Assembly (NCBI RefSeq): GCF_001434665.1
Contig: NZ_AZDG01000009.1
Coordinates: 22,322 to 86,321 of the forward strand
Source: Companilactobacillus tucceti DSM 20183
GTDB taxonomy: Bacteria; Bacillota; Bacilli; Lactobacillales; Lactobacillaceae
DNA: 64,000 nucleotides
Reading direction: 5' to 3'
Of this stretch, positions 1 to 64,000 are shown piece after piece. The notes under the pieces were generated by a model. That model ran no database searches. It had not been told where the DNA came from and worked only from the letters and a program-made list of their open reading frames with translations. Within the stretch, counting starts at the first letter, position 1. Every line of letters begins with the position of its first letter. The position numbers were made by a program, and so were the translations under genes.

Positions 1-1161
1 TTAAAACTGGAATCATTATTTAATGATGCTTCAGGTATCATCTTACTTAATATGGCTATCTTGTGGTATGTCAACGGATATATTAACTATCCACAAACGC
101 TTTGGAATTTTGTTTATTCTGCAGGTGGCGGAATTGTTTTTGGTGGTGTAGTTAGTGTTCTGATTGTTTATATTCGCCAGTTGATGCTTCGTTCCAAATT
201 GAATTTCATTAATAATACTTATAATAATGGAACTCCACTTAAGGTGGTTTATCTTATGACACCGTTTATCCTATATTTTGGTGCTGAAAAAGTAGGCGTT
301 TCAGGTATTATTGCAGTTGTATTTGCTGGATTAGTACATAACGCTGAAGGAGACCGCAGTACATTAGCTAATCCACAATTAGCTAGTGATATTGGTCAAT
401 TAGTCGGATTGTTGAGTGATATTTTAAATAGTATTGTATTTATTATTTTGGGTATTATGTTGGTTCGTATAACTATGGATAGGTCTGTAAATTACAATGG
501 TTCGTTGTTGTGGATCACCATGGGAGTTATTCTCTATTTGGCAAATTTATTGATTCGATATGTATACGTCCGATTGTTCCATAAAGTATCTAATCGAGAG
601 TCTTGGATCTTTGCTTTAGGTGGAATTCATGGAGCTGTAACATTTGCTTTAGCTTTTACAGTTGCCGAAACACAAGTTAAAACTGCTGATTTTAATCTAG
701 TATTAATGTCGGAAAGTTTATTGATTATTTTGAGTTTGTTAGTTCCGACAATTCTTTTCCGATTTTTATTGCCAAGAGTTAAAGTTGATGCTGATGCAAA
801 CGCTAAAATGGCAATAATTCGACAAAAAATGATTGATACCGGAATTGAGGAATTGTGGTCAATGCCAATATCGCAAGAATTTAAGGAAGCTATAACTTTT
901 GATTTAAGATCGCAAAATGGTCACACAACTGTTCGACAATTTTTCATGGAATGGAAGAGAATTGTTAAGCATGATGAATATACGCCTGAGCAGGTACATG
1001 AACTTATGTCCATTTATCGTCAAGTATTTCAGACGGAACGAGATTATCTTTTAAAACGATATGAAGTTCATCATGAGATCAATGAAGACCTGTTTAATGT
1101 TCTTTATCGTGAAATTACGATGGCTGAAATTGTTGTTCTGAGATATGGTGTGGATAGATAA
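1..1161 (+). CDS. Na+/H+ antiporter, CPA1 family (5' end outside window)
   Basis: The reading frame is open from base 1, so the N-terminus is missing; 386 residues are visible. The first visible residues contain ESLFNDASGI, which matches the conserved ESLFNDA(T/S)G segment of CPA1 Na+/H+ antiporters, where the Asn-Asp pair is the ion-binding site. Several hydrophobic membrane segments follow, including the GGIHGAVTFALAF helix typical of the family, and then a hydrophilic cytoplasmic tail of roughly 130 residues. The predicted role is exchange of Na+ or K+ for protons at the plasma membrane. A strong terminator follows the stop, so it does not share a transcript with ppsA. The family call is confident; ion specificity cannot be read from the sequence. 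Confidence 0.88.
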   Translation, partial: LKLESLFNDASGIILLNMAILWYVNGYINYPQTLWNFVYSAGGGIVFGGVVSVLIVYIRQLMLRSKLNFINNTYNNGTPLKVVYLMTPFILYFGAEKVGVSGIIAVVFAGLVHNAEGDRSTLANPQLASDIGQLVGLLSDILNSIVFIILGIMLVRITMDRSVNYNGSLLWITMGVILYLANLLIRYVYVRLFHKVSNRESWIFALGGIHGAVTFALAFTVAETQVKTADFNLVLMSESLLIILSLLVPTILFRFLLPRVKVDADANAKMAIIRQKMIDTGIEELWSMPISQEFKEAITFDLRSQNGHTTVRQFFMEWKRIVKHDEYTPEQVHELMSIYRQVFQTERDYLLKRYEVHHEINEDLFNVLYREITMAEIVVLRYGVDR

Positions 1162-1173
1162 AATTTATTAGAT

Positions 1174-1216
1174 AGAGACTGTGGCTTGTGTCACGGTCTC
1201 TATTTGCTTTTTTTAA
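1174..1216 (+). terminator. Intrinsic terminator of the antiporter gene
   Basis: The stem pairs AGAGAC with GTCTCT and extends through GTGGC/GTCAC-type pairing. It is followed by a T-rich run interrupted by a few bases. Confidence 0.75.
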
Positions 1217-1266
1217 ACTTTTTTTCCTTTTGTTTACACAAATTTTATTTTCACGGTAAAACTCTT

Positions 1267-1320
1267 TTGCACTTTAAACAGCTGTGCTTTACAATAAAGT
1301 TGTGATTGAGAGCGCTTTCA
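1267..1320 (+). promoter_or_regulatory. ppsA promoter with CcpA cre site
   Basis: TTGCAC (1267-1272) and TACAAT (1290-1295) are separated by 17 bases. A perfect cre match, TGAGAGCGCTTTCA, sits at 1307-1320, just after the expected start point, where bound CcpA would block transcription. Repression of PEP synthase on preferred sugars fits a gluconeogenic enzyme. Confidence 0.75.
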
Positions 1321-1357
1321 CAATCTATTTTTGTTTCACTCAAAAGGAGGTAATTTC

Positions 1358-3760
1358 ATGATTGATCGTAATACGGCAAATGTTTTATGGTTCAACGAAT
1401 TACATCGCCAAGATGTTAACTTAGTTGGTGGTAAGTCTTCTTCACTAGGAGAAATGACGTCATCAATGGATGTTCCAGTACCTTATGGTTTTGCAACAAC
1501 TGCTAGTGCATACAGGTATTTTATGCAGACAACGGGGCTAAATGATAAAGTCAATGCTTTGCTCAATGGCATGAAAGATTATGAAGATTCAGACGAACTC
1601 CGAACAATGTGCAAGCAGATTCGTGATTTAATTGTTGGTGCTAAAATGCCAGATGATTTAGCGGCAGATATTAAGAAAGCATATGCAGATCTTGCTGATA
1701 AGATGGATCAAAAAGACCCATTTGTAGCAATTCGCTCGTCTGCTACTGCGGAAGATCTTCCGGATGCTTCCTTTGCAGGTCAACAAGAATCATATTTAAA
1801 TATTAAAGGTGGAGATGACGTAGTTAACCGTGTTCAACAATGCTACGCTTCACTATTCACAGATCGTGCTACTTATTATCGTCACAAGCAACAATTCCCA
1901 TATGAAAAAGTTGCTTTATCAGCAGCTGTTCAAATGATGGTCTTTTCAAAGGCTTCAGGAATTATGTTCTCTGTTGATGTATCAAATGGTGATGATTCTA
2001 AGATCACTATCGACGGTATTCGTGGTTTAGGTGAATATATTGTTTTAGGAAAAGTTACTCCAAATCATTTTGTTATAGATAAAAAAGCTCAAAAAATTGT
2101 TGAAAGAAATGTTGTTAAACAAACTATTCAGTTAACTAGAGTTGCTGATGGTGGAACTAAAGAAGAGGCAGTACCAGAAGAGTTACAAGACAAACAAGTC
2201 TTAACTGATGAACAAGTACTTGAACTTGCCGGCTATGCTAAGAAGATCGAAGAGCATTATGGCTGTTACATGGATATGGAATATGCCTTAGATGTTAATA
2301 CAAATCGTCTTTGGATCGTGCAAGCTCGTCCAGAAACATATTGGTCACAAAAAAATAAAGAAGATAATGATGACACTAATACTGGAGATGATAACGTGGT
2401 TGCAGAATCAGATGCTAAAGTTGTTGTTCGTGGATTGCCAGCAAGTCCTGGATTAGCCAGTGGTGTAGTTCATGTTATTGACGATCCAAAAGATATTGAC
2501 CAATTTAAGAAAGGTGAAGTACTTGTTACATTGATGACTTCTCCTGATTGGGTTCCAGCTATGAAGAAAGCCGCTGCTATTATTACCAATAATGGTGGTA
2601 TGACATGTCACGCCGCAATCGTTTCACGTGAAATGCAGATTCCATGTATCGTCGGAACAGAGAGTAGACATGTAGCTGCTACTGATGCTTTGAAGAATGG
2701 TGATGTAGTAACTGTTGATGCCAAAAATGGTGTTGTTTATGCAGGCAAAGTAGAAGGACTTTTAAAGAAATCAGATTCAGGAAATCAAGTTGGCCAAGTA
2801 GTTGCCGCTGAAACATTTGCTCCAACAGCAACAGGTGTAATGATGAATTTAGGTGACCCAGAGTTAGCCGACAAGTATTCATCACTTCCTGCTGACGGTA
2901 TTGGTTTGATGCGTGAAGAATTTATTTGGACATCATATATTCATGAACATCCTCTATACCTAATTGAACAAGGCCATCCAGAAAAAGTTGTCAATATGCT
3001 TTCTGATGGAATTTCTAAAGTTGCGCGTGCAATGGCACCAAGACCAGTTGTATTGCGTTTATCTGACTTTAAGTCTAGTGAGTATCGTAATCTAAAAGGT
3101 GGAGATAAATACGAACCACATGAACCAGCTGATTTGTTAGGTTGGCGTGGAGCTTCTCGTTATTATGATCCAAAATATATCAATGCCTTTAAACTAGAAC
3201 TAGAAGCAGTTAAGAAAGTTAGAAATGAGTATGGCTTGAAGAATCTAAATATTATGATTCCATTCATTCGTACAGTTGATGAAGCTAGAAAAGTTACTGA
3301 TATTATTAGAGATCAAGGATTAGTAAGAGGTGCAGACTTTAAGATCTATATGATGGCTGAAATTCCTTCGAATATTATTTTGGCCGATCAATTTAACCAA
3401 TTCGTTGATGGATATTCAATCGGATCAAATGATTTAACAATGTTGTTGCTTGGTTGTGACCGTAATAATGACACAGTTTCTTCATTGTTTGATGAGCGTA
3501 ACCTTACCGTTAAACGTGCAATTCGTCATTTGATCAAGACAGCACACAAAGATGGAAGAACCGTTTCAATTTGTGGACAAGCACCTTCAGAATTTCCTGA
3601 CTTTACAAACTTCTTAATTCAAAGTGGTATTGACTATGTATCTGTTAACCCAGATATGGTCAAAGAAACAAAACGTAACGTAGCTCACTTTGAACAAAGA
3701 ATTATGTTAGATAAAGCTACTGGAAATGGATTGATTGATCCTGTTGATTATGAATGGTAG
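1358..3760 (+). CDS. ppsA: Phosphoenolpyruvate synthase (pyruvate, water dikinase)
   Basis: This 800-residue cytoplasmic enzyme converts pyruvate and ATP to PEP, AMP and phosphate, the entry to gluconeogenesis. The N-terminal ATP-binding domain begins NVLWFNELHRQDVNLVGGKS and carries AIRSSATAEDLPDASFAGQQ. The central phosphohistidine domain has GGMTCHAAIVSRE with the catalytic His418. The C-terminal PEP/pyruvate barrel contains MMAEIPSN, GSNDLTMLLLG and the active-site CGQAPS. Length and order match PpsA. The frame stays open upstream to a TTG at 1331, but the AAAGGAGG at 1343-1350 places the start at the ATG at 1358. It is monocistronic, with a cre-bearing promoter before it and a terminator after it. 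Confidence 0.93.
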   Translation: MIDRNTANVLWFNELHRQDVNLVGGKSSSLGEMTSSMDVPVPYGFATTASAYRYFMQTTGLNDKVNALLNGMKDYEDSDELRTMCKQIRDLIVGAKMPDDLAADIKKAYADLADKMDQKDPFVAIRSSATAEDLPDASFAGQQESYLNIKGGDDVVNRVQQCYASLFTDRATYYRHKQQFPYEKVALSAAVQMMVFSKASGIMFSVDVSNGDDSKITIDGIRGLGEYIVLGKVTPNHFVIDKKAQKIVERNVVKQTIQLTRVADGGTKEEAVPEELQDKQVLTDEQVLELAGYAKKIEEHYGCYMDMEYALDVNTNRLWIVQARPETYWSQKNKEDNDDTNTGDDNVVAESDAKVVVRGLPASPGLASGVVHVIDDPKDIDQFKKGEVLVTLMTSPDWVPAMKKAAAIITNNGGMTCHAAIVSREMQIPCIVGTESRHVAATDALKNGDVVTVDAKNGVVYAGKVEGLLKKSDSGNQVGQVVAAETFAPTATGVMMNLGDPELADKYSSLPADGIGLMREEFIWTSYIHEHPLYLIEQGHPEKVVNMLSDGISKVARAMAPRPVVLRLSDFKSSEYRNLKGGDKYEPHEPADLLGWRGASRYYDPKYINAFKLELEAVKKVRNEYGLKNLNIMIPFIRTVDEARKVTDIIRDQGLVRGADFKIYMMAEIPSNIILADQFNQFVDGYSIGSNDLTMLLLGCDRNNDTVSSLFDERNLTVKRAIRHLIKTAHKDGRTVSICGQAPSEFPDFTNFLIQSGIDYVSVNPDMVKETKRNVAHFEQRIMLDKATGNGLIDPVDYEW

Positions 3761-3769
3761 ATAGAAATT

Positions 3770-3798
3770 AAGACCTCACTGATGTGGGGTCTTTTTTT
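3770..3798 (+). terminator. ppsA terminator
   Basis: The stem pairs AAGACCTCAC with GTGGGGTCTT around TGAT and runs into seven T residues. Confidence 0.85.
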
Positions 3799-3914
3799 GA
3801 AATTATTAAATTTAAAATTACTGATTGAACATATATTATATTAAGAACTTGTGTCCGACAACGTAAGTGGATATTATATTCATAATAAATTCTATTATAA
3901 AAGGAGTATATTGT

Positions 3915-5339
3915 TTGACTAAATTATTGATTACAGAAGTAGAAGCTAATATTTTACGAGTTAGTAATTTTATAGGTAAGCCTGGGGAATTAGGCTATGT
4001 TTATAATCTTCTTAAGAAGCATAATAATATATATGAAAATGATGTTAAAGATGAGTCGCGAATATTAGAAATAAAACATAGAGTCAATGATTGGGTACGG
4101 GTATCTTTAGGTGAGTGGCGAGTTGATAATACACGTTCACCATATGAAATAAAAAATAAAGAAAAGGATGGGCATCAATTCAAATGCGCCTTCTGTAATA
4201 GAAATTTGAAGTCTATAGTTTATTATGCATCGAATAGAACGGATGGTAGATATATTACTCTAGGATCTAGTTGCGTGCAGAAATTAGGTGATAATGAGTT
4301 TATGGCTAGTGCTCATGTTGCAAATAATGATAGGGAACAATCAAGATATGAACATCTTATAAAGAAATATCCTCGTATTGAGTATGTTATGAATGCTGGG
4401 CGTAATAAAATATTGCTGGAAAAATACGTATTGCCACAAGAATTAATAAATAGATTCTGGGGAGACTTCGATTTATTAAAAAGATATGTTCGATCTTATT
4501 TAAAAATTGGATCATTCACCAGAGAATCAAGAAAAATGCAAGAGAAATTAAACAATTATAATAAAACTTGTAAGTTGATTGAGGAGTACCAAAATAAATG
4601 TATGGATAAACCCAATTTTCATTTAGATAAAGATACTGTACATAATGAAGAAAAAATAAACAAAGAGAAAATTAAAGAAATTAAAAAAGAAGTTGAAAAA
4701 AATAATGGTATTATGCGAACAGATTTAGCTGCTAATATGATGAGCGTACCTTATTTAGATAGAATTAAAAGAACATATGATCATAATGAAAATATATCAT
4801 CACTTAATATTACTGTTGTGGATAATGGACTATTTAATGTAACTTTCAAAATAGATTCAATTTCGTATAAATTTAATGTAAGTTCTAAAAGAATTATTTC
4901 TCTATTTGGATTTCCACAATTGAATGATGAAGTTCCATCTGGATTAAATATTGCCAAGGCTATTGGAAATCATTTTGAACCAGATGAAAGTACTAAATTT
5001 AAATTATTGGAAGATTCAATAATTATTTTAGGTTCTGAAATGGAATTAACACAGTTATCATTTGGGGCTGCTAATATTTGGAACAATTCTAGCAGGCAAC
5101 AGGAGAATTGGTTTAAGGATGAATATGGTAAATATATAATTTTTAAAGATGGGTCCAATGTTTTAACTTTGTTGGATAGCAAAGATATGATTGAAATAGC
5201 ATTGTGGTATGAACTAAAATTAAAAGAAATGAAAGAAATAATGGAATTTATAAAATATAAGTCGATTAAGTATTCTTCTAAGAAAGAATTAATTGATGGC
5301 ATTAAAAATTCATATGATGTATCTCAATCCTTTTATTAG
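3915..5339 (+). CDS. Hypothetical protein with a possible zinc-binding cysteine cluster
   Basis: I do not recognise this protein of about 474 residues. Near residues 95-135 it has KCAFCNRNLK followed about 25 residues later by YITLGSSCVQKLG, a C-x2-C...C arrangement suggesting a small zinc site with a fourth ligand not identified. The rest is Lys/Asn/Ile-rich, with a charged, probably helical stretch in the middle (around residues 245-275) and no signal peptide or membrane segment. AAAGGAG at 3900-3906, eight bases before the TTG at 3915, favours that start over the GTG at 3867. The coding sequence is more AT-rich than its neighbours, as is the next gene, which may mean transfer. No mobile-element gene adjoins it. 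Confidence 0.7.
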   Translation: MTKLLITEVEANILRVSNFIGKPGELGYVYNLLKKHNNIYENDVKDESRILEIKHRVNDWVRVSLGEWRVDNTRSPYEIKNKEKDGHQFKCAFCNRNLKSIVYYASNRTDGRYITLGSSCVQKLGDNEFMASAHVANNDREQSRYEHLIKKYPRIEYVMNAGRNKILLEKYVLPQELINRFWGDFDLLKRYVRSYLKIGSFTRESRKMQEKLNNYNKTCKLIEEYQNKCMDKPNFHLDKDTVHNEEKINKEKIKEIKKEVEKNNGIMRTDLAANMMSVPYLDRIKRTYDHNENISSLNITVVDNGLFNVTFKIDSISYKFNVSSKRIISLFGFPQLNDEVPSGLNIAKAIGNHFEPDESTKFKLLEDSIIILGSEMELTQLSFGAANIWNNSSRQQENWFKDEYGKYIIFKDGSNVLTLLDSKDMIEIALWYELKLKEMKEIMEFIKYKSIKYSSKKELIDGIKNSYDVSQSFY

Positions 5340-5440
5340 GCATAATTACTAATAATTTAACAATATATCCTTCTTACGTGAAAATTCTTATAAATGATAA
5401 AGTATATATTGTTTGAATCACATTTGTCATGTTCTTAAAG

Positions 5441-6361
5441 CTAAAATCTCAATTCAGAAAGGCTTTCTAAATTGTTTTTTTCGATATTACTATATTGAAT
5501 TTTAGACTTCCAATTTAGATGAAGAATTTTTCCGTATGGATTTTTGTAACTTTTATTTGGACCGCCAATTACTAATCTGTATTCGTGCTGGTTTTGATAC
5601 TTGTTGGGTTTGAAGAAAAAAATTTTATTAGGATTAAATGATATTTCGCTTTGAGTTAGAGGATAAATATCTTGATAATATGTAACTATACCATGATTAC
5701 CTTTAAAATTTATTTTACGTAATTCTTTCAAAAAATCAGAGAAATTTATGTATACCCAATTTCTATCTTCTGCAATTTCTGAAATATCATCGATATATTG
5801 CTTTTTGAGATGTCCGTTAATAATATCTTTTCTTTTGATTGTGGCAAAACAGGAAATCTTGCATGTACTATCTTTGCCGTAACTAATTTGGGCGTTTTTA
5901 ATCAAGTAATCTGTTATTAGTTTTTTTTTCGATTTGTCGTAATATGCATTTTGATAGTAATCTACAGGGCTCAAAAATAAATCATATTCGTTTGATAGAT
6001 TGGCATTATAATATTTTGACAAAGAATTTAAATTTATATTGTTTTTGTATCCTAAAAACGGACTTGATTTAAAAGTACTTACTATTTGTATTATTTTAGA
6101 TGATTTGTTAAAAATGAATCCTTTTGGAGTTTCAAAAGAGTTATTATTAACAATTTGATGGTTTGTCCAATCTTTAATGATTGTAGATTTTACACTACCC
6201 TCTACGGCCTTCTGCCCCGGTCCTAATTTTGCATTTTTAGAAAAAAGGCTTGGATCATTAAAAAAAATGTTTCCCTTTTTTAAATCTTCGAAAGGAGTGG
6301 ATCCATTATCAAGTTTTTTGTTAGAAGAAAATTTTATTATCCCTATTATATTGTTTGCCAT
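5441..6361 (-). CDS. Hypothetical protein, unknown function
   Basis: This 306-residue protein is not recognised with confidence. It looks soluble, with many Asn, Lys and Ile residues and no signal peptide. An early segment IFFNDPSLF and a late segment QHEYRLVIGG loosely recall proteins of the DUF2971 type seen in defence or accessory loci, but this is only an impression. The start is placed at the ATG at 6361 because GAAAGGA lies at a normal distance upstream; the frame stays open to 6496 but that stretch crosses the terminator of the lectin gene. It is convergent with the preceding hypothetical gene, and both are very AT-rich. Confidence 0.6.
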   Translation of the reverse strand: MANNIIGIIKFSSNKKLDNGSTPFEDLKKGNIFFNDPSLFSKNAKLGPGQKAVEGSVKSTIIKDWTNHQIVNNNSFETPKGFIFNKSSKIIQIVSTFKSSPFLGYKNNINLNSLSKYYNANLSNEYDLFLSPVDYYQNAYYDKSKKKLITDYLIKNAQISYGKDSTCKISCFATIKRKDIINGHLKKQYIDDISEIAEDRNWVYINFSDFLKELRKINFKGNHGIVTYYQDIYPLTQSEISFNPNKIFFFKPNKYQNQHEYRLVIGGPNKSYKNPYGKILHLNWKSKIQYSNIEKNNLESLSELRF

Positions 6362-6433
6362 TTTTAAAGTTCCTTTCATACTATGAATCCCTAATATAAA
6401 GTTTTGAATTATTATTTTATTTTCAGTAATTAG

Positions 6434-6475
6434 TAAAAATAACCCGAATAAATCATAATAATTTATTCGGGTTAT
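6434..6475 (-). terminator. Terminator of the first lectin/WxL gene
   Basis: A perfect 15-base stem, ATAACCCGAATAAAT with its complement (6439-6453 with 6461-6475), is followed on the minus strand by TTTT. It starts eight bases after the stop codon. Confidence 0.8.
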
Positions 6476-6482
6476 TCTCTGT

Positions 6483-8954
6483 TTAATTATTTCCAATTAC
6501 ATCTGACGTTGTCCAAGTTAATGTACCAGTATAATGACCAGCTGGACTTAATCCTAATTGCTTTAAAAGCAATCCAGTATCATTGGTCCAATCTCCTGAA
6601 ATATTATTAGTAGTACTTGTAGTGTATGATTGGTCATTTGTTGCAACTATTACTGGTGTGTCGCCAATATTAACGTAATCAGAATTATTATCTTTTCTAT
6701 AAACTAGGTTCATATTTTTATTAAGACTATTATCGGTGTTATATAACCCATTTGATGTAACGGATAATTGCCATGGTTCACGTAGACTAGTTACGCTTAA
6801 ATTAAAATCTGAAGCACGTTTTAGATAGGTTGACTTATTACCAAAGTGAATATTTTGAAAGGCCAAACTATCTGAAACATTTAGAGCAAGTGATTTATCC
6901 GGCATAACGTTAACGTTGTATGTAACTTCATTAGATATTAAGCCATTAGTTCTGTCGATAGCTTTAACTTTAATTTGTTGGGTTGAATTTACTGGGAACA
7001 CATCCCCAAAATTATCTCCAGCACCTTCAATTAATTTCTTGAAGTCTACAGTTGCAGAAGATGTCTGGCCACTTTGAAGGCTTAAGTCTTGAGCAGCAGT
7101 GTAATTGTGATCTCCAATTGTTACGTTGAAGACGATATCTGAACCCTTGAGATCACTAGGCGCATTACTACTATATCCTAGATTAAGGTTTGAACTTAAA
7201 CTTGCATCTTCATTTTTGTATAACAATTTGTAGTCAGTATTATCTGTACTTAGGTTTAGACTGTAATCTTTTTTAGCCAAAATAGTGAAGGCAGGAGAAC
7301 TTGTCATCGCAATGCTATTCGTACCTGTAAATGAAGCAGGCGCTTGTTTTACGTTGATGTCACTTGATGTATCGTTCGTGGCAGTACCTGAAATAGAAAT
7401 GTTAGCAACGTTATTATCATTGGATAGGACTCTTAATAACTGATGTTGAAGAGTTCCGGTGTCGTGTTGCCATTCGTCATTTGTAATCACTTCAGGTTCC
7501 TTACCATCAGAATATGTGATAGTGGCGACGTTTAATTGAGCATCAGGTTTAATTTCAAAGTTATCAGGAATCTTTATCTTAGAAACAATTGATTTCCAGT
7601 CGTCGTCACCACGAATGTATTCAAGATTGTAATCAAGTGAAAGGTCATCACCATTAGCCACTGTCTTGTCAGTTGATTCGTCGGTGATTTTTTTGTGTAA
7701 TGTTTTATCTGTGATTGATGCACTTACATCAGTAGTAGGTGATTCAGGGATTGAATCAAATGCTATTAATTTTGTAGCAGCATAATCAGATGGGGTGGTA
7801 GCACCAGTAAATCCCCAAAGGACCTTGTTTGAAGCTGGTGCTTTCAAATTATCGATATTTATTGGGTTACTTACTGTTTTAGAATTAGTATTTTCTATTC
7901 CACCTTTACTAATATCATTATATGTATATGTTAAAGTGGCAATACCTTTATTAGAACCAGTAGTAGGAGCTGGTGTCCAATTAATAGTCATGTGGTGCCA
8001 ATAAACAGGATTACCATTGGCATCTTTATCATTAGTTAGATCTACGTCGGTGGAGTTTGATTTAACCATCATAGTGAGTTTATTAAAATGATCATAATTA
8101 CTATAATCACTGAACTCATCAGTTTGGGAATAGGTGTCTGTTAGCGCTGGGTAAGTTACGGAAATGTTACCATATTGACCACCGTTGGTACCATAAGAAA
8201 GTGTCCCAAGAATTTTTGAGGAGGTCGGTATCCCACCTGGATGAGTATCAAAACTATTTTGTGAATACAATGAACTATCTGAGGCTAGTCCTTCTTTTTT
8301 TAACTGAATGGGTGACTCTTTATGGAAATTATTATTTTTGGCATCAATTTCTAATGCCATACTATTTTGAACCGCTGTTGTGGCCATATAACTTGGTGTC
8401 TTAGAAGTATAAGACTCAGGTGTAAGTAGAAAACCAGGGCTATAAGTAGCAGTATCAGCACCATAAACACCTAAGCCTTCAAGACCGGCTCCTAAAGCGG
8501 CAGTACCTCTACTATCATTTTGAAGGACGAAAGAGATACCTTCGCCATTTATATCGTCTGATGCAGCTCCCGTTCCGAAATAAACCCAAAAAGAAATGGT
8601 TTGAGGTTTAGTAATATCAAATGTTCGACCATTTGACCAAAGGGCACCATAGGAAGATCTACCATTAGCTAGAGAAATAATATTACCCGTAGATGGTGCT
8701 GAGGCTCCGCTTCGATCTAATATTTGTGCGGAGTTAGTTTTATACGGAAACTTATCATCCCCTGGTGGGTTTGTAACAGTTGATTTAGTCAAGTAATTAC
8801 CAATTGCAACACCATCAGGAGCGTCTTGCAAGACATCTTTATCGTCTCTGGTGATTAAGTCAGCTGAAACGTTGTTTGTATTTGTTATTAAGATAGCAAA
8901 AATGCTCATGAGGAATATAAGTCCCCACAAGTTTAATTTGTATTTATTTTTCAT
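6483..8954 (-). CDS. Secreted L-type lectin-like protein with C-terminal WxL domain
   Basis: This is a secreted surface protein of 823 residues. Residues 1-31 form a signal peptide ending NVSA. A legume-lectin-like domain spans roughly residues 45-400, with segments QTISFWVYFG and EGISFVLQND and the end marker AFDSIPESP. A middle region of about 300 residues resembles Ig-like spacers. The last 130 or so residues form a WxL domain, with REPWQLSV and TGTLTWTTSD as its two motifs; WxL domains bind peptidoglycan without covalent anchoring. The start is the ATG at 8954 after AGGGGGG. The next gene is a close paralogue, so this is a tandem duplication. No DUF916 or LPxTG partner gene, usual in WxL clusters, is nearby. 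It probably binds surface glycans; the ligand is unknown. Confidence 0.88.
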   Translation of the reverse strand: MKNKYKLNLWGLIFLMSIFAILITNTNNVSADLITRDDKDVLQDAPDGVAIGNYLTKSTVTNPPGDDKFPYKTNSAQILDRSGASAPSTGNIISLANGRSSYGALWSNGRTFDITKPQTISFWVYFGTGAASDDINGEGISFVLQNDSRGTAALGAGLEGLGVYGADTATYSPGFLLTPESYTSKTPSYMATTAVQNSMALEIDAKNNNFHKESPIQLKKEGLASDSSLYSQNSFDTHPGGIPTSSKILGTLSYGTNGGQYGNISVTYPALTDTYSQTDEFSDYSNYDHFNKLTMMVKSNSTDVDLTNDKDANGNPVYWHHMTINWTPAPTTGSNKGIATLTYTYNDISKGGIENTNSKTVSNPINIDNLKAPASNKVLWGFTGATTPSDYAATKLIAFDSIPESPTTDVSASITDKTLHKKITDESTDKTVANGDDLSLDYNLEYIRGDDDWKSIVSKIKIPDNFEIKPDAQLNVATITYSDGKEPEVITNDEWQHDTGTLQHQLLRVLSNDNNVANISISGTATNDTSSDINVKQAPASFTGTNSIAMTSSPAFTILAKKDYSLNLSTDNTDYKLLYKNEDASLSSNLNLGYSSNAPSDLKGSDIVFNVTIGDHNYTAAQDLSLQSGQTSSATVDFKKLIEGAGDNFGDVFPVNSTQQIKVKAIDRTNGLISNEVTYNVNVMPDKSLALNVSDSLAFQNIHFGNKSTYLKRASDFNLSVTSLREPWQLSVTSNGLYNTDNSLNKNMNLVYRKDNNSDYVNIGDTPVIVATNDQSYTTSTTNNISGDWTNDTGLLLKQLGLSPAGHYTGTLTWTTSDVIGNN

Positions 8955-9121
8955 CTGTATTGCCCCCCTGTTAGAACAATAAATGTAAATCATTTTATAA
9001 CTGTCTGATATAAGTAATTATATCATTATGAGAAAAAAGTAACCAAATTTATGTAATAAATATAAATTAAAAAATGATTTTGGGAGAAAAATATTATTGT
9101 CTTTAAACAGGTGGCATAAAT

Positions 9122-9233
9122 GTGCAATGATACACAGCTTTTTCCGCTTAAAGCAAAAGATCCTATCAATCTAAAATCGGATTGATAGGATCTTTTACCT
9201 TAATGCTCGAAAGCTGAACGTGTATCATTGCAC
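9122..9233 (-). repeat. Family A nested-stem repeat, copy A1
   Basis: Outer arms GTGCAATGATACAC (9122-9135) and its exact complement (9220-9233) enclose AGCTTTTTCCGCTTAA on one side and TTAATGCTCGAAAGCT on the other. These enclose an inner stem of about 15 bases (9157-9171 with 9180-9194) with apex AATC...GATT. The end nearest the lectin gene stops eight bases after its stop codon. It separates the two lectin paralogues. Confidence 0.85.
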
Positions 9234-9240
9234 TCTTTTT

Positions 9241-11670
9241 TTAATTATTTCCAATTACGTCTGATGTTGTCCAAGTGAGTGTACCAGTATAATGACCGAC
9301 TGGACTTAATCCTAATTGTTTTAAAAGTAATCCAGTATCACTGGTCCAGTTTCCTGAAATATTATCAGTAGTACTTGTAGTATATGATTGATTGTTTGTT
9401 GCGACGATTACTGGTGTTTCGCTGACATTCATGTAATCAGAATCGTTATCTTTTTTATAAACTAGGTTCATATTTTTATTAAGACTATTATCGGAATTAT
9501 ATAATCCTTTTGATGTAACTGATAATTGCCATGGCTCGCGTAAGCTAGTTACACTTAAATTGAAATCGGAAGTACGTTTTAGATAGGTTGACTGATTACC
9601 GTAATGAATATTTTGAAAAGCTAAGCTATCTGAAACGTTCAACGTAAGTGACTTATCCGGTAGAACATTAACGTTGTAAGTAACTGCATTAGATACTAAT
9701 CCGTTAGTTCTATCGATTGCCGTAACTTTAACTTGTTGAGTAGAGTTAACTGGGAATACGTCCCAGAAATTATCTCCAGCACCTTCAATTAATTGTTTTA
9801 TATCCATAGTTGAAGAAGTTGTTTGACCAGTTTGAAGACTTAAATCTTGAGCGGCAGTGTAATTATGATCTCCAATAGATAAGTTGAAAACAATATCTGA
9901 TCCTTTAAGATCACTTGGTGCGTTACTACTATATCCTAGATTAAGATTTGAACTTAAACCAGCATTTTCATTCTTATATAACAAGTCGTATTCAGTTTTA
10001 TCTGTGCCAAGAACTAAACTGTAATCTTTTTTGGCCAAAATGGTGAAAGCAGGAGAACTCGTCATTGCAATACTATTTGTACCTGTAAATGAAGCGGGTG
10101 CTTGTTTTACGTTGATATCACTTGATATCTCGTTCACGGCAGTTACTGAAATAGAAATTTTAGCGGAACTATTATTTGTATCGAGTTCTTTTGCCAAAGT
10201 ATATTGAAGATTTCCTCCAACGATATCATCTTTAGATATCTTAGTTGGACTTTGACCATCACCATAATCTATAGTAGCAATGTTCTCATTAGCATCAGGC
10301 TTTAAAGTGACGTTATCAGGAATTTTTATTTTAGAAGCAATTGATTTCCAGGATTCCTTACCACGTATATAGTTAAGATTATAATTTAATGATAAATCGT
10401 CACCATTAGAAACGGTTTTATCTGTGGAGCTGTCTATGATAGTTTTGTTTAAAGTTTTATCAGTGATCGATGCACTTACATCAGAAGTAGGTGATTCAGG
10501 GATTGAATCAAAAGCCACTAGTTTAGTAGCAACTAAATTAGATGTACCATTTGCTCCTGTAAAGCCCCAGCGAACTAAATTATCTGTTGCGTTTAACTTG
10601 GTGGTATCAATATCTATAGTTTTTGTAGTAGGGGTTTTCTCTAGTCCTTCCTTAGTTATGTCATTAAAAGCGTAAGAAAGTTTTGCAATATTAGATCCAG
10701 ATGGTGCTGGTGTCCAATCGATGGTTACGTGATGCCAGTAGACTGGATTATTTGATGAGTCAGTATAATCGGTTAAATCAGCTAATTGTGAGTCTACATG
10801 AACCATGACTGTTGCTTTATCAAATCCGGGATAGTTACTATTGATGTTTGAATCGATACTTGTTTGATAATAGGTTCCAGCAAAAGCGGGATAGATTACT
10901 GCTATATTTCCGTACCGGCTAGCACTTCCATATGTTAGGGTGCCCGGTATTCCAAGCGAAGAAGGTGGCGTTGTCCCTAATTGAGTATCATAAGCATTTT
11001 GAGAAAAAGTAGTTCCGACAAGGGGAATCCCACTTGAGCTCATATTTATGGGAGCATTTTTGGAGTTATACATGTTGTTTTTTGCCGTATCAAATTCTAG
11101 TGCAACGCTGTTTTGGATGGCTGAATTTTGCATGAAAGATACTTTTTCTGAATAAGTATTAAAGACACTAGATGTAGATTTGTCGAAACCATATGCGCCT
11201 ATACCGTCTAATCCAGCACCTAATGCACCATTACCACGGGCATCATTTTGAAGAACGAAAGTGATACCCTCACTGTTTATATCGTCCTCACCGTTACCAG
11301 ATCCAAAATACATCCATGCTGAAATAGTTTGAGGTTTAGTAATATCAAAAGTTTTTTTTGTTGACCAAAGTGATCCGTAGGTATTCTTACCATTTGCTAG
11401 AGAAATTATATTTCCATCGGTAGAGTTATCACCAGAGTGATCAACTATTTGAGCTGAATTAGTTTTAAAAGGACTTCCCGATACGGGAGTTGGAGTGGAA
11501 TTTGACATGTATTGGCTGAGTGGGAGCCCATTAGGGGCTTCTTTTAAAACAGCCAAATCAGTGCTACTGGTTAAAGTAGCGGAAACGTTAGTGGCATTAG
11601 CCGTTACTATAACAAAAATGCTCATGAGGATAATAGATCCCCATAAGCTCAGTAGATATTTTTTCCTCAT
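9241..11670 (-). CDS. Secreted L-type lectin-like protein with C-terminal WxL domain, paralogue 2
   Basis: An 809-residue paralogue of the downstream gene with the same architecture: signal peptide (residues 1-31, ending NVSA), lectin-like domain with QTISAWMYFG and EGITFVLQND, spacer region, and WxL domain with REPWQLSV and TGTLTWTTSD. The C-terminal halves are nearly identical in places (for example NVKQAPASFTGTNSIAMTSS in both), while the lectin domains differ much more. That pattern is expected if ligand specificity has diverged or if conversion keeps the anchor half alike. The start ATG at 11670 follows GGGAGGG. A family A repeat lies directly after the stop codon. It is located at the cell wall; the ligand is unknown. 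Confidence 0.88.
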   Translation of the reverse strand: MRKKYLLSLWGSIILMSIFVIVTANATNVSATLTSSTDLAVLKEAPNGLPLSQYMSNSTPTPVSGSPFKTNSAQIVDHSGDNSTDGNIISLANGKNTYGSLWSTKKTFDITKPQTISAWMYFGSGNGEDDINSEGITFVLQNDARGNGALGAGLDGIGAYGFDKSTSSVFNTYSEKVSFMQNSAIQNSVALEFDTAKNNMYNSKNAPINMSSSGIPLVGTTFSQNAYDTQLGTTPPSSLGIPGTLTYGSASRYGNIAVIYPAFAGTYYQTSIDSNINSNYPGFDKATVMVHVDSQLADLTDYTDSSNNPVYWHHVTIDWTPAPSGSNIAKLSYAFNDITKEGLEKTPTTKTIDIDTTKLNATDNLVRWGFTGANGTSNLVATKLVAFDSIPESPTSDVSASITDKTLNKTIIDSSTDKTVSNGDDLSLNYNLNYIRGKESWKSIASKIKIPDNVTLKPDANENIATIDYGDGQSPTKISKDDIVGGNLQYTLAKELDTNNSSAKISISVTAVNEISSDINVKQAPASFTGTNSIAMTSSPAFTILAKKDYSLVLGTDKTEYDLLYKNENAGLSSNLNLGYSSNAPSDLKGSDIVFNLSIGDHNYTAAQDLSLQTGQTTSSTMDIKQLIEGAGDNFWDVFPVNSTQQVKVTAIDRTNGLVSNAVTYNVNVLPDKSLTLNVSDSLAFQNIHYGNQSTYLKRTSDFNLSVTSLREPWQLSVTSKGLYNSDNSLNKNMNLVYKKDNDSDYMNVSETPVIVATNNQSYTTSTTDNISGNWTSDTGLLLKQLGLSPVGHYTGTLTWTTSDVIGNN

Positions 11671-12160
11671 TAAAGTTGCCCTCCCTCAAGAACAATTAAT
11701 GTTGATTATTTTTTATTTATTTGACTACTTAATTATATCATCTATGAAAATGATAAACTATTAAAGTAGTTGTAATGAAAATAAGTAAAATTATTGTATT
11801 AATTTGATTAGTTATTTCGAGAGATAGAGATAGACCTATGATTTGGTTGAATCATAGGTCTTTTTTTATGCAAATTCTAAACTAGAACAGTTCAACAAGG
11901 ATAAATTCATTGCAGATTGTGTTGAATATATCCAACTGTTGAACTATATTATAGACGTTATAATTATTTTTATGAAAAGGCCAGTAAAACCTTTGCTGAC
12001 AGTTATTTAAAGGAAAGTGAGGTTATAGTTTTACTATTAGTTTTAAATATAATTTGAGGAACTTACAAACACGAAATTGTCATAATGTCGAAGTTAAATT
12101 CAGGGAAAATAGAGATAAATCGATTATATCTAATAATTGATCTAAAAGGGGATCTAAACT
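11671..12160 (+). other. 490-base divergent intergenic region with orphan terminator and long inverted repeat
   Basis: The region lies between the divergent lectin and giant surface-protein genes. It holds an intrinsic terminator pointing to the plus strand (11832-11868) with no gene before it, and an imperfect hairpin with 9-base arms AGTTCAACA (11889-11897) and TGTTGAACT (11937-11945). No convincing ORF is present. The ribosome binding site of the giant gene, AAAAGGGGAT, is at 12145-12154. Confidence 0.6.
11832..11868 (+). terminator. Orphan intrinsic terminator (possible small RNA end)
   Basis: A perfect 12-base stem, AGACCTATGATT with its complement around loop TGGTTG, runs directly into eight T residues. 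The upstream gene points the other way, so the only transcript it can end starts inside this intergenic region. Confidence 0.75.
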
Positions 12161-15100
12161 TTGAGACAAAAAGTGACCAACGGTGATGTTAAGAAGAGAT
12201 TCATATTATATAAGGGACACACCGGTTGGAAAATCAAGACGAGAATATTTGGTGGTTTACTAGTAAGCTTTTCAGTATTTGCGATTGCTGAAAGTATGGG
12301 AGTCGTTGATGCCCATGCATCAGCTGTAACAACACAAACTACTATGTCAAATAGTGCTGCGGAGTCACCGGTGCCAACAGGAGATAGCGCTGGTGATACG
12401 ACCGAAAGTACATCTAATACAACAAGTAATACCTCAAAAAATCAACCGGTAGCACAAGCTACTGCGCAAACACAACAGGGCAGTACAACACAAGATAGTA
12501 CGAATGCAACTAAGTACCCAGTTTTATCCCAGAATCAAAATGTTAGTGTCGGTGCTGACACATCGACTGTTAATCTAACATCTGATCAAATTGCAGGGCA
12601 CTTTACCGCTAACGTTGAAAATAGAGATGGCGGGGATTCGGATTCTGATGCTGCTGATAACACACACAATATTCAAATTGGTTCTGATGGTTCTGTTGAC
12701 CTTACAACACTTGGGGATCATCAGTATTATTCTTCACCTGGCAGATCAAGTTCTATATCAGGACACCAGTCTGCTCACGTTTCATTCGAACATGAAATCG
12801 ATTTTGGACATAATTTTGATATGTCAGGAGCTTTAGGTATTGGTAGTAAAAGTTCCGGTGGTGCTGACAGTGTTGGCTTTATCTTTGCACCAGGAGATCC
12901 TGCTGAAGCTACTAAAGGTGGCTCTGGTGGACAATTAGGCCTTGGTGGTTTGAGTAATGCCTTTGGATTTGTTTTTGATGAATATTATAATAGCAACTTT
13001 AATGATCCTAGTACATATAGTTATAACTATCCATATATAGGTTGGAGAACAACTGATTCATCTGGTAGTTTGCAAAGTACCAATACTGGGGATGTTCAGT
13101 CATCTAGTAACTTGGGACTAACTCGTAGTTCACAACCAGTTAATGATTTTACAATGCACTACGATGCTTCCACACAAATGTTAACTGTTACATTAAACGG
13201 AACATCTTTTAGTCGCCACATTGATGATATCAGTACTGGTTATTCACTTTCAGTTGCCGCTTCAACCGGTGGTAGCTTGAATGATTATTCTGCTAAAATA
13301 AGTAGCTTTAGTTATACACCTAAGACGATTCCATTAACAATTAATTTGGTTGATTCAGCGGATCAAGGAGCTTTATTAGATAAAACAAACGTTAAAGCTG
13401 TCGCCAATATCGGTGATACTATTTCAATTTTCTCAACTCAAGCTGCTGCAGATCGTGCCGTTGCAGATGGTGAAGTTGATCCTTCATTAGTAGCGGTTAT
13501 ACCAACAGATTCAGCTGGTAATGTTTATGTGATCGATAGTAGCAAAGTTGTTTCAAATAATAACGGAACGGTCCACGTTATCAAGGACGAGGATGGTATT
13601 GCAGATAGTACTTACTATAGTTATACAGTTACGGATGCTGATAATCAGCAGATGACAGTTCCGGTGAGATTGGCTTTTAAAGCGAAGGTCACTCCCGTTG
13701 ATTCCACAACTAAAAAGCCTATTAGTGGATTAGATCCAGTGACAGTAGTGGCAGTTGACGGTAAACCGATTCTGGTTCAAATTCCAGGATATACACCTAC
13801 ATCGGTTATTTTAAATAAACCCGCTGATGGTCAGGCAATAGCCGACGATGTTTTACCAATTGATCAAGGTACAACTAATACAGATACATCAACGACTACA
13901 GGTACGGCTAATCCAGTAGGACATTATTACACTGGAACAGGTAAAACAGTTGACGGTAAATCCGTTGTAGATAATGCTACCGTCGGAACAGGTCAATCAA
14001 TTTCTGATACTTTAGATAAACAAGCTTACCAGGATTCTAAGGGCAATGCTGTAGCTAGTGGTGGAAAAACTGCTATTAATAGTGATGATTATTATTGGTC
14101 AGATGTTGGTAACGCTAATGCAACCGATTCTCTAGATAGTACAAAACCTCAAAGTGTCGATAGTATTCTTTTACCAACTACTGCCACTTTAGATTATTGG
14201 GAACAACAAGCTACCGCTAATCAAACTAAAGCTGACGATTATAAACAACAAGCTCAAACCATGTATGATACTTTTGTTGGTTTGTCAGGCCTAACTACGG
14301 CTCAAAAAGCAGCCGCTGATAAATTATTACAATCAGTTGTTAATATTTATGAAGAAGTTTCTGATAAAAACGGGCAAGCTAAAGCCGCTTTTGAAAAAGG
14401 CAAGACAGATACCGCCGCTACAGATATTTATAACGATGGACAAACTGGCTATGAAAACCTGGAAGCCGTTAAAAACTTATTGATCAGTTTTAATGATGAT
14501 CTGACATCTTTGAAAACAACTAATAAGGATGCACAAAACAGTTTGGCAACATTTGACTCATGGAGTGTAACTTATGGTGATGATAATGGATTCCCTAATG
14601 TCAGTTTTGGTCCGGATTTTGGAACCCCTACTACCGCTCAAATTCAAGGCTTAGATAATCCAAATTATTATCAGTTTTATACTTGGGGTGCTTCAGGTAA
14701 AGGTGATACTCCCGTTACTCCAAAAGATGTCGGTCAATATGTTTTAATGCTGACTGATGCTGGACGTACTTACTTAAAGAGCTTGAGTACGAATGATAAT
14801 GCCGGACTTTATGTTTCCGGCGTTTTAACGATCAATCCAAAGAGTGTTGAAGCGAATGTCAATAATTTAACAGTAGCATATGGAGATACTCCGGTTTTGA
14901 GTGGCAATGTAGATACGATTAAGACAGATGCAACTGATTTGGAAATATTTGATAATGCAGCAAACAAAGTAGTCACAGCTAACCAATTGCAAGCTGGCGG
15001 AGACTATTCAATTAGATATACAGACAAAGCTCAAACCGATTTAAGTAAAGGAAATTATACTATTACGACATTCAACACTGGGAAATTAACAGTTACTAAA

Positions 15101-18100
15101 CGTCCATTGACTGTGACAGTTCCAAAGGGAATATATGGTAAAACGTACGGTGATAGTGATAATAGTGAACCTGAATTTGTTGGCACTACTGACGACTTAG
15201 TCAATGGTGATACTTTGGAAAGTATTGGCGTTAAGTTATCTAGGGATCATGGTGATGATGCTGGTGAATATCCAATTAATATGGATCCTTCAATAAAACT
15301 TTCTGATATTAAAAATTATGATGTCACTGTAGTACCAGGTACTTTTATTATTGGTAAAAAGCCAGTTACCGTAACAGCTGATAATTTAGGTAAAGTTTAT
15401 GGGGAAAAAGATCCAGAACTTACTTTTGACAGTATAAAAGACGGTTCTCTTGTTGGTGATGACACTAAGTCTGCTTTAGGTGTGACTTTGGAGCGTGTTA
15501 AAGGTGAAGATGTCGGAACATATGACATAACTGGTACTAGTGATAGCAAGAACTATAATGTGACGATAAATCCTGGTACATTCACGATTGCAAAAGCACC
15601 AGCTGATATCGATATAACTCCAAAAACAATAACTTATGGTGATGCACCAACATTTGCTTGGAGTGTGGATCATACTGATGCAGTTGATAATTTAACAGCA
15701 GATGATTTTGAAGTTGTTGATTCCACAGGTAAAGCAGTGGATTCTAAATTCCAAGTTGGTGAAGATTATAATATCCAACTAAAAGATGGTGTACTAAAGA
15801 CTCTTAACGACGCTAATTCTAATTATGAATTTAGTGCTCCGAAAGTGGCAAAATTAACCGTAGATCCAAAGAATATTACAGTTACAGCTTCGGATAGCCA
15901 TAAAACTTATGGTGATGCTGATCCAAGTGAATTCACTTTAACTGATGATTCCGCAAAAGGTTTAGTAAATGGCGATACACTTACAAGCTTGGGTGTTAAA
16001 TTAAGCCGTGATAAGGGCGAAGATGTTGATACATACGGCATAAATAAAGATGTTTCTTCAACTCTAAATAAGAATTACAACATTACAGTTACACCCGGCA
16101 CATTTACTATCAATAAAAAGAACATTACAGTGACAGCGGCTGATAGTACTAAGGTTTACGGCAACGATGACCCTACATTTACATTGACTGTTGACTCTGC
16201 TAAACGACTTGTTAATAATGATAAATTAACTGATTTGACGGTTAATTTAACACGTGTAGCAGGGGATGATGTCGGAGATTATGCAATAAGTGGAACGGCA
16301 ACGAACCCTAATTACGAAATCACTGTAACTCCAGGTACATTTACTATTACAAAGGCAGATGCTAGTTTTGACATCGGTCACACTGACGTGGTTTATGGTG
16401 ATACTCCTATATTTACTGGAACATCTAAAGCTAATGATTTTACTAATAATTTAGATTCAACTGATTATGAGATTTTTGACTCTGATAATAATAAAGTGGC
16501 AAATACTGACTTGAAGGTTGATGGTCAATATACTATTAAATTAGCAGATGGCGCTTTAAACAAATTAACTTCAGCAAATAAGAATTATAGTTTCAATAAC
16601 TTTAATGGAAATACATTAGCCGTTACACCAAAAGAAATTGTTGTTACAGCTGATAATAATAGTAAGACTTACGGAGCAGATGAGCCTAAGCTCACTTTAA
16701 CAAGTAATTCAGCTGATGAATTAGTGAACGGCGACACACTTGAAGACTTGGGAGTTAATTTAGTCCGTAATACTGGCGAAGATGTTGGATCCGATTATGC
16801 GATTAATCTCGATAAGTCGTCTAAATTGAATGACAATTACAAGATCACAGTCAATCCAGGAACGTTTACAATAAATCCACTTGCAATTACAGTTACTGCA
16901 GCAGATAACAGTAAAGTTTATGGATCAACTGATCCAGAATTAACTTTGACTCCTGACTCAGCTAAGGTACTTGTAAATGGTGATGAACTTTCAGATTTAG
17001 GTGTTAAATTAGTACGTGCAGACGGTGAACATGCCGGAACTTATGCTATTAAATTAGACGATTCATCTAATTTGGATAAGAACTATGAAATCACAGTCAA
17101 CTCAGGAACATTTACGATCAAGCCTGCTGCTGTTACAGCTGACAGTATCACAATTGAACCTACTAAAGTTGTTTATGGTGATACACCTAACTTTGTGAGT
17201 GATATAAATGTCGGTGGAGTTTCTAACACTCTTGAACAAAGCGACTATGAAATTGTGGATCCAAACGGAAACGCCGTAACTACTAACTTACAAGTTGGTG
17301 GAACTTACTTTGTTAAATTAAAAGCTGAAGCATTAGACAAACTTCATGATGCAAATCCTGATTATACTTTCAATAACCCAGAACGAGCAGAACTCACTGT
17401 AACTCCAAGAGATATTACAATTACTGCTGACAATAGTAGTAAAGTTTATGGAAATACTGATCCAACTAAGTTCAATTTAACAAAGGATTCAGCTGATGGA
17501 TTAGTAAACGGTGATACTCTTGACAGTTTAGGAGTTAAATTAAGTCGAGTCGCTGGTGAAAATGTTAATGACTATGCAATTAATCTCGATAATCCATCTG
17601 ATTTGAATAATAACTACAATGTTACTTTCAAAGCAGGTAAGTTTAGTATTACAAAGAAACCAGTAACAGTAATTGCTGAAGATAGTAGTAAAAATTATGG
17701 TGATAAAGATCCAGAATTAAAATTAACTGACGAATCTAGCGATGTTCTCGTAAAGGGCGATAAACTTTCAGATTTAGGAGTTAAATTAAGTCGTGTTGAT
17801 GGTTCTGATGTTGGAACATACGCCATAACTGGTACTGTTAATAGCGCTAACTACGATGTTACAGTTACACCTGGGACATTTACGATCAAACCAGCATCAG
17901 CTAGTGTAAAAGTGAATGATTCAAAGATGACTTACGGAGATAAGCCTAGTTTTTTAGCCACACCTAGCGTTGGTAAAACAACATTCAGCCAAGATGATTT
18001 TGAAATTCTAAAAGATGGGAATGTCGTTAATAAAGCTGACTTACAAGCTGGAAGTTACGATATTAAATTGACTGATGTAGCTATAAATAGATTGAAATCT

Positions 18101-19426
18101 GAAAATCCTAATTATAGTTTTGGCGATGACTCAATTAATACGGCTACATTGACTGTTGCAAAGCGTCCAATCGTTATTACAGTTGATAATCAGACAGTAT
18201 ATGTTGGTCAAGACGATCCTGAAAATAAGGCTATATTAAGAAATCCTAGAATCGGCGATAATAATTTATTAAATAGTCTACATTTAAGTTATCAAGAACC
18301 TGATGCTACAACAGTTGGTGCATATGATATTAAAGCATCAAGTGACAATCCTAATTACGATATCACTATTGTTCCCGGACAATTAACTGTTTTGGGTAAA
18401 GATACTGACAAAGATGGAAATGTTACGATAACTCAAAAAGATAAAGATGGAAATGTTGTTAAAGTAACAAAGGAATGGAACAATGATGGAAATAAACAGA
18501 CTGTCTACAATTATGACCCTACAACAGGTACAAAGACTGTTAGTGAATCTGATGATGGCAAAGAAGTTGAGAACCAAACTATCGATCCTACTAAAGGTAA
18601 GGCAATTCTTCCAGATGAAGATGGTGCTGCAACCGTTGTAACTACTGATGATTCTGGTGAACCAAAGATCATCCATTATACATCTGATCCTGATAAGGAC
18701 GGATTAACTAGTGCAGATGAATTGATCAAGTATGGCACTGATCCTCTAAATCCCGATACAGATGGAGACGGAATTAGTGATGGTGATGAAGTTAAAAATC
18801 ATACAGATCCTTTGGTAGCTAATATCTCTAATGATGATTCAGCAAAAATAGTCAAGAAGAATCAAACAGTTGGTACTACAACTAAGACGGTTAAGTTATA
18901 TAACAGAGACGGCAAATTGATTTCTGATAGAATGCTTGGAATAAATACCGATTGGCTCAGTGATGAAGAATATACTTTAGATGACGTTCTTTATTACCGT
19001 GTATCGACAAATGAATTTGTTAAAGCAAGCAATGTTTATGTATATCTTTATCAAGGACCAACATTTATTAGAGTATATAATAATGAAAAAGGTGATTTGA
19101 TCAATTATACTGGAGCTCCTGTTAGTCGAAGTTTAAGACCAAGTACTGAATGGAGAACTGACAGAATTGCGGTTATAAATGGTCGAAATTATTATCGTGT
19201 ATCAACAAATGAATTTGTTCCAGTCGAAGAAGTTTATGAATACGAAAGTGTACATAATAATATAACTACTGACGAACCAACTACCGTTTACGATGAACGT
19301 GGCAATCAAACTGGAGTTGTACTACCAGCTAATGCCGCTTATAAAGTAGATAAAGTTGTAGTTATCAATGGGGATGTTTATTATCGAGTTGCAACGAATG
19401 AATTTATTAAAAATGATGTAAAGTAG
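12161..19426 (+). CDS. Giant secreted adhesin: KxYKxGKxW-like signal, lectin, MBG repeats, TSP3, SLAP
   Basis: The protein has 2421 residues. The N-terminus has RFILYKGHTGWKIK before a hydrophobic stretch ending AHA, resembling the KxYKxGKxW signal peptides of accessory-Sec substrates. A Ser/Thr/Gln-rich linker is followed by an L-type lectin domain (about residues 135-390, with DSVGFIFAPGDP). Residues 400-680 are spacer and 690-800 are probably helical. Roughly residues 800-2080 hold alternating MBG-type repeats marked by (K)(T/V)YG and VYGDTP signatures; I count about eight of the first kind and six of the second. Around 2180 lies a TSP3-like calcium motif (DTDGDGISDGDE). Three C-terminal SLAP-type modules marked YYRVSTNEFV suggest noncovalent wall binding; no LPxTG is present. 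The TTG start has a good ribosome site eight bases upstream. Confidence 0.88.
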   Translation: MRQKVTNGDVKKRFILYKGHTGWKIKTRIFGGLLVSFSVFAIAESMGVVDAHASAVTTQTTMSNSAAESPVPTGDSAGDTTESTSNTTSNTSKNQPVAQATAQTQQGSTTQDSTNATKYPVLSQNQNVSVGADTSTVNLTSDQIAGHFTANVENRDGGDSDSDAADNTHNIQIGSDGSVDLTTLGDHQYYSSPGRSSSISGHQSAHVSFEHEIDFGHNFDMSGALGIGSKSSGGADSVGFIFAPGDPAEATKGGSGGQLGLGGLSNAFGFVFDEYYNSNFNDPSTYSYNYPYIGWRTTDSSGSLQSTNTGDVQSSSNLGLTRSSQPVNDFTMHYDASTQMLTVTLNGTSFSRHIDDISTGYSLSVAASTGGSLNDYSAKISSFSYTPKTIPLTINLVDSADQGALLDKTNVKAVANIGDTISIFSTQAAADRAVADGEVDPSLVAVIPTDSAGNVYVIDSSKVVSNNNGTVHVIKDEDGIADSTYYSYTVTDADNQQMTVPVRLAFKAKVTPVDSTTKKPISGLDPVTVVAVDGKPILVQIPGYTPTSVILNKPADGQAIADDVLPIDQGTTNTDTSTTTGTANPVGHYYTGTGKTVDGKSVVDNATVGTGQSISDTLDKQAYQDSKGNAVASGGKTAINSDDYYWSDVGNANATDSLDSTKPQSVDSILLPTTATLDYWEQQATANQTKADDYKQQAQTMYDTFVGLSGLTTAQKAAADKLLQSVVNIYEEVSDKNGQAKAAFEKGKTDTAATDIYNDGQTGYENLEAVKNLLISFNDDLTSLKTTNKDAQNSLATFDSWSVTYGDDNGFPNVSFGPDFGTPTTAQIQGLDNPNYYQFYTWGASGKGDTPVTPKDVGQYVLMLTDAGRTYLKSLSTNDNAGLYVSGVLTINPKSVEANVNNLTVAYGDTPVLSGNVDTIKTDATDLEIFDNAANKVVTANQLQAGGDYSIRYTDKAQTDLSKGNYTITTFNTGKLTVTKRPLTVTVPKGIYGKTYGDSDNSEPEFVGTTDDLVNGDTLESIGVKLSRDHGDDAGEYPINMDPSIKLSDIKNYDVTVVPGTFIIGKKPVTVTADNLGKVYGEKDPELTFDSIKDGSLVGDDTKSALGVTLERVKGEDVGTYDITGTSDSKNYNVTINPGTFTIAKAPADIDITPKTITYGDAPTFAWSVDHTDAVDNLTADDFEVVDSTGKAVDSKFQVGEDYNIQLKDGVLKTLNDANSNYEFSAPKVAKLTVDPKNITVTASDSHKTYGDADPSEFTLTDDSAKGLVNGDTLTSLGVKLSRDKGEDVDTYGINKDVSSTLNKNYNITVTPGTFTINKKNITVTAADSTKVYGNDDPTFTLTVDSAKRLVNNDKLTDLTVNLTRVAGDDVGDYAISGTATNPNYEITVTPGTFTITKADASFDIGHTDVVYGDTPIFTGTSKANDFTNNLDSTDYEIFDSDNNKVANTDLKVDGQYTIKLADGALNKLTSANKNYSFNNFNGNTLAVTPKEIVVTADNNSKTYGADEPKLTLTSNSADELVNGDTLEDLGVNLVRNTGEDVGSDYAINLDKSSKLNDNYKITVNPGTFTINPLAITVTAADNSKVYGSTDPELTLTPDSAKVLVNGDELSDLGVKLVRADGEHAGTYAIKLDDSSNLDKNYEITVNSGTFTIKPAAVTADSITIEPTKVVYGDTPNFVSDINVGGVSNTLEQSDYEIVDPNGNAVTTNLQVGGTYFVKLKAEALDKLHDANPDYTFNNPERAELTVTPRDITITADNSSKVYGNTDPTKFNLTKDSADGLVNGDTLDSLGVKLSRVAGENVNDYAINLDNPSDLNNNYNVTFKAGKFSITKKPVTVIAEDSSKNYGDKDPELKLTDESSDVLVKGDKLSDLGVKLSRVDGSDVGTYAITGTVNSANYDVTVTPGTFTIKPASASVKVNDSKMTYGDKPSFLATPSVGKTTFSQDDFEILKDGNVVNKADLQAGSYDIKLTDVAINRLKSENPNYSFGDDSINTATLTVAKRPIVITVDNQTVYVGQDDPENKAILRNPRIGDNNLLNSLHLSYQEPDATTVGAYDIKASSDNPNYDITIVPGQLTVLGKDTDKDGNVTITQKDKDGNVVKVTKEWNNDGNKQTVYNYDPTTGTKTVSESDDGKEVENQTIDPTKGKAILPDEDGAATVVTTDDSGEPKIIHYTSDPDKDGLTSADELIKYGTDPLNPDTDGDGISDGDEVKNHTDPLVANISNDDSAKIVKKNQTVGTTTKTVKLYNRDGKLISDRMLGINTDWLSDEEYTLDDVLYYRVSTNEFVKASNVYVYLYQGPTFIRVYNNEKGDLINYTGAPVSRSLRPSTEWRTDRIAVINGRNYYRVSTNEFVPVEEVYEYESVHNNITTDEPTTVYDERGNQTGVVLPANAAYKVDKVVVINGDVYYRVATNEFIKNDVK

Positions 19427-19432
19427 GAGAGA

Positions 19433-19544
19433 GTGGGACAAAACATGTTCAACTTTCGAGCATTAAGGCAAATGACTCCAGTAATCCGATTTTGGATTAC
19501 TGGAGTCATTTGTATTAAGCGGAAAAAGTTATGTTTTGTTCCAC
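19433..19544 (+). repeat. Family A nested-stem repeat, copy A2
   Basis: It begins six bases after the stop of the giant gene (GAGAGTG). The arms GTGGGACAAAACAT and ATGTTTTGTTCCAC pair with one G-T wobble. The core reads AACTTTCGAGCATTAA and TTAAGCGGAAAAAGTT, where the usual AGCTTT/AAAGCT stem is changed on both sides in a compensated way. The inner stem is AATGACTCCAGTAATCC with its complement (19471-19510). Confidence 0.85.
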
Positions 19545-19689
19545 GTTTATGCTGCATGTTTAAGGGAAAATGGTTTTACCACAGCCCCTGTTTTTGATTT
19601 CTAACTTTTGTTGCACTCTTTTGCTGTGTTACAATTTACAATTAAGTAGAAATAACGCAATTCTAATTGCGAGAATTCAAGGTAATAAA

Positions 19690-19887
19690 ATGGCAATGAA
19701 GCCTCAAAAAATTGTTAAGTTATTAAGACAAAATGGGTTTGTGGAAAAATCCCAAAAAGGTTCACACTTAAAAATGTATAATCCAACAACTAATGTAACT
19801 GTTCCTGTTCCGATTCATCATGATAAAGAGTTGGAACATGGAATTGAAAGTAAAATATTGAAACAAGCGGGAATTGAACAATCATAA
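19690..19887 (+). CDS. hicA: HicA-family toxin without a HicB partner
   Basis: A 65-residue protein starting MAMKPQKIVKLLRQNGF, with KGSHLKMY containing the catalytic His26 and the C-terminal ESKILKQAGI typical of HicA mRNA interferases, which fold as dsRNA-binding-like domains and cleave mRNA. The frame is open upstream to 19570, but those residues overlap the promoter region; AAGG eight bases before 19690 supports the ATG chosen. HicA is normally encoded just before its antitoxin HicB, but the next gene is convergent and DtxR-like, and no short ORF fits HicB on either side. It may be a solitary remnant, a toxin with an unlinked antitoxin, or a repurposed RNA-binding protein. Confidence 0.82.
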   Translation: MAMKPQKIVKLLRQNGFVEKSQKGSHLKMYNPTTNVTVPVPIHHDKELEHGIESKILKQAGIEQS

Positions 19888-19891
19888 GTAC

Positions 19892-20554
19892 TTATTCAAG
19901 TATTGCTTTACTAGTTTCAACTATTCTAATAGAACCAGCTAATACTTTAGGTAATAGTTGTTTACTATTAGTTCTATAGTTATAAATGATCACAATACCA
20001 TCAATAATATCTAATATCTTTATAGAATCATTCAATTTAATATCGACTGTTTCTAAAAGGCCAAATATGTAGTCATCTTCAGAAAAGCTCTGAACTACGT
20101 ATGTTTGGTCTTTTTTTAGTTCATCAGTTAATGTCAAAGGATCATCGGTGATAATTTCAGAATTATTGGGAATGACATTACCGTGTGGACAAATTTTGGG
20201 ATAGTTTAAATATCTATTTAATCTGGAGACAAAATTATCACTTACGGATGTTGACAATATGTCAGCCTCAATATGGCTATCTTTTAAAGAATAATCCAAG
20301 TTATTTACTAGCCAAGTTTCAATTAATCTTTGTTGTTGGATATACGGTTTAAGTAATTCGATTCCTTTTTTGGTAAGTTGAGATCCGTAATAACGCCGAT
20401 ATGTTAGAAACTCTGTATTTTCATAGATATTCTTTGTGCGCTCCGTTACAGAGGCGTTACTCAAACGGGCTTTCTTTGCTATGGCACCGTTGCTGACGGG
20501 ATGTAAGAAACCGCCTAATTCATATATTAATTTCAGAAAATTTAAGTCATTCAT
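19892..20554 (-). CDS. DtxR/MntR-family metalloregulator with altered metal site
   Basis: The 220-residue protein has an N-terminal winged helix (residues 1-65), a dimerisation helix region with RLIETWLVNNL, the family signature NYPKICPHGNVIP near residue 140, and a C-terminal SH3-like FeoA domain (about 145-215). DtxR/MntR proteins repress metal uptake genes when bound to Mn2+ or Fe2+. By my alignment from memory, several ligands differ: the usual HR before the E-x-(F/W)-L segment is QR, and the usual LEH is LST in SHIEADILSTS. Sensing may therefore differ from the norm. It sits beside usp-mntH, its likely target. The start ATG at 20554 has a weak GGTGA ribosome site. Confidence 0.8.
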   Translation of the reverse strand: MNDLNFLKLIYELGGFLHPVSNGAIAKKARLSNASVTERTKNIYENTEFLTYRRYYGSQLTKKGIELLKPYIQQQRLIETWLVNNLDYSLKDSHIEADILSTSVSDNFVSRLNRYLNYPKICPHGNVIPNNSEIITDDPLTLTDELKKDQTYVVQSFSEDDYIFGLLETVDIKLNDSIKILDIIDGIVIIYNYRTNSKQLLPKVLAGSIRIVETSKAILE

Positions 20555-20892
20555 TATTGATCACCAGAATATTTTTTAATACTTTAAGCATATTTTGAGA
20601 TAATCTAGCTGTCAACATAAAATTAGCTAAACCTAATATTAATATTTAACAGGCTAAATAATTTTTAATAAAATGAACTGGAAATTATTTCTTCTATTAG
20701 TTACACTGCCGATATATAACGTTTTGCAGTGCAATCTTGTTTAAACTTATATTGCAAATTGATTGACTAAATCACTTTTGAGGTTAGAATTCAAGATAAA
20801 TAATCAAAAAGATTTTATTAGCATGGACTAAAAAAATCTTTACAGATTATTAATTTGTACTAGAATGGGAAACGTAGAAAGGAGCAATTAAC
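20555..20892 (+). promoter_or_regulatory. 338-base regulatory region before usp-mntH with promoter and operator-like palindrome
   Basis: A promoter with TTTACA (20839-20844), 16 bases, then TAGAAT (20861-20866) fits usp, giving a leader of about 20 bases. A palindrome ATTAG-CTAAAC-CTAAT at 20622-20637 resembles half of a DtxR-type box and could be an operator for the adjacent regulator. A small inverted repeat CACTGC...GCAGTG lies near 20705-20730. No ORF or obvious riboswitch was seen. Confidence 0.5.
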
Positions 20893-21333
20893 ATGTCAAA
20901 AGATAAAAATACTTTCAATAGAGTTCTAGTGGGTGTTGATGATTCAGCAGATGCTCAACTTGCATTTAGATATGCAATGAGACGTTGTATCAAAGATGAT
21001 TCCACGATGATAATTACTTCTATTTTGGAAAATGATGAAATGAATGTTTATCAAGCATTAACCAAAGATTATGTTCATGGTGAGCGTAAAGAGTTGGAAG
21101 AACACATCAAGGAATATCGCCAAGTGGCACTTGATGCAGGTGTTAAACGTGTAGAAATGTTTGTCGCCGAAGGTGACCCTGGTGAAACTATCGTCAAAGA
21201 AGTTGTACCAGCAACAGAAGCTGACTTGTTGGTTATTGGTTCATTATCCAAAAAGGGAATTAGAAAATATTTTGGATCACAAGCAGCGTACATGGCTAAG
21301 TATTCACCAATCTCAATCATGATCGTACGTTGA
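20893..21333 (+). CDS. Universal stress protein, UspA family
   Basis: This 146-residue cytoplasmic protein has one Usp domain. It begins with the beta strand FNRVLVGVDDSADAQLAFRYA and ends with the nucleotide-binding pattern GSLSKKGIRKYFGSQAAYM, the G-x2-G-x9-G-(S/T) arrangement of ATP-binding Usp proteins. It starts at an ATG after AAAGGAG. The 38-base gap to mntH without a terminator indicates an operon, so this stress protein is probably co-expressed with manganese uptake. Its biochemical function is not defined beyond the family. Confidence 0.9.
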   Translation: MSKDKNTFNRVLVGVDDSADAQLAFRYAMRRCIKDDSTMIITSILENDEMNVYQALTKDYVHGERKELEEHIKEYRQVALDAGVKRVEMFVAEGDPGETIVKEVVPATEADLLVIGSLSKKGIRKYFGSQAAYMAKYSPISIMIVR

Positions 21334-21371
21334 AAATAAAATATCGTAATTTGCACTAAGGGAGATTATTT

Positions 21372-22958
21372 ATGACAAAGGAAAACGAAACTCCACGTAA
21401 GCATAAACTTATCCAATATGCTAACGGTCCTTCTCTAGAAGAGATTAACGGGACAGTTTCAGTACCAAAGGATAAAGGATTTGTAAAAACATTATTGGCT
21501 TATTCAGGACCAGGTGCACTAGTCGCAGTTGGTTACATGGATCCAGGTAATTGGTCAACTTCAATTACTGGTGGTCAAAATTTCCAGTACTTACTAATGT
21601 CAGTTATTCTAATTTCTAGTTTAATTGCCATGTTATTACAATATATGGCAGCTAAACTAGGGATTGTAAGCAGTATGGATTTGGCGCAAGCCATTAGAGC
21701 CAGAACGAGTAAGGCATTAGGAATCGTTTTATGGATTTTAACAGAGTTTGCGATTATGGCGACAGATATTGCCGAAGTTATTGGTGCCGCAATTGCTTTG
21801 TACTTGTTATTCCACATACCATTAGTTATCGCGGTATTCATTACCGTTTTAGATGTTTTAGTTTTGCTATTATTAACAAAAATTGGATTCAGAAAAATCG
21901 AAGCAATTGTTGTTTGCTTGATTTTAGTCATTTTATTCGTATTCGTATATCAAGTCGCTTTATCAAACCCTGATTGGAGTGGAGTATTCGGTGGATTGAT
22001 TCCAACATCAAGAACCTTTTCAACTAGTGAAAAGATTGCTGGTATGACTCCATTAAGTGGTGCTTTAGGTATTATTGGTGCTACTGTTATGCCTCATAAT
22101 TTATACTTGCATTCAGCTATTTCACAAACACGTAAAGTTGATCATAATGATGAAGAATCTGTTGCTAGAAACGTTAAGTTTTCAGCTTGGGATTCAAATA
22201 TTCAATTAACGGCCGCATTTTTCGTTAATGCCTTGCTATTGATCATGGGTGTTGCCGTATTTAAGACAGGTGCTGTTAAAGACCCTTCATTCTTTGGATT
22301 ATATGAAGCATTGTCAGATACTTCTACATTAAGTAATGGAATTTTAATTGGCGTTGCCAAATCAGGTATTTTATCAACACTATTTGCCGTTGCCTTATTG
22401 GCATCTGGTCAAAATTCAACTATTACAGGTACACTTACAGGACAAGTTATCATGGAAGGTTTCGTCCACATGAAGATGCCTCTTTGGTTGAGAAGATTAG
22501 TTACACGTTTGATCTCAGTTATTCCAGTTTTGATCTGTGTTATGTTGACTAGTGGAAAGAGTGCAGTTGACGAACATACAGCATTGAATAACTTAATGAA
22601 TAATTCACAGGTATTCCTAGCTTTCGCTTTACCATTTTCAATGTTGCCATTATTGATGATGACAGATAGTGCTATGGAAATGGGTAACAGATTCAAGAAT
22701 AGCCTATGGGTCAAGGTTCTAGGTTGGTTATCAGTTATCGGATTAACAATATTGAACCTTATAAGTTTGCCTGATCAAATTTTGGCATTCTTCGGTGATC
22801 ACCCAACAGCAGGTGATGTAGATGCCTCAAAAATTATTGCTTACATTCTAATTATTGCCGTATTGGCATTGTTAGTTTGGACAGTTGTTGATTTGCATCA
22901 TGGTAATAAGAGATTAGCAGCACAAGTAAAAAGTGAAAAACTTGCCGCTGAAGAATAA
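21372..22958 (+). CDS. mntH: Nramp-family Mn2+ transporter
   Basis: A 528-residue polytopic membrane protein that imports Mn2+ with protons. The metal-binding segments are clear: MDPGNW in helix 1 (Asp57 and Asn60) and MPHNLYLHS in helix 6 (Met240 and His242); the Met is the residue that favours Mn and Fe over Ca or Mg. About eleven membrane helices are visible, with a cytoplasmic N-terminal tail of some 45 residues. It follows usp in an apparent operon and lies near a DtxR-family regulator. Lactobacilli use high manganese against oxidative stress, which matches the neighbouring yaaA. A family A repeat starts three bases after the stop. Confidence 0.94.
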   Translation: MTKENETPRKHKLIQYANGPSLEEINGTVSVPKDKGFVKTLLAYSGPGALVAVGYMDPGNWSTSITGGQNFQYLLMSVILISSLIAMLLQYMAAKLGIVSSMDLAQAIRARTSKALGIVLWILTEFAIMATDIAEVIGAAIALYLLFHIPLVIAVFITVLDVLVLLLLTKIGFRKIEAIVVCLILVILFVFVYQVALSNPDWSGVFGGLIPTSRTFSTSEKIAGMTPLSGALGIIGATVMPHNLYLHSAISQTRKVDHNDEESVARNVKFSAWDSNIQLTAAFFVNALLLIMGVAVFKTGAVKDPSFFGLYEALSDTSTLSNGILIGVAKSGILSTLFAVALLASGQNSTITGTLTGQVIMEGFVHMKMPLWLRRLVTRLISVIPVLICVMLTSGKSAVDEHTALNNLMNNSQVFLAFALPFSMLPLLMMTDSAMEMGNRFKNSLWVKVLGWLSVIGLTILNLISLPDQILAFFGDHPTAGDVDASKIIAYILIIAVLALLVWTVVDLHHGNKRLAAQVKSEKLAAEE

Positions 22959-22960
22959 GA

Positions 22961-23069
22961 GTGCAACTCAGCATGCCCAGCTTTCGAGCATTAAGGCAAA
23001 TAAGGACAGTAATCCAACGGATTACTGTCCATATTTGTATTAAGCGGAAAAAGCTATGCTGAGTTGCAC
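22961..23069 (+). repeat. Family A nested-stem repeat, copy A3
   Basis: Perfect 14-base outer arms GTGCAACTCAGCAT (22961-22974) and complement (23056-23069) enclose AGCTTTCGAGCATTAA and TTAAGCGGAAAAAGCT and an inner stem of about 12 bases, GGACAGTAATCC with its complement. It begins directly after the mntH stop. Confidence 0.88.
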
Positions 23070-23112
23070 GTTTAAGTAGCAAGTTTGAGGATAAAGATAA
23101 AAGGTGAATTCG

Positions 23113-23154
23113 TTCCTATTTGTATTAAGCATAAAAAGCTATGCTGAGTTGCAC
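23113..23154 (+). repeat. Duplicated 3' half of family A copy A3
   Basis: This stretch repeats the distal half of A3 (TGTATTAAGC, two changed bases, AAAAAGCT and the same arm ATGCTGAGTTGCAC) without a second left half. The single left arm of A3 could pair with either copy. Confidence 0.75.
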
Positions 23155-23212
23155 ATTTAGGTAACGAATAAAAAATTATGTCACAGTCGCCTTTTTCGTC
23201 TAAAATAAAATC

Positions 23213-23959
23213 ATGAAAATAATAATAGCGCCTGCCAAAAAGATGGTTGTAGATACAGATACTTTTAATTATGAGGATTTGCCACAGTATCTGGAAAAAA
23301 CCGCAATAATTTTGGCTGAAATGAAAAAATTAACTTATATAGAAGCAAAAAGACTTTGGCAGTGTAGTGATAAATTGGCCAAGGAAAACTATGAGTGGCT
23401 TCAAAAACTTGATATAAACAAGCATCTGACACCTGCATTGATAGCTTTTAGTGGTATTCAATATCAATACATGGCACCAGATCTTTTTACTGAATCTGCA
23501 CTTGACTACGTTAAAGATAATTTGAGAATATTATCAGGATTTTATGGAATATTACGCCCATTTGATGGTATAGTGCCGTATCGTTTAGAGATGCAATCTC
23601 GAATTAAAGTTGCTGGAGCTAAAAATCTTTATAGTTTTTGGGGAGAACAAATTTATCGGGCTTTGTCGAATAATGAAGAACCAATTGTTAATTTAGCTTC
23701 AAAAGAATATTCAAAAGCTATAACGCCATTTCTATCACCAAATCAAAAATTCGTTACAATTGTTTTTGGAAGTATCGTAAATGGAAAGCTAAAAACTAAA
23801 GCCACATTGGCTAAAATGGCACGTGGTGAAATGGTTCGTTTCATGGCTGAAAATAAAGTTGAACATATTGAAGAAATAAAAAAGTTTTCTGATCCTGACT
23901 GGAAATATTCACCTGATCACTCTGGTGAAAATGAAATAGTGTTTATTTATCAAAAATAG
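23213..23959 (+). CDS. yaaA: Peroxide-stress protein YaaA (UPF0246)
   Basis: A 248-residue soluble protein of the YaaA/DUF328 family, which in Escherichia coli limits free iron and oxidative DNA damage during peroxide stress. Family segments include MKIIIAPAKKM at the start, LSGFYGILRPFDGIVPYRLEM, NLASKEYSKAI and ARGEMVRFMAENK. Length matches the family. The start ATG at 23213 has only a weak ribosome site. It stands alone between the A3 repeats and a GGDEF gene, close to mntH, consistent with a stress and metal cluster. Confidence 0.92.
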   Translation: MKIIIAPAKKMVVDTDTFNYEDLPQYLEKTAIILAEMKKLTYIEAKRLWQCSDKLAKENYEWLQKLDINKHLTPALIAFSGIQYQYMAPDLFTESALDYVKDNLRILSGFYGILRPFDGIVPYRLEMQSRIKVAGAKNLYSFWGEQIYRALSNNEEPIVNLASKEYSKAITPFLSPNQKFVTIVFGSIVNGKLKTKATLAKMARGEMVRFMAENKVEHIEEIKKFSDPDWKYSPDHSGENEIVFIYQK

Positions 23960-24064
23960 ATGTCAAATAGGACACTTTATTTCTAAACTCAAGTAGCCTA
24001 TCATAAGACTTATCGTGCTAATTGTATATATAATATTAAATTAATGATAAGAGGAAGGGTAATA

Positions 24065-25195
24065 ATGACGTGGTCTGATTGGCAATTACCACCTTTTGTA
24101 ACGAGTGTTTTCTTTATACTAGGTGTCTTTACTTTATATTGGGTTACTTATAATTGGATTATTTCTTGGGTACATTCACGACATATGGACGTTTCGGATG
24201 ACCTTGTTAATGGATGGTATGGTGTTCTCTACATGCTAGTGTTTGTATTCAGTATTCAAACGTTAGTAGTTGGTAAAAGTACATCGTGGCAGTTTATGAA
24301 TTTTCAGTTATTAGCAATTACATTTTGTGCATACTTCTTAAATATCCATGTTCCATACTACTTTTTCGGTCCAATCGTTTTAGTTTATATGGTATTTAAT
24401 CAATCGTTAGGGTACTGGCAATCTTGGGGCCATGCGATAACTTTGATGGCATTTTTCTGGACACTCAATTTTGTTCGACTTAGATTCCATAATCTAAAAA
24501 TCGAACCCTTTGTTTATATGATTACTGTAATTGGATATGGAGGTCCATTGTGGACTTGGATGAAATTTAAGTTTAACTTCACCTGGTCTACATTTTGGCA
24601 AGAATGGTTATACATGACCATTTTTGAAGCACTGTTATACATTTACATAACGATGTTATCTCATGATTCTGAAGTAAAACTACAATTGGAAAAGTTTGCT
24701 AGTCACGACGCTTTGACTCAAACAGGTAATTTTGCGGCCTATAAAGATGATATTGAATGTCTCTTTAGTGATAGTGTTAAAAAAGAGCGGCCTTTGTCGA
24801 TGATGATGTTTGATATTGATCATTTTAAAAATATTAATGATACATACGGACATTTAACGGGTGACCATGTATTGCAACAAGTTTCTTCAGTCGTACAAAC
24901 CGTTTTAGATGCCAATGATAGTAAGGTTTTGTTTTACCGTACTGGTGGTGAGGAATTCAATGTTGTTTTCCCCGGATATACGGTTAATGATACGAAAATA
25001 ATTGTTAATCAAATCTTTATAGCGATAAATCATTTGCAAATTCATTCTGGAGTAAAGCCCGTAAGTGTTTCGATATCTGTTGGGGTATCTGAATTGACTT
25101 CAGATGATAAAACTTCAATGGATTTCTATAATCGTGTTGACCAAAACTTATATTATTCAAAGCGTAATGGGCGTATGAGAGTCACAGTAGCATAG
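24065..25195 (+). CDS. Membrane diguanylate cyclase (GGDEF), copy 1
   Basis: This 376-residue protein has about six membrane helices in residues 1-200 and a GGDEF domain from about 215 to the end. The domain has MMFDIDHFKNINDTYGHLTGD and RTGGEEFNVVF, with the intact catalytic signature GGEEF at residues 294-298, so synthesis of c-di-GMP from two GTP is expected. No RxxD product-inhibition site is seen at the usual place just before the signature. The ATG at 24065 is chosen over the one at 24044 because GAGGAAGGG lies between them. The input domain is membrane-embedded with no recognised ligand fold. It has its own terminator; a second cyclase lies at 28924. Confidence 0.92.
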   Translation: MTWSDWQLPPFVTSVFFILGVFTLYWVTYNWIISWVHSRHMDVSDDLVNGWYGVLYMLVFVFSIQTLVVGKSTSWQFMNFQLLAITFCAYFLNIHVPYYFFGPIVLVYMVFNQSLGYWQSWGHAITLMAFFWTLNFVRLRFHNLKIEPFVYMITVIGYGGPLWTWMKFKFNFTWSTFWQEWLYMTIFEALLYIYITMLSHDSEVKLQLEKFASHDALTQTGNFAAYKDDIECLFSDSVKKERPLSMMMFDIDHFKNINDTYGHLTGDHVLQQVSSVVQTVLDANDSKVLFYRTGGEEFNVVFPGYTVNDTKIIVNQIFIAINHLQIHSGVKPVSVSISVGVSELTSDDKTSMDFYNRVDQNLYYSKRNGRMRVTVA

Positions 25196-25207
25196 TTATT
25201 TTTATTT

Positions 25208-25235
25208 AAGATCTCATTTATATGAGGTCTTTTTT
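25208..25235 (+). terminator. Terminator of the first GGDEF gene
   Basis: The stem pairs AAGATCTCAT with ATGAGGTCTT and enters a T run. It directly abuts the first TGTTTAAACA operator of the PTS gene. Confidence 0.8.
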
Positions 25236-25352
25236 ATATGTTTAAACATATATTGCAAAATTCATAAAAATAATTATCCTAATATAATGTTTAAACATCT
25301 TTTAATTATAGTATCTTATATTTGTAAACAAGAGCTAGGAGGTGTTTAAACA
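25236..25352 (+). promoter_or_regulatory. PTS promoter with three TGTTTAAACA operators
   Basis: The palindrome TGTTTAAACA occurs at 25239-25248 (inside a 16-base palindrome), 25288-25297 and 25343-25352. The second overlaps a likely -10 TATAAT (25283-25288, -35 TTCATA at 25261). The third covers the ribosome site and the first base of the start codon. The same sequence occurs twice upstream of the second PTS operon and its GntR regulator, so that regulator is the probable ligand. Confidence 0.75.
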
Positions 25353-27340
25353 TGAGCAACACTATGAATATGCTAGCCCCAGTAGGGGGAAATCTAGTGA
25401 ATATTTCTGATGTTCACGATCCAATGTTTTCCGAAAAAGCTATGGGTGAAGGCTTTGGTATATTGCCTAATGATAGTAAAATCGTATCTCCAGTTTCAGG
25501 TAAAGTGGTTTTGATTGCCAGCACTAAACACGCAATTGGAATTGATACTGATGATGGAATGGAAATTTTACTTCATATGGGTGTTGATACAGTTGAACTA
25601 GATGGTGAACCCTTTAATATTTTGATTAAAGAAGGAGACCACATAGAGGCTGGACAACAAATTGCCACTATGGATATTGATCAAATTAAAAATGCAGGGA
25701 AAATAACTGATGTCATTGTTGCTATTACTAATACAGCAATGGTCCTCAAAGAAATCGATATTCACGTAGGTGAAGTTGAAGCCGGCAATAAGGCTGCTAC
25801 CGTCAGTCTATTGGCTAAAGGAGAAAATGAATCAGATAACAACGGTGCGAGTAAGAAAAAAGTGGACTTTGATGAACTTGCTAAAAATATTATAAAAAAT
25901 GTCGGTGGCGCTAGTAACGTTGATAATGTTATCCATTGTATAACTCGTGTACGCTTTTATTTAAAAGATGAATCAAAAGCAAATGATGAAATCATTAAGA
26001 ATTTAAATGGAGTTCTTGATGTTGCTAAAGCTGGAGGTCAATATCAAGTTGTTATTGGACCTGCGGTAGAAGATGTTTTTGATGCAGTTGTTTCTCAACT
26101 TGGACCAGGAATTGGCACTAACGATAATGAATCAAAAGCACAAAAGGAACCAGCTCCTAAGGGAATATGGCCTAAAACAAAATACTATTTTAGTTCATTG
26201 ATTGGCGTTATAACGGCTAGTATGATGCCGGTAATTGGATTGTTGGCTGCCTCAGGTATTCTAAAAGGATTATTATCGTTGATTGTTTCAGCAAAATGGT
26301 TATCTAATACAAGCAGTACTTATATGATAATTAATGCAATGGGAGATTCAGTATTCTACTTCTTGCCTATTTTAGTTGGATTTACAGCCGCTAAAAGGTT
26401 AGGCGCAAATCAGATAATTGTTGGAGTTATCGGTGGAGTTCTAGCATATCCAACATTAGTTCAATTAGCTTCAAAAACTAGTTCAGTTCAAATGACTATG
26501 AATGCGGATTTCTTTGGTATTCCAATTCATGTCGCAAATTATACATATTCGATCTTTCCAATGATTGCTGCTGCATGGATGGCATCAATTATTGAACCTT
26601 GGTTAAAGAAACATATTCCAGCAACAGTTAGAATGATTGTAAGTCCACTTGTTGAAGTGTTTGTAGTTAGTGCAATTATTTTAATAGTAGTTGGACCAGT
26701 TATTACATTAATGAGTTCATATTTAGCTATGGGAATCGTAGCGTTACTTAACTTTAGTCCTGCTATTTCGGGATTGATCATAGGTGGATTTTATCAATGT
26801 TTGGTTATCTTTGGATTACATTGGGCTGTTATTCCAGTCGTTGCTAATCAGATTGCTACAACGGGTCATAGTGCGTTGAATGCTATTATATCAGCAACAA
26901 TGGTTGCTCAAGGTGCCGCCGTTATGGCTGTATTCTTTAAAACAAGAAAGAATGTTGCTATGAAACAAATTGCCGGTGCTGCTACAATTTCAGCTTTTGC
27001 TGGTATAACGGAACCTGCAATGTATGGTATTAATTTGAAATATGGCAGAATCTTTTGGACAGCCAATATCGGTGGAGCCATTGGTGGTTTATTAACAGGT
27101 TTACTTCACGTTGATATGTGGGGATTTGCCGGCTCACTTATCGGATTTGCTTCATTTATCAATCCAAAAGGAATCGATAGTAGCTTTACAGGATTCTTAA
27201 TTGCTTCTGCTGCTGCTTTAATAGTTTCATTTACATGTACTTACTTCTTTGGATTTAAGGAACAAGACTTAGAAGAAAGCGTACATGAAGTTGAAAAAGT
27301 AAGATTAGGAAGTCGTGAACCAGCTGTTAAAGATGCTTAA
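25352..27340 (+). CDS. PTS transporter, glucose family, domains IIA-IIB-IIC fused
   Basis: This 662-residue sugar permease and phosphotransferase has the order IIA (residues 1-150), IIB (170-250), IIC (about 275-640). IIA has LLHMGVDTV with the phosphorylated His75. IIB has HCITRVRFYLKD with the phosphocysteine Cys196. IIC has about ten membrane helices and the ITEPAMYG motif. It phosphorylates its sugar during import, probably a glucoside or disaccharide such as trehalose or a beta-glucoside; the substrate cannot be fixed, as no phosphoglycosidase is adjacent. The paralogue at 51542-53397 is split. The ATG follows AGGAGG; three TGTTTAAACA operators precede it. Confidence 0.9.
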   Translation: MSNTMNMLAPVGGNLVNISDVHDPMFSEKAMGEGFGILPNDSKIVSPVSGKVVLIASTKHAIGIDTDDGMEILLHMGVDTVELDGEPFNILIKEGDHIEAGQQIATMDIDQIKNAGKITDVIVAITNTAMVLKEIDIHVGEVEAGNKAATVSLLAKGENESDNNGASKKKVDFDELAKNIIKNVGGASNVDNVIHCITRVRFYLKDESKANDEIIKNLNGVLDVAKAGGQYQVVIGPAVEDVFDAVVSQLGPGIGTNDNESKAQKEPAPKGIWPKTKYYFSSLIGVITASMMPVIGLLAASGILKGLLSLIVSAKWLSNTSSTYMIINAMGDSVFYFLPILVGFTAAKRLGANQIIVGVIGGVLAYPTLVQLASKTSSVQMTMNADFFGIPIHVANYTYSIFPMIAAAWMASIIEPWLKKHIPATVRMIVSPLVEVFVVSAIILIVVGPVITLMSSYLAMGIVALLNFSPAISGLIIGGFYQCLVIFGLHWAVIPVVANQIATTGHSALNAIISATMVAQGAAVMAVFFKTRKNVAMKQIAGAATISAFAGITEPAMYGINLKYGRIFWTANIGGAIGGLLTGLLHVDMWGFAGSLIGFASFINPKGIDSSFTGFLIASAAALIVSFTCTYFFGFKEQDLEESVHEVEKVRLGSREPAVKDA

Positions 27341-27368
27341 TTTTTATTGATTGAAAGGAGAAAGACTA

Positions 27369-27632
27369 ATGATCGTATGGGATAATATAAAAGATAAGAC
27401 TAGTAGCATTAATGAAGATGAGATGAAAGTGGTAACCACTTTATCAAAGTTGCATGATAGTCGGATAAAACTTGGAGTTACTCAAAAGGAATTAGCCGAT
27501 AGAATTGGTATGCAACAACCTCAACTAGCAAAAATCGAACGTATGGACTCAATGCCAACACTAGTTACATTGAATAGATATGCTCGTGGATTAGGATTAG
27601 AAATTCAAATGTCATTAGTCTCTTCCAAATAA
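27369..27632 (+). CDS. XRE-family helix-turn-helix protein
   Basis: The 87-residue protein has a helix-turn-helix near residues 35-75 (TQKELADRIGMQQPQLAKIE), similar to small HigA-like regulators. The ATG at 27369 follows GAAAGGAG; the frame is open slightly further upstream. It lies 28 bases after the PTS gene, likely on the same transcript, and ends in a terminator. There is no RelE/HigB-like toxin gene beside it, so a local or PTS-linked regulatory role is more likely than antitoxin function, though unproven. Confidence 0.82.
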   Translation: MIVWDNIKDKTSSINEDEMKVVTTLSKLHDSRIKLGVTQKELADRIGMQQPQLAKIERMDSMPTLVTLNRYARGLGLEIQMSLVSSK

Positions 27633-27678
27633 GAGTAACGAAGACAAAAGATATTCAAACCTTTTACTATCAAATTAA

Positions 27679-27717
27679 AGCTCTGTAATCGATTTTAGAT
27701 TATGGAGCTAATTTTTT
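27679..27717 (+). terminator. Terminator after the PTS/XRE unit
   Basis: Twelve-base stem AGCTCTGTAATC with GATTATGGAGCT (G-T wobbles) followed by a run of six T residues. Confidence 0.8.
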
Positions 27718-27718
27718 A

Positions 27719-27746
27719 TTGACATATAACATATGTGTAATATGAT
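27719..27746 (+). promoter_or_regulatory. cadD promoter with ArsR-type operator
   Basis: TTGACA (27719-27724) and TATGAT (27741-27746) are separated by 16 bases. The perfect inverted repeat ACATAT-AAC-ATATGT (27722-27736) fills the spacer, the expected place for repression by the ArsR-family product of the second gene. Confidence 0.7.
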
Positions 27747-27771
27747 ATACGTATTCAAAAAGGAGGATATT

Positions 27772-28335
27772 ATGAATTTCGGGATTTTAACATTAACCTT
27801 TATAAGTGTTAACTTGGATTTCTTTTTTATGCTGTTGTTTCTATTAAAGAAGTATCGCTTAACGCAGGTTATTTTGGGGTATTTATTAGGAAATATTATT
27901 TTACTTACAGCAAGCTTTTTTGTTGGTAAAGCTTTGTTACTATTTTTGCCAGAGTGGATCCTGGGATTATTGGGATTTTTACCTATTTATTTAGCCTTGA
28001 GAAAAGATGATGATGACTCTAATGATAGAACTAGTAAGTCACCTGTCTTAAGTGTTTTGATCACATACTTGTCAGTTTGTGCTGGATGCAATTTATCGAT
28101 TTTCTTACCTGTCTTGGTAGGTGAAACTATGCTAAACTTTGCTTTGACGTTAGTATTTATTGGCATATTGACAATTATTGTAGTTTTGGTCGTTAAATTA
28201 ATTGCTGATATTCCAATGGTTGCAAATGTAATGACTGCCCACGGAGAAAAATTGATGAAGTTTTGCTACATTATAATTGGATTGTATGTCTTCTGGGATA
28301 GTGGTCTGATCAGTCATTTGATTGCATTATTTTAA
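27772..28335 (+). CDS. cadD: CadD-family cadmium/metal resistance transporter
   Basis: A 187-residue membrane protein with about five or six hydrophobic helices, beginning MNFGILTLTFISVNLDFFFM. It resembles the Cad family (CadD of staphylococcal plasmids), which gives resistance to cadmium and sometimes zinc by efflux or binding. A central acidic loop has KDDDDSNDR. The start ATG at 27772 follows AGGAGG; the upstream part of the frame overlaps the promoter. It forms a two-gene operon with the downstream ArsR gene, the usual arrangement. The exact metal is inferred from context only. Confidence 0.85.
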   Translation: MNFGILTLTFISVNLDFFFMLLFLLKKYRLTQVILGYLLGNIILLTASFFVGKALLLFLPEWILGLLGFLPIYLALRKDDDDSNDRTSKSPVLSVLITYLSVCAGCNLSIFLPVLVGETMLNFALTLVFIGILTIIVVLVVKLIADIPMVANVMTAHGEKLMKFCYIIIGLYVFWDSGLISHLIALF

Positions 28336-28352
28336 TTAAGAGGTAATTGAAG

Positions 28353-28667
28353 ATGGAAGTAAGTGATGCGCTATTAAACGAGGCGGCTAAAATATATAAA
28401 GTTTTAAGTAATAGTGGTCGTATTAAGATTTTGTATTTTTTAGAAAATAATGAGGCAGATGTAAGTAGTATCGTAGAAGAAGTAAATTTGCCACAGCCCT
28501 TGGTATCACGCCAACTTGCCATGCTCCATCAATACCAATTAGTATCTAGAATAAAAAAAGGTAAACACGTCTATTATAAATTAGATGATCCCCATATTTT
28601 AGAAATGGTAAATGCTATGTTAGGACATGTTTCACATGAAATTAAGCATGAACCACATCATTATTAG
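28353..28667 (+). CDS. ArsR-family metal sensor, CzrA-like alpha-5 site
   Basis: A 104-residue winged-helix repressor. The recognition helix region is PQPLVSRQLAMLHQ. The C-terminal helix carries D79-x-H81-x10-H92-x2-H95, exactly the spacing of the alpha-5 zinc/cobalt site of CzrA. There is no Cys-based alpha-3 site, arguing against CadC- or ArsR-type sensing. It should release DNA on binding Zn2+ or Co2+, relieving repression of cadD and itself. ATG at 28353 lies nine bases after AGAGG; the TTG six bases earlier is too close to it. A family A' repeat begins four bases after the stop. Confidence 0.9.
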   Translation: MEVSDALLNEAAKIYKVLSNSGRIKILYFLENNEADVSSIVEEVNLPQPLVSRQLAMLHQYQLVSRIKKGKHVYYKLDDPHILEMVNAMLGHVSHEIKHEPHHY

Positions 28668-28670
28668 AGA

Positions 28671-28782
28671 GTGTAAAAAAAGGCGTTTTGCCACCGGAGC
28701 GTAGCCTAGAACCACGAATGATTGGCACTATCAATCGTTCGTGGTTTTAGACTATGTGGAGGTTGCAGCTTTTTTTTACACG
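28671..28782 (+). repeat. Family A' variant repeat
   Basis: The ends match family A (GAGAGTG after the stop, CACGTTTA at the far end) but the interior differs. Outer arms GTGTAAAAAAA and TTTTTTTACAC pair; inside them lie GCCACCGGAGCGTAG on one side and CTATGTGGAGGTTGCAG on the other; the inner stem is AACCACGAATGATTG with CAATCGTTCGTGGTT. It is the same design with a different conserved core. Confidence 0.75.
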
Positions 28783-28861
28783 TTTAGGCTATAAAAACTC
28801 AGAAACACACGATATATGTCATAACCGCCTTTATAAATATAATTATTTTAAAAACATGTAG

Positions 28862-28888
28862 TATACTTGTAATTGACTGCTCAGCAGT
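28862..28888 (+). promoter_or_regulatory. Likely promoter -10 and palindrome before second GGDEF gene
   Basis: A -10-like TATACT at 28862-28867 is followed by the palindrome ACTGC-TCA-GCAGT at 28876-28888, around the expected transcript start. This could be an operator or a leader hairpin. No matching site precedes the first GGDEF gene. Confidence 0.45.
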
Positions 28889-28923
28889 TAGTTTAATTTA
28901 AAAAATAAATTTAGAGGTACGGA

Positions 28924-30132
28924 ATGACAACACAGCTAGAAGCTGGTACTTTTCAAAGACTTTTAAACATAGATGCTAATATCAATGCAATTATTATTGG
29001 CTTGATAACAGTTGGTTTGATTACGATTTTAACTTTTATGTCATATTATTTTGAGGATCTATCTAGAAGGCATACTAAAAAATCGTTTATTATGCTTCTT
29101 GGATTTATTGAAGTAGCTGCTCTTGTTGTAGGAATGATTTTGGTTCAGCACATTTTTAAAGCTATAAATGCTGGAAGTTCAACTAATTGGTTCTATGCAA
29201 CAACTCAAATGACTTTATTACTTTATTGTCTATACACGATGCAAAATCACTTTATTGATGCGGTAAATATTTTGGCTCCACTTTACATTTTTGGACACCA
29301 TTTATCATCTGGTAATATGGGATTCAATATTTTCTTTATTGCAATTTTGATTGCTATGGCAATAACTGTCATTTACATTGCTTTTAATAAAAATACAATT
29401 ATAAGTACAGAATGGAAATACCTAGCGTTACAAATAATTTATGGTGGAATTTGGTGGATCTTGATCTGGTCTATTTATAAATTCTCTCCATTAAAGACGA
29501 TTTATATGATAATTGGATTTGTTATTTACATGTGGATCATTAGATTGTTTTCAAAATGGATCAGAACATCATTCAATGACTACAATATTATGTCTAGAAA
29601 AGTTAACTATGATGAGTTAACAGGTATAAGAAATAGGGCTAACTTTGATGAAACTATTGACGAAATTTTTAAAGTTTATAGTAAAGAAAACAGTGCTCCT
29701 TTAACAATGGGAATGTTTGATATTGATAAATTTAAAGATTTTAATGATAAATATGGTCATTCAGCAGGTGATAAAGTATTGCGTCATGTTGCTGAGGTAT
29801 TCCATCATCAATTGTTCAAACAGACATCAAAAGGACAATTGTTTAGATATGGCGGAGAGGAATTCGTTGTGATTTTTAAAGGGATGAATGTTGATGACTC
29901 TTCAAAAATCATTCGTTCTATTAGAAATCAGTTGATAAATGATCCATTATATTATGATGGTAATGAGTTAAACGTTAGAGTTTCTTTTGGCGTTTCAGAA
30001 CTTGTATCGACGGATAAAGATATCAAAGATTTATTTAGACGTGTCGATCATTATTTATATCAATCTAAGAAGTCTGGAAGAAATCGTATTACAATTGAAG
30101 ATAAGACTTTTAAGTTTGAAACAGGTATTTAA
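28924..30132 (+). CDS. Membrane diguanylate cyclase (GGDEF), copy 2
   Basis: A 402-residue protein with about six or seven membrane helices in residues 15-215 and a GGDEF domain from about 230. GMFDIDKFKDFNDKYGHSAGD and RYGGEEFVVIF (GGEEF at 310-314) are intact, so c-di-GMP synthesis is expected. The membrane part is not obviously homologous to that of the first cyclase, which suggests a different input signal. The start ATG has AGAGGTACGG upstream. It has its own promoter and terminator. No EAL or HD-GYP phosphodiesterase is in the window; a possible effector, the Pga/Ica-like synthase, lies 1.8 kb away. Confidence 0.92.
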   Translation: MTTQLEAGTFQRLLNIDANINAIIIGLITVGLITILTFMSYYFEDLSRRHTKKSFIMLLGFIEVAALVVGMILVQHIFKAINAGSSTNWFYATTQMTLLLYCLYTMQNHFIDAVNILAPLYIFGHHLSSGNMGFNIFFIAILIAMAITVIYIAFNKNTIISTEWKYLALQIIYGGIWWILIWSIYKFSPLKTIYMIIGFVIYMWIIRLFSKWIRTSFNDYNIMSRKVNYDELTGIRNRANFDETIDEIFKVYSKENSAPLTMGMFDIDKFKDFNDKYGHSAGDKVLRHVAEVFHHQLFKQTSKGQLFRYGGEEFVVIFKGMNVDDSSKIIRSIRNQLINDPLYYDGNELNVRVSFGVSELVSTDKDIKDLFRRVDHYLYQSKKSGRNRITIEDKTFKFETGI

Positions 30133-30203
30133 AATTGGATATCCGTGCGCTGATCACAAATTAGTGTTAGGGTGAAAATAGTGGTAGTTGGAAAGACTGC
30201 AAG

Positions 30204-30234
30204 AAAACAGCATATTTAGGTAGGCTGTTTTTTT
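30204..30234 (+). terminator. Terminator of the second GGDEF gene
   Basis: AACAGC pairs with GCTGTT across a 12-base loop, followed by seven T residues. Confidence 0.75.
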
Positions 30235-30295
30235 GTTGATTTAATTACTATATTCAAGTTTTCTTTTTGTTTTAAATATTTTCAGAGGTGGTTGA

Positions 30296-31705
30296 ATGAG
30301 AGAAGAAAACGCGATAAATATCGAAGATGAGACTTCAGATGACAATGACAATGTTGTCCGAAAACTGAAAGGAATTGCTAGTGTAGCAACTATTGGTGGA
30401 CTACTATTTGGTTTTGATACTGGTGTCATTAATGGTGCCATTAGCTATATGGCTAGTCCAAAGGAATTAAATCTATCCCCATCAAATGAGGGATTAGTAA
30501 CAAGTAGTGTCACTTTAGGAGCTGCTTTTGGGGCTATTGTTTCAGGACATCTATCAGATAAGGCTGGAAGAAAACGCCTGATTATTATTTTGGCAATTCT
30601 ATTCTTCTTTGGAACCTTGGGATGTTCAATAGCGCCAAATGTTATCTCTATTATTTTCTTTAGAATTATTGTTGGTTTAGGAGTAGGTGGTGCTTCAGTA
30701 GTTGTACCTACTTATCTATCCGAAATTGCTACGACTGATCTTAGAGGACAATTAGTTACTCAAAATGAGTTTATGATCGTTACTGGTCAGTTGTTAGCTT
30801 TCGTTGTTAACGCCTTATTTGCTAATTTTGTAAATGTTCCACATATTTGGCGTTATATGTTGGGATTTGGAATGATTCCAGCTACTGCTTTGTTTATTGG
30901 AATGCAATTTTTACCAGAATCTCCGCGCTGGTTAGTTCTTAAAGGCAGAGATGAAGAAGCTCTCAAAATTTTGTCAACTATTAGAAGAGACGAAAGTGAT
31001 GGCAGAAGAGAGCTTAGAACTGTTCATTCTATAATGAATAAAAATACTGAAAAAATAAAACCAGTTAAAGAACTTAGAAAACCTTGGATTCGTCGCCTAG
31101 TCGTAATAGGTGCCGGATTAGGTATTATGCAACAATTTATTGGTGTGAATATCATGATGTATTATGGAACCAGTATATTGAATCAAGCTGGATTTACAAA
31201 GAGTTCTTCGATGATCGCCAATATTGGTAACGGTATTGTAGCGGTCATTGCAACAATTGTAAGTATGCACTTGATAACTCAATTGAATCGTCGTAAATAC
31301 ATGTTGACCGGTATTGCTGGCACAACAGTTTCATTGATTACTTTAGTAATACTATCTCATGTTTTGAATTCAGCAATGCTTCCTTATGGTGTAATTATTT
31401 GTTTGATGACATTTATGGCCTTTTTCCAAGGAGCAATATCACCACTAGTCTGGGTTTTGCTTTCTGAAATATTTCCACAACATATTCGTGGATTGGGAAT
31501 GGGAGCTGCAACATTCTTCTTATGGATATCAAACTTTGTAGTTGGGTATGTATTCCCAATTATGAATTCCACTATGGGTCCAAGTTTAACCTTTATAATT
31601 TTTGCGATATTTAATGTTATTGCTTGGTTCTTTGCATATAAATGTGTTCCAGAAACACGTGGTTTGACACTTGAAGAGATCCAACAGAAGTTTATTAATG
31701 AGTAA
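30296..31705 (+). CDS. Sugar porter family MFS transporter
   Basis: This 469-residue protein has twelve membrane helices and sugar-porter signatures: GFDTGVINGAISYM in helix 1, DKAGRKR in the 2-3 loop, PESPRWLVLKGRDEEA in the central loop, QQFIGVNIMMYY in helix 7 and VPETRGLTLEEIQQKF at the C-terminus. It resembles IolT/XylE-type H+ symporters of myo-inositol or monosaccharides. The substrate is not fixed and no catabolic gene adjoins it. The start ATG follows AGAGGTGG. It is convergent with the glycosyltransferase gene, with a family A repeat between them. Confidence 0.9.
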   Translation: MREENAINIEDETSDDNDNVVRKLKGIASVATIGGLLFGFDTGVINGAISYMASPKELNLSPSNEGLVTSSVTLGAAFGAIVSGHLSDKAGRKRLIIILAILFFFGTLGCSIAPNVISIIFFRIIVGLGVGGASVVVPTYLSEIATTDLRGQLVTQNEFMIVTGQLLAFVVNALFANFVNVPHIWRYMLGFGMIPATALFIGMQFLPESPRWLVLKGRDEEALKILSTIRRDESDGRRELRTVHSIMNKNTEKIKPVKELRKPWIRRLVVIGAGLGIMQQFIGVNIMMYYGTSILNQAGFTKSSSMIANIGNGIVAVIATIVSMHLITQLNRRKYMLTGIAGTTVSLITLVILSHVLNSAMLPYGVIICLMTFMAFFQGAISPLVWVLLSEIFPQHIRGLGMGAATFFLWISNFVVGYVFPIMNSTMGPSLTFIIFAIFNVIAWFFAYKCVPETRGLTLEEIQQKFINE

Positions 31706-31713
31706 TGATCTTC

Positions 31714-31745
31714 CTTAAACGCGACAAGAAACACAACTTTTACCT
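31714..31745 (-). repeat. Family A fragment (duplicated half)
   Basis: TTAAACGCGACAAGAAACAC followed by AACTTTTACCTT is a diverged copy of the half-element that starts copy A5 some 45 bases further on (TTAAACGCGTCAAAAAACAC, then AGCCTTTTCCGCTT). Confidence 0.6.
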
Positions 31746-31763
31746 TAAACATGCAGCTTAAAC

Positions 31764-31873
31764 GCGTCAAAAAACACAGCCTTTTCCGCTTAAAACAAAC
31801 ACCCTCATCAATCCATTCGGATTGATGAGGGTGTTTGCCTTAATGCTCGAAGGCTGAGCGTGTTTTTTGACGC
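31764..31873 (-). repeat. Family A nested-stem repeat, copy A5
   Basis: Perfect outer arms GCGTCAAAAAACAC (31764-31777) and complement (31860-31873). The core stem has changed to AGCC...GGCT on both sides, a compensated pair of changes relative to AGCT in other copies. The inner stem is AAACACCCTCATCAATCC with its complement. It ends twelve bases from the stop codon of the minus-strand glycosyltransferase. Confidence 0.88.
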
Positions 31874-31884
31874 TCTCTACAGCT

Positions 31885-33186
31885 CTATTTCCTTTTCATA
31901 TGACGTTCAGGGCTTTTCCAAGTACCTTGTCCATATCCCATAATGGTTTTTATTGCTGGTATAAAGGTTGTAACTACAGAAAGTGCATTTACTTGCCAAT
32001 AGACTAATGAATAAAAAGGCATGAACATTAGATATTTAAACTTGGCTGCTTTACCATCAATTATTAAAGCTGCGGCTAATTGCATAACTCCGGCTATCAT
32101 TTCAAAGGTTAGAAATACAAATGACATTGCAAATAAGAAAATCACTTGTTCTAGATTTCCAGTAAAAATGAAGCCGACTAATGATCCTAGAAAAAGCATT
32201 AAACTTATGAAATAGAAAAATGACCAGACGGTACTAAAGGTTTGATCTACTAAAAATGCTATTTGGCGAATGTATTTTAGAGGATGGAGGAATATTTTCC
32301 AAAAATTTGCTAACCAAACTTCTGTCCCGCCTTTAGCCCAAAGTTTTCTTTGATGGTATAAGCTCTTTAAGTCGTCAGGAACATTCATATAAAATACAAT
32401 ATTTGGAGCAAAAACGGTTGACCAGCCACTGATTTGATGGTCCCAGGCAATACTAATATCTTCGGTTGCACGATCTTGTCTGAATAATCCAACATCGATC
32501 AAAGCGTCACGGCGATACATTGTATTGGCTCCGCTATAAGCGTACATATTTCCAAAAACACCAATTTGGCTTCGCTTGATTATGCCAACGATACTAGAAA
32601 ATTCAACGGTTTGAGATTTAGAAATAATCGTATCTCGATTTAAAACATCTGTGTTGGCCGTTACGGCGGCAATATTTTGTCCTTCAGAAGTATCAAAGTA
32701 ATTCATATATTTCCAAATAGCGTCTGGTTCAGGTAGTGAGTCGGCGTCGTTACTTAGAATAAATTCCCCTTTAGTAAAAGCAATGCCAATATTAAAAGCA
32801 TGAGCTTTACCTTGGTTCTTTTCGATACGGATAACTTTTAAATTTTGATATCTTAACATCAGATGTTTCAGTATTTCAGGGGTTTGGTCTGTTGATCCAT
32901 CATCTATGACTAATACTTCATAGTTAGAATAATTCAAGTCATTCATTAAATAATTGATTGTATGTTCGATCATGATTTCTTCGTTATGAGCCGGGATCAT
33001 GATCGTTACAAATGGTTGAATATTTTTATCTATATGTTTGTAATTTTTGATTTTGTGGGCATAGAGAAATTGATAGCAGATAGTTCCGATCATCCAACAA
33101 AATGAACCTAATATTGGGTATGAAATCAAGATCAATAACAGAAAATTAGCCACAGAATCAAAAACTGAGATTCCTGTTTTGATCAT
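31885..33186 (-). CDS. Processive family 2 glycosyltransferase, PgaC/IcaA-like
   Basis: A 433-residue membrane glycosyltransferase. One or two N-terminal helices precede a GT2 domain (about residues 58-290) with VTIMIPAHNEE, VIDDGSTD, SNDADSLPEPD, the acceptor-site motif ATEDISIAWD and HQRKLWAKGG in the QxxRW position. Three or four C-terminal helices probably form the polymer channel. The layout matches PgaC/IcaA poly-N-acetylglucosamine synthases, though other beta-linked polymers are possible. Its start overlaps the end of the upstream small membrane gene by four bases, like icaA-icaD/pgaC-pgaD partners. No deacetylase (icaB/pgaB) or export gene adjoins it. Confidence 0.85.
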   Translation of the reverse strand: MIKTGISVFDSVANFLLLILISYPILGSFCWMIGTICYQFLYAHKIKNYKHIDKNIQPFVTIMIPAHNEEIMIEHTINYLMNDLNYSNYEVLVIDDGSTDQTPEILKHLMLRYQNLKVIRIEKNQGKAHAFNIGIAFTKGEFILSNDADSLPEPDAIWKYMNYFDTSEGQNIAAVTANTDVLNRDTIISKSQTVEFSSIVGIIKRSQIGVFGNMYAYSGANTMYRRDALIDVGLFRQDRATEDISIAWDHQISGWSTVFAPNIVFYMNVPDDLKSLYHQRKLWAKGGTEVWLANFWKIFLHPLKYIRQIAFLVDQTFSTVWSFFYFISLMLFLGSLVGFIFTGNLEQVIFLFAMSFVFLTFEMIAGVMQLAAALIIDGKAAKFKYLMFMPFYSLVYWQVNALSVVTTFIPAIKTIMGYGQGTWKSPERHMKRK

Positions 33187-33704
33187 AATTTAGCGTCCTC
33201 GAATTTACTATAAATTTTGTCTATGGTTTTGATCTCAAAATTATTTTCAGGTGTTACTACATAATATCTAATTTCATTTCTTCGATAATAACGTTCTCCG
33301 AATTTTGAACTATAGAAATCCTTGATAGCTTCGCGACGAGCAAATAATTTTTTCTCGTTGTAAATAGTATGCTTTTTAACGTGATAGGTTGTGTAGTAAT
33401 TATTATAGAGAGTAAAAGCTACTGTAATAATGGTTAGAACAAGGAATGCGTCAGTTAAAAAGTGTCCAAAGAAGTCAAATAAATCTTTTCCTTCTGGAAC
33501 GGACCAAGGTTGTCCTTGCATATTTTTATTAGCAAAAACAGTTAATGACAATGTCCAATAAATCGGGACGATCATTATTATCCAAGCTAGAATCGTGATG
33601 ATTATTTGTCTTATTTTTAAAAGAACATGGCCTCGTTCAAAAAAAGCATCGTGGATATATTTTCTCATAGGGTCATAATCTTTTTGCGATGTTGTTATTT
33701 TCAT
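33183..33704 (-). CDS. Two-helix membrane protein, candidate PgaD/IcaD-like partner
   Basis: A protein of 173-176 residues with two hydrophobic segments (about residues 38-60 and 85-108) and a basic cytoplasmic tail. Size, topology and four-base overlap with the PgaC/IcaA-like gene suggest it is the accessory subunit, although sequence similarity to PgaD cannot be judged by eye. In E. coli, PgaC and PgaD together bind c-di-GMP, relevant given the two nearby cyclases. The frame allows ATG at 33713 or 33704; GGGTGATG spacing favours 33704. The conserved HTIYNEKKLFARREAIKDFY segment of the tail is not recognised. Confidence 0.72.
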   Translation of the reverse strand: MKITTSQKDYDPMRKYIHDAFFERGHVLLKIRQIIITILAWIIMIVPIYWTLSLTVFANKNMQGQPWSVPEGKDLFDFFGHFLTDAFLVLTIITVAFTLYNNYYTTYHVKKHTIYNEKKLFARREAIKDFYSSKFGERYYRRNEIRYYVVTPENNFEIKTIDKIYSKFEDAKL

Positions 33705-33917
33705 TGTCATCACCCATAACTATTACCATGTTTAAATAGTAATTTTTTTAAAATCTAAAGGCCGAATATGTGTATAAAAGTAATTGATTATGGGTATTTT
33801 AATATACATATATGATACTAGGCCTCTGATTTCCCTTAATACTAAACAGTTATTATTTGATTGCAAGAAAAATGAACCCAAAAAAGAGGACCCATTTAAG
33901 AGTCCTAAAAGACAGTA

Positions 33918-33966
33918 TTGTTTGCATATTTTTTGTAATGGTATTATAGTGTACTAATGAACTATA
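33918..33966 (+). promoter_or_regulatory. Promoter and operator of the GntR/ABC operon
   Basis: TTGTTT (33918-33923) and TATTAT (33942-33947) with 18 bases between. The inverted repeat TATAGT-N10-ACTATA (33945-33966) overlaps the -10 region, a typical place for autorepression by a YtrA-type GntR protein. Confidence 0.55.
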
Positions 33967-33987
33967 ACAATAGAGAGGAGAATGATT

Positions 33988-34362
33988 TTGAATTTTGACG
34001 ATAAGGTTCCAATCTATTACCAAATAAAAAATTATCTCTATCATAAAATTATCACTGGCACTTTAGCTCCTGGTGCAAAATTACCATCGGTGAGACAATT
34101 AGCTATCGATGTTACTGCTAATGTTAATACGGTACAAAGAGCACTTGCTGAAATGATAACTGAAAAAATAATTATATCTCAAAGAGGCAAGGGTAATTTT
34201 GTCACAGAAGATATTGATAGTATCAAACATTTAAAAAAAGCATTAGTTACAAAACAATTATCACTGTCATACAAACAGTTACATGCCCTGAACTTGACTG
34301 ACGATGAAATTTTAGCCGAATTAAAAGATTATATGAAAAATAGGAGTGGTGAACATGAGTGA
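33988..34362 (+). CDS. GntR-family regulator, YtrA subfamily
   Basis: The 124-residue protein has an N-terminal winged helix (YYQIKNYLYHKIITGTLAPG through LPSVRQLAIDVTANVNTVQR) and a short C-terminal helical part rather than a ligand-binding domain. This is the YtrA subfamily, which represses ABC transporter operons induced by cell-wall stress in many Firmicutes. The TTG at 33988 is chosen because GAGGAG ends at 33980; the ATG at 33982 would be only one base from it. It overlaps the ATPase gene by eight bases, so the three genes form a translationally coupled operon. Confidence 0.88.
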   Translation: MNFDDKVPIYYQIKNYLYHKIITGTLAPGAKLPSVRQLAIDVTANVNTVQRALAEMITEKIIISQRGKGNFVTEDIDSIKHLKKALVTKQLSLSYKQLHALNLTDDEILAELKDYMKNRSGEHE

Positions 34363-35065
34363 TTTACTAAAAATCGATAACTTAAATTACAGTCATAGTT
34401 TAAAAAACATTTTACATGATGTTAATTTAACAATTGAAAGCGGAAAAATCGTTGGTTTACTTGGTGAAAATGGTGCCGGTAAAACAACTTTGATGAGACT
34501 TATCACTGGAAGTGCACATGGAAGCGGCAATATAGCTGTTAAAGACGCGACAACAGCTGCAAAGAGAAAAAGTTATGTTAGTTTTACAGATCATCTAGGT
34601 GGTTTTCCTTCTGGAATGAAGATTGAGAAACTACGTAATTTCTATAGTACTGTCTATGCTGACTTTGATAAGGAACGTTTTGATGAATTATTAGAGTTTT
34701 CTCAATTAGATAAAACTGCTAAAATTTCTACTTTATCTAAAGGTATGAAAGAAAAGTTGATAATTACTTTGACTCTGGCACGAAAGGCAGATCTTTATTT
34801 ACTAGATGAACCATTTGGTGGAATAGATAGTATGAGTCGTAAGAAAATTATCAATAGTATTATCAAATGGAAGTCTGAAGATTCAACAATGATTATTAGT
34901 GACCACTATGTTGCTGAAATTGCTCCAATTTTAGATGAAATTGTAGTTGTTAAAGATAAGACTATTAATTGTCATAAAAAGACTGATGAGATTCGTGAAA
35001 ATGCTGGTCAAAGTATTGAAGAATTTTATGAAGGTTTGTATGAGGAAGGTGATTCAAATGACTAG
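34355..35065 (+). CDS. ABC transporter ATP-binding protein
   Basis: The 236-residue ATPase has Walker A GENGAGKTT, signature LSKGMKEKL and Walker B LYLLDEPFGGID; the His switch (SDHYVAE) is also present. The signature varies from LSGGQ, as is common in this branch. It pairs with the downstream permease and is controlled by the overlapping YtrA-type gene, suggesting export or a bacteriocin/antibiotic-protection role rather than nutrient import, because no binding protein is encoded. ATG at 34355 follows AGGAG. Confidence 0.9.
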   Translation: MSDLLKIDNLNYSHSLKNILHDVNLTIESGKIVGLLGENGAGKTTLMRLITGSAHGSGNIAVKDATTAAKRKSYVSFTDHLGGFPSGMKIEKLRNFYSTVYADFDKERFDELLEFSQLDKTAKISTLSKGMKEKLIITLTLARKADLYLLDEPFGGIDSMSRKKIINSIIKWKSEDSTMIISDHYVAEIAPILDEIVVVKDKTINCHKKTDEIRENAGQSIEEFYEGLYEEGDSND

Positions 35066-35828
35066 TTTTGGAAAATTATTTAAAGTTACTATCAATGAGA
35101 GATTCAAATCAATGAATTTTATCCTATTGATCGATTTAATTGCCATTGCAGTTAGTTCGATTTGGGTAGCAATTACAGGAAATATGAGTACAGAAACATT
35201 TTCTAGCATCGTATTTTCTTGGTCATCCCTTGTATTTATCTTTGCTTTTGTTCGCCTGGCAGTCCTTCAGGAATCAACTTTTACTCGTGATAGTTATCGT
35301 TTGATACCTATCAGTGATACAAAATTCTATCTTGCCAATTTAGCATCTACTTTGGTTTCATTCTTATATGTAGTTTTGATAGAAGGAATTCTTTATGGAA
35401 TTGTTATTGCAATGAATTGGAACGCGGTTCAAGAAGTGATAACTTATATGAAGTTAATGCATCGTTTTACAACAGCAAACGGAATATTAGCAGGGCTAAC
35501 AGGTCTTATATTAACAATTGCCATGGTAGTTTTAGGATGGACAACAATTAATTTGATTCACTTAGTTGGACGTTCCGCAAGTAACTTTTTACCTAGTACA
35601 GGACGCAAAGTTTTAAATATTGTGATGTATATCTTAGTTATTTGGTTAGTTCTTAGAGTTGTCGGATTTTTGAGTGAACAAATTGGTAATTCAATGGCGT
35701 TGATCAGTAACTCAAATGATTTTTGGACATTCCTATTGAACGTTTCTGTATTCTTATTGGTAGCTATAATTGAAGCGGTAGTAAGTATCTATTTATTAAA
35801 TAGATGGGTTGAAACAATTACTGAATAA
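35058..35828 (+). CDS. ABC transporter permease
   Basis: A 256-residue protein with about six membrane helices and no soluble domain, starting MTSFGKLFKVTINERFKSMN at ATG 35058, which overlaps the end of the ATPase gene by eight bases and has GAGGAAGG upstream. The frame is open further upstream inside the ATPase gene but that is a shadow. It forms the membrane part of the exporter. No substrate can be deduced. Confidence 0.85.
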   Translation: MTSFGKLFKVTINERFKSMNFILLIDLIAIAVSSIWVAITGNMSTETFSSIVFSWSSLVFIFAFVRLAVLQESTFTRDSYRLIPISDTKFYLANLASTLVSFLYVVLIEGILYGIVIAMNWNAVQEVITYMKLMHRFTTANGILAGLTGLILTIAMVVLGWTTINLIHLVGRSASNFLPSTGRKVLNIVMYILVIWLVLRVVGFLSEQIGNSMALISNSNDFWTFLLNVSVFLLVAIIEAVVSIYLLNRWVETITE

Positions 35829-35890
35829 AAATGGTTAAAATCTTTTATTGATTGAAAGAATAGTATATATTTTAAATATGTAGCGTAGAC

Positions 35891-36000
35891 GTGTAATAAA
35901 GCACAGTTTTTTTCGTTTAAAAAAGGACCCAATTAATCCAAAATCGGATTGATTGGGTCCTTTACCTTAATGCGCAAAAGCTGACCATGCTTTGTCGCAC
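35891..36000 (-). repeat. Family A repeat, decayed copy A6
   Basis: Arms GTGTAATAAAGCAC and ATGCTTTGTCGCAC pair with two wobbles and two mismatches. The core is AGTTTTTTTCGTTTAA and TTAATGCGCAAAAGCT, also changed from consensus. The inner stem (AAAGGACCCAATTAATCC with its complement) is still perfect. It is the one copy whose CACTCT end faces a gene start (gpx) instead of a stop codon. Confidence 0.75.
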
Positions 36001-36022
36001 TCTTACAGAAGGGAGTATCTCC

Positions 36023-36493
36023 ATGGCAACTATTTACGATTTTTCAGAAATAGAAATGAACGGTAACAAAATCAACTTTAATGAATATAAAGGTAAGGTA
36101 GTATTAATTGTTAATACTGCAAGTAAATGTGGGCTAGCTCCACAACTTGAAGCAATTGAGGGATTGTATAAGAAGCATCACGATCAAGGCTTTGAGGTAT
36201 TGGGGTTACCATCTAATCAATTTCATCAGGAATTAGGTTCAGATGAGGAAACAAGTGACTATTGTCAGATGCATTATGGAGTGACATTTCCAATGACAAA
36301 GCAAGTAAAAGTAAATGGTGAAGACGAGGATCCATTGTTTACTTATTTAAAGGAAACCGCAGGTAATGGTCGTATCAAATGGAATTTCACCAAATTCTTG
36401 ATTGGTCGTGATGGTCAAGTGATAAAACGTTATGCGCCAGTTACTAAACCTGAAAAAATTGAACCTGATATTATTGAAGCACTCAAAAACTAA
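36023..36493 (+). CDS. gpx: Glutathione peroxidase family protein
   Basis: The 156-residue thiol peroxidase has the catalytic cysteine in VNTASKCGLAPQ (Cys36), the glutamine in LPSNQFHQE and the tryptophan-asparagine pair in KWNFTKFLIG, completing the Cys-Gln-Trp-Asn active site. A Cys enzyme of this type usually reduces peroxides with thioredoxin rather than glutathione. ATG at 36023 follows AAGGGAG by seven bases; the frame is open upstream into the A6 repeat. It has its own terminator and is convergent with alsD. Confidence 0.92.
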   Translation: MATIYDFSEIEMNGNKINFNEYKGKVVLIVNTASKCGLAPQLEAIEGLYKKHHDQGFEVLGLPSNQFHQELGSDEETSDYCQMHYGVTFPMTKQVKVNGEDEDPLFTYLKETAGNGRIKWNFTKFLIGRDGQVIKRYAPVTKPEKIEPDIIEALKN

Positions 36494-36505
36494 ATAATTT
36501 GATAC

Positions 36506-36546
36506 AAAAAAGTCGAAACCTTCAGATTTGAAGATTTCGACTTTTT
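36506..36546 (+). terminator. gpx terminator (usable from both sides)
   Basis: Long stem AAAAAGTCGAAA...TTTCGACTTTTT with inner CTTC/GAAG pairing and T or A runs on both flanks. Confidence 0.85.
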
Positions 36547-36557
36547 ATATCCTAAAC

Positions 36558-36592
36558 GTGCAAAAAAAGCTGCAGACCGCCTGTTTTTGCAC
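36558..36592 (-). repeat. Internally deleted family A' element
   Basis: Arms GTGCAAAAA and TTTTTGCAC with the usual flanks TAAACG and CTCTC enclose only 17 bases, which match the end block (TGCAGCTTTTTTT, minus strand) of the variant at 28671. Its stop-proximal end is six bases from the alsD stop. Confidence 0.7.
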
Positions 36593-36602
36593 TCTCCTTT
36601 AT

Positions 36603-37316
36603 TTACCCTTCGGCTTTATGTACGTCGTCGAGAATATTATCTTTAGAAAAATCATGTTCCATATATTCTTTATTATCAGTAGGTAAGTGCTGTTCTAATG
36701 TATCGAATTGTTGGAAAGATACAACGCCGGTTACTGATTCGAAGCTTAAAATATGTCCACCAAAACTATGGTCGTTTGATAGAAAATGACTGTGGAAACC
36801 ACCAACTGCTGCTCCATCGAATAGAGTAGGTGAATGATAACTTATCAATGTACCAGTTACCTCGTCTTTGTTGAACGTATTTTGATTTTCGGCAGTTTTT
36901 GCTAGAGAATCATATGGTTTTGATGATTTTCTAACGGCTCTTGTCGTCATATTTTTGAAAGTACCAGTTATCTTAATGGAGAAGAAAGTATTATCGCTGT
37001 TAGCGGCTTGTTTGATTTGTGATTGTAAATCATCACGCTCAATATTTTCAATTTCCATCATTTCTGCATAATCAGCGAAGTGGCTGTTTGCAAAAGGCAT
37101 TATAAAATCACCATCAATAATGTTTATATTGCCATCACCATCTAATTGGTATGGTGTGCCATCAAGAATGATCAATTCACCATCTAAACCTTCACCAGTT
37201 CCAATACCAGTATCACCGTGTTTTAATAATTCGTTCATGGTGAGTGTTCCATCAAGCAAACCAGGTACTAATAAAGCTAAAGTACCATGTTGATAAAGAA
37301 TATTTGTCTTTGACAT
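36603..37316 (-). CDS. alsD: Alpha-acetolactate decarboxylase
   Basis: This 237-residue cytoplasmic enzyme converts 2-acetolactate to acetoin. The zinc ligands appear in GFHSHFLS and SFGGHILSFE, and the substrate-binding arginine/glutamate region is around YHSPTLFDGAAVGGFH. Length matches AlsD/BudA. It starts 17 bases after alsS with a ribosome site AGGAAGG, so the two genes form the acetoin operon. In lactic acid bacteria this pathway disposes of excess pyruvate and lowers acidity. Confidence 0.95.
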   Translation of the reverse strand: MSKTNILYQHGTLALLVPGLLDGTLTMNELLKHGDTGIGTGEGLDGELIILDGTPYQLDGDGNINIIDGDFIMPFANSHFADYAEMMEIENIERDDLQSQIKQAANSDNTFFSIKITGTFKNMTTRAVRKSSKPYDSLAKTAENQNTFNKDEVTGTLISYHSPTLFDGAAVGGFHSHFLSNDHSFGGHILSFESVTGVVSFQQFDTLEQHLPTDNKEYMEHDFSKDNILDDVHKAEG

Positions 37317-37332
37317 AATAAGTTCCTTCCTA

Positions 37333-39009
37333 TTAGTTCAATACGTCTTCGAGCAATGTTGAAACAAGTTTGATATTGTCACTGTAGTCAACAGGAATAT
37401 CAATTACAACTGGACCAGAAGTCTTGAAAGCTTCTGCTAAGCGGTCCTTTAATTCATCAGCTGTTTCAGCGCGCATACCAGTTGCCCCAAAACTCTCAGC
37501 GTATTTAGCAAAGTCTACTTTACCCAGTGTAACACCTGAATAACGACCATACTTTGCAACTTCTTGGAATTTAACCATGTCATAAAAACCATCGTTCCAT
37601 ACTAGTTGAACGATATTAAGATTTAAGCGGACCGCAGTTTCAAGTTCTTGACCTGAGAATAAGAAACCACCATCACCAGCAACAGAGACAATTGGCTGTT
37701 CTGGACGCTCTAGTGCTGCGGCAATAGCCCATGGTAGAGCTACACCAAGAGTTTGCATACCATTACTGAATAGTAAATGTCTTGGTTTGTAACTTCTGAA
37801 ATGTCTAGCCATCCAAATATAATGACTACCAACATCAACTGTAACAGTTGTATCATCGTTAACTTGGTTTTGAAGAGCATGAACGATTTCTAGGGGATGC
37901 AATCCCTTGCCAGCCTTACTTTCAGGAACTTTATCTTGAGAAACGAAACTTACTTGCATTTCGTGTAAATGTTTCTTTAAATCATCACTTAAACCAATGT
38001 CATCAGGTAAGTTGTGTGCAAGATCTCTAATTGTTTTAGCAATATCTGCTTGAACAACTAAATCAGGTTGGTATTCATTTGAAATTTCTGGAGCGATACT
38101 ATCAAGATTAATGATCTCACCGCTAAGGTCAACGTTCCAAATTCTTGCTTCGTATTCAACAGGGTCATATCCAATGGCGATAACTAGATCACTTTCTTTA
38201 AGCATGGCATCACCAATTTGGTTTCTAAATAATCCGACACGACCATAATAGTTTTTTTCAAGGTCTCTTGAGATAACTCCGGCACCTTGGAAAGTTTCAA
38301 CAACTGGGATCGAGAACTTGTGTAAGAAATGATGAATAGCTTCAGTTACTTCTTCACTTGAAGAACGCATACCAGCTAAAATAACAGGGAGTTTGGCGTG
38401 TTTTATTTTGTCGATAATTTGAGAAATAGTATCGCTGTCGGCTCCACCTTGTTGAATGGGTGCGAGTGTTTTAATCTCATCATCAGTTACGGAATCGTCT
38501 AGCACATCTTTTGGTAGTGAAATAAAAGTTGCACCAGATTTTGGAGCCATAGCTGTTTGATAAGCATTAGCGAATGTTTCAGAGATATTGTTGGCGTCTT
38601 GAACTTCAACACTATCTTTTGTAGCAGAATTTAGAAGTTCCTTACTAGGAATACTTTGGTGTGTCAATCTAGAAACGTCATTACGAGGAACTTGTCCACC
38701 AAGAGCAACAACAGGGTCACCTTCAGAAGTAGCTGTGATCAATCCAGTTGCTAGGTTTGAAACACCGGGACCTGAAGTAGTTGCAACAACTCCTGGCTTT
38801 CCTGTTAAACGACCAATACCTGATGCGATAAAGGCAGCGTTTTGTTCATGGCGAGTAATGATGAGTTTAGGGGCTTTAGGATCTTTGCTGTATTCTAGTA
38901 GGTCAAAAAGTTTATCGACCTTGGCACCTGGAAGTCCAAAGACGTACTTAACCCCTTGGTTTACCATCGAATTGAATAAAGCTTCAGCACCGTTTTTTTC
39001 AGTTGACAT
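37333..39009 (-). CDS. alsS: Acetolactate synthase, catabolic
   Basis: The 558-residue ThDP enzyme condenses two pyruvate molecules to 2-acetolactate. It shows the N-terminal FGLPGAKVDKLFDLL with the activated glutamate region HEQNAAFIASGIGR, and the C-terminal ThDP motif GDGGFLFSGQELETA ending in NDGFYDMV. Lack of a regulatory-subunit gene and the alsD neighbour identify the catabolic type. The ATG at 39009 is preceded by AAGGAGG; the open frame up to 39186 runs through the promoter and is not coding. Confidence 0.95.
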   Translation of the reverse strand: MSTEKNGAEALFNSMVNQGVKYVFGLPGAKVDKLFDLLEYSKDPKAPKLIITRHEQNAAFIASGIGRLTGKPGVVATTSGPGVSNLATGLITATSEGDPVVALGGQVPRNDVSRLTHQSIPSKELLNSATKDSVEVQDANNISETFANAYQTAMAPKSGATFISLPKDVLDDSVTDDEIKTLAPIQQGGADSDTISQIIDKIKHAKLPVILAGMRSSSEEVTEAIHHFLHKFSIPVVETFQGAGVISRDLEKNYYGRVGLFRNQIGDAMLKESDLVIAIGYDPVEYEARIWNVDLSGEIINLDSIAPEISNEYQPDLVVQADIAKTIRDLAHNLPDDIGLSDDLKKHLHEMQVSFVSQDKVPESKAGKGLHPLEIVHALQNQVNDDTTVTVDVGSHYIWMARHFRSYKPRHLLFSNGMQTLGVALPWAIAAALERPEQPIVSVAGDGGFLFSGQELETAVRLNLNIVQLVWNDGFYDMVKFQEVAKYGRYSGVTLGKVDFAKYAESFGATGMRAETADELKDRLAEAFKTSGPVVIDIPVDYSDNIKLVSTLLEDVLN

Positions 39010-39062
39010 TAATGTATATCCTCCTTGAGTATCTTGGTTCGTGATGTTATTGTAGTAAATAT

Positions 39063-39088
39063 AAATCGTTGGTGTTGATTTGTCAACA
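39063..39088 (-). promoter_or_regulatory. alsSD promoter with MarR-type operator
   Basis: On the minus strand TTGACA (39086-39081) and TATATT are separated by about 17 bases. The palindrome TGTTGA-TTTG-TCAACA (39073-39088) covers the -35 and lies upstream of the divergent MarR gene, so one operator could control both directions. Confidence 0.65.
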
Positions 39089-39111
39089 CATAAAACTTGG
39101 AGAATTTTAAG

Positions 39112-39540
39112 ATGAAAAATATTGGATATTTGGCCCAAGATATATCGATCTTGCATCGAAAATACTATAAAGATACAAAAGAACAATTTGATAAATTACA
39201 GTTAAATCCAACAGCCGCATGTATTTTATTGTCGATTGGTGACTATAAAGAAGTCAGTCAAAATCAAGTCGCAAGATTGCTTGTGGTTGATAAAGGATTA
39301 GCTACTAGAGAGATCAATAAGATGAAAAAATTGAATTACTTGAGTAAAGTTGATGGAGCAGGTAAAACTAAAATTCTCAAATTAACTGATACTGGTAAAA
39401 AGGTTGTCAAAAAAGTTCAACAGATAAGAATTGACTGGTGGGAAGATAGATTTGCCGAAACTGGTATTAAAGCAGATAGTCCCTTAGTTGAAGCAATTGA
39501 AAGTGTTGTTGACGGTATTGTGGAACCGGTTGAAGAATAG
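39112..39540 (+). CDS. MarR-family regulator divergent from alsSD
   Basis: A 142-residue winged-helix protein. Residues 60-100 hold the recognition region (VSQNQVARLLVVDKGLATRE INKM, wing KVDGAGKTKILKLTDTGK). The divergent position and shared palindrome suggest it controls alsS-alsD. The ligand may be acidic or aromatic, as is common in the family, but nothing here shows it. The ATG at 39112 follows GGAG by nine bases. A family B cloverleaf repeat lies in its 3' region. Confidence 0.88.
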   Translation: MKNIGYLAQDISILHRKYYKDTKEQFDKLQLNPTAACILLSIGDYKEVSQNQVARLLVVDKGLATREINKMKKLNYLSKVDGAGKTKILKLTDTGKKVVKKVQQIRIDWWEDRFAETGIKADSPLVEAIESVVDGIVEPVEE

Positions 39541-39570
39541 ATTTTATATATTTATATAGTGGTGTAACTG

Positions 39571-39739
39571 GAAATCATGAATAATTCCACCTGTTGTGTG
39601 GACGTCTTCAGCCAAGGTCTGAAGACTCACTTTGAAACTTTGCATAATTCGTAAATTTTCAAAGATGCCAGTGGAGTAAGGTCGGAAGTTCATCGACCTA
39701 ACTCCACTTTCACAACTGGTTCCATTATTCATGATTTTC
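39571..39739 (+). repeat. Family B cloverleaf repeat, copy B1
   Basis: The closing stem pairs GAAATCATGAATAAT (39571-39585) with ATTATTCATGATTTTC (39724-39739), then GTTGTG with CACAAC. Inside are three hairpins: GTCTTCAG-CCAAGGT-CTGAAGAC; a long one around CTTTGC; and AGTGGAGT...ACTCCACT enclosing GGTCG/CGACC. An ORF crossing it is only a shadow of the repeat. Confidence 0.85.
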
Positions 39740-39784
39740 AGTTTTTTATTATTGTTTTTAGGATGGATTTAAATAAAGAAATAC

Positions 39785-39817
39785 AAAAAAGGCCTGACAT
39801 TTTTGTCAGACCTTTTA
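39785..39817 (-). terminator. Bidirectional terminator between marR-B1 and def
   Basis: AAAAAGGCCTGACA pairs with TGTCAGACCTTTT around TTTT. On the minus strand it runs into six T residues after the deformylase gene, and on the plus strand into TTTT. Confidence 0.8.
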
Positions 39818-40225
39818 TATTAAAATCCCGTCCAGATGATCTATTTCATGTTGGATAATTTCAGCTACAAAATCACTGAAATCTTGTTTTTGTGGTTTAA
39901 ATGAAGCATCTGAATAAGTAACTGTAATGTGTTTGAATCGTTTAGTTTTTCTTTCACCAATTAGCGATAAGCATCCTTCTTCAGTATCATAAGAATCACT
40001 CTTTTTGATAATTACTGGATTTATCATTGGAATGGCCATGTTACCTAATTGAAAGGCAATGATTCGTTTGTTTATACCAATCATATTTGCAGCCATTCCT
40101 ACGCAGTCTTCTTGGTGTGATTTTAGTGTGTCTATTAAATCAGTTATAGCCTGACTATCTTTGGGGGTTGCTGGTGTAGATTTTTGTGAAAGTAGAGTTG
40201 TATCTTTGTTGATTTGTTTGATCAT
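39815..40225 (-). CDS. def: Peptide deformylase-like protein
   Basis: A 136-residue protein with deformylase motifs EGCLS (Cys85) and QHEIDH (His126 and His130), the three ligands of the catalytic metal. Motif 1, normally G-x-G-x-A-A-x-Q, reads VGMAANM, with Met48 where the conserved active-site Gln is expected. The protein is also shorter than Lactobacillus Def (about 185 residues). It may be a second deformylase with altered activity rather than the housekeeping enzyme, which normally lies elsewhere. The start ATG follows AAAGGAG. It stands alone. Confidence 0.82.
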   Translation of the reverse strand: MIKQINKDTTLLSQKSTPATPKDSQAITDLIDTLKSHQEDCVGMAANMIGINKRIIAFQLGNMAIPMINPVIIKKSDSYDTEEGCLSLIGERKTKRFKHITVTYSDASFKPQKQDFSDFVAEIIQHEIDHLDGILI

Positions 40226-40371
40226 AATGGGCTCCTTTAGTGATTGTTAATCAATCATATCAAAAATATCCTTTGAGCATAAACTTTGACTTAAAAATAC
40301 ACTACAACTACGCTTTATATATAATAAAAGAATTTATATTATATATTATAAGAATGGCTGAGGGTGACTGA

Positions 40372-40962
40372 ATGATTACAAAAATAGGAATAATTTTGGG
40401 TAGTGTGCGTGGAGATGCTTTAGGAAGTAAGATTTTTAAACATTTAAAGTCAATAATGAAAGATACAGAAAATGTTAAATATACTTGGTTAGATTTACAT
40501 GATTTTCCATTACCAGTATATGACCATGAAGAGATTCCTTTAATGGCAAAGGTTTCTGGTACAACGGATATGGAAGATAAGTGGCTCAATGCTGTCGAAG
40601 AGCAAGATGGATATATCATGATGACTCCAGAATACAATCATGCTATTCCCGGTGGTTTCAAGAATGCTTTAGATTTGGTGGGATCTCAAGTAAGCAAGAA
40701 ACCAGTTCAAATTATAAGTTATAGTTGTTTTAGTGATGGAGGCATGTTGGCAGCTACTTCAATGGTCCCAATTTTACAAATTATGGATATGATCGTAATG
40801 CCAAAGCCGGTTCTAGTTTGGAATGCAGAGTCAAACTTTGAAGCTGATGGGACTTTGAATAAAGATGTTGAAAATAGTGAACATTTTGAAAAACGTTTTG
40901 GAGAATCTTTCCATGACATTGAATTTTATGCAAAAGTTTTAAAAGAGAATCCTTATAAGTAG
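40372..40962 (+). CDS. NADPH-dependent FMN reductase family flavoprotein
   Basis: The 196-residue flavodoxin-like protein has IGIILGSVRGDALGSKI (FMN phosphate loop) and MMTPEYNHAIPGGFKNALD (flavin contact), the signatures of the FMN_red family, whose members reduce quinones, azo dyes or flavins with NAD(P)H. The start ATG has GGGTGACTG upstream. The gene is monocistronic and is followed by a remnant repeat and a terminator. The substrate is unknown. Confidence 0.9.
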   Translation: MITKIGIILGSVRGDALGSKIFKHLKSIMKDTENVKYTWLDLHDFPLPVYDHEEIPLMAKVSGTTDMEDKWLNAVEEQDGYIMMTPEYNHAIPGGFKNALDLVGSQVSKKPVQIISYSCFSDGGMLAATSMVPILQIMDMIVMPKPVLVWNAESNFEADGTLNKDVENSEHFEKRFGESFHDIEFYAKVLKENPYK

Positions 40963-40963
40963 A

Positions 40964-41000
40964 GTGTGACAAAAAGCGTTTTGCTACATGTTTTTGATAA
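40964..41000 (+). repeat. Family A' remnant
   Basis: GAGTGTGACAAAAAGCG then TTTTGCTAC directly after the stop codon matches the first 35 or so bases of the variant at 28671; the rest is missing. Confidence 0.6.
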
Positions 41001-41015
41001 ATAGTGTGTGTACAG

Positions 41016-41046
41016 AGGGCTATGACCAATATCATGGCCTTTTTTG
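41016..41046 (+). terminator. Terminator of the FMN reductase gene
   Basis: AGGGCTATGA pairs with TCATGGCCT, followed by six T residues. Confidence 0.75.
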
Positions 41047-41073
41047 TTATACTGAGTTTGGAGGTGGGATGAT

Positions 41074-41880
41074 ATGAATTTATTATTTGCAATTGATGAT
41101 AATGTTGTTAAACAAATGTTAACTACTTTGTATTCGATAAAAATGAACACTAAAGGGAATTTTGATATTTATGTTCTTCAAAAAGATAAATTGAAGGAAA
41201 TAAAAAGAATTCAGGATTTTTGCGATAAAGTAGGAATGAAATACCATCCCATTATCGTCGATGGAGCTCGTTTTAAAGACGCTCCTATAACGGACCGATA
41301 TCCAGCAACTATCTATTATCGATTACTTGCACACGAGTATTTACCAGATATTGATCGAATTTTATATTTAGATGCTGATATATTGGTTATAAATGATCTG
41401 CATACACTTTATAACTTGGATCTTGGCGATAATTTATATGCGGCAGCTAGTCATTCAGCTTTGACCAGTAATATGACGGAACCATTTAACAAAGTAAGAT
41501 TGGGTAATTATGAAGCTGAGAGTTATTACAATTCAGGAGTTTTATTATTTAATCTTCCTAAAATTCGTCAAACTGTTAAAGCAGGTGACATATTTGCATA
41601 CATTAAAGAAAATGAACTGACATTATTTTTACCAGATCAAGATGTTTTGAATGGTCTATATGGCCATCAAATAATGAAAATACCAGACGAATTATATAAT
41701 TTTGATGCTCGAATGAGTGCACTGTATTTTGCAATTGGTGATGGTAAGTGGGATCTGGATTGGGTGATCGATAATACTGTTATCTTGCATTTTTGTGGAC
41801 GTGATAAACCATGGAAGAGTGATTATCGCGGAAGATATGCTGGATTATATAAACACTATATGCATAAAGCCTTGATGTAA
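41074..41880 (+). CDS. Family 8 glycosyltransferase
   Basis: A 268-residue GT-A fold transferase starting MNLLFAIDDNVVKQMLTTLY. It has the Mn2+-binding DxD in ILYLDADILVIND, the SGVLLFNL segment, and LPDQDVLNG and ILHFCGRDKPWK near the C-terminus, all typical of GT8 (galactosyl- or glucosyltransferases for surface polymers, or GspA-like stress proteins). There is no membrane segment. It starts after GGAGGTGGG. The stop codon lies in the terminator hairpin. The acceptor is unknown; no glycan cluster surrounds it. Confidence 0.9.
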   Translation: MNLLFAIDDNVVKQMLTTLYSIKMNTKGNFDIYVLQKDKLKEIKRIQDFCDKVGMKYHPIIVDGARFKDAPITDRYPATIYYRLLAHEYLPDIDRILYLDADILVINDLHTLYNLDLGDNLYAAASHSALTSNMTEPFNKVRLGNYEAESYYNSGVLLFNLPKIRQTVKAGDIFAYIKENELTLFLPDQDVLNGLYGHQIMKIPDELYNFDARMSALYFAIGDGKWDLDWVIDNTVILHFCGRDKPWKSDYRGRYAGLYKHYMHKALM

Positions 41881-41890
41881 GGCTTTTTTA
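41866..41890 (+). terminator. GT8 terminator overlapping the stop codon
   Basis: AAAGCCTT-GATGT-AAGGCTTT followed by T residues; the TAA stop is inside the hairpin. Confidence 0.75.
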
Positions 41891-41910
41891 TTTTGGAAAA
41901 AATATTGCAC

Positions 41911-41924
41911 TGCAAGCGTTATCA
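41911..41924 (+). promoter_or_regulatory. Probable CcpA cre site before glpT
   Basis: TGCAAGCGTTATCA matches the cre consensus except at the third base. It lies 47 bases before the start codon, near a TATATAA stretch. Confidence 0.55.
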
Positions 41925-41970
41925 GAATATTATATAAAGGTTCGTGAACTTTAAATCAGGGGGGAATAAC

Positions 41971-43320
41971 ATGAACTTTTTAACACCTCCAGTTGCCAAA
42001 AAGAAAGTGGAAACAAATAAAATCGATCCAACGTATAAAAAATTACGTTGGCAAGTTTTCTTTGGTATTTTTATTGGCTATGCTGGATACTATTTATTGC
42101 GCAATAATTTTTCTATTGTTATGCCGAAACTAATTAATGAAGGATTTTCCAAAACACAATTGGGATTTGCTTTTTCAGCTGTTTCGATAGCTTATGGATT
42201 TAGTAAATTCTTCATGGGCATTGTGTCGGATAGAAGTAATGCTAGGATCTTTTTACCATTAGGTTTAATTTTGACAGCTTTGATTAATTTAGCATTTGGT
42301 TTTATTCCGATTTTAACTAAGTCGATCACTTCGATGTTTATCTTGTTATTTTTGATCGGTTGGTTTGAAGGAATGGGATGGCCACCATCAGGACGTGTTA
42401 TTACACATTGGTACTCCGTTTCCGAACGTGGGTCTTGGACCTCTGTTTGGAACGTTGCTCATAATGTTGGTGGAGCTTTAATGGCACCACTTGCAGTAGT
42501 TGGAATAGCTTTTTTTGCGTCGAATATTTCAAGTATGAAATCATATAATGGGGCTTTTATTATTCCAGCTCTAGTCGGAATAGTTATTGCTGTAATAGCC
42601 TATATTTTAATTCGTGATACACCTGAATCACAGGGCTTACCACCAATTGAAGAATATAAAGATGATTATTCTAATGAAGAACATGTGATGTATGAGAAAG
42701 AATTGACGGCTAAAGAGATACTTTTTAAATATGTTTTGAACAATAAATGGGTCTGGATAATAGCATGTGCCAATATTTTCGTTTACTTTGTCAGATATGG
42801 TATTGAAAATTGGGCTCCAGCTTATTTAACGGAAGTCCGTCATATTTCATTAGCATCTAGTTCAGGTTCTTATTTCTTATATGAAATTGCCGGTATTCCA
42901 GGGACTATCTTTGCCGGTTGGGTATCTGATAAGTTATTTAAAGGACGTCGTGGTCCAGCAGGATTTTCATTTATGTTGGTTGTGACATTTTTTGTCTTCA
43001 TGTATTGGCGTTCTACTAATATAATGATGGTTAATATTGCATTGTTTATGATTGGGTTCTTAATTTATGGACCAGTTATGTTGATTGGATTACAAGCATT
43101 AGATTCTGTACCTAAAAAAGCTGCAGGGACAGCTGCAGGGTTAACAGGATTATTTGGATATCTTTTTGGATCAGTCGCAGCTAATGCAATTATGGGTGTT
43201 ATTGTTGATCATTTAGGTTGGAATTCAGGGTTCATTACTGTTATGGCATCTTGTTTGATTGCAGCCGGTTTGTTTGCTTTTACTTGGAATCTTAGAGGAC
43301 AAGAAGTTATTAAAAGTTAG
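41971..43320 (+). CDS. glpT: Glycerol-3-phosphate:phosphate antiporter-like MFS protein
   Basis: The 449-residue organophosphate antiporter has twelve membrane helices. GYYLLRNNFSIVMP carries the substrate arginine of helix 1, GMGWPPSGRVITHWYSVSER and NVAHNVGG include the conserved His, and FVRYGIENWAPAYL carries the second substrate arginine. The pattern is closest to GlpT, though UhpT-like hexose phosphate uptake is possible. ATG at 41971 after GGGGGG is preferred to the GTG at 41944. A cre-like site suggests catabolite repression. A family B repeat follows the stop after 15 bases or so. Confidence 0.87.
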   Translation: MNFLTPPVAKKKVETNKIDPTYKKLRWQVFFGIFIGYAGYYLLRNNFSIVMPKLINEGFSKTQLGFAFSAVSIAYGFSKFFMGIVSDRSNARIFLPLGLILTALINLAFGFIPILTKSITSMFILLFLIGWFEGMGWPPSGRVITHWYSVSERGSWTSVWNVAHNVGGALMAPLAVVGIAFFASNISSMKSYNGAFIIPALVGIVIAVIAYILIRDTPESQGLPPIEEYKDDYSNEEHVMYEKELTAKEILFKYVLNNKWVWIIACANIFVYFVRYGIENWAPAYLTEVRHISLASSSGSYFLYEIAGIPGTIFAGWVSDKLFKGRRGPAGFSFMLVVTFFVFMYWRSTNIMMVNIALFMIGFLIYGPVMLIGLQALDSVPKKAAGTAAGLTGLFGYLFGSVAANAIMGVIVDHLGWNSGFITVMASCLIAAGLFAFTWNLRGQEVIKS

Positions 43321-43335
43321 TTAGTGTTTTGTGAG

Positions 43336-43465
43336 ATTTTGAGTAATTCCACCTGTTGTGCGATCGACTTCAGCCGAGGTCTGAAGTCTCGATTTGAAGC
43401 TTTGCTTACGCAAATCTTCGAATCGTCGGTGGAGTAAGAACGCACGCGTTCAACTCCGCTTACTA
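43336..43465 (+). repeat. Family B cloverleaf repeat, copy B2, truncated at its right arm
   Basis: It begins with GATTTTGAGTAATTCCACCT and GTTGTG. The hairpins are GACTTCAG-CCGAGGT-CTGAAGTC (43366-43388), GATTTGAAG...CTTCGAATC (43391-43424) around CTTTGCTTACGCAAAT, and GGAGT...ACTCC (43431-43457). The expected CACAAC closing arm is absent; the sequence passes into half of a family A element at CCGCTTA. Confidence 0.8.
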
Positions 43466-43545
43466 CGGATAATAAATATGGCATAAATCGCCATATCTAT
43501 TATCCTAGGTAATGCTCGGAAGCTAACCGCTTTTTTTATTGCTCT
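43456..43545 (-). repeat. Family A half-element fused to B2
   Basis: CCGCTTA, an inner stem GGATAATAAATATGGC with its near complement (43467-43505), then TAATGCTCGGAAGCT and GCTCTC, which touches the stop of the minus-strand ArsR gene. The distal outer arm is missing because B2 occupies it. Confidence 0.75.
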
Positions 43546-43905
43546 CTAATTGTCATTTTCGTCTTCCACAATATGTTCCTTAGTCTGATTAAAAATAGTA
43601 ATAATATGCTGATCGCTAAGTCGATAGTGAATATTACGTCCTTTTCTCATACTTGAAACTAAATTCAACTGTTTTAACAAGCTCAATTGATGGGAAATAG
43701 ATGATTGGCTCATTTCTAGTGAATCGGCTATTTCACCGACACTTAATGGTGTTTGTGACAGTGCCAATATGATCTTGACTCTGGTCATATCACCGAATGC
43801 CTTGAAGACGTTGACCATAGCCTCTAGTTCGTCATTATTGGGGATTTCGTTATTCAAATTGTTTAGAGATTTTATGTGTTCTTTTTCGAAATTATTATCT
43901 GTCAT
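43546..43905 (-). CDS. ArsR-family metal sensor, SmtB-like alpha-5 site
   Basis: The 119-residue repressor has the recognition helix in MSQSSISHQLSLLKQL and an alpha-5 metal site D98-x-H100-x10-H111-x2-E114, the Asp/His/His/Glu set of SmtB. An N-terminal extension of about 25 residues lacks cysteines, so there is no CadC-type alpha-3 site. It is divergent from the P-type ATPase gene with a shared operator region and should lift repression when zinc rises. The start ATG follows AAAGGCG. Its alpha-5 set differs from the CzrA-like set of the ArsR protein at 28353. Confidence 0.9.
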   Translation of the reverse strand: MTDNNFEKEHIKSLNNLNNEIPNNDELEAMVNVFKAFGDMTRVKIILALSQTPLSVGEIADSLEMSQSSISHQLSLLKQLNLVSSMRKGRNIHYRLSDQHIITIFNQTKEHIVEDENDN

Positions 43906-43957
43906 AAAATCGCCTTTCTTACTCTAGATGGTTGAAGTTTACCATCGAATATTATAT

Positions 43958-43992
43958 TATAATTGATGTATGAATGATTGCTCATATATTCA
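43958..43992 (+). promoter_or_regulatory. Promoter and SmtB-like operator of the metal ATPase gene
   Basis: A -10 TATAAT at 43958-43963 is followed at 43971-43992 by TGAATGATTG-CT-CATATATTCA. It matches the 12-2-12 imperfect inverted repeat bound by SmtB/CzrA proteins at many positions and lies at the transcript start. Confidence 0.65.
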
Positions 43993-44023
43993 TGTAAACG
44001 CTTTACACAAGGAGGATATCGCG

Positions 44024-45925
44024 ATGAAATTATACAAAGTCGAATCAGATTATCAAACTAACAAAAAAAATCATCGGGTCAAGAATGTTTTGACTAAAGA
44101 GTCAAAGATGACTATCACTAAGCTAGTATTATCTGCAATTTTCTTAATACTTGCTACGAATGATTCATTTGCTGATTCGGTTTCGATCGGGCTTTACTTA
44201 ATTGCTTTCGCTATCATCGGTGGAGAGATCGTTTTGAATGCTGTCAAGAATCTTTTTAAAGGACAAGTTTTTGATGAGAATTTCTTGATGAGTATTGCCA
44301 CCATAGGGGCTTTGATCATTGGTCAATACCCTGAGGCTGTTGCAGTTATGTATTTTTATAAAGTAGGAGATCTTTTTGAGGACATTGCCGTTAATAGATC
44401 CAAGCGTTCAATATCAGCATTGTTATCTGTAAAACCAGAATTCGCTACTATTAAAGATGGTTCCAAAACTTTAGTCGTTCGTCCTGAACAAGTTAAAGTT
44501 GGACAAACGATATTAATTAAACCTGGTGAGAAGATTCCTCTTGATGGTAAAGTCGTTTTAGGGCAATCAAGTGTTGATACGTCAGCTTTGACTGGTGAGT
44601 CAATGCCTCGTGAAATCACGATCGGTGACGATGCTTTAAGTGGTTCGATCAATCAAGGTGGAGTTCTCCAAGTTAAAGTTACAAAAGTTTATAATGATTC
44701 TACAGTTGCTAAGATTTTGGACTTAGTGCAAAACTCAAGTAAACGCAAAGCTAATACAGAGAAATTCATTACTAGATTTGCTAAAGTTTATACGCCGATA
44801 GTTGTTGCTATGGCTGTCTTTTTAGCACTCGTACCTCCATTACTATTCAATGGTGAATGGAATGATTGGGTATATCGTGCCTTAGTATTCCTAGTTATTT
44901 CTTGTCCGTGTGCCTTAGTTATCTCCGTTCCATTAAGTTTCTTTGGTGGAATTGGTGCGGCATCTAAACAAGGTATCTTGGTTAAAGGTAGCAATTACTT
45001 GGAATCATTGAACAAGGTTAACACAATCGCTTTTGATAAGACAGGAACTTTAACTAAAGGTCAATTTTCTGTTACCAGTGTTAATCCTAAAAGTATTTCA
45101 AAAGATGAGTTATTAGAAATTGCAGCCGCAATTGAAAGCAATTCTAATCACCCAATTGCTCAATCTATCGTGACTGCTTTTGGTAAAGAAATCAAATCTT
45201 CTGTCAGTGACTATAAAGAAAAAGCCGGATATGGCGTTAGTGCAACAATTGATGGTCAATCAGTTATTGCCGGTAATTTTAAAACCATGAAGGCTAATGG
45301 CATAGATGTGGTTGAGTCTGATGGTGTTGGAACGATTGTATATATTAGTAGAAATAATGAATATTTAGGAAATATTGTTATTGCTGATAGTCCTAAATCT
45401 GATTCCAAAGCGGCTATTGCTAGTTTAAGAAAACGTGGTATTAAAACAGTTATGTTGACTGGTGATAATAAAGCTATTGGTGAGGATATTGCCTTAAAAT
45501 TAGGCCTAGATAAAGTTTATACCGACTTATTACCAGAAGATAAAGTAGATATCGTAAATGATCTAATGTCTGAAACTGATAATAAAGTTGCCTTTGTTGG
45601 TGATGGAATAAATGATACGCCCGTTTTAACACAAGCTGATTTAGGTATTGCTATGGGTGGTTTAGGTTCAGATGCCGCTGTTGATGCTTCCGATATGGTA
45701 ATTATGAGTGATGAACCATCAAAAATTGCTAAAGCAATGGATATTGCTAAAAAGACTAGAGAGATAGTTGTTGAAAATATTACTCTAGCGTTAGTTATTA
45801 AGATTTTATTCCTATTATTAGGTGCTGTCGGTATCGTTGGTATGTGGCAAGCAGTCTTTGCTGATGTTGGAGTTACGATCATAGCAGTATTGAATGCAGT
45901 TAGATTACAGTTGAAGAAATTTTAA
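44024..45925 (+). CDS. Zn2+/Cd2+-exporting P1B-type ATPase
   Basis: The 633-residue heavy-metal pump has the transport motif SCPCALV (Cys294 and Cys296), the phosphorylated Asp338 in DKTGTLTKG, SNHPIAQS in the nucleotide domain, GDGINDTPVL at the hinge and FADVGVTIIAVLNAVR in the last helices, whose Asp is typical of Zn/Cd/Pb pumps. There is no N-terminal HMA domain with CxxC, so it is a short form. ATG at 44024 follows AAGGAGG; the upstream frame covers the operator. Together with the divergent SmtB-like sensor it forms a zinc/cadmium detoxification unit. Confidence 0.93.
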   Translation: MKLYKVESDYQTNKKNHRVKNVLTKESKMTITKLVLSAIFLILATNDSFADSVSIGLYLIAFAIIGGEIVLNAVKNLFKGQVFDENFLMSIATIGALIIGQYPEAVAVMYFYKVGDLFEDIAVNRSKRSISALLSVKPEFATIKDGSKTLVVRPEQVKVGQTILIKPGEKIPLDGKVVLGQSSVDTSALTGESMPREITIGDDALSGSINQGGVLQVKVTKVYNDSTVAKILDLVQNSSKRKANTEKFITRFAKVYTPIVVAMAVFLALVPPLLFNGEWNDWVYRALVFLVISCPCALVISVPLSFFGGIGAASKQGILVKGSNYLESLNKVNTIAFDKTGTLTKGQFSVTSVNPKSISKDELLEIAAAIESNSNHPIAQSIVTAFGKEIKSSVSDYKEKAGYGVSATIDGQSVIAGNFKTMKANGIDVVESDGVGTIVYISRNNEYLGNIVIADSPKSDSKAAIASLRKRGIKTVMLTGDNKAIGEDIALKLGLDKVYTDLLPEDKVDIVNDLMSETDNKVAFVGDGINDTPVLTQADLGIAMGGLGSDAAVDASDMVIMSDEPSKIAKAMDIAKKTREIVVENITLALVIKILFLLLGAVGIVGMWQAVFADVGVTIIAVLNAVRLQLKKF

Positions 45926-45950
45926 ATAAAATATTTCAATTACAAAAACG

Positions 45951-45991
45951 AAAGGTTTCGGTAGTCCAATAGGATTGCAGGAACCTTTTTA
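45951..45991 (+). terminator. Terminator of the metal ATPase gene
   Basis: AAAGGTTTC pairs with GGAACCTTT, with inner TCC/GGA pairing, followed by T residues. Confidence 0.75.
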
Positions 45992-46004
45992 CATTTAAAA
46001 AGAT

Positions 46005-46052
46005 TTGTAAAATAACATTAAAAAAAGTATAGTGGTAATGTAATCGTTTACA
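46005..46052 (+). promoter_or_regulatory. Promoter with perfect cre at the start point of a micro-gene
   Basis: TTGTAA (46005-46010), 17 bases, TATAGT (46028-46033), then TGTAATCGTTTACA (46039-46052), a perfect cre match placed at about +1. CcpA binding there should block initiation. Confidence 0.72.
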
Positions 46053-46088
46053 TTGTGGTGTGCAAACTGTTTTAGGTGGGTGATTACT

Positions 46089-46235
46089 TTGTCCAATAAA
46101 AAAAATCAAGAAGATTTAAGTTCACTCTTAGAATGTAAGTCGATTGATCATTTATTGGAACAAAACAATATTGACGATGTGCTTTTAGGTAACTTGATTC
46201 AAAAAGTAGAAGTTCTAAGAGATAAGAGTTCATAA
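46089..46235 (+). CDS. 48-residue hypothetical micro-protein, CcpA-controlled
   Basis: A short ORF from TTG at 46089, nine bases after AGGTGG, encoding SNKKNQEDLSSLLECKS and a Leu-rich helical tail (DHLLEQNNIDDVLLGNLIQK). It is soluble and amphipathic, with no known family. It has its own promoter, a perfect cre site, and a terminator whose stem overlaps the stop codon, so it is a complete transcription unit. It could also be a regulatory RNA whose ORF is incidental; the ribosome site argues for translation. Confidence 0.5.
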   Translation: MSNKKNQEDLSSLLECKSIDHLLEQNNIDDVLLGNLIQKVEVLRDKSS

Positions 46236-46254
46236 TAGGTGAACTCTTTTTTTT
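46224..46254 (+). terminator. Micro-gene terminator
   Basis: Perfect 9-base stem AAGAGTTCA-TAATAGG-TGAACTCTT followed by eight T residues. Confidence 0.85.
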
Positions 46255-46321
46255 AATGCCTTGTGAAACCGAATTCACTATTAAATTTGAAATTTACCCT
46301 TAATTTCACTACCACCAAAGT

Positions 46322-46342
46322 AGTAAACTTATATTGTTTACT
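46322..46342 (+). promoter_or_regulatory. Operator-like palindrome before the DMT transporter gene
   Basis: Perfect inverted repeat AGTAAAC-TTATATT-GTTTACT. The binding protein is unknown. Confidence 0.45.
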
Positions 46343-46372
46343 TACTAAAAATTGGGGGATGTAGTTAAAGTT

Positions 46373-47338
46373 TTGAAGATAAAGTCTATTCTATATATAG
46401 TCATACCAATGTTTCTATTCAGTTCGATGGAAATTGCACTGAAGATAGCAGGGGGACAGTTCAATCCAGTAGAATTGAACTTCATTCGTTTTTTGATTGG
46501 TGGATTGGCACTATTGCCTTTTGCCATTATGCATATGCGACAAAATCATATTAAATTGTCAGCAAGAGATTTGTGGCTTTGTGCGTTGACAGGATTTGTT
46601 ATTGTGGTTGTCAGTATGACGCTGTATCAATTATCGATTCAAATATCTAAAGCTTCAGTTATTGCGATTATCCTTAGTGCTAATCCAATTTTTGGCTTGA
46701 TGATCGGATTCATTTTTCTCCATGAAAAACTTACTCGTACCAATACATTTGCGCTGATTTTAACTTTAGTTGCGTTATTAGTTATTATTAATCCATTTAA
46801 TTTAAGCAAACCAGCCGGAATTATTTTAGGATTACTTTCATCTATTATTTTCGGATTATATGGCGTTATGTCTAGAATCTATGGTGGGAAAATTGGAATC
46901 AATGGTTTATCTATGACTTGTCTAGCATTTTTATTTGGTGCTGGTGAACTAGGTATCCTGATGGGGTTGACGCACACTAATCTTGTCAGCAATTTACCTG
47001 CTAGATATAGCGAGTTTGTCAACGTTCCATTCTTTAAGGGATTAACATGGCAGACTTTACCATTGATCTTATATATATCAGTCCTTGTTACAGGAGTGGC
47101 TTTTGGTCTTTATTTCTTATCAATGGAAAAGGTCGGTATCGTGCAAGCTTCATTGATCTTTTTGATCAAGCCAGCCTTGGCCCCCGTATTATCATTATTT
47201 ATTTTGGGAGAGGCTATTAATGCACGTACAATTATCGGAATTATTATTATTTTAGCGGGTTCAGCAATTACACTTGTTGGTGAAGATATTGCTTACCGTG
47301 TCATTGCGTTAGTTAAAAGAACGACGCCTAACAATTAA
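46373..47338 (+). CDS. EamA/DMT-family transporter
   Basis: A membrane protein of about 321 residues with ten helices arranged as two EamA repeats (first around residues 5-140, second 150-300), with SSMEIALKIAGGQFNPVELNF in the first repeat and GVAFGLYFLSMEKVGIVQAS in the second. Such proteins export amino acids or other metabolites. The start is uncertain: TTG at 46373 begins the first membrane segment cleanly, but GGGGG lies 14 bases before it; the frame is open to 46352. A terminator follows. No substrate clue is present. Confidence 0.85.
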   Translation: MKIKSILYIVIPMFLFSSMEIALKIAGGQFNPVELNFIRFLIGGLALLPFAIMHMRQNHIKLSARDLWLCALTGFVIVVVSMTLYQLSIQISKASVIAIILSANPIFGLMIGFIFLHEKLTRTNTFALILTLVALLVIINPFNLSKPAGIILGLLSSIIFGLYGVMSRIYGGKIGINGLSMTCLAFLFGAGELGILMGLTHTNLVSNLPARYSEFVNVPFFKGLTWQTLPLILYISVLVTGVAFGLYFLSMEKVGIVQASLIFLIKPALAPVLSLFILGEAINARTIIGIIIILAGSAITLVGEDIAYRVIALVKRTTPNN

Positions 47339-47351
47339 ATATTCAAATTAT

Positions 47352-47387
47352 TAGTCAGTTTCTGTCGATCAGATACTGGCTATTTTT
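47352..47387 (+). terminator. Terminator of the DMT transporter gene
   Basis: TAGTCAGT-T-TCTG pairs with CAGA-T-ACTGGCTA around TCGAT, followed by TTTTT. Confidence 0.8.
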
Positions 47388-47491
47388 ATTTTTGTTAAAA
47401 ATTAGTTGCTTTAGTTATGATGCTTTCTTTAATATTGAAGTATTATGATTCACAAATTATACTAACTTTAATGAAAACGAGGTGACATCAA

Positions 47492-48256
47492 ATGGAAGAA
47501 GATAAAAGAGAAGATGCAACTGAAGTAATAGATACTTGTCTTTTAGCAGGGCGTTTGATGATTGAGGGCGGATCTGAAATGTATCGTGTTGAGGACACGG
47601 TAAAACGTATTGCCTATAACTCTGGTCAAAAAAATAGTGCTGCTTTCACTACTCTGACAGGGGTCATGATGAGTATAAAAGGACAGCCGGTAACACAGTT
47701 TGGTTCAGTTAATCATCGTGGTATCGACATGGAAAAAGTGGATCGAGTAAACACACTATCACGTCGTTATGGTAATAAAGAGTTGACGTTAAGTCAGTTA
47801 AAAGATGAGTTGGATAAACTAGATAAAAATTTGCCGACTTATCCTATGTGGATGCAATTATTAGGGGCATTTTTAGTAAGTGCAACTATGATGATAATCT
47901 TCACGCAACAGTATGATTGGTTTGATATCCCTTTGGCTGGTGTCACTGGAACTATTGGATATTTGGTTGCTTTTTATGTTACTCGTACAACTTCAATTAG
48001 ATTTATAAGTGATTTCTTGGGTTCATTTATTTTAGGTGCCTTAGCAATATTAGGCGTGCGTCTAGGATTGGGACATAATTTAAACAGTATCCTAATAGGG
48101 GCGGTAATGCCATTAGTTCCAGGCGTGGCGATCACTAACGCACTGCGTGACTTGTTGGCTGGACATTTGTTATCTGGACTTGAGAGAGCACTAGAGGCAG
48201 GAATGAGTGCCTGTGCAATTTCAGTCGGAATCGCCGTTTTATTCAGATACTTTTAG
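47492..48256 (+). CDS. Threonine/serine exporter subunit, ThrE N-terminal type
   Basis: The 254-residue protein begins with a soluble domain (to about 115) containing CLLAGRLMIEGGSEMYRVED, the signature of the DUF1212/ThrE N-terminal family, then about five membrane helices with LIGAVMPLVPGVAITNALRDLL. Together with the next gene it makes the two-gene form of the Corynebacterium ThrE exporter of threonine and serine. The start ATG follows GAGGTGAC. The two genes are nine bases apart. Confidence 0.9.
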   Translation: MEEDKREDATEVIDTCLLAGRLMIEGGSEMYRVEDTVKRIAYNSGQKNSAAFTTLTGVMMSIKGQPVTQFGSVNHRGIDMEKVDRVNTLSRRYGNKELTLSQLKDELDKLDKNLPTYPMWMQLLGAFLVSATMMIIFTQQYDWFDIPLAGVTGTIGYLVAFYVTRTTSIRFISDFLGSFILGALAILGVRLGLGHNLNSILIGAVMPLVPGVAITNALRDLLAGHLLSGLERALEAGMSACAISVGIAVLFRYF

Positions 48257-48265
48257 GAGGTTATT

Positions 48266-48715
48266 ATGGACTACTTTGTAAAATTTTTAATTCAAGTAGT
48301 ACTTAGTTATATTGGTACAGCTGGGTTTGGTTTAATAATAAATATTCCTAAAAGAGCTCTGAATCTTGCGGGATGGTCTGGTACGATCGGTTGGTTAACA
48401 TATTGGGTCTTGTTTGAAGCTGGGACTGGACGAATGTTTGCTAACTTGATAGCAGGGATAAGTGTTGGTATATGTGGCATCATTTTTGCTCATATTAAAA
48501 GAATGCCAGTTATTTTATTTAATATTCCAGGATTAGTTCCACTGGTACCTGGAGCTACAGCTTATCAAGCTGTCAGTAGTTTAGTTTTGGGAAACTTTGA
48601 TAAGGCAATTGCATTGATAGTTAAGGTATCAATGGTGGCTGGAGCTATAGCTACAGGATTTATGATTGCCCAAATCATAGGGGAATGGTATTACAAAACA
48701 CAATTAAAATTATAG
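48266..48715 (+). CDS. Threonine/serine exporter subunit, ThrE C-terminal type (DUF3815)
   Basis: A 149-residue membrane protein with about four or five helices and the segment VILFNIPGLVPLVPGATAYQAV, echoing the LVPG motif of the preceding subunit. The pair matches the split ThrE architecture common in Firmicutes. It starts after AGGAGG and is followed within a few bases by the next gene, so transcription probably continues. Confidence 0.88.
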   Translation: MDYFVKFLIQVVLSYIGTAGFGLIINIPKRALNLAGWSGTIGWLTYWVLFEAGTGRMFANLIAGISVGICGIIFAHIKRMPVILFNIPGLVPLVPGATAYQAVSSLVLGNFDKAIALIVKVSMVAGAIATGFMIAQIIGEWYYKTQLKL

Positions 48716-48728
48716 GAGAGGTGTGGGA

Positions 48729-49388
48729 ATGACTTTTATACTACAATTGGCGAAGATAATCTTTGCCGTTATAGCGATTTATTATGGGGTTAAATTTTTT
48801 CGTTTAAAAAATAAGCGTAGACAAGGTGTTAAAAAAAGATTTATTTATAGTTCTGTAGCTTTCATATTACTGTTATTATTTGGGACTCAACCAAACAGTG
48901 TAGAATCTTCGGCTGATAGTAATGTAAAAATAGTAAAGAAATATGTTGGTAAAGATAAATATGAAATTGCTAAAGATGAACATACAGCTTTAGTTGCTAA
49001 AAAGAAGAAATTAGAAAAGCAAGTTGATAAATCTCAAGATAAAAAAGATGAGATAGTAGACCAACAAAGACAAGAAAAAGAAGATGCAGCTAGAGAACAA
49101 GCTAGACAACAAGAAGAACAAGAAAAGGCTCAAAAAAAGGCCCAAGAAGATGCTAAGGCACAAGAACAAGCACAAGCTCAGCAAGCTAAGGCAAGTAATG
49201 ATTCAGGGTCTGGTGTCACCAAAGGAGATATGAATACTTCTAGTAGCGGACAAATAGTTGGTAATAAGAACTCTCATATTTATCATGTTCCAGGTCAAAG
49301 AGGTTATAATATGAACTCCTCAAATGCAGTCTATTTTAATTCTGAACAAGAAGCGATTGCAGCAGGATATAGAAAGGCCAAGGTATAA
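48729..49388 (+). CDS. Membrane-anchored coiled-coil protein with short C-terminal 'sunset'-like domain
   Basis: The 219-residue protein has two N-terminal membrane segments (about 1-20 and 38-52), then an extracellular charged coiled coil rich in Glu, Gln, Lys and Ala (85-150), then a C-terminal module VGNKNSHIYHVPGQRGY through EQEAIAAGYRKAKV. That module resembles the short domain labelled sunset in databases and often found with DNA-entry nucleases. It sits two bases before the nuclease gene, so the two probably act together at the surface. ATG at 48729 is chosen for spacing from AGGAGAGG. Confidence 0.75.
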   Translation: MTFILQLAKIIFAVIAIYYGVKFFRLKNKRRQGVKKRFIYSSVAFILLLLFGTQPNSVESSADSNVKIVKKYVGKDKYEIAKDEHTALVAKKKKLEKQVDKSQDKKDEIVDQQRQEKEDAAREQARQQEEQEKAQKKAQEDAKAQEQAQAQQAKASNDSGSGVTKGDMNTSSSGQIVGNKNSHIYHVPGQRGYNMNSSNAVYFNSEQEAIAAGYRKAKV

Positions 49389-49390
49389 TT

Positions 49391-50230
49391 ATGAAGAAAT
49401 CAGTAAATATAATTATCACTATTTTGGCCTTATTCACATTGGCCGGATGTAGCAACTCTTCTTCAAAACCGACCCAAGAGACAAAAGTAGTTAAAGATTA
49501 TTCATATCAGAAAAAAGCATCAAAACTAAACAAGCAAAACAAAGCTCTGAAGTCAGATATTAAGGATCTTCAAGATAAGATTACGAAGAATGAAGACTTT
49601 TTAACTGAAAATGATCAAGGAAAGTTTAGCAATAATAGTTCTGATACATCTAAGGATAATTTGGCTAATCTCGACTATACAGGTACTCAAGAAATAGTTG
49701 TTAATAATAATCAGCCGGAATTTTCTGATGATGATAAATCAACTGCTAATGGTGCTTGGCAAACATATGGCGATCTGGATAATCTAAATAGAGCAACGTC
49801 TGCTAACGCTTTATTAAATGTTTCTCTGATGCCAACAGCCAAAAGAGAAGGACTAACTTGGAATCCAACTGGTTGGCATAATAAAAAAATCAGTTCAGGT
49901 TGGCTCTATAATCGTAGTCATTTGATTGGTTACCAATTAACAGGGCAAAATAATAATCCTAAGAATTTAATGACGGGAACACGTTCGTTGAATAGTCCTG
50001 AAATGCAGGCACATGAAATGGATATTGCTTATTATCTAAAACAAAGCAGTAATCATTTTGTTAGATATCGAGTAACACCAATTTTTCGTGGAGATGAATT
50101 GTTAGCACGTGGTGTTCAAATGGAAGCACAATCAATTGGTGATAACGAGGTTCAATTTAATGTTTATATTTTTAATGTTCAATCAGGAGTAACCTTGAAT
50201 TATAACGATGGAACTAGTCAGGTTGGATAG
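49391..50230 (+). CDS. Lipoprotein DNA/RNA non-specific nuclease, EndA-like
   Basis: The 279-residue protein has a lipoprotein signal ending LAGC (Cys19), a coiled region (residues 40-75) and a nuclease domain with YNRSHLIGYQLTGQNNNPKN and LMTGTRSLN, the beta-beta-alpha metal site of EndA/NucA (usually DRGH; here NRSH, which keeps the catalytic His). Surface nucleases of this kind degrade DNA for uptake in competence or for nutrition. It is the last gene of the operon that starts with thrE-like genes or with the coiled-coil protein. No competence genes lie in the window. Confidence 0.88.
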   Translation: MKKSVNIIITILALFTLAGCSNSSSKPTQETKVVKDYSYQKKASKLNKQNKALKSDIKDLQDKITKNEDFLTENDQGKFSNNSSDTSKDNLANLDYTGTQEIVVNNNQPEFSDDDKSTANGAWQTYGDLDNLNRATSANALLNVSLMPTAKREGLTWNPTGWHNKKISSGWLYNRSHLIGYQLTGQNNNPKNLMTGTRSLNSPEMQAHEMDIAYYLKQSSNHFVRYRVTPIFRGDELLARGVQMEAQSIGDNEVQFNVYIFNVQSGVTLNYNDGTSQVG

Positions 50231-50288
50231 GTAATATTGTAAATGTGAATCGATTGAACTGCTATAAAGTTATATATGCGGCGTAAAC

Positions 50289-50419
50289 GTGAAACAAAAC
50301 ATAGCTTTTTCCGCTTAAAATAAATAGTCCCAACAATCCAAAATCGGATTGTTGGGACTATTTCCTTTAATGCTCGAAAGCTGGGCATGTTTTGTTTCAC
50401 TCTGTTTTGTTTCACTCTG
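50289..50419 (-). repeat. Family A nested-stem repeat, copy A7, with duplicated arm
   Basis: Perfect outer arms GTGAAACAAAACAT (50289-50302) and complement (50387-50400), core AGCTTTTTCCGCTTAA and TTTAATGCTCGAAAGCT, and inner stem AAATAGTCCCAACAATCC with its complement. The right arm end TGTTTTGTTTCACTCTG is repeated in tandem (50403-50419). The TGA stop of the minus-strand hydrolase gene lies inside this duplicated GAGTGAAAC. Confidence 0.87.
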
Positions 50420-51530
50420 TTATTTGTCGATTAGCCTTAATTACTTCCACCAATCCTTTGTCTATCAGGTTTCTTTCTATGAACTGAGCGATTTTTCTTC
50501 CTCCACATTTAGAAGTATGGATATGATCGCCACTATCAAATTCATAAGCTAATCTTGTTTGAGATGCATCGCTGACAAAGGGTGCTAGGTCAACGGCATA
50601 TGGGAATGATCGAACTATATACTTATTAAATTCTTGTCTAATGACTTCTTTTTTAGGATTCCAAGCGTAGATTCCGTTGTTGATATTTCCTCTAAAAGGT
50701 GTGACTGTCATTGGTACAAAGACGATATTATTTAAAGAACATTTTTGATTTAACTTATTGATTCCGTCAATCAATTCTTGACTGGTTGGTAATTCATCGA
50801 TGGGACTTCCTGCACCGGGATGTAATAGATCATTAACACCTTCCATGAAGATAACGATATCGGGTTGAAAATCGTTGAGCATTTCGTCAAATCTATCAAC
50901 ACCTGCTGGACCAAAACTTTGAACCCATTGTGATTTTCCACTTCCCGGATGAAGCAATCTATTTCCGGAAATTCCATAATTAGCGGTAACTATTCGATTA
51001 ATATATGTTAATTCTTTTGAAAGAGGGGCACTGAAAAATCCTTGATTTGTTAACGAGTCACCAAAAAAGGCAATTTTGATTGGTTTCTTCTCAACTTGAG
51101 CTTGGACTGCTGAAACGCCGAAGAAGAATCCATCATTTCTATCAGTAAAGTTTTTTATTTTGGTAAATGACTCTGAAAGATTGGATCCTAATGAATGAAT
51201 AGTTTTATTTGGAGAATGAATGTCGATCGTTAAATAATCATTTGCTTTAATATCTATATCTATCCAATCGGTCCATTTTGCTGAATGTGGCGCTAATTCA
51301 AAGGTATATTTTCCGTCAACATGAACATCAATTGATTTACGACCCTCTCTGTGTATAACTAGTTTGGTGAATTTTAATGGGACGTCATCATATAGATTAT
51401 TTAATCTTAAACGAATTTTTTTAGTAGCTAAGGGTTTAAAAATAGTTATTTCCTGATGACCAGATTCATTAATGTTATTTATATTGTTGTAGTCGGAAAA
51501 GTCTTGTAGCCAAGTGTCAGTATAAATCAT
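50412..51530 (-). CDS. SGNH/GDSL hydrolase
   Basis: A 372-residue cytoplasmic protein (no signal peptide). The N-terminal 145 or so residues look like a beta-sandwich. The catalytic domain has block I AFFGDSLTNQG, block III FMEGVNDLLHPG and block V GDHIHTS, providing the Ser, Gly-Asn and Asp-x-x-His of SGNH esterases. It is the last gene of the PTS operon (twelve bases after the IIBC stop), so it probably removes acyl groups from the imported sugar phosphate. The ATG at 51530 follows AAAGGTGAT; GTG at 51539 lies within the ribosome site. Confidence 0.88.
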   Translation of the reverse strand: MIYTDTWLQDFSDYNNINNINESGHQEITIFKPLATKKIRLRLNNLYDDVPLKFTKLVIHREGRKSIDVHVDGKYTFELAPHSAKWTDWIDIDIKANDYLTIDIHSPNKTIHSLGSNLSESFTKIKNFTDRNDGFFFGVSAVQAQVEKKPIKIAFFGDSLTNQGFFSAPLSKELTYINRIVTANYGISGNRLLHPGSGKSQWVQSFGPAGVDRFDEMLNDFQPDIVIFMEGVNDLLHPGAGSPIDELPTSQELIDGINKLNQKCSLNNIVFVPMTVTPFRGNINNGIYAWNPKKEVIRQEFNKYIVRSFPYAVDLAPFVSDASQTRLAYEFDSGDHIHTSKCGGRKIAQFIERNLIDKGLVEVIKANRQITE

Positions 51531-51541
51531 AAATATCACCT

Positions 51542-52963
51542 TTAATCGTTAGAATTTTTTTTGATTCCCCATATGTAAACTAAAACAAAGGTAATTAGTA
51601 AAGTACTTAAATGTGCGATGATTGCATTCAAAAAGTTTGTATCAAATCCTGCTTGTGGATTTACAAATGAAAGTATCCCAACAAGGGAACCGGTTAATGC
51701 ATAATTATTTACATGTAATAATCCACAGATCAAACCACCGATAGCACTTCCAATGTTTGAAAGTATAAAAATTCTTTGGTGCTTTAATATATATCCATAA
51801 AGAGCTGACTCAGTTATTCCACAAAATGCTGAAGCAGATGCTTTGAAAGTGTTTTGGCGACTCTTTTTATCATGTGTTCTTAGTGCTAGAGCTAAAACAG
51901 CACCACCTTGGGCAACCATGGTGATTGAAAGCAAGGCATTAAGATAACTATGACCGTTTGTTGCTAGATCATTAACAACAATTGGTATGATTATCCAATG
52001 CAATCCCATAGTGATCAAGAATTGATAGAGACCGTCGATCAGTAATCCAATTATGCCCGGATTCCAGCTATAGATCGTGTTTACACCATCTGATAGTTTA
52101 TAACTGGCAATCAAGATAATAGGTCCGGCAATGATAATGACTAGTAATAGAAGAATAATTATTTCTATTATTGGTAAAAATATAGTTTGTAAAATTCTGG
52201 GGATGAACTTTTTTAGAACTCTCTCAAGGTGCTTTGCTACCCATGCTGCAAAGATGATTGGGAAAATAGATGAAACATAATTTGTCATAATTGCAGGGAA
52301 TGGTAGGTAAGCGGCTACGGTGGAAAAGTAAACTAATATTGCACCAACGACTGCCAAAATTACCGGATTCGAATGTAGTCGTTTTGCGGAAGTATAACCT
52401 AAGAGAACCGGTAAGAAGTAAAATACACCTTTAGGAATGGTGTTTAATGTTATATAGAGACCACTACTTTTCTCCATAATATGGAATTGGAGTAGTATTG
52501 CTAGAACTCCTTTGAACATACCAGCGCCACCCAAAATTCCAACCAGTGGAGCAATGGATTCTGTTAAAACGCTTAGAAAACGCGAGAAATCTCTTTGTAC
52601 CTTTTGAAAGAAGGGTACTTTTTTAGTTTTATCTTCTTCAGGTGGTTTTTCATGATCGGTACCAATTTGTTTTATTATTTCATCATATACGTTAGTAACT
52701 TCTTGTCCTATGACGATTTGATACTGTCCACCACCTTTTGCTACATCGATAACCTTAGGTATTTTCTTTAATTCTTCTTTATTTGTTAGAGATTCATCTT
52801 TTAAATAAAATCTCAATCTTGTTATGCAGTGTATCAAGGATTTGATATTATCCTTACCACCCACATTTTTTATGATTTCTGTTGCAATTTTTGAGTACGA
52901 AATATCTTCCTTGTTTGAAGATTTAGAGTTTTTAGGAACAACAATAGCTCCTGTTTCTTTAGC
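51542..52963 (-). CDS. PTS IIBC part, reached by possible -1 frameshift from IIA
   Basis: IIB begins in this frame with IATEIIKNVGGKDNIKSLIH and carries the phosphocysteine motif HCITRLRFYLKD; IIC follows with about ten helices and CGITESALYG. It is homologous to residues 170-640 of the fused PTS at 25352. The only in-frame start, GTG at 52864, would cut off the first strand and helix of IIB, and I see no good ribosome site. The linker from 52963 onwards is in the -1 frame relative to IIA. Translation therefore likely depends on frameshifting at 52969-52963, or the locus is broken by an indel or sequencing error. The substrate is unknown; the SGNH hydrolase suggests an acylated glycoside. Confidence 0.75.
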   Translation of the reverse strand, partial: AKETGAIVVPKNSKSSNKEDISYSKIATEIIKNVGGKDNIKSLIHCITRLRFYLKDESLTNKEELKKIPKVIDVAKGGGQYQIVIGQEVTNVYDEIIKQIGTDHEKPPEEDKTKKVPFFQKVQRDFSRFLSVLTESIAPLVGILGGAGMFKGVLAILLQFHIMEKSSGLYITLNTIPKGVFYFLPVLLGYTSAKRLHSNPVILAVVGAILVYFSTVAAYLPFPAIMTNYVSSIFPIIFAAWVAKHLERVLKKFIPRILQTIFLPIIEIIILLLLVIIIAGPIILIASYKLSDGVNTIYSWNPGIIGLLIDGLYQFLITMGLHWIIIPIVVNDLATNGHSYLNALLSITMVAQGGAVLALALRTHDKKSRQNTFKASASAFCGITESALYGYILKHQRIFILSNIGSAIGGLICGLLHVNNYALTGSLVGILSFVNPQAGFDTNFLNAIIAHLSTLLITFVLVYIWGIKKNSND

Positions 52964-53397
52964 TTTTTTAAGCCAGTCTGTACATGAATATCTTTTAAAT
53001 AATCAGCTGTATTTGTGATTGCTACGATGACAGTAGTTGGACGTCCAGAATCCTTGATTTGTTGGACATCCATCGTTCCGATTTCTTGCCCGGCTTTTAT
53101 TTTTTGATCAGCAGAAATACTCAGTTTAAATGGTTTTCCGGATAGTTCGACAGTATTGATTCCCATGTGTACCAAGACTTCAGCGCCATCATCAGTCTTC
53201 ATTCCAAAAGCATGTAAAGTTTCAGCAACATAAGCTACTGTCCCACTAACTGGGGCATAAACGTTGTTATCATTAGGTTCCACACCGAAACCTTTCCCCA
53301 TTAATTCTTGAGAAAAAACAGGGTCATTCACCTGTGTAAGAGGAATAACATTTCCAGATACCGGAGACATTAAAGTTAAATCGGTCGTTTTAGGCAT
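52870..53397 (-). CDS. PTS IIA domain, glucose family; zero-frame product
   Basis: The first 140 or so residues match IIA-Glc: LMSPVSGNVIPLTQVNDPVF, the phosphorylated His77 in VLVHMGINTVEL, and VIVAITNTADYLKDI. After residue 145 the zero frame gives a Lys/Leu-rich tail and stops at 52870. Sliding back one base at A_AAA_AAG (52969-52963) continues into a linker (AKETGAIVVPKNSK) and IIB. The zero-frame product alone is a complete IIA domain that could serve other PTS permeases. The start ATG follows GGAGGTAATATT. Confidence 0.85.
   Translation of the reverse strand: MPKTTDLTLMSPVSGNVIPLTQVNDPVFSQELMGKGFGVEPNDNNVYAPVSGTVAYVAETLHAFGMKTDDGAEVLVHMGINTVELSGKPFKLSISADQKIKAGQEIGTMDVQQIKDSGRPTTVIVAITNTADYLKDIHVQTGLKKLKKQELLLFLKTLNLQTRKIFRTQKLQQKS
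52963..52969 (-). promoter_or_regulatory. Candidate -1 ribosomal frameshift site A_AAA_AAG
   Basis: The heptamer lies in exactly the right phase (TT-A AAA AAG CTA in the IIA frame), the same slippery sequence used in E. coli dnaX. The -1 frame then reads straight into the IIBC domain. Only a weak possible hairpin (AGGA...TCCT) follows and no clear upstream Shine-Dalgarno stimulator is seen. Confidence 0.5.
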
Positions 53398-53485
53398 AAT
53401 ATTACCTCCATGTTAATAAAGATGAGGTTTATGGTTTATAATAAAAGTATATTTTTTTGAATTATTTTAAAAAATTGGCTTTTAT

Positions 53486-53568
53486 TGATAACGGTTTCAC
53501 TGTTATTATAATACCATGTTTAAACATGTTATAACAGTACCTGTTTAAACAAATAATTCTTTTATAAT
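53486..53568. promoter_or_regulatory. Divergent control region: cre plus two TGTTTAAACA operators
   Basis: A perfect cre, TGATAACGGTTTCA, lies at 53486-53499 on the PTS side. TGTTTAAACA occurs at 53517-53526 (within CATGTTTAAACATG) and 53542-53551, centres 25 bases apart. A -10 TATAAT for the regulator gene is at 53563-53568, and one for the PTS operon is likely around 53505-53510 on the minus strand. Confidence 0.75.
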
Positions 53569-53587
53569 CTAAGTTGAGGAAAATTTG

Positions 53588-54319
53588 ATGCCAAAGAAAT
53601 TGTATACAGAAATTTACGAAGCACTAAAAAAAGAAATAGAAACTAATGTATATCCTCCAAAGACATCTCTTCCTAGAGAAGAGGATCTTTCAAAACGCTT
53701 TGACGTCACACGAAACACAGTCCGTAGAGCCCTCAAGCAGTTGCAAGAAGAGGGTCTTGTTTATGCTGTAAAGGGTCGTGGGGTTGTTGTATTAGAACCT
53801 GTTCGTAGCAACCAAGTAGTTTTTTCTGCCAATAATTCTGAAGGATTTCAAGGATTACGTTCTTTTCCACAAAATAAATTTATTCAAGAGTTGGATACTG
53901 ACGTTTTGAACTTTAAGGAAATCATTGTCGATGAAAAGATAGCAAACCTAACCTCGTTTAACATCAATGATAAAGCTTTTTATTTAGAAAGGTTACGCCT
54001 ATTTGATGGAAAAGGGTTAGCAATTGATCATAGTTATTTTAGATCTGATGCTTTAAAGGGATTTAGTAGAGAAGACGCGCAAGGTTCTGTTTATAAATAC
54101 ATTCGAGACAATGAATTGTTTAAGGTAGCAGCTCAAAGATCTATTTCATCAGTTGTTTCAGCTAATCAAAGAGATAGTGAAGTTTTGGAATTAGGTGATT
54201 TGAACTGTGTAGGTTCATTAACAAAATTTGTTTATACCGATATTGGAAGTTTATTTGAATATACAGAAACACGTTATGTGCCAAACAATTTTGCAATGTT
54301 AGGATTTCAGTATTACTAG
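53588..54319 (+). CDS. GntR/HutC-family regulator with UTRA domain, TreR-like
   Basis: The 243-residue protein has a winged helix (residues 5-70, LPREEDLSKRFDVTRNTVRR) and a UTRA ligand-binding domain (90-240), which senses phosphorylated sugars in TreR-like proteins. It is divergent from the PTS/SGNH operon. TGTTTAAACA palindromes lie in its own promoter, before that operon and before the distant PTS at 25352, so it probably controls all three units. ATG at 53588 follows GAGGA; a second ATG-like TTG precedes it immediately. It is followed within nine bases by the GyrI-like gene, likely co-transcribed. Confidence 0.9.
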   Translation: MPKKLYTEIYEALKKEIETNVYPPKTSLPREEDLSKRFDVTRNTVRRALKQLQEEGLVYAVKGRGVVVLEPVRSNQVVFSANNSEGFQGLRSFPQNKFIQELDTDVLNFKEIIVDEKIANLTSFNINDKAFYLERLRLFDGKGLAIDHSYFRSDALKGFSREDAQGSVYKYIRDNELFKVAAQRSISSVVSANQRDSEVLELGDLNCVGSLTKFVYTDIGSLFEYTETRYVPNNFAMLGFQYY

Positions 54320-54328
54320 GAGATAGTT

Positions 54329-54952
54329 ATGAAATACGAATGGCGTAAGCAAGAGAAAAATCTTTATTTACCAAAGCAAAAACCAGTAGTGTTAGATATT
54401 CCAGAACAATCATTTATTTCTTTACCTGGACAAGGTGATCCAAATGGATCCGATTTGAAGGAGCGATTGCAGGCTCTATATCCGATGTCTTATGGGATAA
54501 AAGCTGAATACCGAAAGTATTGTAAAGATAAAGAAGTTGAATTTGATGATTATGTAGTTTTTCCATTAGAAGGTGTTTGGTCATTAACAGAAGCCGGACA
54601 GAAAATGGATCATTTGGATAAAAATGAATTTATTTACGATATTATGATGCGAGTACCTGATTTTGTGCCAAGTGAAGTTGTTGAAGAAGCCATTAAAAAC
54701 GTTAAAGAAAAAAAGTATCAACCATTAATGGATGATTTGGAACGAAAGACATATTCAAAAAAGCAAGTTATCGAGATTCTTCATATTGGGAAGTATGATG
54801 ATGAACCAGCTAGTTTTGAATTGATGAATCAAGAATGTGCCAAACTCAATAAAACAAGAGTTTCAATGATACATCGAGAAATATATTTGTCAGATGCAAG
54901 AAGAGTTGAACCTGATAAGTTAAAAACTGTTTTGAGATATGAAATTAAATAA
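54329..54952 (+). CDS. GyrI-like small-molecule-binding domain protein
   Basis: The 207-residue soluble protein resembles the stand-alone GyrI-like family (SOUL/GyrI beta-alpha-beta fold), with EQSFISLPGQGDPNG near the start, YVVFPLEGVWSL in the middle and HIGKYDDEPASFELM and HREIYLSDARRV near the end. Such proteins bind hydrophobic ligands; some hydrolyse toxins. It starts after AGGAGATAG, nine bases from the GntR gene. Its connection to sugar regulation is unclear. Confidence 0.82.
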   Translation: MKYEWRKQEKNLYLPKQKPVVLDIPEQSFISLPGQGDPNGSDLKERLQALYPMSYGIKAEYRKYCKDKEVEFDDYVVFPLEGVWSLTEAGQKMDHLDKNEFIYDIMMRVPDFVPSEVVEEAIKNVKEKKYQPLMDDLERKTYSKKQVIEILHIGKYDDEPASFELMNQECAKLNKTRVSMIHREIYLSDARRVEPDKLKTVLRYEIK

Positions 54953-55056
54953 GATAAATTATTTGCTATATTATTAAAGCTTTGCTATTGTCATACATGA
55001 TTCGATGATTATCTAGCGAGACTTCCTCACAAAATATAGAGGAATAGGTAAATTAT

Positions 55057-55326
55057 ATGGCAAGAAAAGCAAAAATTGAGCGTGAAAAAAGACTACAAGA
55101 GACTGTAGCTAAATACGCTGAGTTACGTCAAGAACTAAAGAGTTCTGGCAATTATGAGGAATTAAGTAAGCTCCCAAGAGATGCTTCACCAACAAGATTA
55201 CGTTCGCGTGATCTGATCGATGGTAGACCAAGAGGTTATATGAGTAAATTCAAAATGTCTCGTTTGAATTTTAGAGCATTAGCACATGCTGGTCAGATTC
55301 CCGGAGTTAAAAAAGCAAGTTGGTAA
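55057..55326 (+). CDS. rpsN: 30S ribosomal protein S14, zinc-independent (C-minus) form
   Basis: An 89-residue S14 with the C-terminal signature [20 protein letters not shown] and [11 protein letters not shown]. It has no cysteine at all, so it lacks the CxxC-x12-CxxC zinc ribbon of the short C-plus form usually found in the main ribosomal operon. C-minus paralogues replace the zinc form when zinc is scarce in many Firmicutes. It stands alone, away from ribosomal genes, with a strong terminator. I see no clear Zur box upstream. Its presence fits the zinc-sensing genes elsewhere in the window. Confidence 0.93.
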
Positions 55327-55331
55327 ACGTG

Positions 55332-55375
55332 AAAAGGACTAGTTGGTCATATTTTGACCAACTAGTCCTTTTTTT
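55332..55375 (+). terminator. rpsN terminator
   Basis: Perfect 18-base stem, AAAAGGACTAGTTGGTCA with its complement, followed by seven T residues. Confidence 0.92.
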
Positions 55376-55444
55376 AGATTTATATAATAAATTTAATATT
55401 TTTTGAGAATGCCCCAAAACCCTCATATCACAATAATCCTATTA

Positions 55445-55593
55445 AAAAATTCCAACTTTCGTAAGATTGATTTACAAAAAATGGAATTTTTCGTTGTAAT
55501 TTACTTCAAGGGTGTGTAGTATAAACTTTGGAAAGAGATTTACGTGTGTGGTTAATCTCTTGTGTGTATACAAAATAATGTGTGGTTATTTTG
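55445..55593 (+). promoter_or_regulatory. Promoter and hairpin leader of the small SLAP gene (in a 313-base gap)
   Basis: TTGTAA (55494-55499), 17 bases, TAGTAT (55517-55522). The leader of about 110 bases has two hairpins: 55533-55561 (AAGAGATTTAC with GTTAATCTCTT) and 55571-55593 (CAAAATAA with TTATTTTG), both with TGTGTGG in the loop. An inverted repeat AAAAATTCCA...TGGAATTTTT (55445-55490) precedes the promoter. The region 55376-55444 shows nothing. Confidence 0.65.
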
Positions 55594-55639
55594 TGTATGT
55601 TATGTCGTAATTTAACTAATTAAAGTCGAGGGTACAAAC

Positions 55640-56149
55640 ATGAAAAAAACATCTATTCTTTTTTTAGCTGCATCCGTTTTGGGAATCGGAGCAGCATTTG
55701 CATCACCAACAACAGCAGAGGCACATTCAGTAACTGCCAAGAATTACACTGCTGAAGTTTCATCTGATCAAGCAACACTTTATGACGATTCTGGTAATAA
55801 GATCGACGTTGCTCTTCCAGCTAACAGTACATGGGCTGTCGGAAGTGTTAATAACATTAACGGTAAAGATTATTACGAAGTATCAACAGGGGCATATTTA
55901 AGTTCAGATGATAGTTATTTGTACAAAAAAAGACCTGAGGTTATCAAAGTAGCCTCAGATCACTCAGTTCCTATTTATGATCATAACTTCGAAGAAAGAG
56001 ACGATTTGTCTGTTACTCCTGGAAGTTCATGGTATTCAGATTCAGTAATTACTAGTCAATTAGGAATACCTTATGTACGTATTTCTACTGATGCTTACGT
56101 TTCAATGTATGATGTTATAGAACAAAAAGTTACATCTTCAATTTCGTAA
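55640..56149 (+). CDS. Small secreted SLAP-domain protein
   Basis: This 169-residue protein has a signal peptide (residues 1-28, ending AEAHS) and two tandem modules, ATLYDDSGNKIDVALPANST through YYEVSTGAYL and VPIYDHNFEERDDL through YVRISTDAYV. They match the SLAP-type modules at the C-terminus of the giant protein (12161) and of Lactobacillus S-layer proteins. SLAP modules bind wall teichoic or lipoteichoic polymers, so the protein probably coats the wall. It is framed by structured leader and trailer RNAs, which hints at high expression and stable mRNA. The start ATG follows GAGGG. Confidence 0.87.
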   Translation: MKKTSILFLAASVLGIGAAFASPTTAEAHSVTAKNYTAEVSSDQATLYDDSGNKIDVALPANSTWAVGSVNNINGKDYYEVSTGAYLSSDDSYLYKKRPEVIKVASDHSVPIYDHNFEERDDLSVTPGSSWYSDSVITSQLGIPYVRISTDAYVSMYDVIEQKVTSSIS

Positions 56150-56187
56150 TATTTGAATTAATAATTTGTGTGTGTTGTGTGTGTGGG

Positions 56188-56218
56188 AAGTCTATCGATG
56201 TGTGGTCGATAGACTTTT
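56188..56218 (+). terminator. SLAP-gene terminator with TGTGTGG loop
   Basis: Perfect 11-base stem AAGTCTATCGA with its complement, loop TGTGTGG, followed by T residues. The loop is identical to the two leader hairpins. The preceding 25 bases are almost pure GT. Confidence 0.85.
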
Positions 56219-56310
56219 TATATTACTTAATTATGTGTGTGTATGTTACTTTTTCTTATGAGGGTTAACATCTATTACAGTTATTACTATACAACCATAA
56301 GTGAATTTAT

Positions 56311-56358
56311 ATATCCCAATTTTTGAAAGACATTCTTACAAAAATTGGGATATTTTTA
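56311..56358 (+). terminator. Second, orphan terminator downstream of the SLAP gene
   Basis: Perfect 15-base stem ATATCCCAATTTTTG with its complement (56311-56325 with 56339-56353) followed by TTTT. It could back up the SLAP terminator or end a small RNA. Confidence 0.7.
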
Positions 56359-56426
56359 TAAAGCCTTATTTATAGGGGTTTATAGAGGGTTAAATAAAAG
56401 GTTGGTGGTGTTTTTTTGCCGCCTCC

Positions 56427-56583
56427 GGTAATAAGAAAGTGCTGCATGCTATGGGAACGTTTCGAGCCAAGGTCTCGAAACTAGATTTTGAGCTTTGCTT
56501 ACGCAAATCTCAAAATACTTCCGTGGTGTAAGGTCGCAAGCGACCAACACCACATTCATAGCTAGCAGCACTTTCTTATTACC
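56427..56583 (+). repeat. Family B cloverleaf repeat, copy B3
   Basis: The closing stem has 19 perfect pairs (GGTAATAAGAAAGTGCTGC with its complement), a three-base bulge on each side and CTATG/CATAG. The hairpins are GTTTCGAG-CCAAGGT-CTCGAAAC; ATTTTGAG...CTCAAAAT around CTTTGCTTACGCAAAT; and GTGGTGT...ACACCAC with GGTCG/CGACC. Stems differ from B1, B2 and B4 but remain paired; loops are the same. Confidence 0.87.
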
Positions 56584-56672
56584 TCCAGCTTGATATAGGT
56601 AAATTTAAATATATATATATATATAGGATCAATGTTATCTGGGTTGAGTTGTGAACAAATATGTCATATAAA

Positions 56673-56700
56673 AAAGACCATCCATAAAGCGGGTGGTCTT
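56673..56700 (-). terminator. Terminator of the fuc aldolase transcript (beyond B4)
   Basis: AAGACCACCC pairs with GGATGGTCTT (wobble/mismatch in the middle) and on the minus strand enters TTTTTT. It lies after B4, so B4 is inside the aldolase 3' region. Confidence 0.7.
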
Positions 56701-56754
56701 AAGTATTCGTACGATTAATTTTTATTACAGTAAACCAACTAAAAATAAGCTGGA

Positions 56755-56908
56755 GATATTGAGTAATGGAACCAGTTGTGAAAGTGGAGTTGAACGCTTG
56801 CGTTCTTACTCCACCGACGATTCGAAGATTTGCGTAAGCAAAGCTTCAAATCGAGACTTCAGACCTCGGCTGAAGTCGGTCGCACAACAGGTGGAATTAC
56901 TCAATATC
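56755..56908 (-). repeat. Family B cloverleaf repeat, copy B4
   Basis: Closing arms GATATTGAGTAAT (56755-56767) and complement (56896-56908) with GTTGTG/CACAAC. Read on the minus strand the hairpins are GACTTCAG-CCGAGGT-CTGAAGTC, GATTTGAAG...CTTCGAATC around CTTTGCTTACGCAAAT, and GTGGAGT...ACTCCAC with GAACG/CGTTC. Confidence 0.88.
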
Positions 56909-56928
56909 GGAAGCACAAACGAAACTAT

Positions 56929-57702
56929 TTAATACTTATCCTCATCAGGTCTTTGAATATGCTCTGGGAAAGGATGTTCCATAGCAACTTTGTTAAATTG
57001 AGGCATTGCAATTCCAGGAAGAGCTCCCTTTGGCATTGGCTCTTTGTAATTCTTACCACATGATTGATAATCAGGTAGAATTCCTAACTTAATAAAGATA
57101 GTTTGTTGATAAGCAATTTCGGCGTTCCATTCAAGTGTCTCCATAACTCTTGTAGCGACATGTAAATCAGTAGATGTTACCAAAATCCCGTGACTATTCA
57201 ATAGGAAAACATTTTCCATAGCTTTGTCACCGATTTTTAGTAATGCCTCATGAACAGTGTCAGCTAATTCTTGAGTACATGCTGGTGCATATGGTAGGCA
57301 TTTGATCTCTCCTAATTCACGTGTAACTTCAGTAACATTTGGCATATCCATTCCGGCAGTTGCCCAAAACATTGCCTTTGGTGCGTGTGAGTGGTAGACG
57401 CAGCGAATTCCTGGATGTGCTGTGTATGCTTCTTCGTGCATATTTACTTCTCTTGTGACATCACCGACACCATCTACTTTTTCATAAGTCTCGCCATCAA
57501 TGACTAAAATCTGTGCTGCATGAAGATCAGCATAGAATGTTTCTGACATGAAGGTAGGTGTCATCAAAATATAAGGATGATCATTTTGATCAAATACCTT
57601 AACTGACATATTTCCGCCGGCAATATTTGTATCTTTTCTATCGAACATCTTGTGAACTGTGTTGGCTAAATCCTCACGTTCAGTTTGAAACATCATTTTC
57701 AT
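56929..57702 (-). CDS. fucA: Class II aldolase, probable L-fuculose-1-phosphate aldolase
   Basis: The 257-residue enzyme has the zinc ligands of class II aldolases: VYHSHAPKA (His104 and His106) and LLNSHGILV (His171), with NIAGGNMSV phosphate-binding segment and catalytic Glu near 90. It should split L-fuculose 1-phosphate into dihydroxyacetone phosphate and L-lactaldehyde. It is longer than E. coli FucA (215 residues) because of a C-terminal extension, so rhamnulose-1-phosphate is an alternative substrate. The ATG at 57702 follows AAGGAGT; the upstream frame is intergenic. It is divergent from the regulator and isomerase genes. Confidence 0.82.
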   Translation of the reverse strand: MKMMFQTEREDLANTVHKMFDRKDTNIAGGNMSVKVFDQNDHPYILMTPTFMSETFYADLHAAQILVIDGETYEKVDGVGDVTREVNMHEEAYTAHPGIRCVYHSHAPKAMFWATAGMDMPNVTEVTRELGEIKCLPYAPACTQELADTVHEALLKIGDKAMENVFLLNSHGILVTSTDLHVATRVMETLEWNAEIAYQQTIFIKLGILPDYQSCGKNYKEPMPKGALPGIAMPQFNKVAMEHPFPEHIQRPDEDKY

Positions 57703-57773
57703 AATATAAGACTCCTTCAAATGAAATATTATTTTTGTGGATAAAATACAACATTTGATGTCAATGAACATTA

Positions 57774-57788
57774 TATCCTGCTAGGATA
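57774..57788. promoter_or_regulatory. Operator-like palindrome between fucA and the DeoR gene
   Basis: TATCCT-GCT-AGGATA, in the divergent promoter region. It could be a site for the adjacent DeoR-family regulator. Confidence 0.4.
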
Positions 57789-57889
57789 AAATAGAAGCAG
57801 TGGTTAAAGAGATTGAATAAAATTCAGATAGTAACCATTATACAGTTCACATATGTTCAAAATGATTCAAAAATTGGAGGCAATAGTTC

Positions 57890-58645
57890 ATGTATCGAAA
57901 AGAACGTTTAGATAAAATTATGGAAATAATGAATAAAAAAAAGATAGTAGATATGAAATTATTGGAAGAATTGACTTATGAGAGCCGTTCTACTTTAAGA
58001 CGTGATTTGATTGTTCTGGAAGATGAACATAAAATTAATCGAAACTTTGGACAAGTGGAATTGGTCAGCAATAATAATGTTGAATTTGGATATCAAGTTA
58101 GAGCTGGTGAAAATCTGGAATGTAAGAAATACATTGCCGGTATTTGCGATACTTTTATAGGTAATAATCAGGCATTAATAATAGATTCAAGTACGACTGC
58201 TTCTTATTTAGAACCGTATTTAAGTGAAAGAAATAATCTGGTAGTTATTACTAATGGATTACATCTAGCAACTAGTTTAAATGGTAATCCTAAGATCAAG
58301 ACCTTTATTGCCAGTGGGCGTTTACGTCCATTTTCAGGTTCTATAATTGGAGATTCTGCAAGAAGATTTATGGAGAGTTTCCACGCTGATATTGCTATTA
58401 TTTCTTGCGCAGGTGTGGACAAGAATGGAATTTATATGGCTAGTGATGAACAGTCAGCTGTAAAATCTCAAATGATAAAGCAAGCAGAAAAGACCATCTT
58501 GTTATGTGACCATACTAAAATAAATCGGGTCGATTACTATAGATTGTGTGGACACGAAGATATAGATGTGATCATAACTGATGAGATGCCACCGGAAGAC
58601 TTTTTACAGTCAATTGAGGATCAAAACGTAGAAGTAGTCTATTAG
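57890..58645 (+). CDS. DeoR-family regulator of the fucose-type locus
   Basis: The 251-residue protein has an N-terminal DeoR helix-turn-helix (MYRKERLDKIMEIMNKKKIV through SRSTLRRDLIVLE) and a sugar-phosphate-binding domain with IIDSSTTASYLEPYL, VITNGLHLA and AGVDKNGIYMAS. Family members sense a phosphorylated intermediate, here probably fuculose 1-phosphate. It sits between the divergent aldolase and the isomerase operon, the expected place for a local regulator. The start follows TTGGAGG. Confidence 0.9.
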   Translation: MYRKERLDKIMEIMNKKKIVDMKLLEELTYESRSTLRRDLIVLEDEHKINRNFGQVELVSNNNVEFGYQVRAGENLECKKYIAGICDTFIGNNQALIIDSSTTASYLEPYLSERNNLVVITNGLHLATSLNGNPKIKTFIASGRLRPFSGSIIGDSARRFMESFHADIAIISCAGVDKNGIYMASDEQSAVKSQMIKQAEKTILLCDHTKINRVDYYRLCGHEDIDVIITDEMPPEDFLQSIEDQNVEVVY

Positions 58646-58715
58646 AAAAATGAACTGGTTTGGATAAGCTGTTAAAAGAAATTCACAATTTGAACAGGTA
58701 AACGGAGTGATTTAT

Positions 58716-58773
58716 GCACTTTATTCAAAAGTGCTGGAATCCATTGAACGTTGTAATGTAAGCGCTTTATAAT
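58716..58773 (+). promoter_or_regulatory. Promoter of the fuc operon with cre-like site
   Basis: TTGAAC (58744-58749), 18 bases, TATAAT (58768-58773). TGTAAGCGCTTTAT (58757-58770), a cre-like site with two changed end bases, lies between them. Upstream is a hairpin or operator GCACTTT-ATTCA-AAAGTGC (58716-58734). Confidence 0.6.
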
Positions 58774-58819
58774 CTAGGCGTGGATGAAGTACAAACACAA
58801 AAAATGGAGGGTTTACATT

Positions 58820-60607
58820 ATGTTAAAAACTGAATTTCCAAAATTGGGTATCCGTCCTACAATTGATGGCCGTAGACGTGGTATTCGTGAATCACTCGAA
58901 GATCAAACAATGGAAATGGCAAAATCAGCTGCTAAGTTGATTGAAAGCACATTAAAATATCCAGATGGAACTCCTGTAAAAACTGTTATTGCTGATACAA
59001 CAATTGGTGGCGTACATGAAGCTGCCATGGCAAAAGCAAAATTTGATAAAGAAAATGTTTGTGGTACTTTAACTGTTACACCTTGCTGGTGCTACGGTAG
59101 TGAAACAATGGACATGACAAAGACATTGCCTCATGCAATTTGGGGATTCAATGGTACAGAACGTCCAGGAGCTGTTTACCTAGCTGCTGTACTTGCTGCA
59201 CATACTCAAAAGGGTATTCCAGCATTCGGTATTTATGGTAAAGATGTTCAAGATGCAGATGACACTTCAATTCCGGAAGATGTTAAAGAAAAGATTATTC
59301 GCTTTGCTAAAGCTGCATTTGCTACAGGTATTATGCACAATAAAGCATATCTATCAATTGGTAATGTTGCCATGGGTATTGGTGGATCAATCACAGATGC
59401 TGATTTCTTCCAAGACTACTTAGGTATGCGTAATGAATACGTAGATATGTCAGAAATCGTTCGTCGTTGGGACGAAAAAATCTACGATCCAGAAGAATTT
59501 AAGAAGGCTCTCGCATGGGCTAAAGAATATACACCAGTTGGACCAGATGTATATAACGAAGATGATCCTAATAAATTTAGTGATGAAGAAAAAGAAGCTC
59601 AATTAGAAAAATGTGTCAAGATGTACATGATTGCTAAAGACTTGATGGATGGTAACACAACTCTTGAAGAGTTAGGTTACAAAGAAGAGTCAGAAGGTCA
59701 TTATGCAATTGCTGCTGGATTCCAAGGTCAACGTCAATGGACTGATCACTTCCCTAACGGTGACTACATGGAAACAATGATGAACTCACAATATGACTGG
59801 AATGGAATTCACGCACCACACGTATTTGCTACTGAAAATGATAGTTTGAACGGAACATCAATGTTGTTCAACTACTTACTAACAAATACACCTCAAATCT
59901 TCGCCGATGTACGTACATATTGGAGTGCAGATGCTGTTGAAAGAGTTACAGGAACTAAATTAACAGGTCTTGCAGAAAATGGATTCTTACATCTATCAAA
60001 CTCAGGTGCACAAACACTTGACGCTACAGGTGACGAGAAGATCGATGGCAAACCAGCTATCAAACCATTCTATGATTTAACAGAAGACGAAGCTAAAGCA
60101 AATCTTAAAGATACACGTTGGATCCCTGCAAATATCGGCTACTTCCGTGGCGGTGGTTTCTCAAGTAACTACGTTACAAAGGGTGGACCAGAAGGAATGC
60201 CTGTAACAATGTCACGTATCAACCTTGTTAAAGGTGTTGGACCAGAATTACAAATTGCTGAAGGATATGCTGTTGACTTACCAGAAAATGTCTTTGATGT
60301 TGTCAACAAACGTACTGATCCAGGCTGGCCTTCAACATTCTTCGTTCCAAAACTAACTGGTGAAGGTGCATTCAAGTCAGTATATGACGTAATGAACAAC
60401 TGGGGTGCAAACCACGGTGCAATTAGTTACGGTCATATTGGTGCCGACCTTATCACATTAGCATCTGTTCTTCGTATACCAGTTAATATGCATAACGTTG
60501 ATGAAGACAAGATCTTCAGACCACGTTCATGGGCTTCACTTGGTACAGCTAACCTTGAAGCTGCTGACTTTAATGCATGTAAGACATTTGGACCACTATA
60601 CGACTAA
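58820..60607 (+). CDS. fucI: L-fucose isomerase
   Basis: A 595-residue cytoplasmic Mn2+-dependent isomerase that converts L-fucose to L-fuculose. The sequence runs colinear with FucI (591 residues in E. coli), from [20 protein letters not shown] through [13 protein letters not shown] and [20 protein letters not shown], to FHLS-like and [15 protein letters not shown] near the end. L-arabinose or D-arabinose isomerisation is a known side activity. The ATG at 58820 follows ATGGAGGG; the ATG at 58784 would add residues overlapping the leader. It begins the operon fucI-kinase-transporter-mutarotase. Confidence 0.95.
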
Positions 60608-60627
60608 AATGAATGGATGTGTATCTA

Positions 60628-62130
60628 ATGAAACGTAATGTAATCGCTGTTGATTTAGGTGCAAGTTCAGGAAGAATAATTTCAGCATCTTTGAAAGATG
60701 GAAAAATGGAACTGAAAGAACAGTTCCGTTTTTCTAATCAACCGATAGAATTGACCGATTCACTATATTGGGATTACTTAAAAATATTCCAAGAAATAAA
60801 ATACGGATTGATGATCGCCCAACGTGACCTCAAAAAAATTGACAGTTTAAGTGTAGATACTTGGGGTGTTGATTATGGTTTAGTAGGACACGATGGAAAG
60901 ATGCTTTTAACTCCTCATAGTTATCGTGATACACGAACAGAAGAGTTTGAAAATAAACTTTATGAAAAACTTACGCCTAAAGAATTGTTTGCTTTAACTG
61001 GTGTACAACCTAATTTAATTAATTCTAACTTCCAATTGTTTGCTGATATGAATTTACATCCATATCTAAAAGACGAAGTTGCTAATATCATGTTTATGCC
61101 TAACTTGGTAGAGTATTTCTTCAGTGGAGTTAAGTCTAATGAATTTACAATTGCTTCTACAAGTGGACTCTTAGACGGAGTCAGTCGCGAATTAAGTGAT
61201 GATATCTTCAATCGTTTAGGATTTAAGAAAGAATGGTTTGGAGATATACAACGTGGTGGACATGTCCTTGGTAATGTATTGCCAGATATCTCCAAAGAAG
61301 TACATTTGGATTCTGACATTAAAGTTATCGACGGAATTGGACACGATACAGGTGCTGCGGTATATTCATTGCCTATTTCAAGTCAAGAAGCTAAAAATGT
61401 TGCATTTATCAGTTGCGGTACATGGTCGATTGTTGGTCAACAAACTGATAAACCAGTTGTAACTGAACAAGCCTTTGAAGCTGGTTTAACTAATGAGGGA
61501 TGTTTTGACGGTGGAAATCGTTTACTTCAAAATATTACTGGACTTTGGATAGTTCAGGAGCTTCAAAAAGAGTGGTCATTCGAAGGTGAAATGGTTGAAT
61601 TCAGTAAGATGGTTGATGAAGCTGAAAGTGCTGAATATATTGGTAGTTATATAGATCCAAATGATCCACTATTTGCTACACCAAGCAATATGGAAGAAAA
61701 AATCATTCAGTTCTTAAAAGAAACTGATCAAAAACTTCCTAGTTCACGTGGTGAGTTGCTACAAATCGTATTTGAAAGTTTAGCATTAAGTTATCGAGAT
61801 ACGATCAATAATCTTGAAAGTATTACTAATGAAGAAATTAAACGAATTTATATGTTTGGAGGTGGGATCAAAAATAGATTACTTGTGCAATTAACGGCTA
61901 ATTTCTGTAAGAAAGAAATTCAAACAGGACCAACCGAAGCCAGTGTTACAGGTAATGTACTAGCTCAATATAAGGCACTTGGATACTTTAAAGATGATTC
62001 CGAACGATTAAGTATCGTTAAGAGTTCTTTTGACACTAGAATAATAACCCCACAAGCTATGGATTCAGATGAATTAAATAGTCGAATCGACGGTTTTACA
62101 AAAATCTTGAAGAAAGAAATTGTTAGTTAG
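60628..62130 (+). CDS. FGGY carbohydrate kinase, rhamnulokinase-like, probable L-fuculokinase
   Basis: The 500-residue kinase starts KRNVIAVDLGASSGRIISA, with DTWGVDYGLV and the C-terminal ATP site MFGGGIKNRLLVQLTA. The N-terminal LGASSGR is typical of rhamnulokinases (RhaB), whereas E. coli FucK has a different opening. In this operon it should phosphorylate L-fuculose to fuculose 1-phosphate; such substitution of kinases is known among sugar operons. ATG at 60628 matches the usual family start; ATG at 60613 is also possible. The spacing of about 20 bases to fucI and eleven to the transporter indicates one transcript. Confidence 0.88.
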   Translation: MKRNVIAVDLGASSGRIISASLKDGKMELKEQFRFSNQPIELTDSLYWDYLKIFQEIKYGLMIAQRDLKKIDSLSVDTWGVDYGLVGHDGKMLLTPHSYRDTRTEEFENKLYEKLTPKELFALTGVQPNLINSNFQLFADMNLHPYLKDEVANIMFMPNLVEYFFSGVKSNEFTIASTSGLLDGVSRELSDDIFNRLGFKKEWFGDIQRGGHVLGNVLPDISKEVHLDSDIKVIDGIGHDTGAAVYSLPISSQEAKNVAFISCGTWSIVGQQTDKPVVTEQAFEAGLTNEGCFDGGNRLLQNITGLWIVQELQKEWSFEGEMVEFSKMVDEAESAEYIGSYIDPNDPLFATPSNMEEKIIQFLKETDQKLPSSRGELLQIVFESLALSYRDTINNLESITNEEIKRIYMFGGGIKNRLLVQLTANFCKKEIQTGPTEASVTGNVLAQYKALGYFKDDSERLSIVKSSFDTRIITPQAMDSDELNSRIDGFTKILKKEIVS

Positions 62131-62141
62131 GGGGTCAAATC

Positions 62142-63482
62142 ATGGAAGAAGTCCAAAATGCAGAAAAGAAAATAAAAACTGCGCCGATAGTTTATGTCTT
62201 TGCTATATTAGGTGGATTTGCCGGATTGTTATATGGTTATGATTCAGGTGCTATTTCATTAGCACTTCCATCAATTACTAGTGCGTTCGGATTAAACGCC
62301 GCTGAAAAAGGTTTAGTTGTAAGTTTTCTTCTATTTGGTGCTTTACCATCGATCGTTGTATTTACAGCACTAGAGAAAAAAATTGAACGTCGTAATGTTT
62401 TAATTGTCGGAGGTATTGTCTTTATTGTAGGTAGTATCATGTCAGCTATGGCCGGATCAACTGCATTCTTGATGTTTGCTAGATTGGTTCTTGGTATTGC
62501 TGCTGGTATTGCTAATATGTATGGATTGATTTATTTATCAGAATTAGCTCCTAAAAATATTCGTGGTTTAATGTCATCGCTTTATCAACTGAGTGTTAAT
62601 ATCGGTATCTTAGCCGCATACGGTGTTGGTGCTTATAACTTGGAAAATAATGCTTGGCGTTGGACATTAGGACTTGGAGTTGTTCCAGCTGTTATCTTCA
62701 CAGTCGGAATGTTATGCAGTCCACAAAGTCCTCGTTGGTTGATCAGAGATGGTCAAATCGATAAGGCTAGAAAAGTCCTTAAAAAAGTTCGTGTTACAAA
62801 TGAAGAAGTTGAAGGCGAAATTGTCGATATTCAAAACAGTTTGAAGACTAAAGAAGCTGGTTTGGGTGAGTTATTTGGTAAATTTAGACCAGTTTTGACA
62901 TTGTTATTCGTCCTAACAGCTTTCCAAGTATTCACAGGTATTAATGCTGCCGTTTACTATGCACCAGAAATATTCCATAACCTTGGATTAGCACATGCAA
63001 GTATTATCGCTGACTTTGGTGTTGGTGCAGCGTTAGTTATCTCAACTTTAGTATCATTACCATTCATTGACCGTTTAGGTCGTAAGAAGTTACTTGAAAT
63101 TAGTTTAGGTGGTCAAGTACTACCAGCCATTGCTATGTGTATTTGGTCAACTAATGCTACTATTGCTGTTATTTCAATTTTCCTATATGTATTCATGTTT
63201 GGCTTTGGTTTAGGACCTGTATTCTGGTCATACGTTCCAGAAATTCTTCCTCTAAAAGCCAGAGCTTTGGGAATGGGTGTTATCACCTTTACACAATACT
63301 TATTTAATGCCTTATTCTCATTGATTTTCCCAATTATTTTGGAAGCAATCGGAATTAATATTTTCTACTTCTTTGCTGCCTTATCTGCCTTTGCCGTTTG
63401 GTATATTCATAAATACGTGCTTGAAACAAAAGGTAAATCATTGGAAGAAATCGAATCATACTGGGAACACAAGGAGGCTTAA
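62142..63482 (+). CDS. Sugar porter MFS transporter of the fucose-type operon
   Basis: The 446-residue twelve-helix transporter has GYDSGAISLALPS in helix 1, PQSPRWLIRDGQIDKARK in the central loop, TGINAAVYYAPEIF in helix 7 and ETKGKSLEEIESYW at the C-terminus. It belongs to the sugar porter family, not to the FHS family of E. coli FucP. It begins eleven bases after the kinase and ends three bases before fucU, so it probably imports L-fucose or a related deoxysugar by H+ symport. RGLMSSLYQL replaces the usual RG-x-x-x-x-x-Q pattern only slightly. Confidence 0.88.
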   Translation: MEEVQNAEKKIKTAPIVYVFAILGGFAGLLYGYDSGAISLALPSITSAFGLNAAEKGLVVSFLLFGALPSIVVFTALEKKIERRNVLIVGGIVFIVGSIMSAMAGSTAFLMFARLVLGIAAGIANMYGLIYLSELAPKNIRGLMSSLYQLSVNIGILAAYGVGAYNLENNAWRWTLGLGVVPAVIFTVGMLCSPQSPRWLIRDGQIDKARKVLKKVRVTNEEVEGEIVDIQNSLKTKEAGLGELFGKFRPVLTLLFVLTAFQVFTGINAAVYYAPEIFHNLGLAHASIIADFGVGAALVISTLVSLPFIDRLGRKKLLEISLGGQVLPAIAMCIWSTNATIAVISIFLYVFMFGFGLGPVFWSYVPEILPLKARALGMGVITFTQYLFNALFSLIFPIILEAIGINIFYFFAALSAFAVWYIHKYVLETKGKSLEEIESYWEHKEA

Positions 63483-63485
63483 GAT

Positions 63486-63917
63486 ATGTTAAATAATATT
63501 CCTAAAGAATTATCCCCAGAACTTGTTAAATGTCTTATGGAAATGGGACATGGGGATGAGATCCTATTAGCTGATGGAAACTATCCAGCTTTGACAAATA
63601 ACGATCGTGTTATTCGCGCAGATGGATTAGGCGTTCCAACACTATTGGAAGGAATTCTTAAATTAATGCCACTTGATACATATTCAGACTATCAAGCCAT
63701 TTTAATGGAGACCGTTGAAGGTGATCCTCGTCCAGATATTTGGGACACATATAAGAAGGATATCGGAGATGCCTTTCCAAAATATAATATTAAAACTATT
63801 GAACGTCAGAATTTTTACAAGTATTCAAAAGGATGCTTTGCAATAATTCAAACCGGCGAAACTGCTCTATATGGAAACTTGATCCTTAAAAAAGGTGTCG
63901 TAGTTCCCAAAGATTAA
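63486..63917 (+). CDS. fucU: L-fucose mutarotase, RbsD/FucU family
   Basis: The 143-residue protein matches FucU in length and in its opening: LVKCLMEMGHGDEILLADGN, with the catalytic-region His and Asp, and ending KYSKGCFAIIQTGETALYGN. It interconverts the alpha and beta anomers of L-fucose, supplying the form used by FucI. It overlaps the transporter's downstream region closely, with AAGGAGG eight bases before ATG. It is the last complete gene of the operon in the window. Confidence 0.94.
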   Translation: MLNNIPKELSPELVKCLMEMGHGDEILLADGNYPALTNNDRVIRADGLGVPTLLEGILKLMPLDTYSDYQAILMETVEGDPRPDIWDTYKKDIGDAFPKYNIKTIERQNFYKYSKGCFAIIQTGETALYGNLILKKGVVVPKD

Positions 63918-63950
63918 TAAATTTGCATAAGTTGCTTTCTACATATGGTT

Positions 63951-64000
63951 CTTTGTCAAATCGTATTGATGAATGATTTTGGACCTGAGGCACCTCTTAA
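63951..64000. mobile_element. Possible insertion-sequence terminal repeat at the window edge
   Basis: GGTTCTTTGTCAAATCGTAT, starting 34 bases or so after the fucU stop, recalls ISL3-family inverted-repeat ends (GG(T/C)TCTTTGTCAAA). The element would lie beyond the window, so neither transposase nor second end can be seen. This is from memory and weak. Confidence 0.3.

Follow-up and report, generated by a model that had tools for sequence, protein, structure and literature searches.

Our data indicate that the repeat family described here (family A) is a variant of the REP- and EFAR-like palindromic insertion elements, and that it likely represents a small mobile element, read out with the mRNA of the gene it follows. 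We favor, with moderate confidence, the reading that this palindromic element, found mostly behind stop codons, spreads as a non-autonomous mobile element at terminators and would fold in the mRNA of its gene. If so, a mobile hairpin rewrites the mRNA 3' end of dozens of genes here, which would explain why sister species are not alike at their gene ends.

Copies of family A and their placement behind stop codons

The window analyzed here, a stretch of 64,000 nucleotides, contains all six family A copies that had been named in the initial annotation; their coordinates are given here with flanks. The copy at 9094..9241 (gene sense on the minus strand) lies directly behind the stop of the ORF at 9241-11670 (-) and has perfect outer arms. 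On the plus strand, the copy at 19425..19572 follows the stop of the ORF at 12161-19426 (+), and the copy at 22953..23097 follows the stop of an Mn2+ transporter gene (mntH-like, 21372-22958, +); behind the latter lies a tandem half copy at 23112..23163 (+), consisting of the 3' core, outer 3' arm and tail. On the minus strand, the copy at 31736..31881 sits at a convergent site behind the stop of a glycosyltransferase gene (31885-33186, -), and the copy at 50261..50408 lies behind the stop of 50412-51539 (-), beside which its outer-arm end is duplicated. The sixth copy, at 35863..36008 (-), is decayed and is an exception to the stop-codon rule, as no called gene ends there. Family A also has sister families in the window: a family B element at 28663..28809 (+), directly behind the stop of the ORF at 28347-28667 (+), and one or more family C-like elements at 43333..43545 (-), behind the stop of 43546-43905 (-).

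The outer arms had been described as perfectly paired in four copies, wobble-paired in one and decayed in one. We found perfect pairing in four; the arms at 19433 contain one mismatch, which is a wobble in RNA of the other strand, and the arms at 35891 contain four. The compensated changes in the core stem, AACTTT/AAAGTT at 19433 and AGCC/GGCT at 31764, are likewise real in our alignment.

A 16-base block of the element (up to 3 mismatches) occurs 8 times in the window, compared to a mean of 0.83 in shuffled sequence, and none of 100 shuffles reached 8. Genome-wide, a two-block pattern returned 53 strict copies while the reversed pattern returned none. A covariance model listed 135 matches at E <= 0.1, and 77 good copies were left after palindrome mirror matches, sister-family matches and fragments had been removed. 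The element is about 150 nt long, and its arms are largely copy specific, with 64 distinct outer 5' arms and 67 distinct inner 5' arms among the 77 copies.

Read in the sense of the gene, 63 of 77 copies of family A start between -11 and +19 nt from a stop codon (62 of 77 when judged by gene calls), leaving 14 exceptions, whereas random intergenic placement would put about 4.8% of copies near a stop. In other species 53 of 85 copies lie near a stop. The gene points toward the element in 71 of 77 cases. The strand originally given was antisense to the owning gene, and the relevant strand is its reverse complement. Of 75 copies, 43 lie between convergent and 32 between co-directional genes, and none between divergent genes. 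Co-directional copies are followed by a gap of 73-970 nt in all but one of 27 cases, which places these 26 outside tight operons. In some of the stop-placed copies (16/63) a TAG-AG joint supplies the stop. One unit lies directly behind a tRNA gene, which indicates that the anchor is the gene end, not translation.

Covariation and the probable folded strand

In gene sense, the element runs from the stop codon through AGAG, the outer arm, a 4-nt bulge, the core stem and a fixed internal loop to the inner hairpin, and back through the mirrored strands to CGTTTA and a tail. The outer arms are bounded by fixed GYG and CAY, the internal loop sets CGAGCA opposite GCGGA, and the predicted fold is one long two-storey hairpin. 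We measured pairing in 35 aligned copies (34 of them found by the strict pattern or named in the initial annotation; one strict copy, L030, was omitted). Paired cells made up 93.9%, compared to 79.8% in shuffles, and 244 cells were changed on both sides, compared to 68.7 in shuffles; kinship among copies makes the associated P values optimistic. One-sided changes were few in the arms. In an alignment across genera, double changes occurred at 44 of 46 pairs. These data bear out the earlier proposal of a folded nucleic acid under constraint with covarying arms. Part of the complementarity, however, is likely mutational and not due to selection alone, as the seemingly recopied arm of locus L117 suggests.

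We found that imperfect pairs are skewed by strand. On the strand originally described, the ratio of A.C to G.U was 84:43 in this genome, 137:45 in other species and 51:21 in other genera. The imperfect pairs therefore mostly give G.U on the gene-sense strand, which indicates that this is the strand kept folded, probably as mRNA. The skew of G.U and A.C thereby offers a sequence-only test for which strand of such an element folds. Copies with diverged cores remain paired (90% Watson-Crick). The idea that pairing decays as the core diverges was rejected, as 162 copies gave no clear trend (Spearman P 0.13; detection favors paired copies).

Terminators and turnover at gene ends

We compared family A with the terminators found at the same positions. 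Of the 10 ordinary terminators found in this genome, 6 begin at a distance of 0-17 nt from the stop, the same place as the element, and the apex CCAGTAATCC...GGATCACTGG of a terminator in genome G018 is common to the family A inner hairpin. Unlike intrinsic terminators of the same genomes, family A has a second, outer stem, a fixed internal loop, conserved ends and a repeat nature. Orthologous stops in relatives often lack family A; in its place stands an ordinary terminator or a repeat of another family, or the site is empty. Three pairs of filled and empty sites had a stem-loop at each empty site, and all three were replacements; no movement, target-site duplication or clean insertion was found among the sites compared. 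An A element was common to orthologous stops for seven queries (L031, L053, L056, L058, L090, L100 and L103), which fits slow as well as fast turnover; the orthologous loci concerned had been chosen because they hold A. A pattern for retained terminator halves occurred behind 8 of 75 copies and 2 of 75 controls, and this candidate was set aside as weak. Outer arms as retained target stems were rejected, given their fixed GYG/CAY borders and their absence from the empty sites that were read.

An alternative that we regard as unlikely is that family A is a 3'-end module useful to the host, in which the inner hairpin terminates transcription in both directions, the long stem protects mRNA against 3' exonucleases or slows ribosomes as they reach the stop, and copies spread by recombination and not by transposition. 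An effect of this kind is reported for REPs of Escherichia coli that lie no more than 15 nt from a stop (PMC12306157). The close placement behind stops, the gaps behind co-directional copies, the occupation of sites where relatives have terminators and the pairing kept in diverged-core copies all agree with such a module, as does a simple terminator scan, which 72 of 75 inner hairpins passed when read in gene sense. However, T content beside the inner hairpin is equal on both sides (6.4 and 6.4 of 12), so the T-rich stretch is not strand specific, and a gene-sense-specific terminator was rejected. In several other genera complete terminators follow the element, which therefore need not replace them, and ribosomes play no part behind the tRNA gene. 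Fast loss and replacement at orthologous genes also speak against this alternative, suggesting that no single gene needs the element. Under the mobile-element reading, the element would land at the terminator hairpin of a gene and be transcribed whole with it, forming a predicted long hairpin in the mRNA on the strand opposite to that first described.

Relatives, proposed mobilization and apparent arm recopying

Further copies had been sought in related genomes, and they abound: the covariance model matched 13 further genera of Lactobacillales, including Enterococcus, as well as named Enterococcus and Aerococcus plasmids, among them units on E. faecium plasmids. It brings repeats from lactobacilli, enterococci and aerococci together in a single structural class. 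The copy at 9094 had no DNA matches in plasmids and phages. The suggested comparison with Rfam, Lacto motifs included, gave no match at gathering score in the window; in 18 further loci the sole match was a tRNA. A laxer scan across five sources returned a single match, which scored far below its cut-off. No description of family A was found in the literature searched, which left most subscription journals outside. The earlier view that no described family matches was not supported: 3'-end orientation, turnover, sister families and order-wide relatives fit a known kind, the palindromic miniature insertion elements.

De Gregorio et al. reportedly described palindromic repeats of enterococci in 2009 under the name EFAR, whose empty sites are said to be stem-loops. 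Family A is probably kin to the enterococcal palindromic repeats, a comparison made by description only. Efa-1 of E. faecalis is listed at 163 nt and 65 copies and is described as a pair of adjacent hairpins (PMC2267715), whereas family A is one two-storey hairpin. As described, EFAR and Efa-1 resemble family A in being intergenic, palindromic and about 160-170 nt long. REPs of the GTAG and CGTC classes are palindromes of 20-40 bp, one end of which bears an unpaired GTAG or CGTC; they lie shortly downstream of genes, in intergenic regions of the co-directional or convergent type, and those of the GTAG class often provide a TAG stop (PMC3733652). Family A is like REPs in its gene contexts and in its TAG-AG joint. 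Unlike REPs, it is far longer, ends in AGAG and CGTTTA and carries neither tag. It also differs in having arms that vary from copy to copy around an internal loop that is fixed, and in residing in a genome without Y1 transposase.

The Y1 domain of RAYT-type transposases (PF01797) had no match in this genome, nor in three others (G002, G006 and G009) that each hold at least 49 copies among the matches listed, and a RAYT-driven REP was therefore rejected. A group II intron or other element driven by reverse transcriptase was rejected in the same manner, since PF00078 had no match in this genome; across the genus, 12 of 36 genomes carry it. The search for these two families thus returned no mobilizing enzyme. 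Spread may instead be mobilization in trans by a putative factor, and our data make testable what moves palindromic elements without a visible transposase of their own. The broader proposal of order-wide selfish, RNA-shaped elements on Lactobacillales gene 3' ends is doubtful, if conceivable: these would displace terminators and ride the mRNA as a long hairpin, their arms matched by recopying, and a putative mobilizing factor would read the gene-sense fixed internal loop and not the arm sequence.

It is quite improbable that family A instead serves as a recombination site of attC-like or HUH-like type, in which single-stranded DNA folds and an enzyme binds the fold of one strand. The bulge and fixed asymmetric internal loop within a covarying stem are compatible with such a site, as are the units arranged in tandem at L160 and downstream of asnS on an E. 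faecium plasmid, and folding of one DNA strand would produce the strand skew as well. Against it stand the lack of a Y1 domain in this genome and the ends of the element: attC sites carry a complementary R-box pair at their two ends, whereas AGAG and CGTTTA, compared by eye in the alignment, are not complementary, and attC-like sites were rejected.

Returning to the mobile element, we found signs that one arm can be copied from the other. In L117 the 5' core is found on both strands, as if one arm had been recopied, and the outer palindrome of L101 extends into the flank. Complementarity is thus likely in part mutational, through hairpin-templated copying beside selection, and selection on the gene-sense strand together with arm recopying would keep the copy-specific arms complementary. 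That complementarity is mainly mutational, by arm-templated repair (quasi-palindrome correction) with slight selection on folding, is very unlikely: L117, L101, the scarcity of one-sided arm changes and half copies bearing their neighbor's arm letters speak for it, but the loop and bulge are asymmetric in nearly all copies (in an exact search of the loci examined only L117 was symmetric) and the one-strand G.U skew is unexpected from templated repair alone. Tandem half copies accompany 12 of 77 copies by motif count (about 14 of 75 by eye). Truncation of the 5' end as in retroposition was rejected, since exact matches to either core half occur at similar frequency among the matches listed (67 and 62); one truncated orthologue was seen.

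Placement of family A behind genes

All six near-complete copies of family A, a palindromic repeat of about 150 nt predicted to form a long hairpin, are present where the initial annotation had placed them in the window (9122, 19433, 22961, 31764, 35891, and 50289). Across the genome (2.17 Mb, 51 contigs), the exact two-block pattern matched 53 times at the right spacing, and the reversed pattern, a control, matched 0 times. A covariance model built from 35 family A copies returned 135 genomic matches at E <= 0.1; removal of mirror matches of the palindrome, sister-family matches, and fragments left 77 good copies (bit score >= 94.9), on which the family A statistics for this genome are based.

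Family A is of a kind already known, namely palindromic insertion elements located at the 3' ends of genes. By the orientation of the flanking genes, the strand read in the initial annotation is the antisense strand and not the gene-sense strand; in 71 of 77 copies the 3'-side gene is on the opposite strand with its end facing the element. In a stop-codon scan, 63 of 77 copies have a frame of 70 codons or more whose end falls -11 to +19 nt relative to the stem, the other 14 failing the scan, and gene calls (ORFs only) put 62 of 77 within -12 to +20. Random intergenic placement would give 4.8%, under a null built from window gene calls only. Where both neighbors were called (75 copies), 43 pairs were convergent, 27 and 5 co-directional, and 0 divergent. 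In other species, an ORF with 100 or more codons ends near 65 of 85 distinct copies, and for 53 of the 65 the distance is -12 to +19 nt. Stop usage at the 63 family A sites (TAA 40, TAG 22, TGA 1) is not clearly different from that of window genes (27, 18, and 4, respectively), and in 16 of the 63 a TAG stop is fused to the element's AG or AGAG.

The nearest published elements are the enterococcal palindromic repeats and Efa-1 (PMC2267715). REPs share the placement at gene 3' ends (PMC3733652), and those 15 nt or less from the stop are reported to stall ribosomes (PMC12306157). No description of family A, its strand, or its order-wide core was found in the literature searched.

Arm pairing and the folding strand

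The covariation of arms proposed in the initial annotation holds across the 35 aligned copies, in which 93.9% of cells pair vs 79.8% when shuffled, both sides change in 31 of 48 pairs, and shifting the partner strand by 1-3 columns lowers pairing to 28-45%. The 77 copies carry 64 distinct outer and 67 distinct inner 5' arms, with fully Watson-Crick stems in 31 (outer) and 27 (inner).

If the antisense strand were the one folded, G.U would be expected to exceed A.C among its imperfect pairs, and the reverse was seen. On this strand A.C outnumbers G.U 84 to 43 in the window's genome (P 3e-4), 137 to 45 in the 85 copies from other species (P 5e-12), and 51 to 21 in the cross-genus alignment (its mirror row left out, giving 30 of 31 rows; P 5e-4), the P values being optimistic since copies are related. 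Counting distinct arms only, the ratios in other species are 56:30 (outer) and 53:14 (inner). These A.C pairs are G.U in gene sense. Copies with diverged cores have a weaker skew (41:23 vs 180:65); the two ratios do not differ significantly (P 0.16). One fixed core pair runs in the opposite direction, T.G on the antisense strand, and is read here as belonging to the internal loop.

At locus L117 the 5' core occurs on both strands as a perfect palindrome, and at L101 the outer palindrome runs on into the flank; from these sequences, it looks as if one arm was recopied from the other. An exact search for symmetric cores in the loci collected by then found L117 alone. A half copy trails 12 of the 77 copies, and the half copies read carry their neighbor's arm letters. 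The likeliest account of the arms' match is selection on the gene-sense strand together with arm recopying. Copies at L122 and L123 lack the inner hairpin and retain the outer stem.

Turnover at orthologous stops and sister families

Window genes with a match in syntenic stretches from two relatives, G018 and G005, were compared. Behind mntH (91-94% amino acid identity), family A in the window genome corresponds to ordinary terminators in both relatives. In G018, family A is found where the window has a terminator (39815-40225, 87%) or no element (28924-30132, 86%), and a terminator where the window has a C-like element (43546-43905, 99%). The window's family A copies correspond to a C-like element in G018 and none in G005 (31885-33186, 87-88%), to an inverted A in G018 and a terminator in G005 (12161-19426, 77%), to none in G018 (9241-11670, 67%), and, for a full copy, to a G018 A element lacking the 5' half (50412-51539, 86%). 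An automatic search for filled and empty sites, needing both flanks, gave 10 rows, 7 being tandem-copy or array artefacts; the 3 real pairs included 0 clean insertions, and all 3 have a stem-loop at the empty site. Speaking against fast turnover, seven queries (L031, L053, L056, L058, L090, L100, and L103) have A at the same stop in a relative, in a comparison that drew on loci chosen because they hold A. Two enzyme families were searched as candidate movers, Y1 transposases and reverse transcriptases, and neither has a domain match in the window's genome.

The ORF at 12161-19426 (2421 aa; no NCBIfam match) has internal repeats of ~250 and 760 nt at 15308-18391 (D1, D3, and D5) and looks like a repetitive surface protein. 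Neighboring minus-strand ORFs at 6483-8993 and 9241-11670 are paralogous, with up to 89% identity over 300 nt (D2; 6476-6775 vs 9234-9533), and a family A copy lies at the end of the second. A stretch shared by two genes (24791-24886 and 29698-29793) looks by its motif like a GGDEF domain and is close to the PgaC/IcaA-like glycosyltransferase at 31885-33186.

Families B and C have the same ends as A, an equivalent internal loop, and other arms. Family B (window 28663-28809; L035, L041, L045, L047, L090, L095, and others) forms long hairpins that have a different core and follow stop codons, in many cases facing A head to head. In loci of the window's own genome 19 B copies were found, including one chimera (L093, 93-243) in which the gene-sense start of B is joined to an antisense A copy. 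In loci chosen for A, 11 B copies lie within ~300 nt of an opposite-strand A, head to head, one per convergent gene, and at L027 an ordinary terminator separates an A from a B element. The repeated palindrome family of D12 and D17 (39571-39655, 43333-43417, and 56447-56510) has copy-specific arms and one or more copies that follow a stop codon; it is probably family C.

Range across genera and plasmids

In a collection with one genome per species (84,980 species; records near the window's own possibly left out), the exact core pattern gave 61 stretches, 60 from Companilactobacillus and 1 from an uncultured Lactobacillus MAG; this distribution is the basis for assigning the window to Companilactobacillus. 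Matches occurred in 35 of 60 relatives searched, own genome included (34 of 36 in the genus and one elsewhere), at 1 to at least 52 per genome among the matches listed. Order-wide, 25 of 295 genomes matched at E <= 1e-6, spread over 14 of 74 genera when the window's own is counted. Most of the sequences read from these, in two sets of 8 and 20, begin in gene sense with an AGAG-like motif, carry a loop of GAGCA-like and GCGGA-like sequence, and end in GTTT. Some (e.g., L221) resemble a plain hairpin, several lie ahead of a complete terminator, and for several no stop is nearby. A 31-row cross-genus alignment, which leans toward pairing as it was fitted to the model, has double changes in 44 of 46 pairs and 89.8% vs 56.8% paired.

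Plasmid DNA in 53 records (51 Enterococcus, 1 Klebsiella, and 1 Lactococcus) resembles a locus of family f3, and one Aerococcus record resembles a locus of f5; the covariance model matches in these records at E 1e-9 to 1e-6. An Enterococcus faecium plasmid (L230, 2328-3313) carries a tandem array of at least 4 units with different arms, starting from the asnS stop codon, with joints reading GTTTA then AGAGG. On another E. faecium plasmid a unit starts directly behind a tRNA-Met gene, which shows that the anchor is a gene end and not translation as such.
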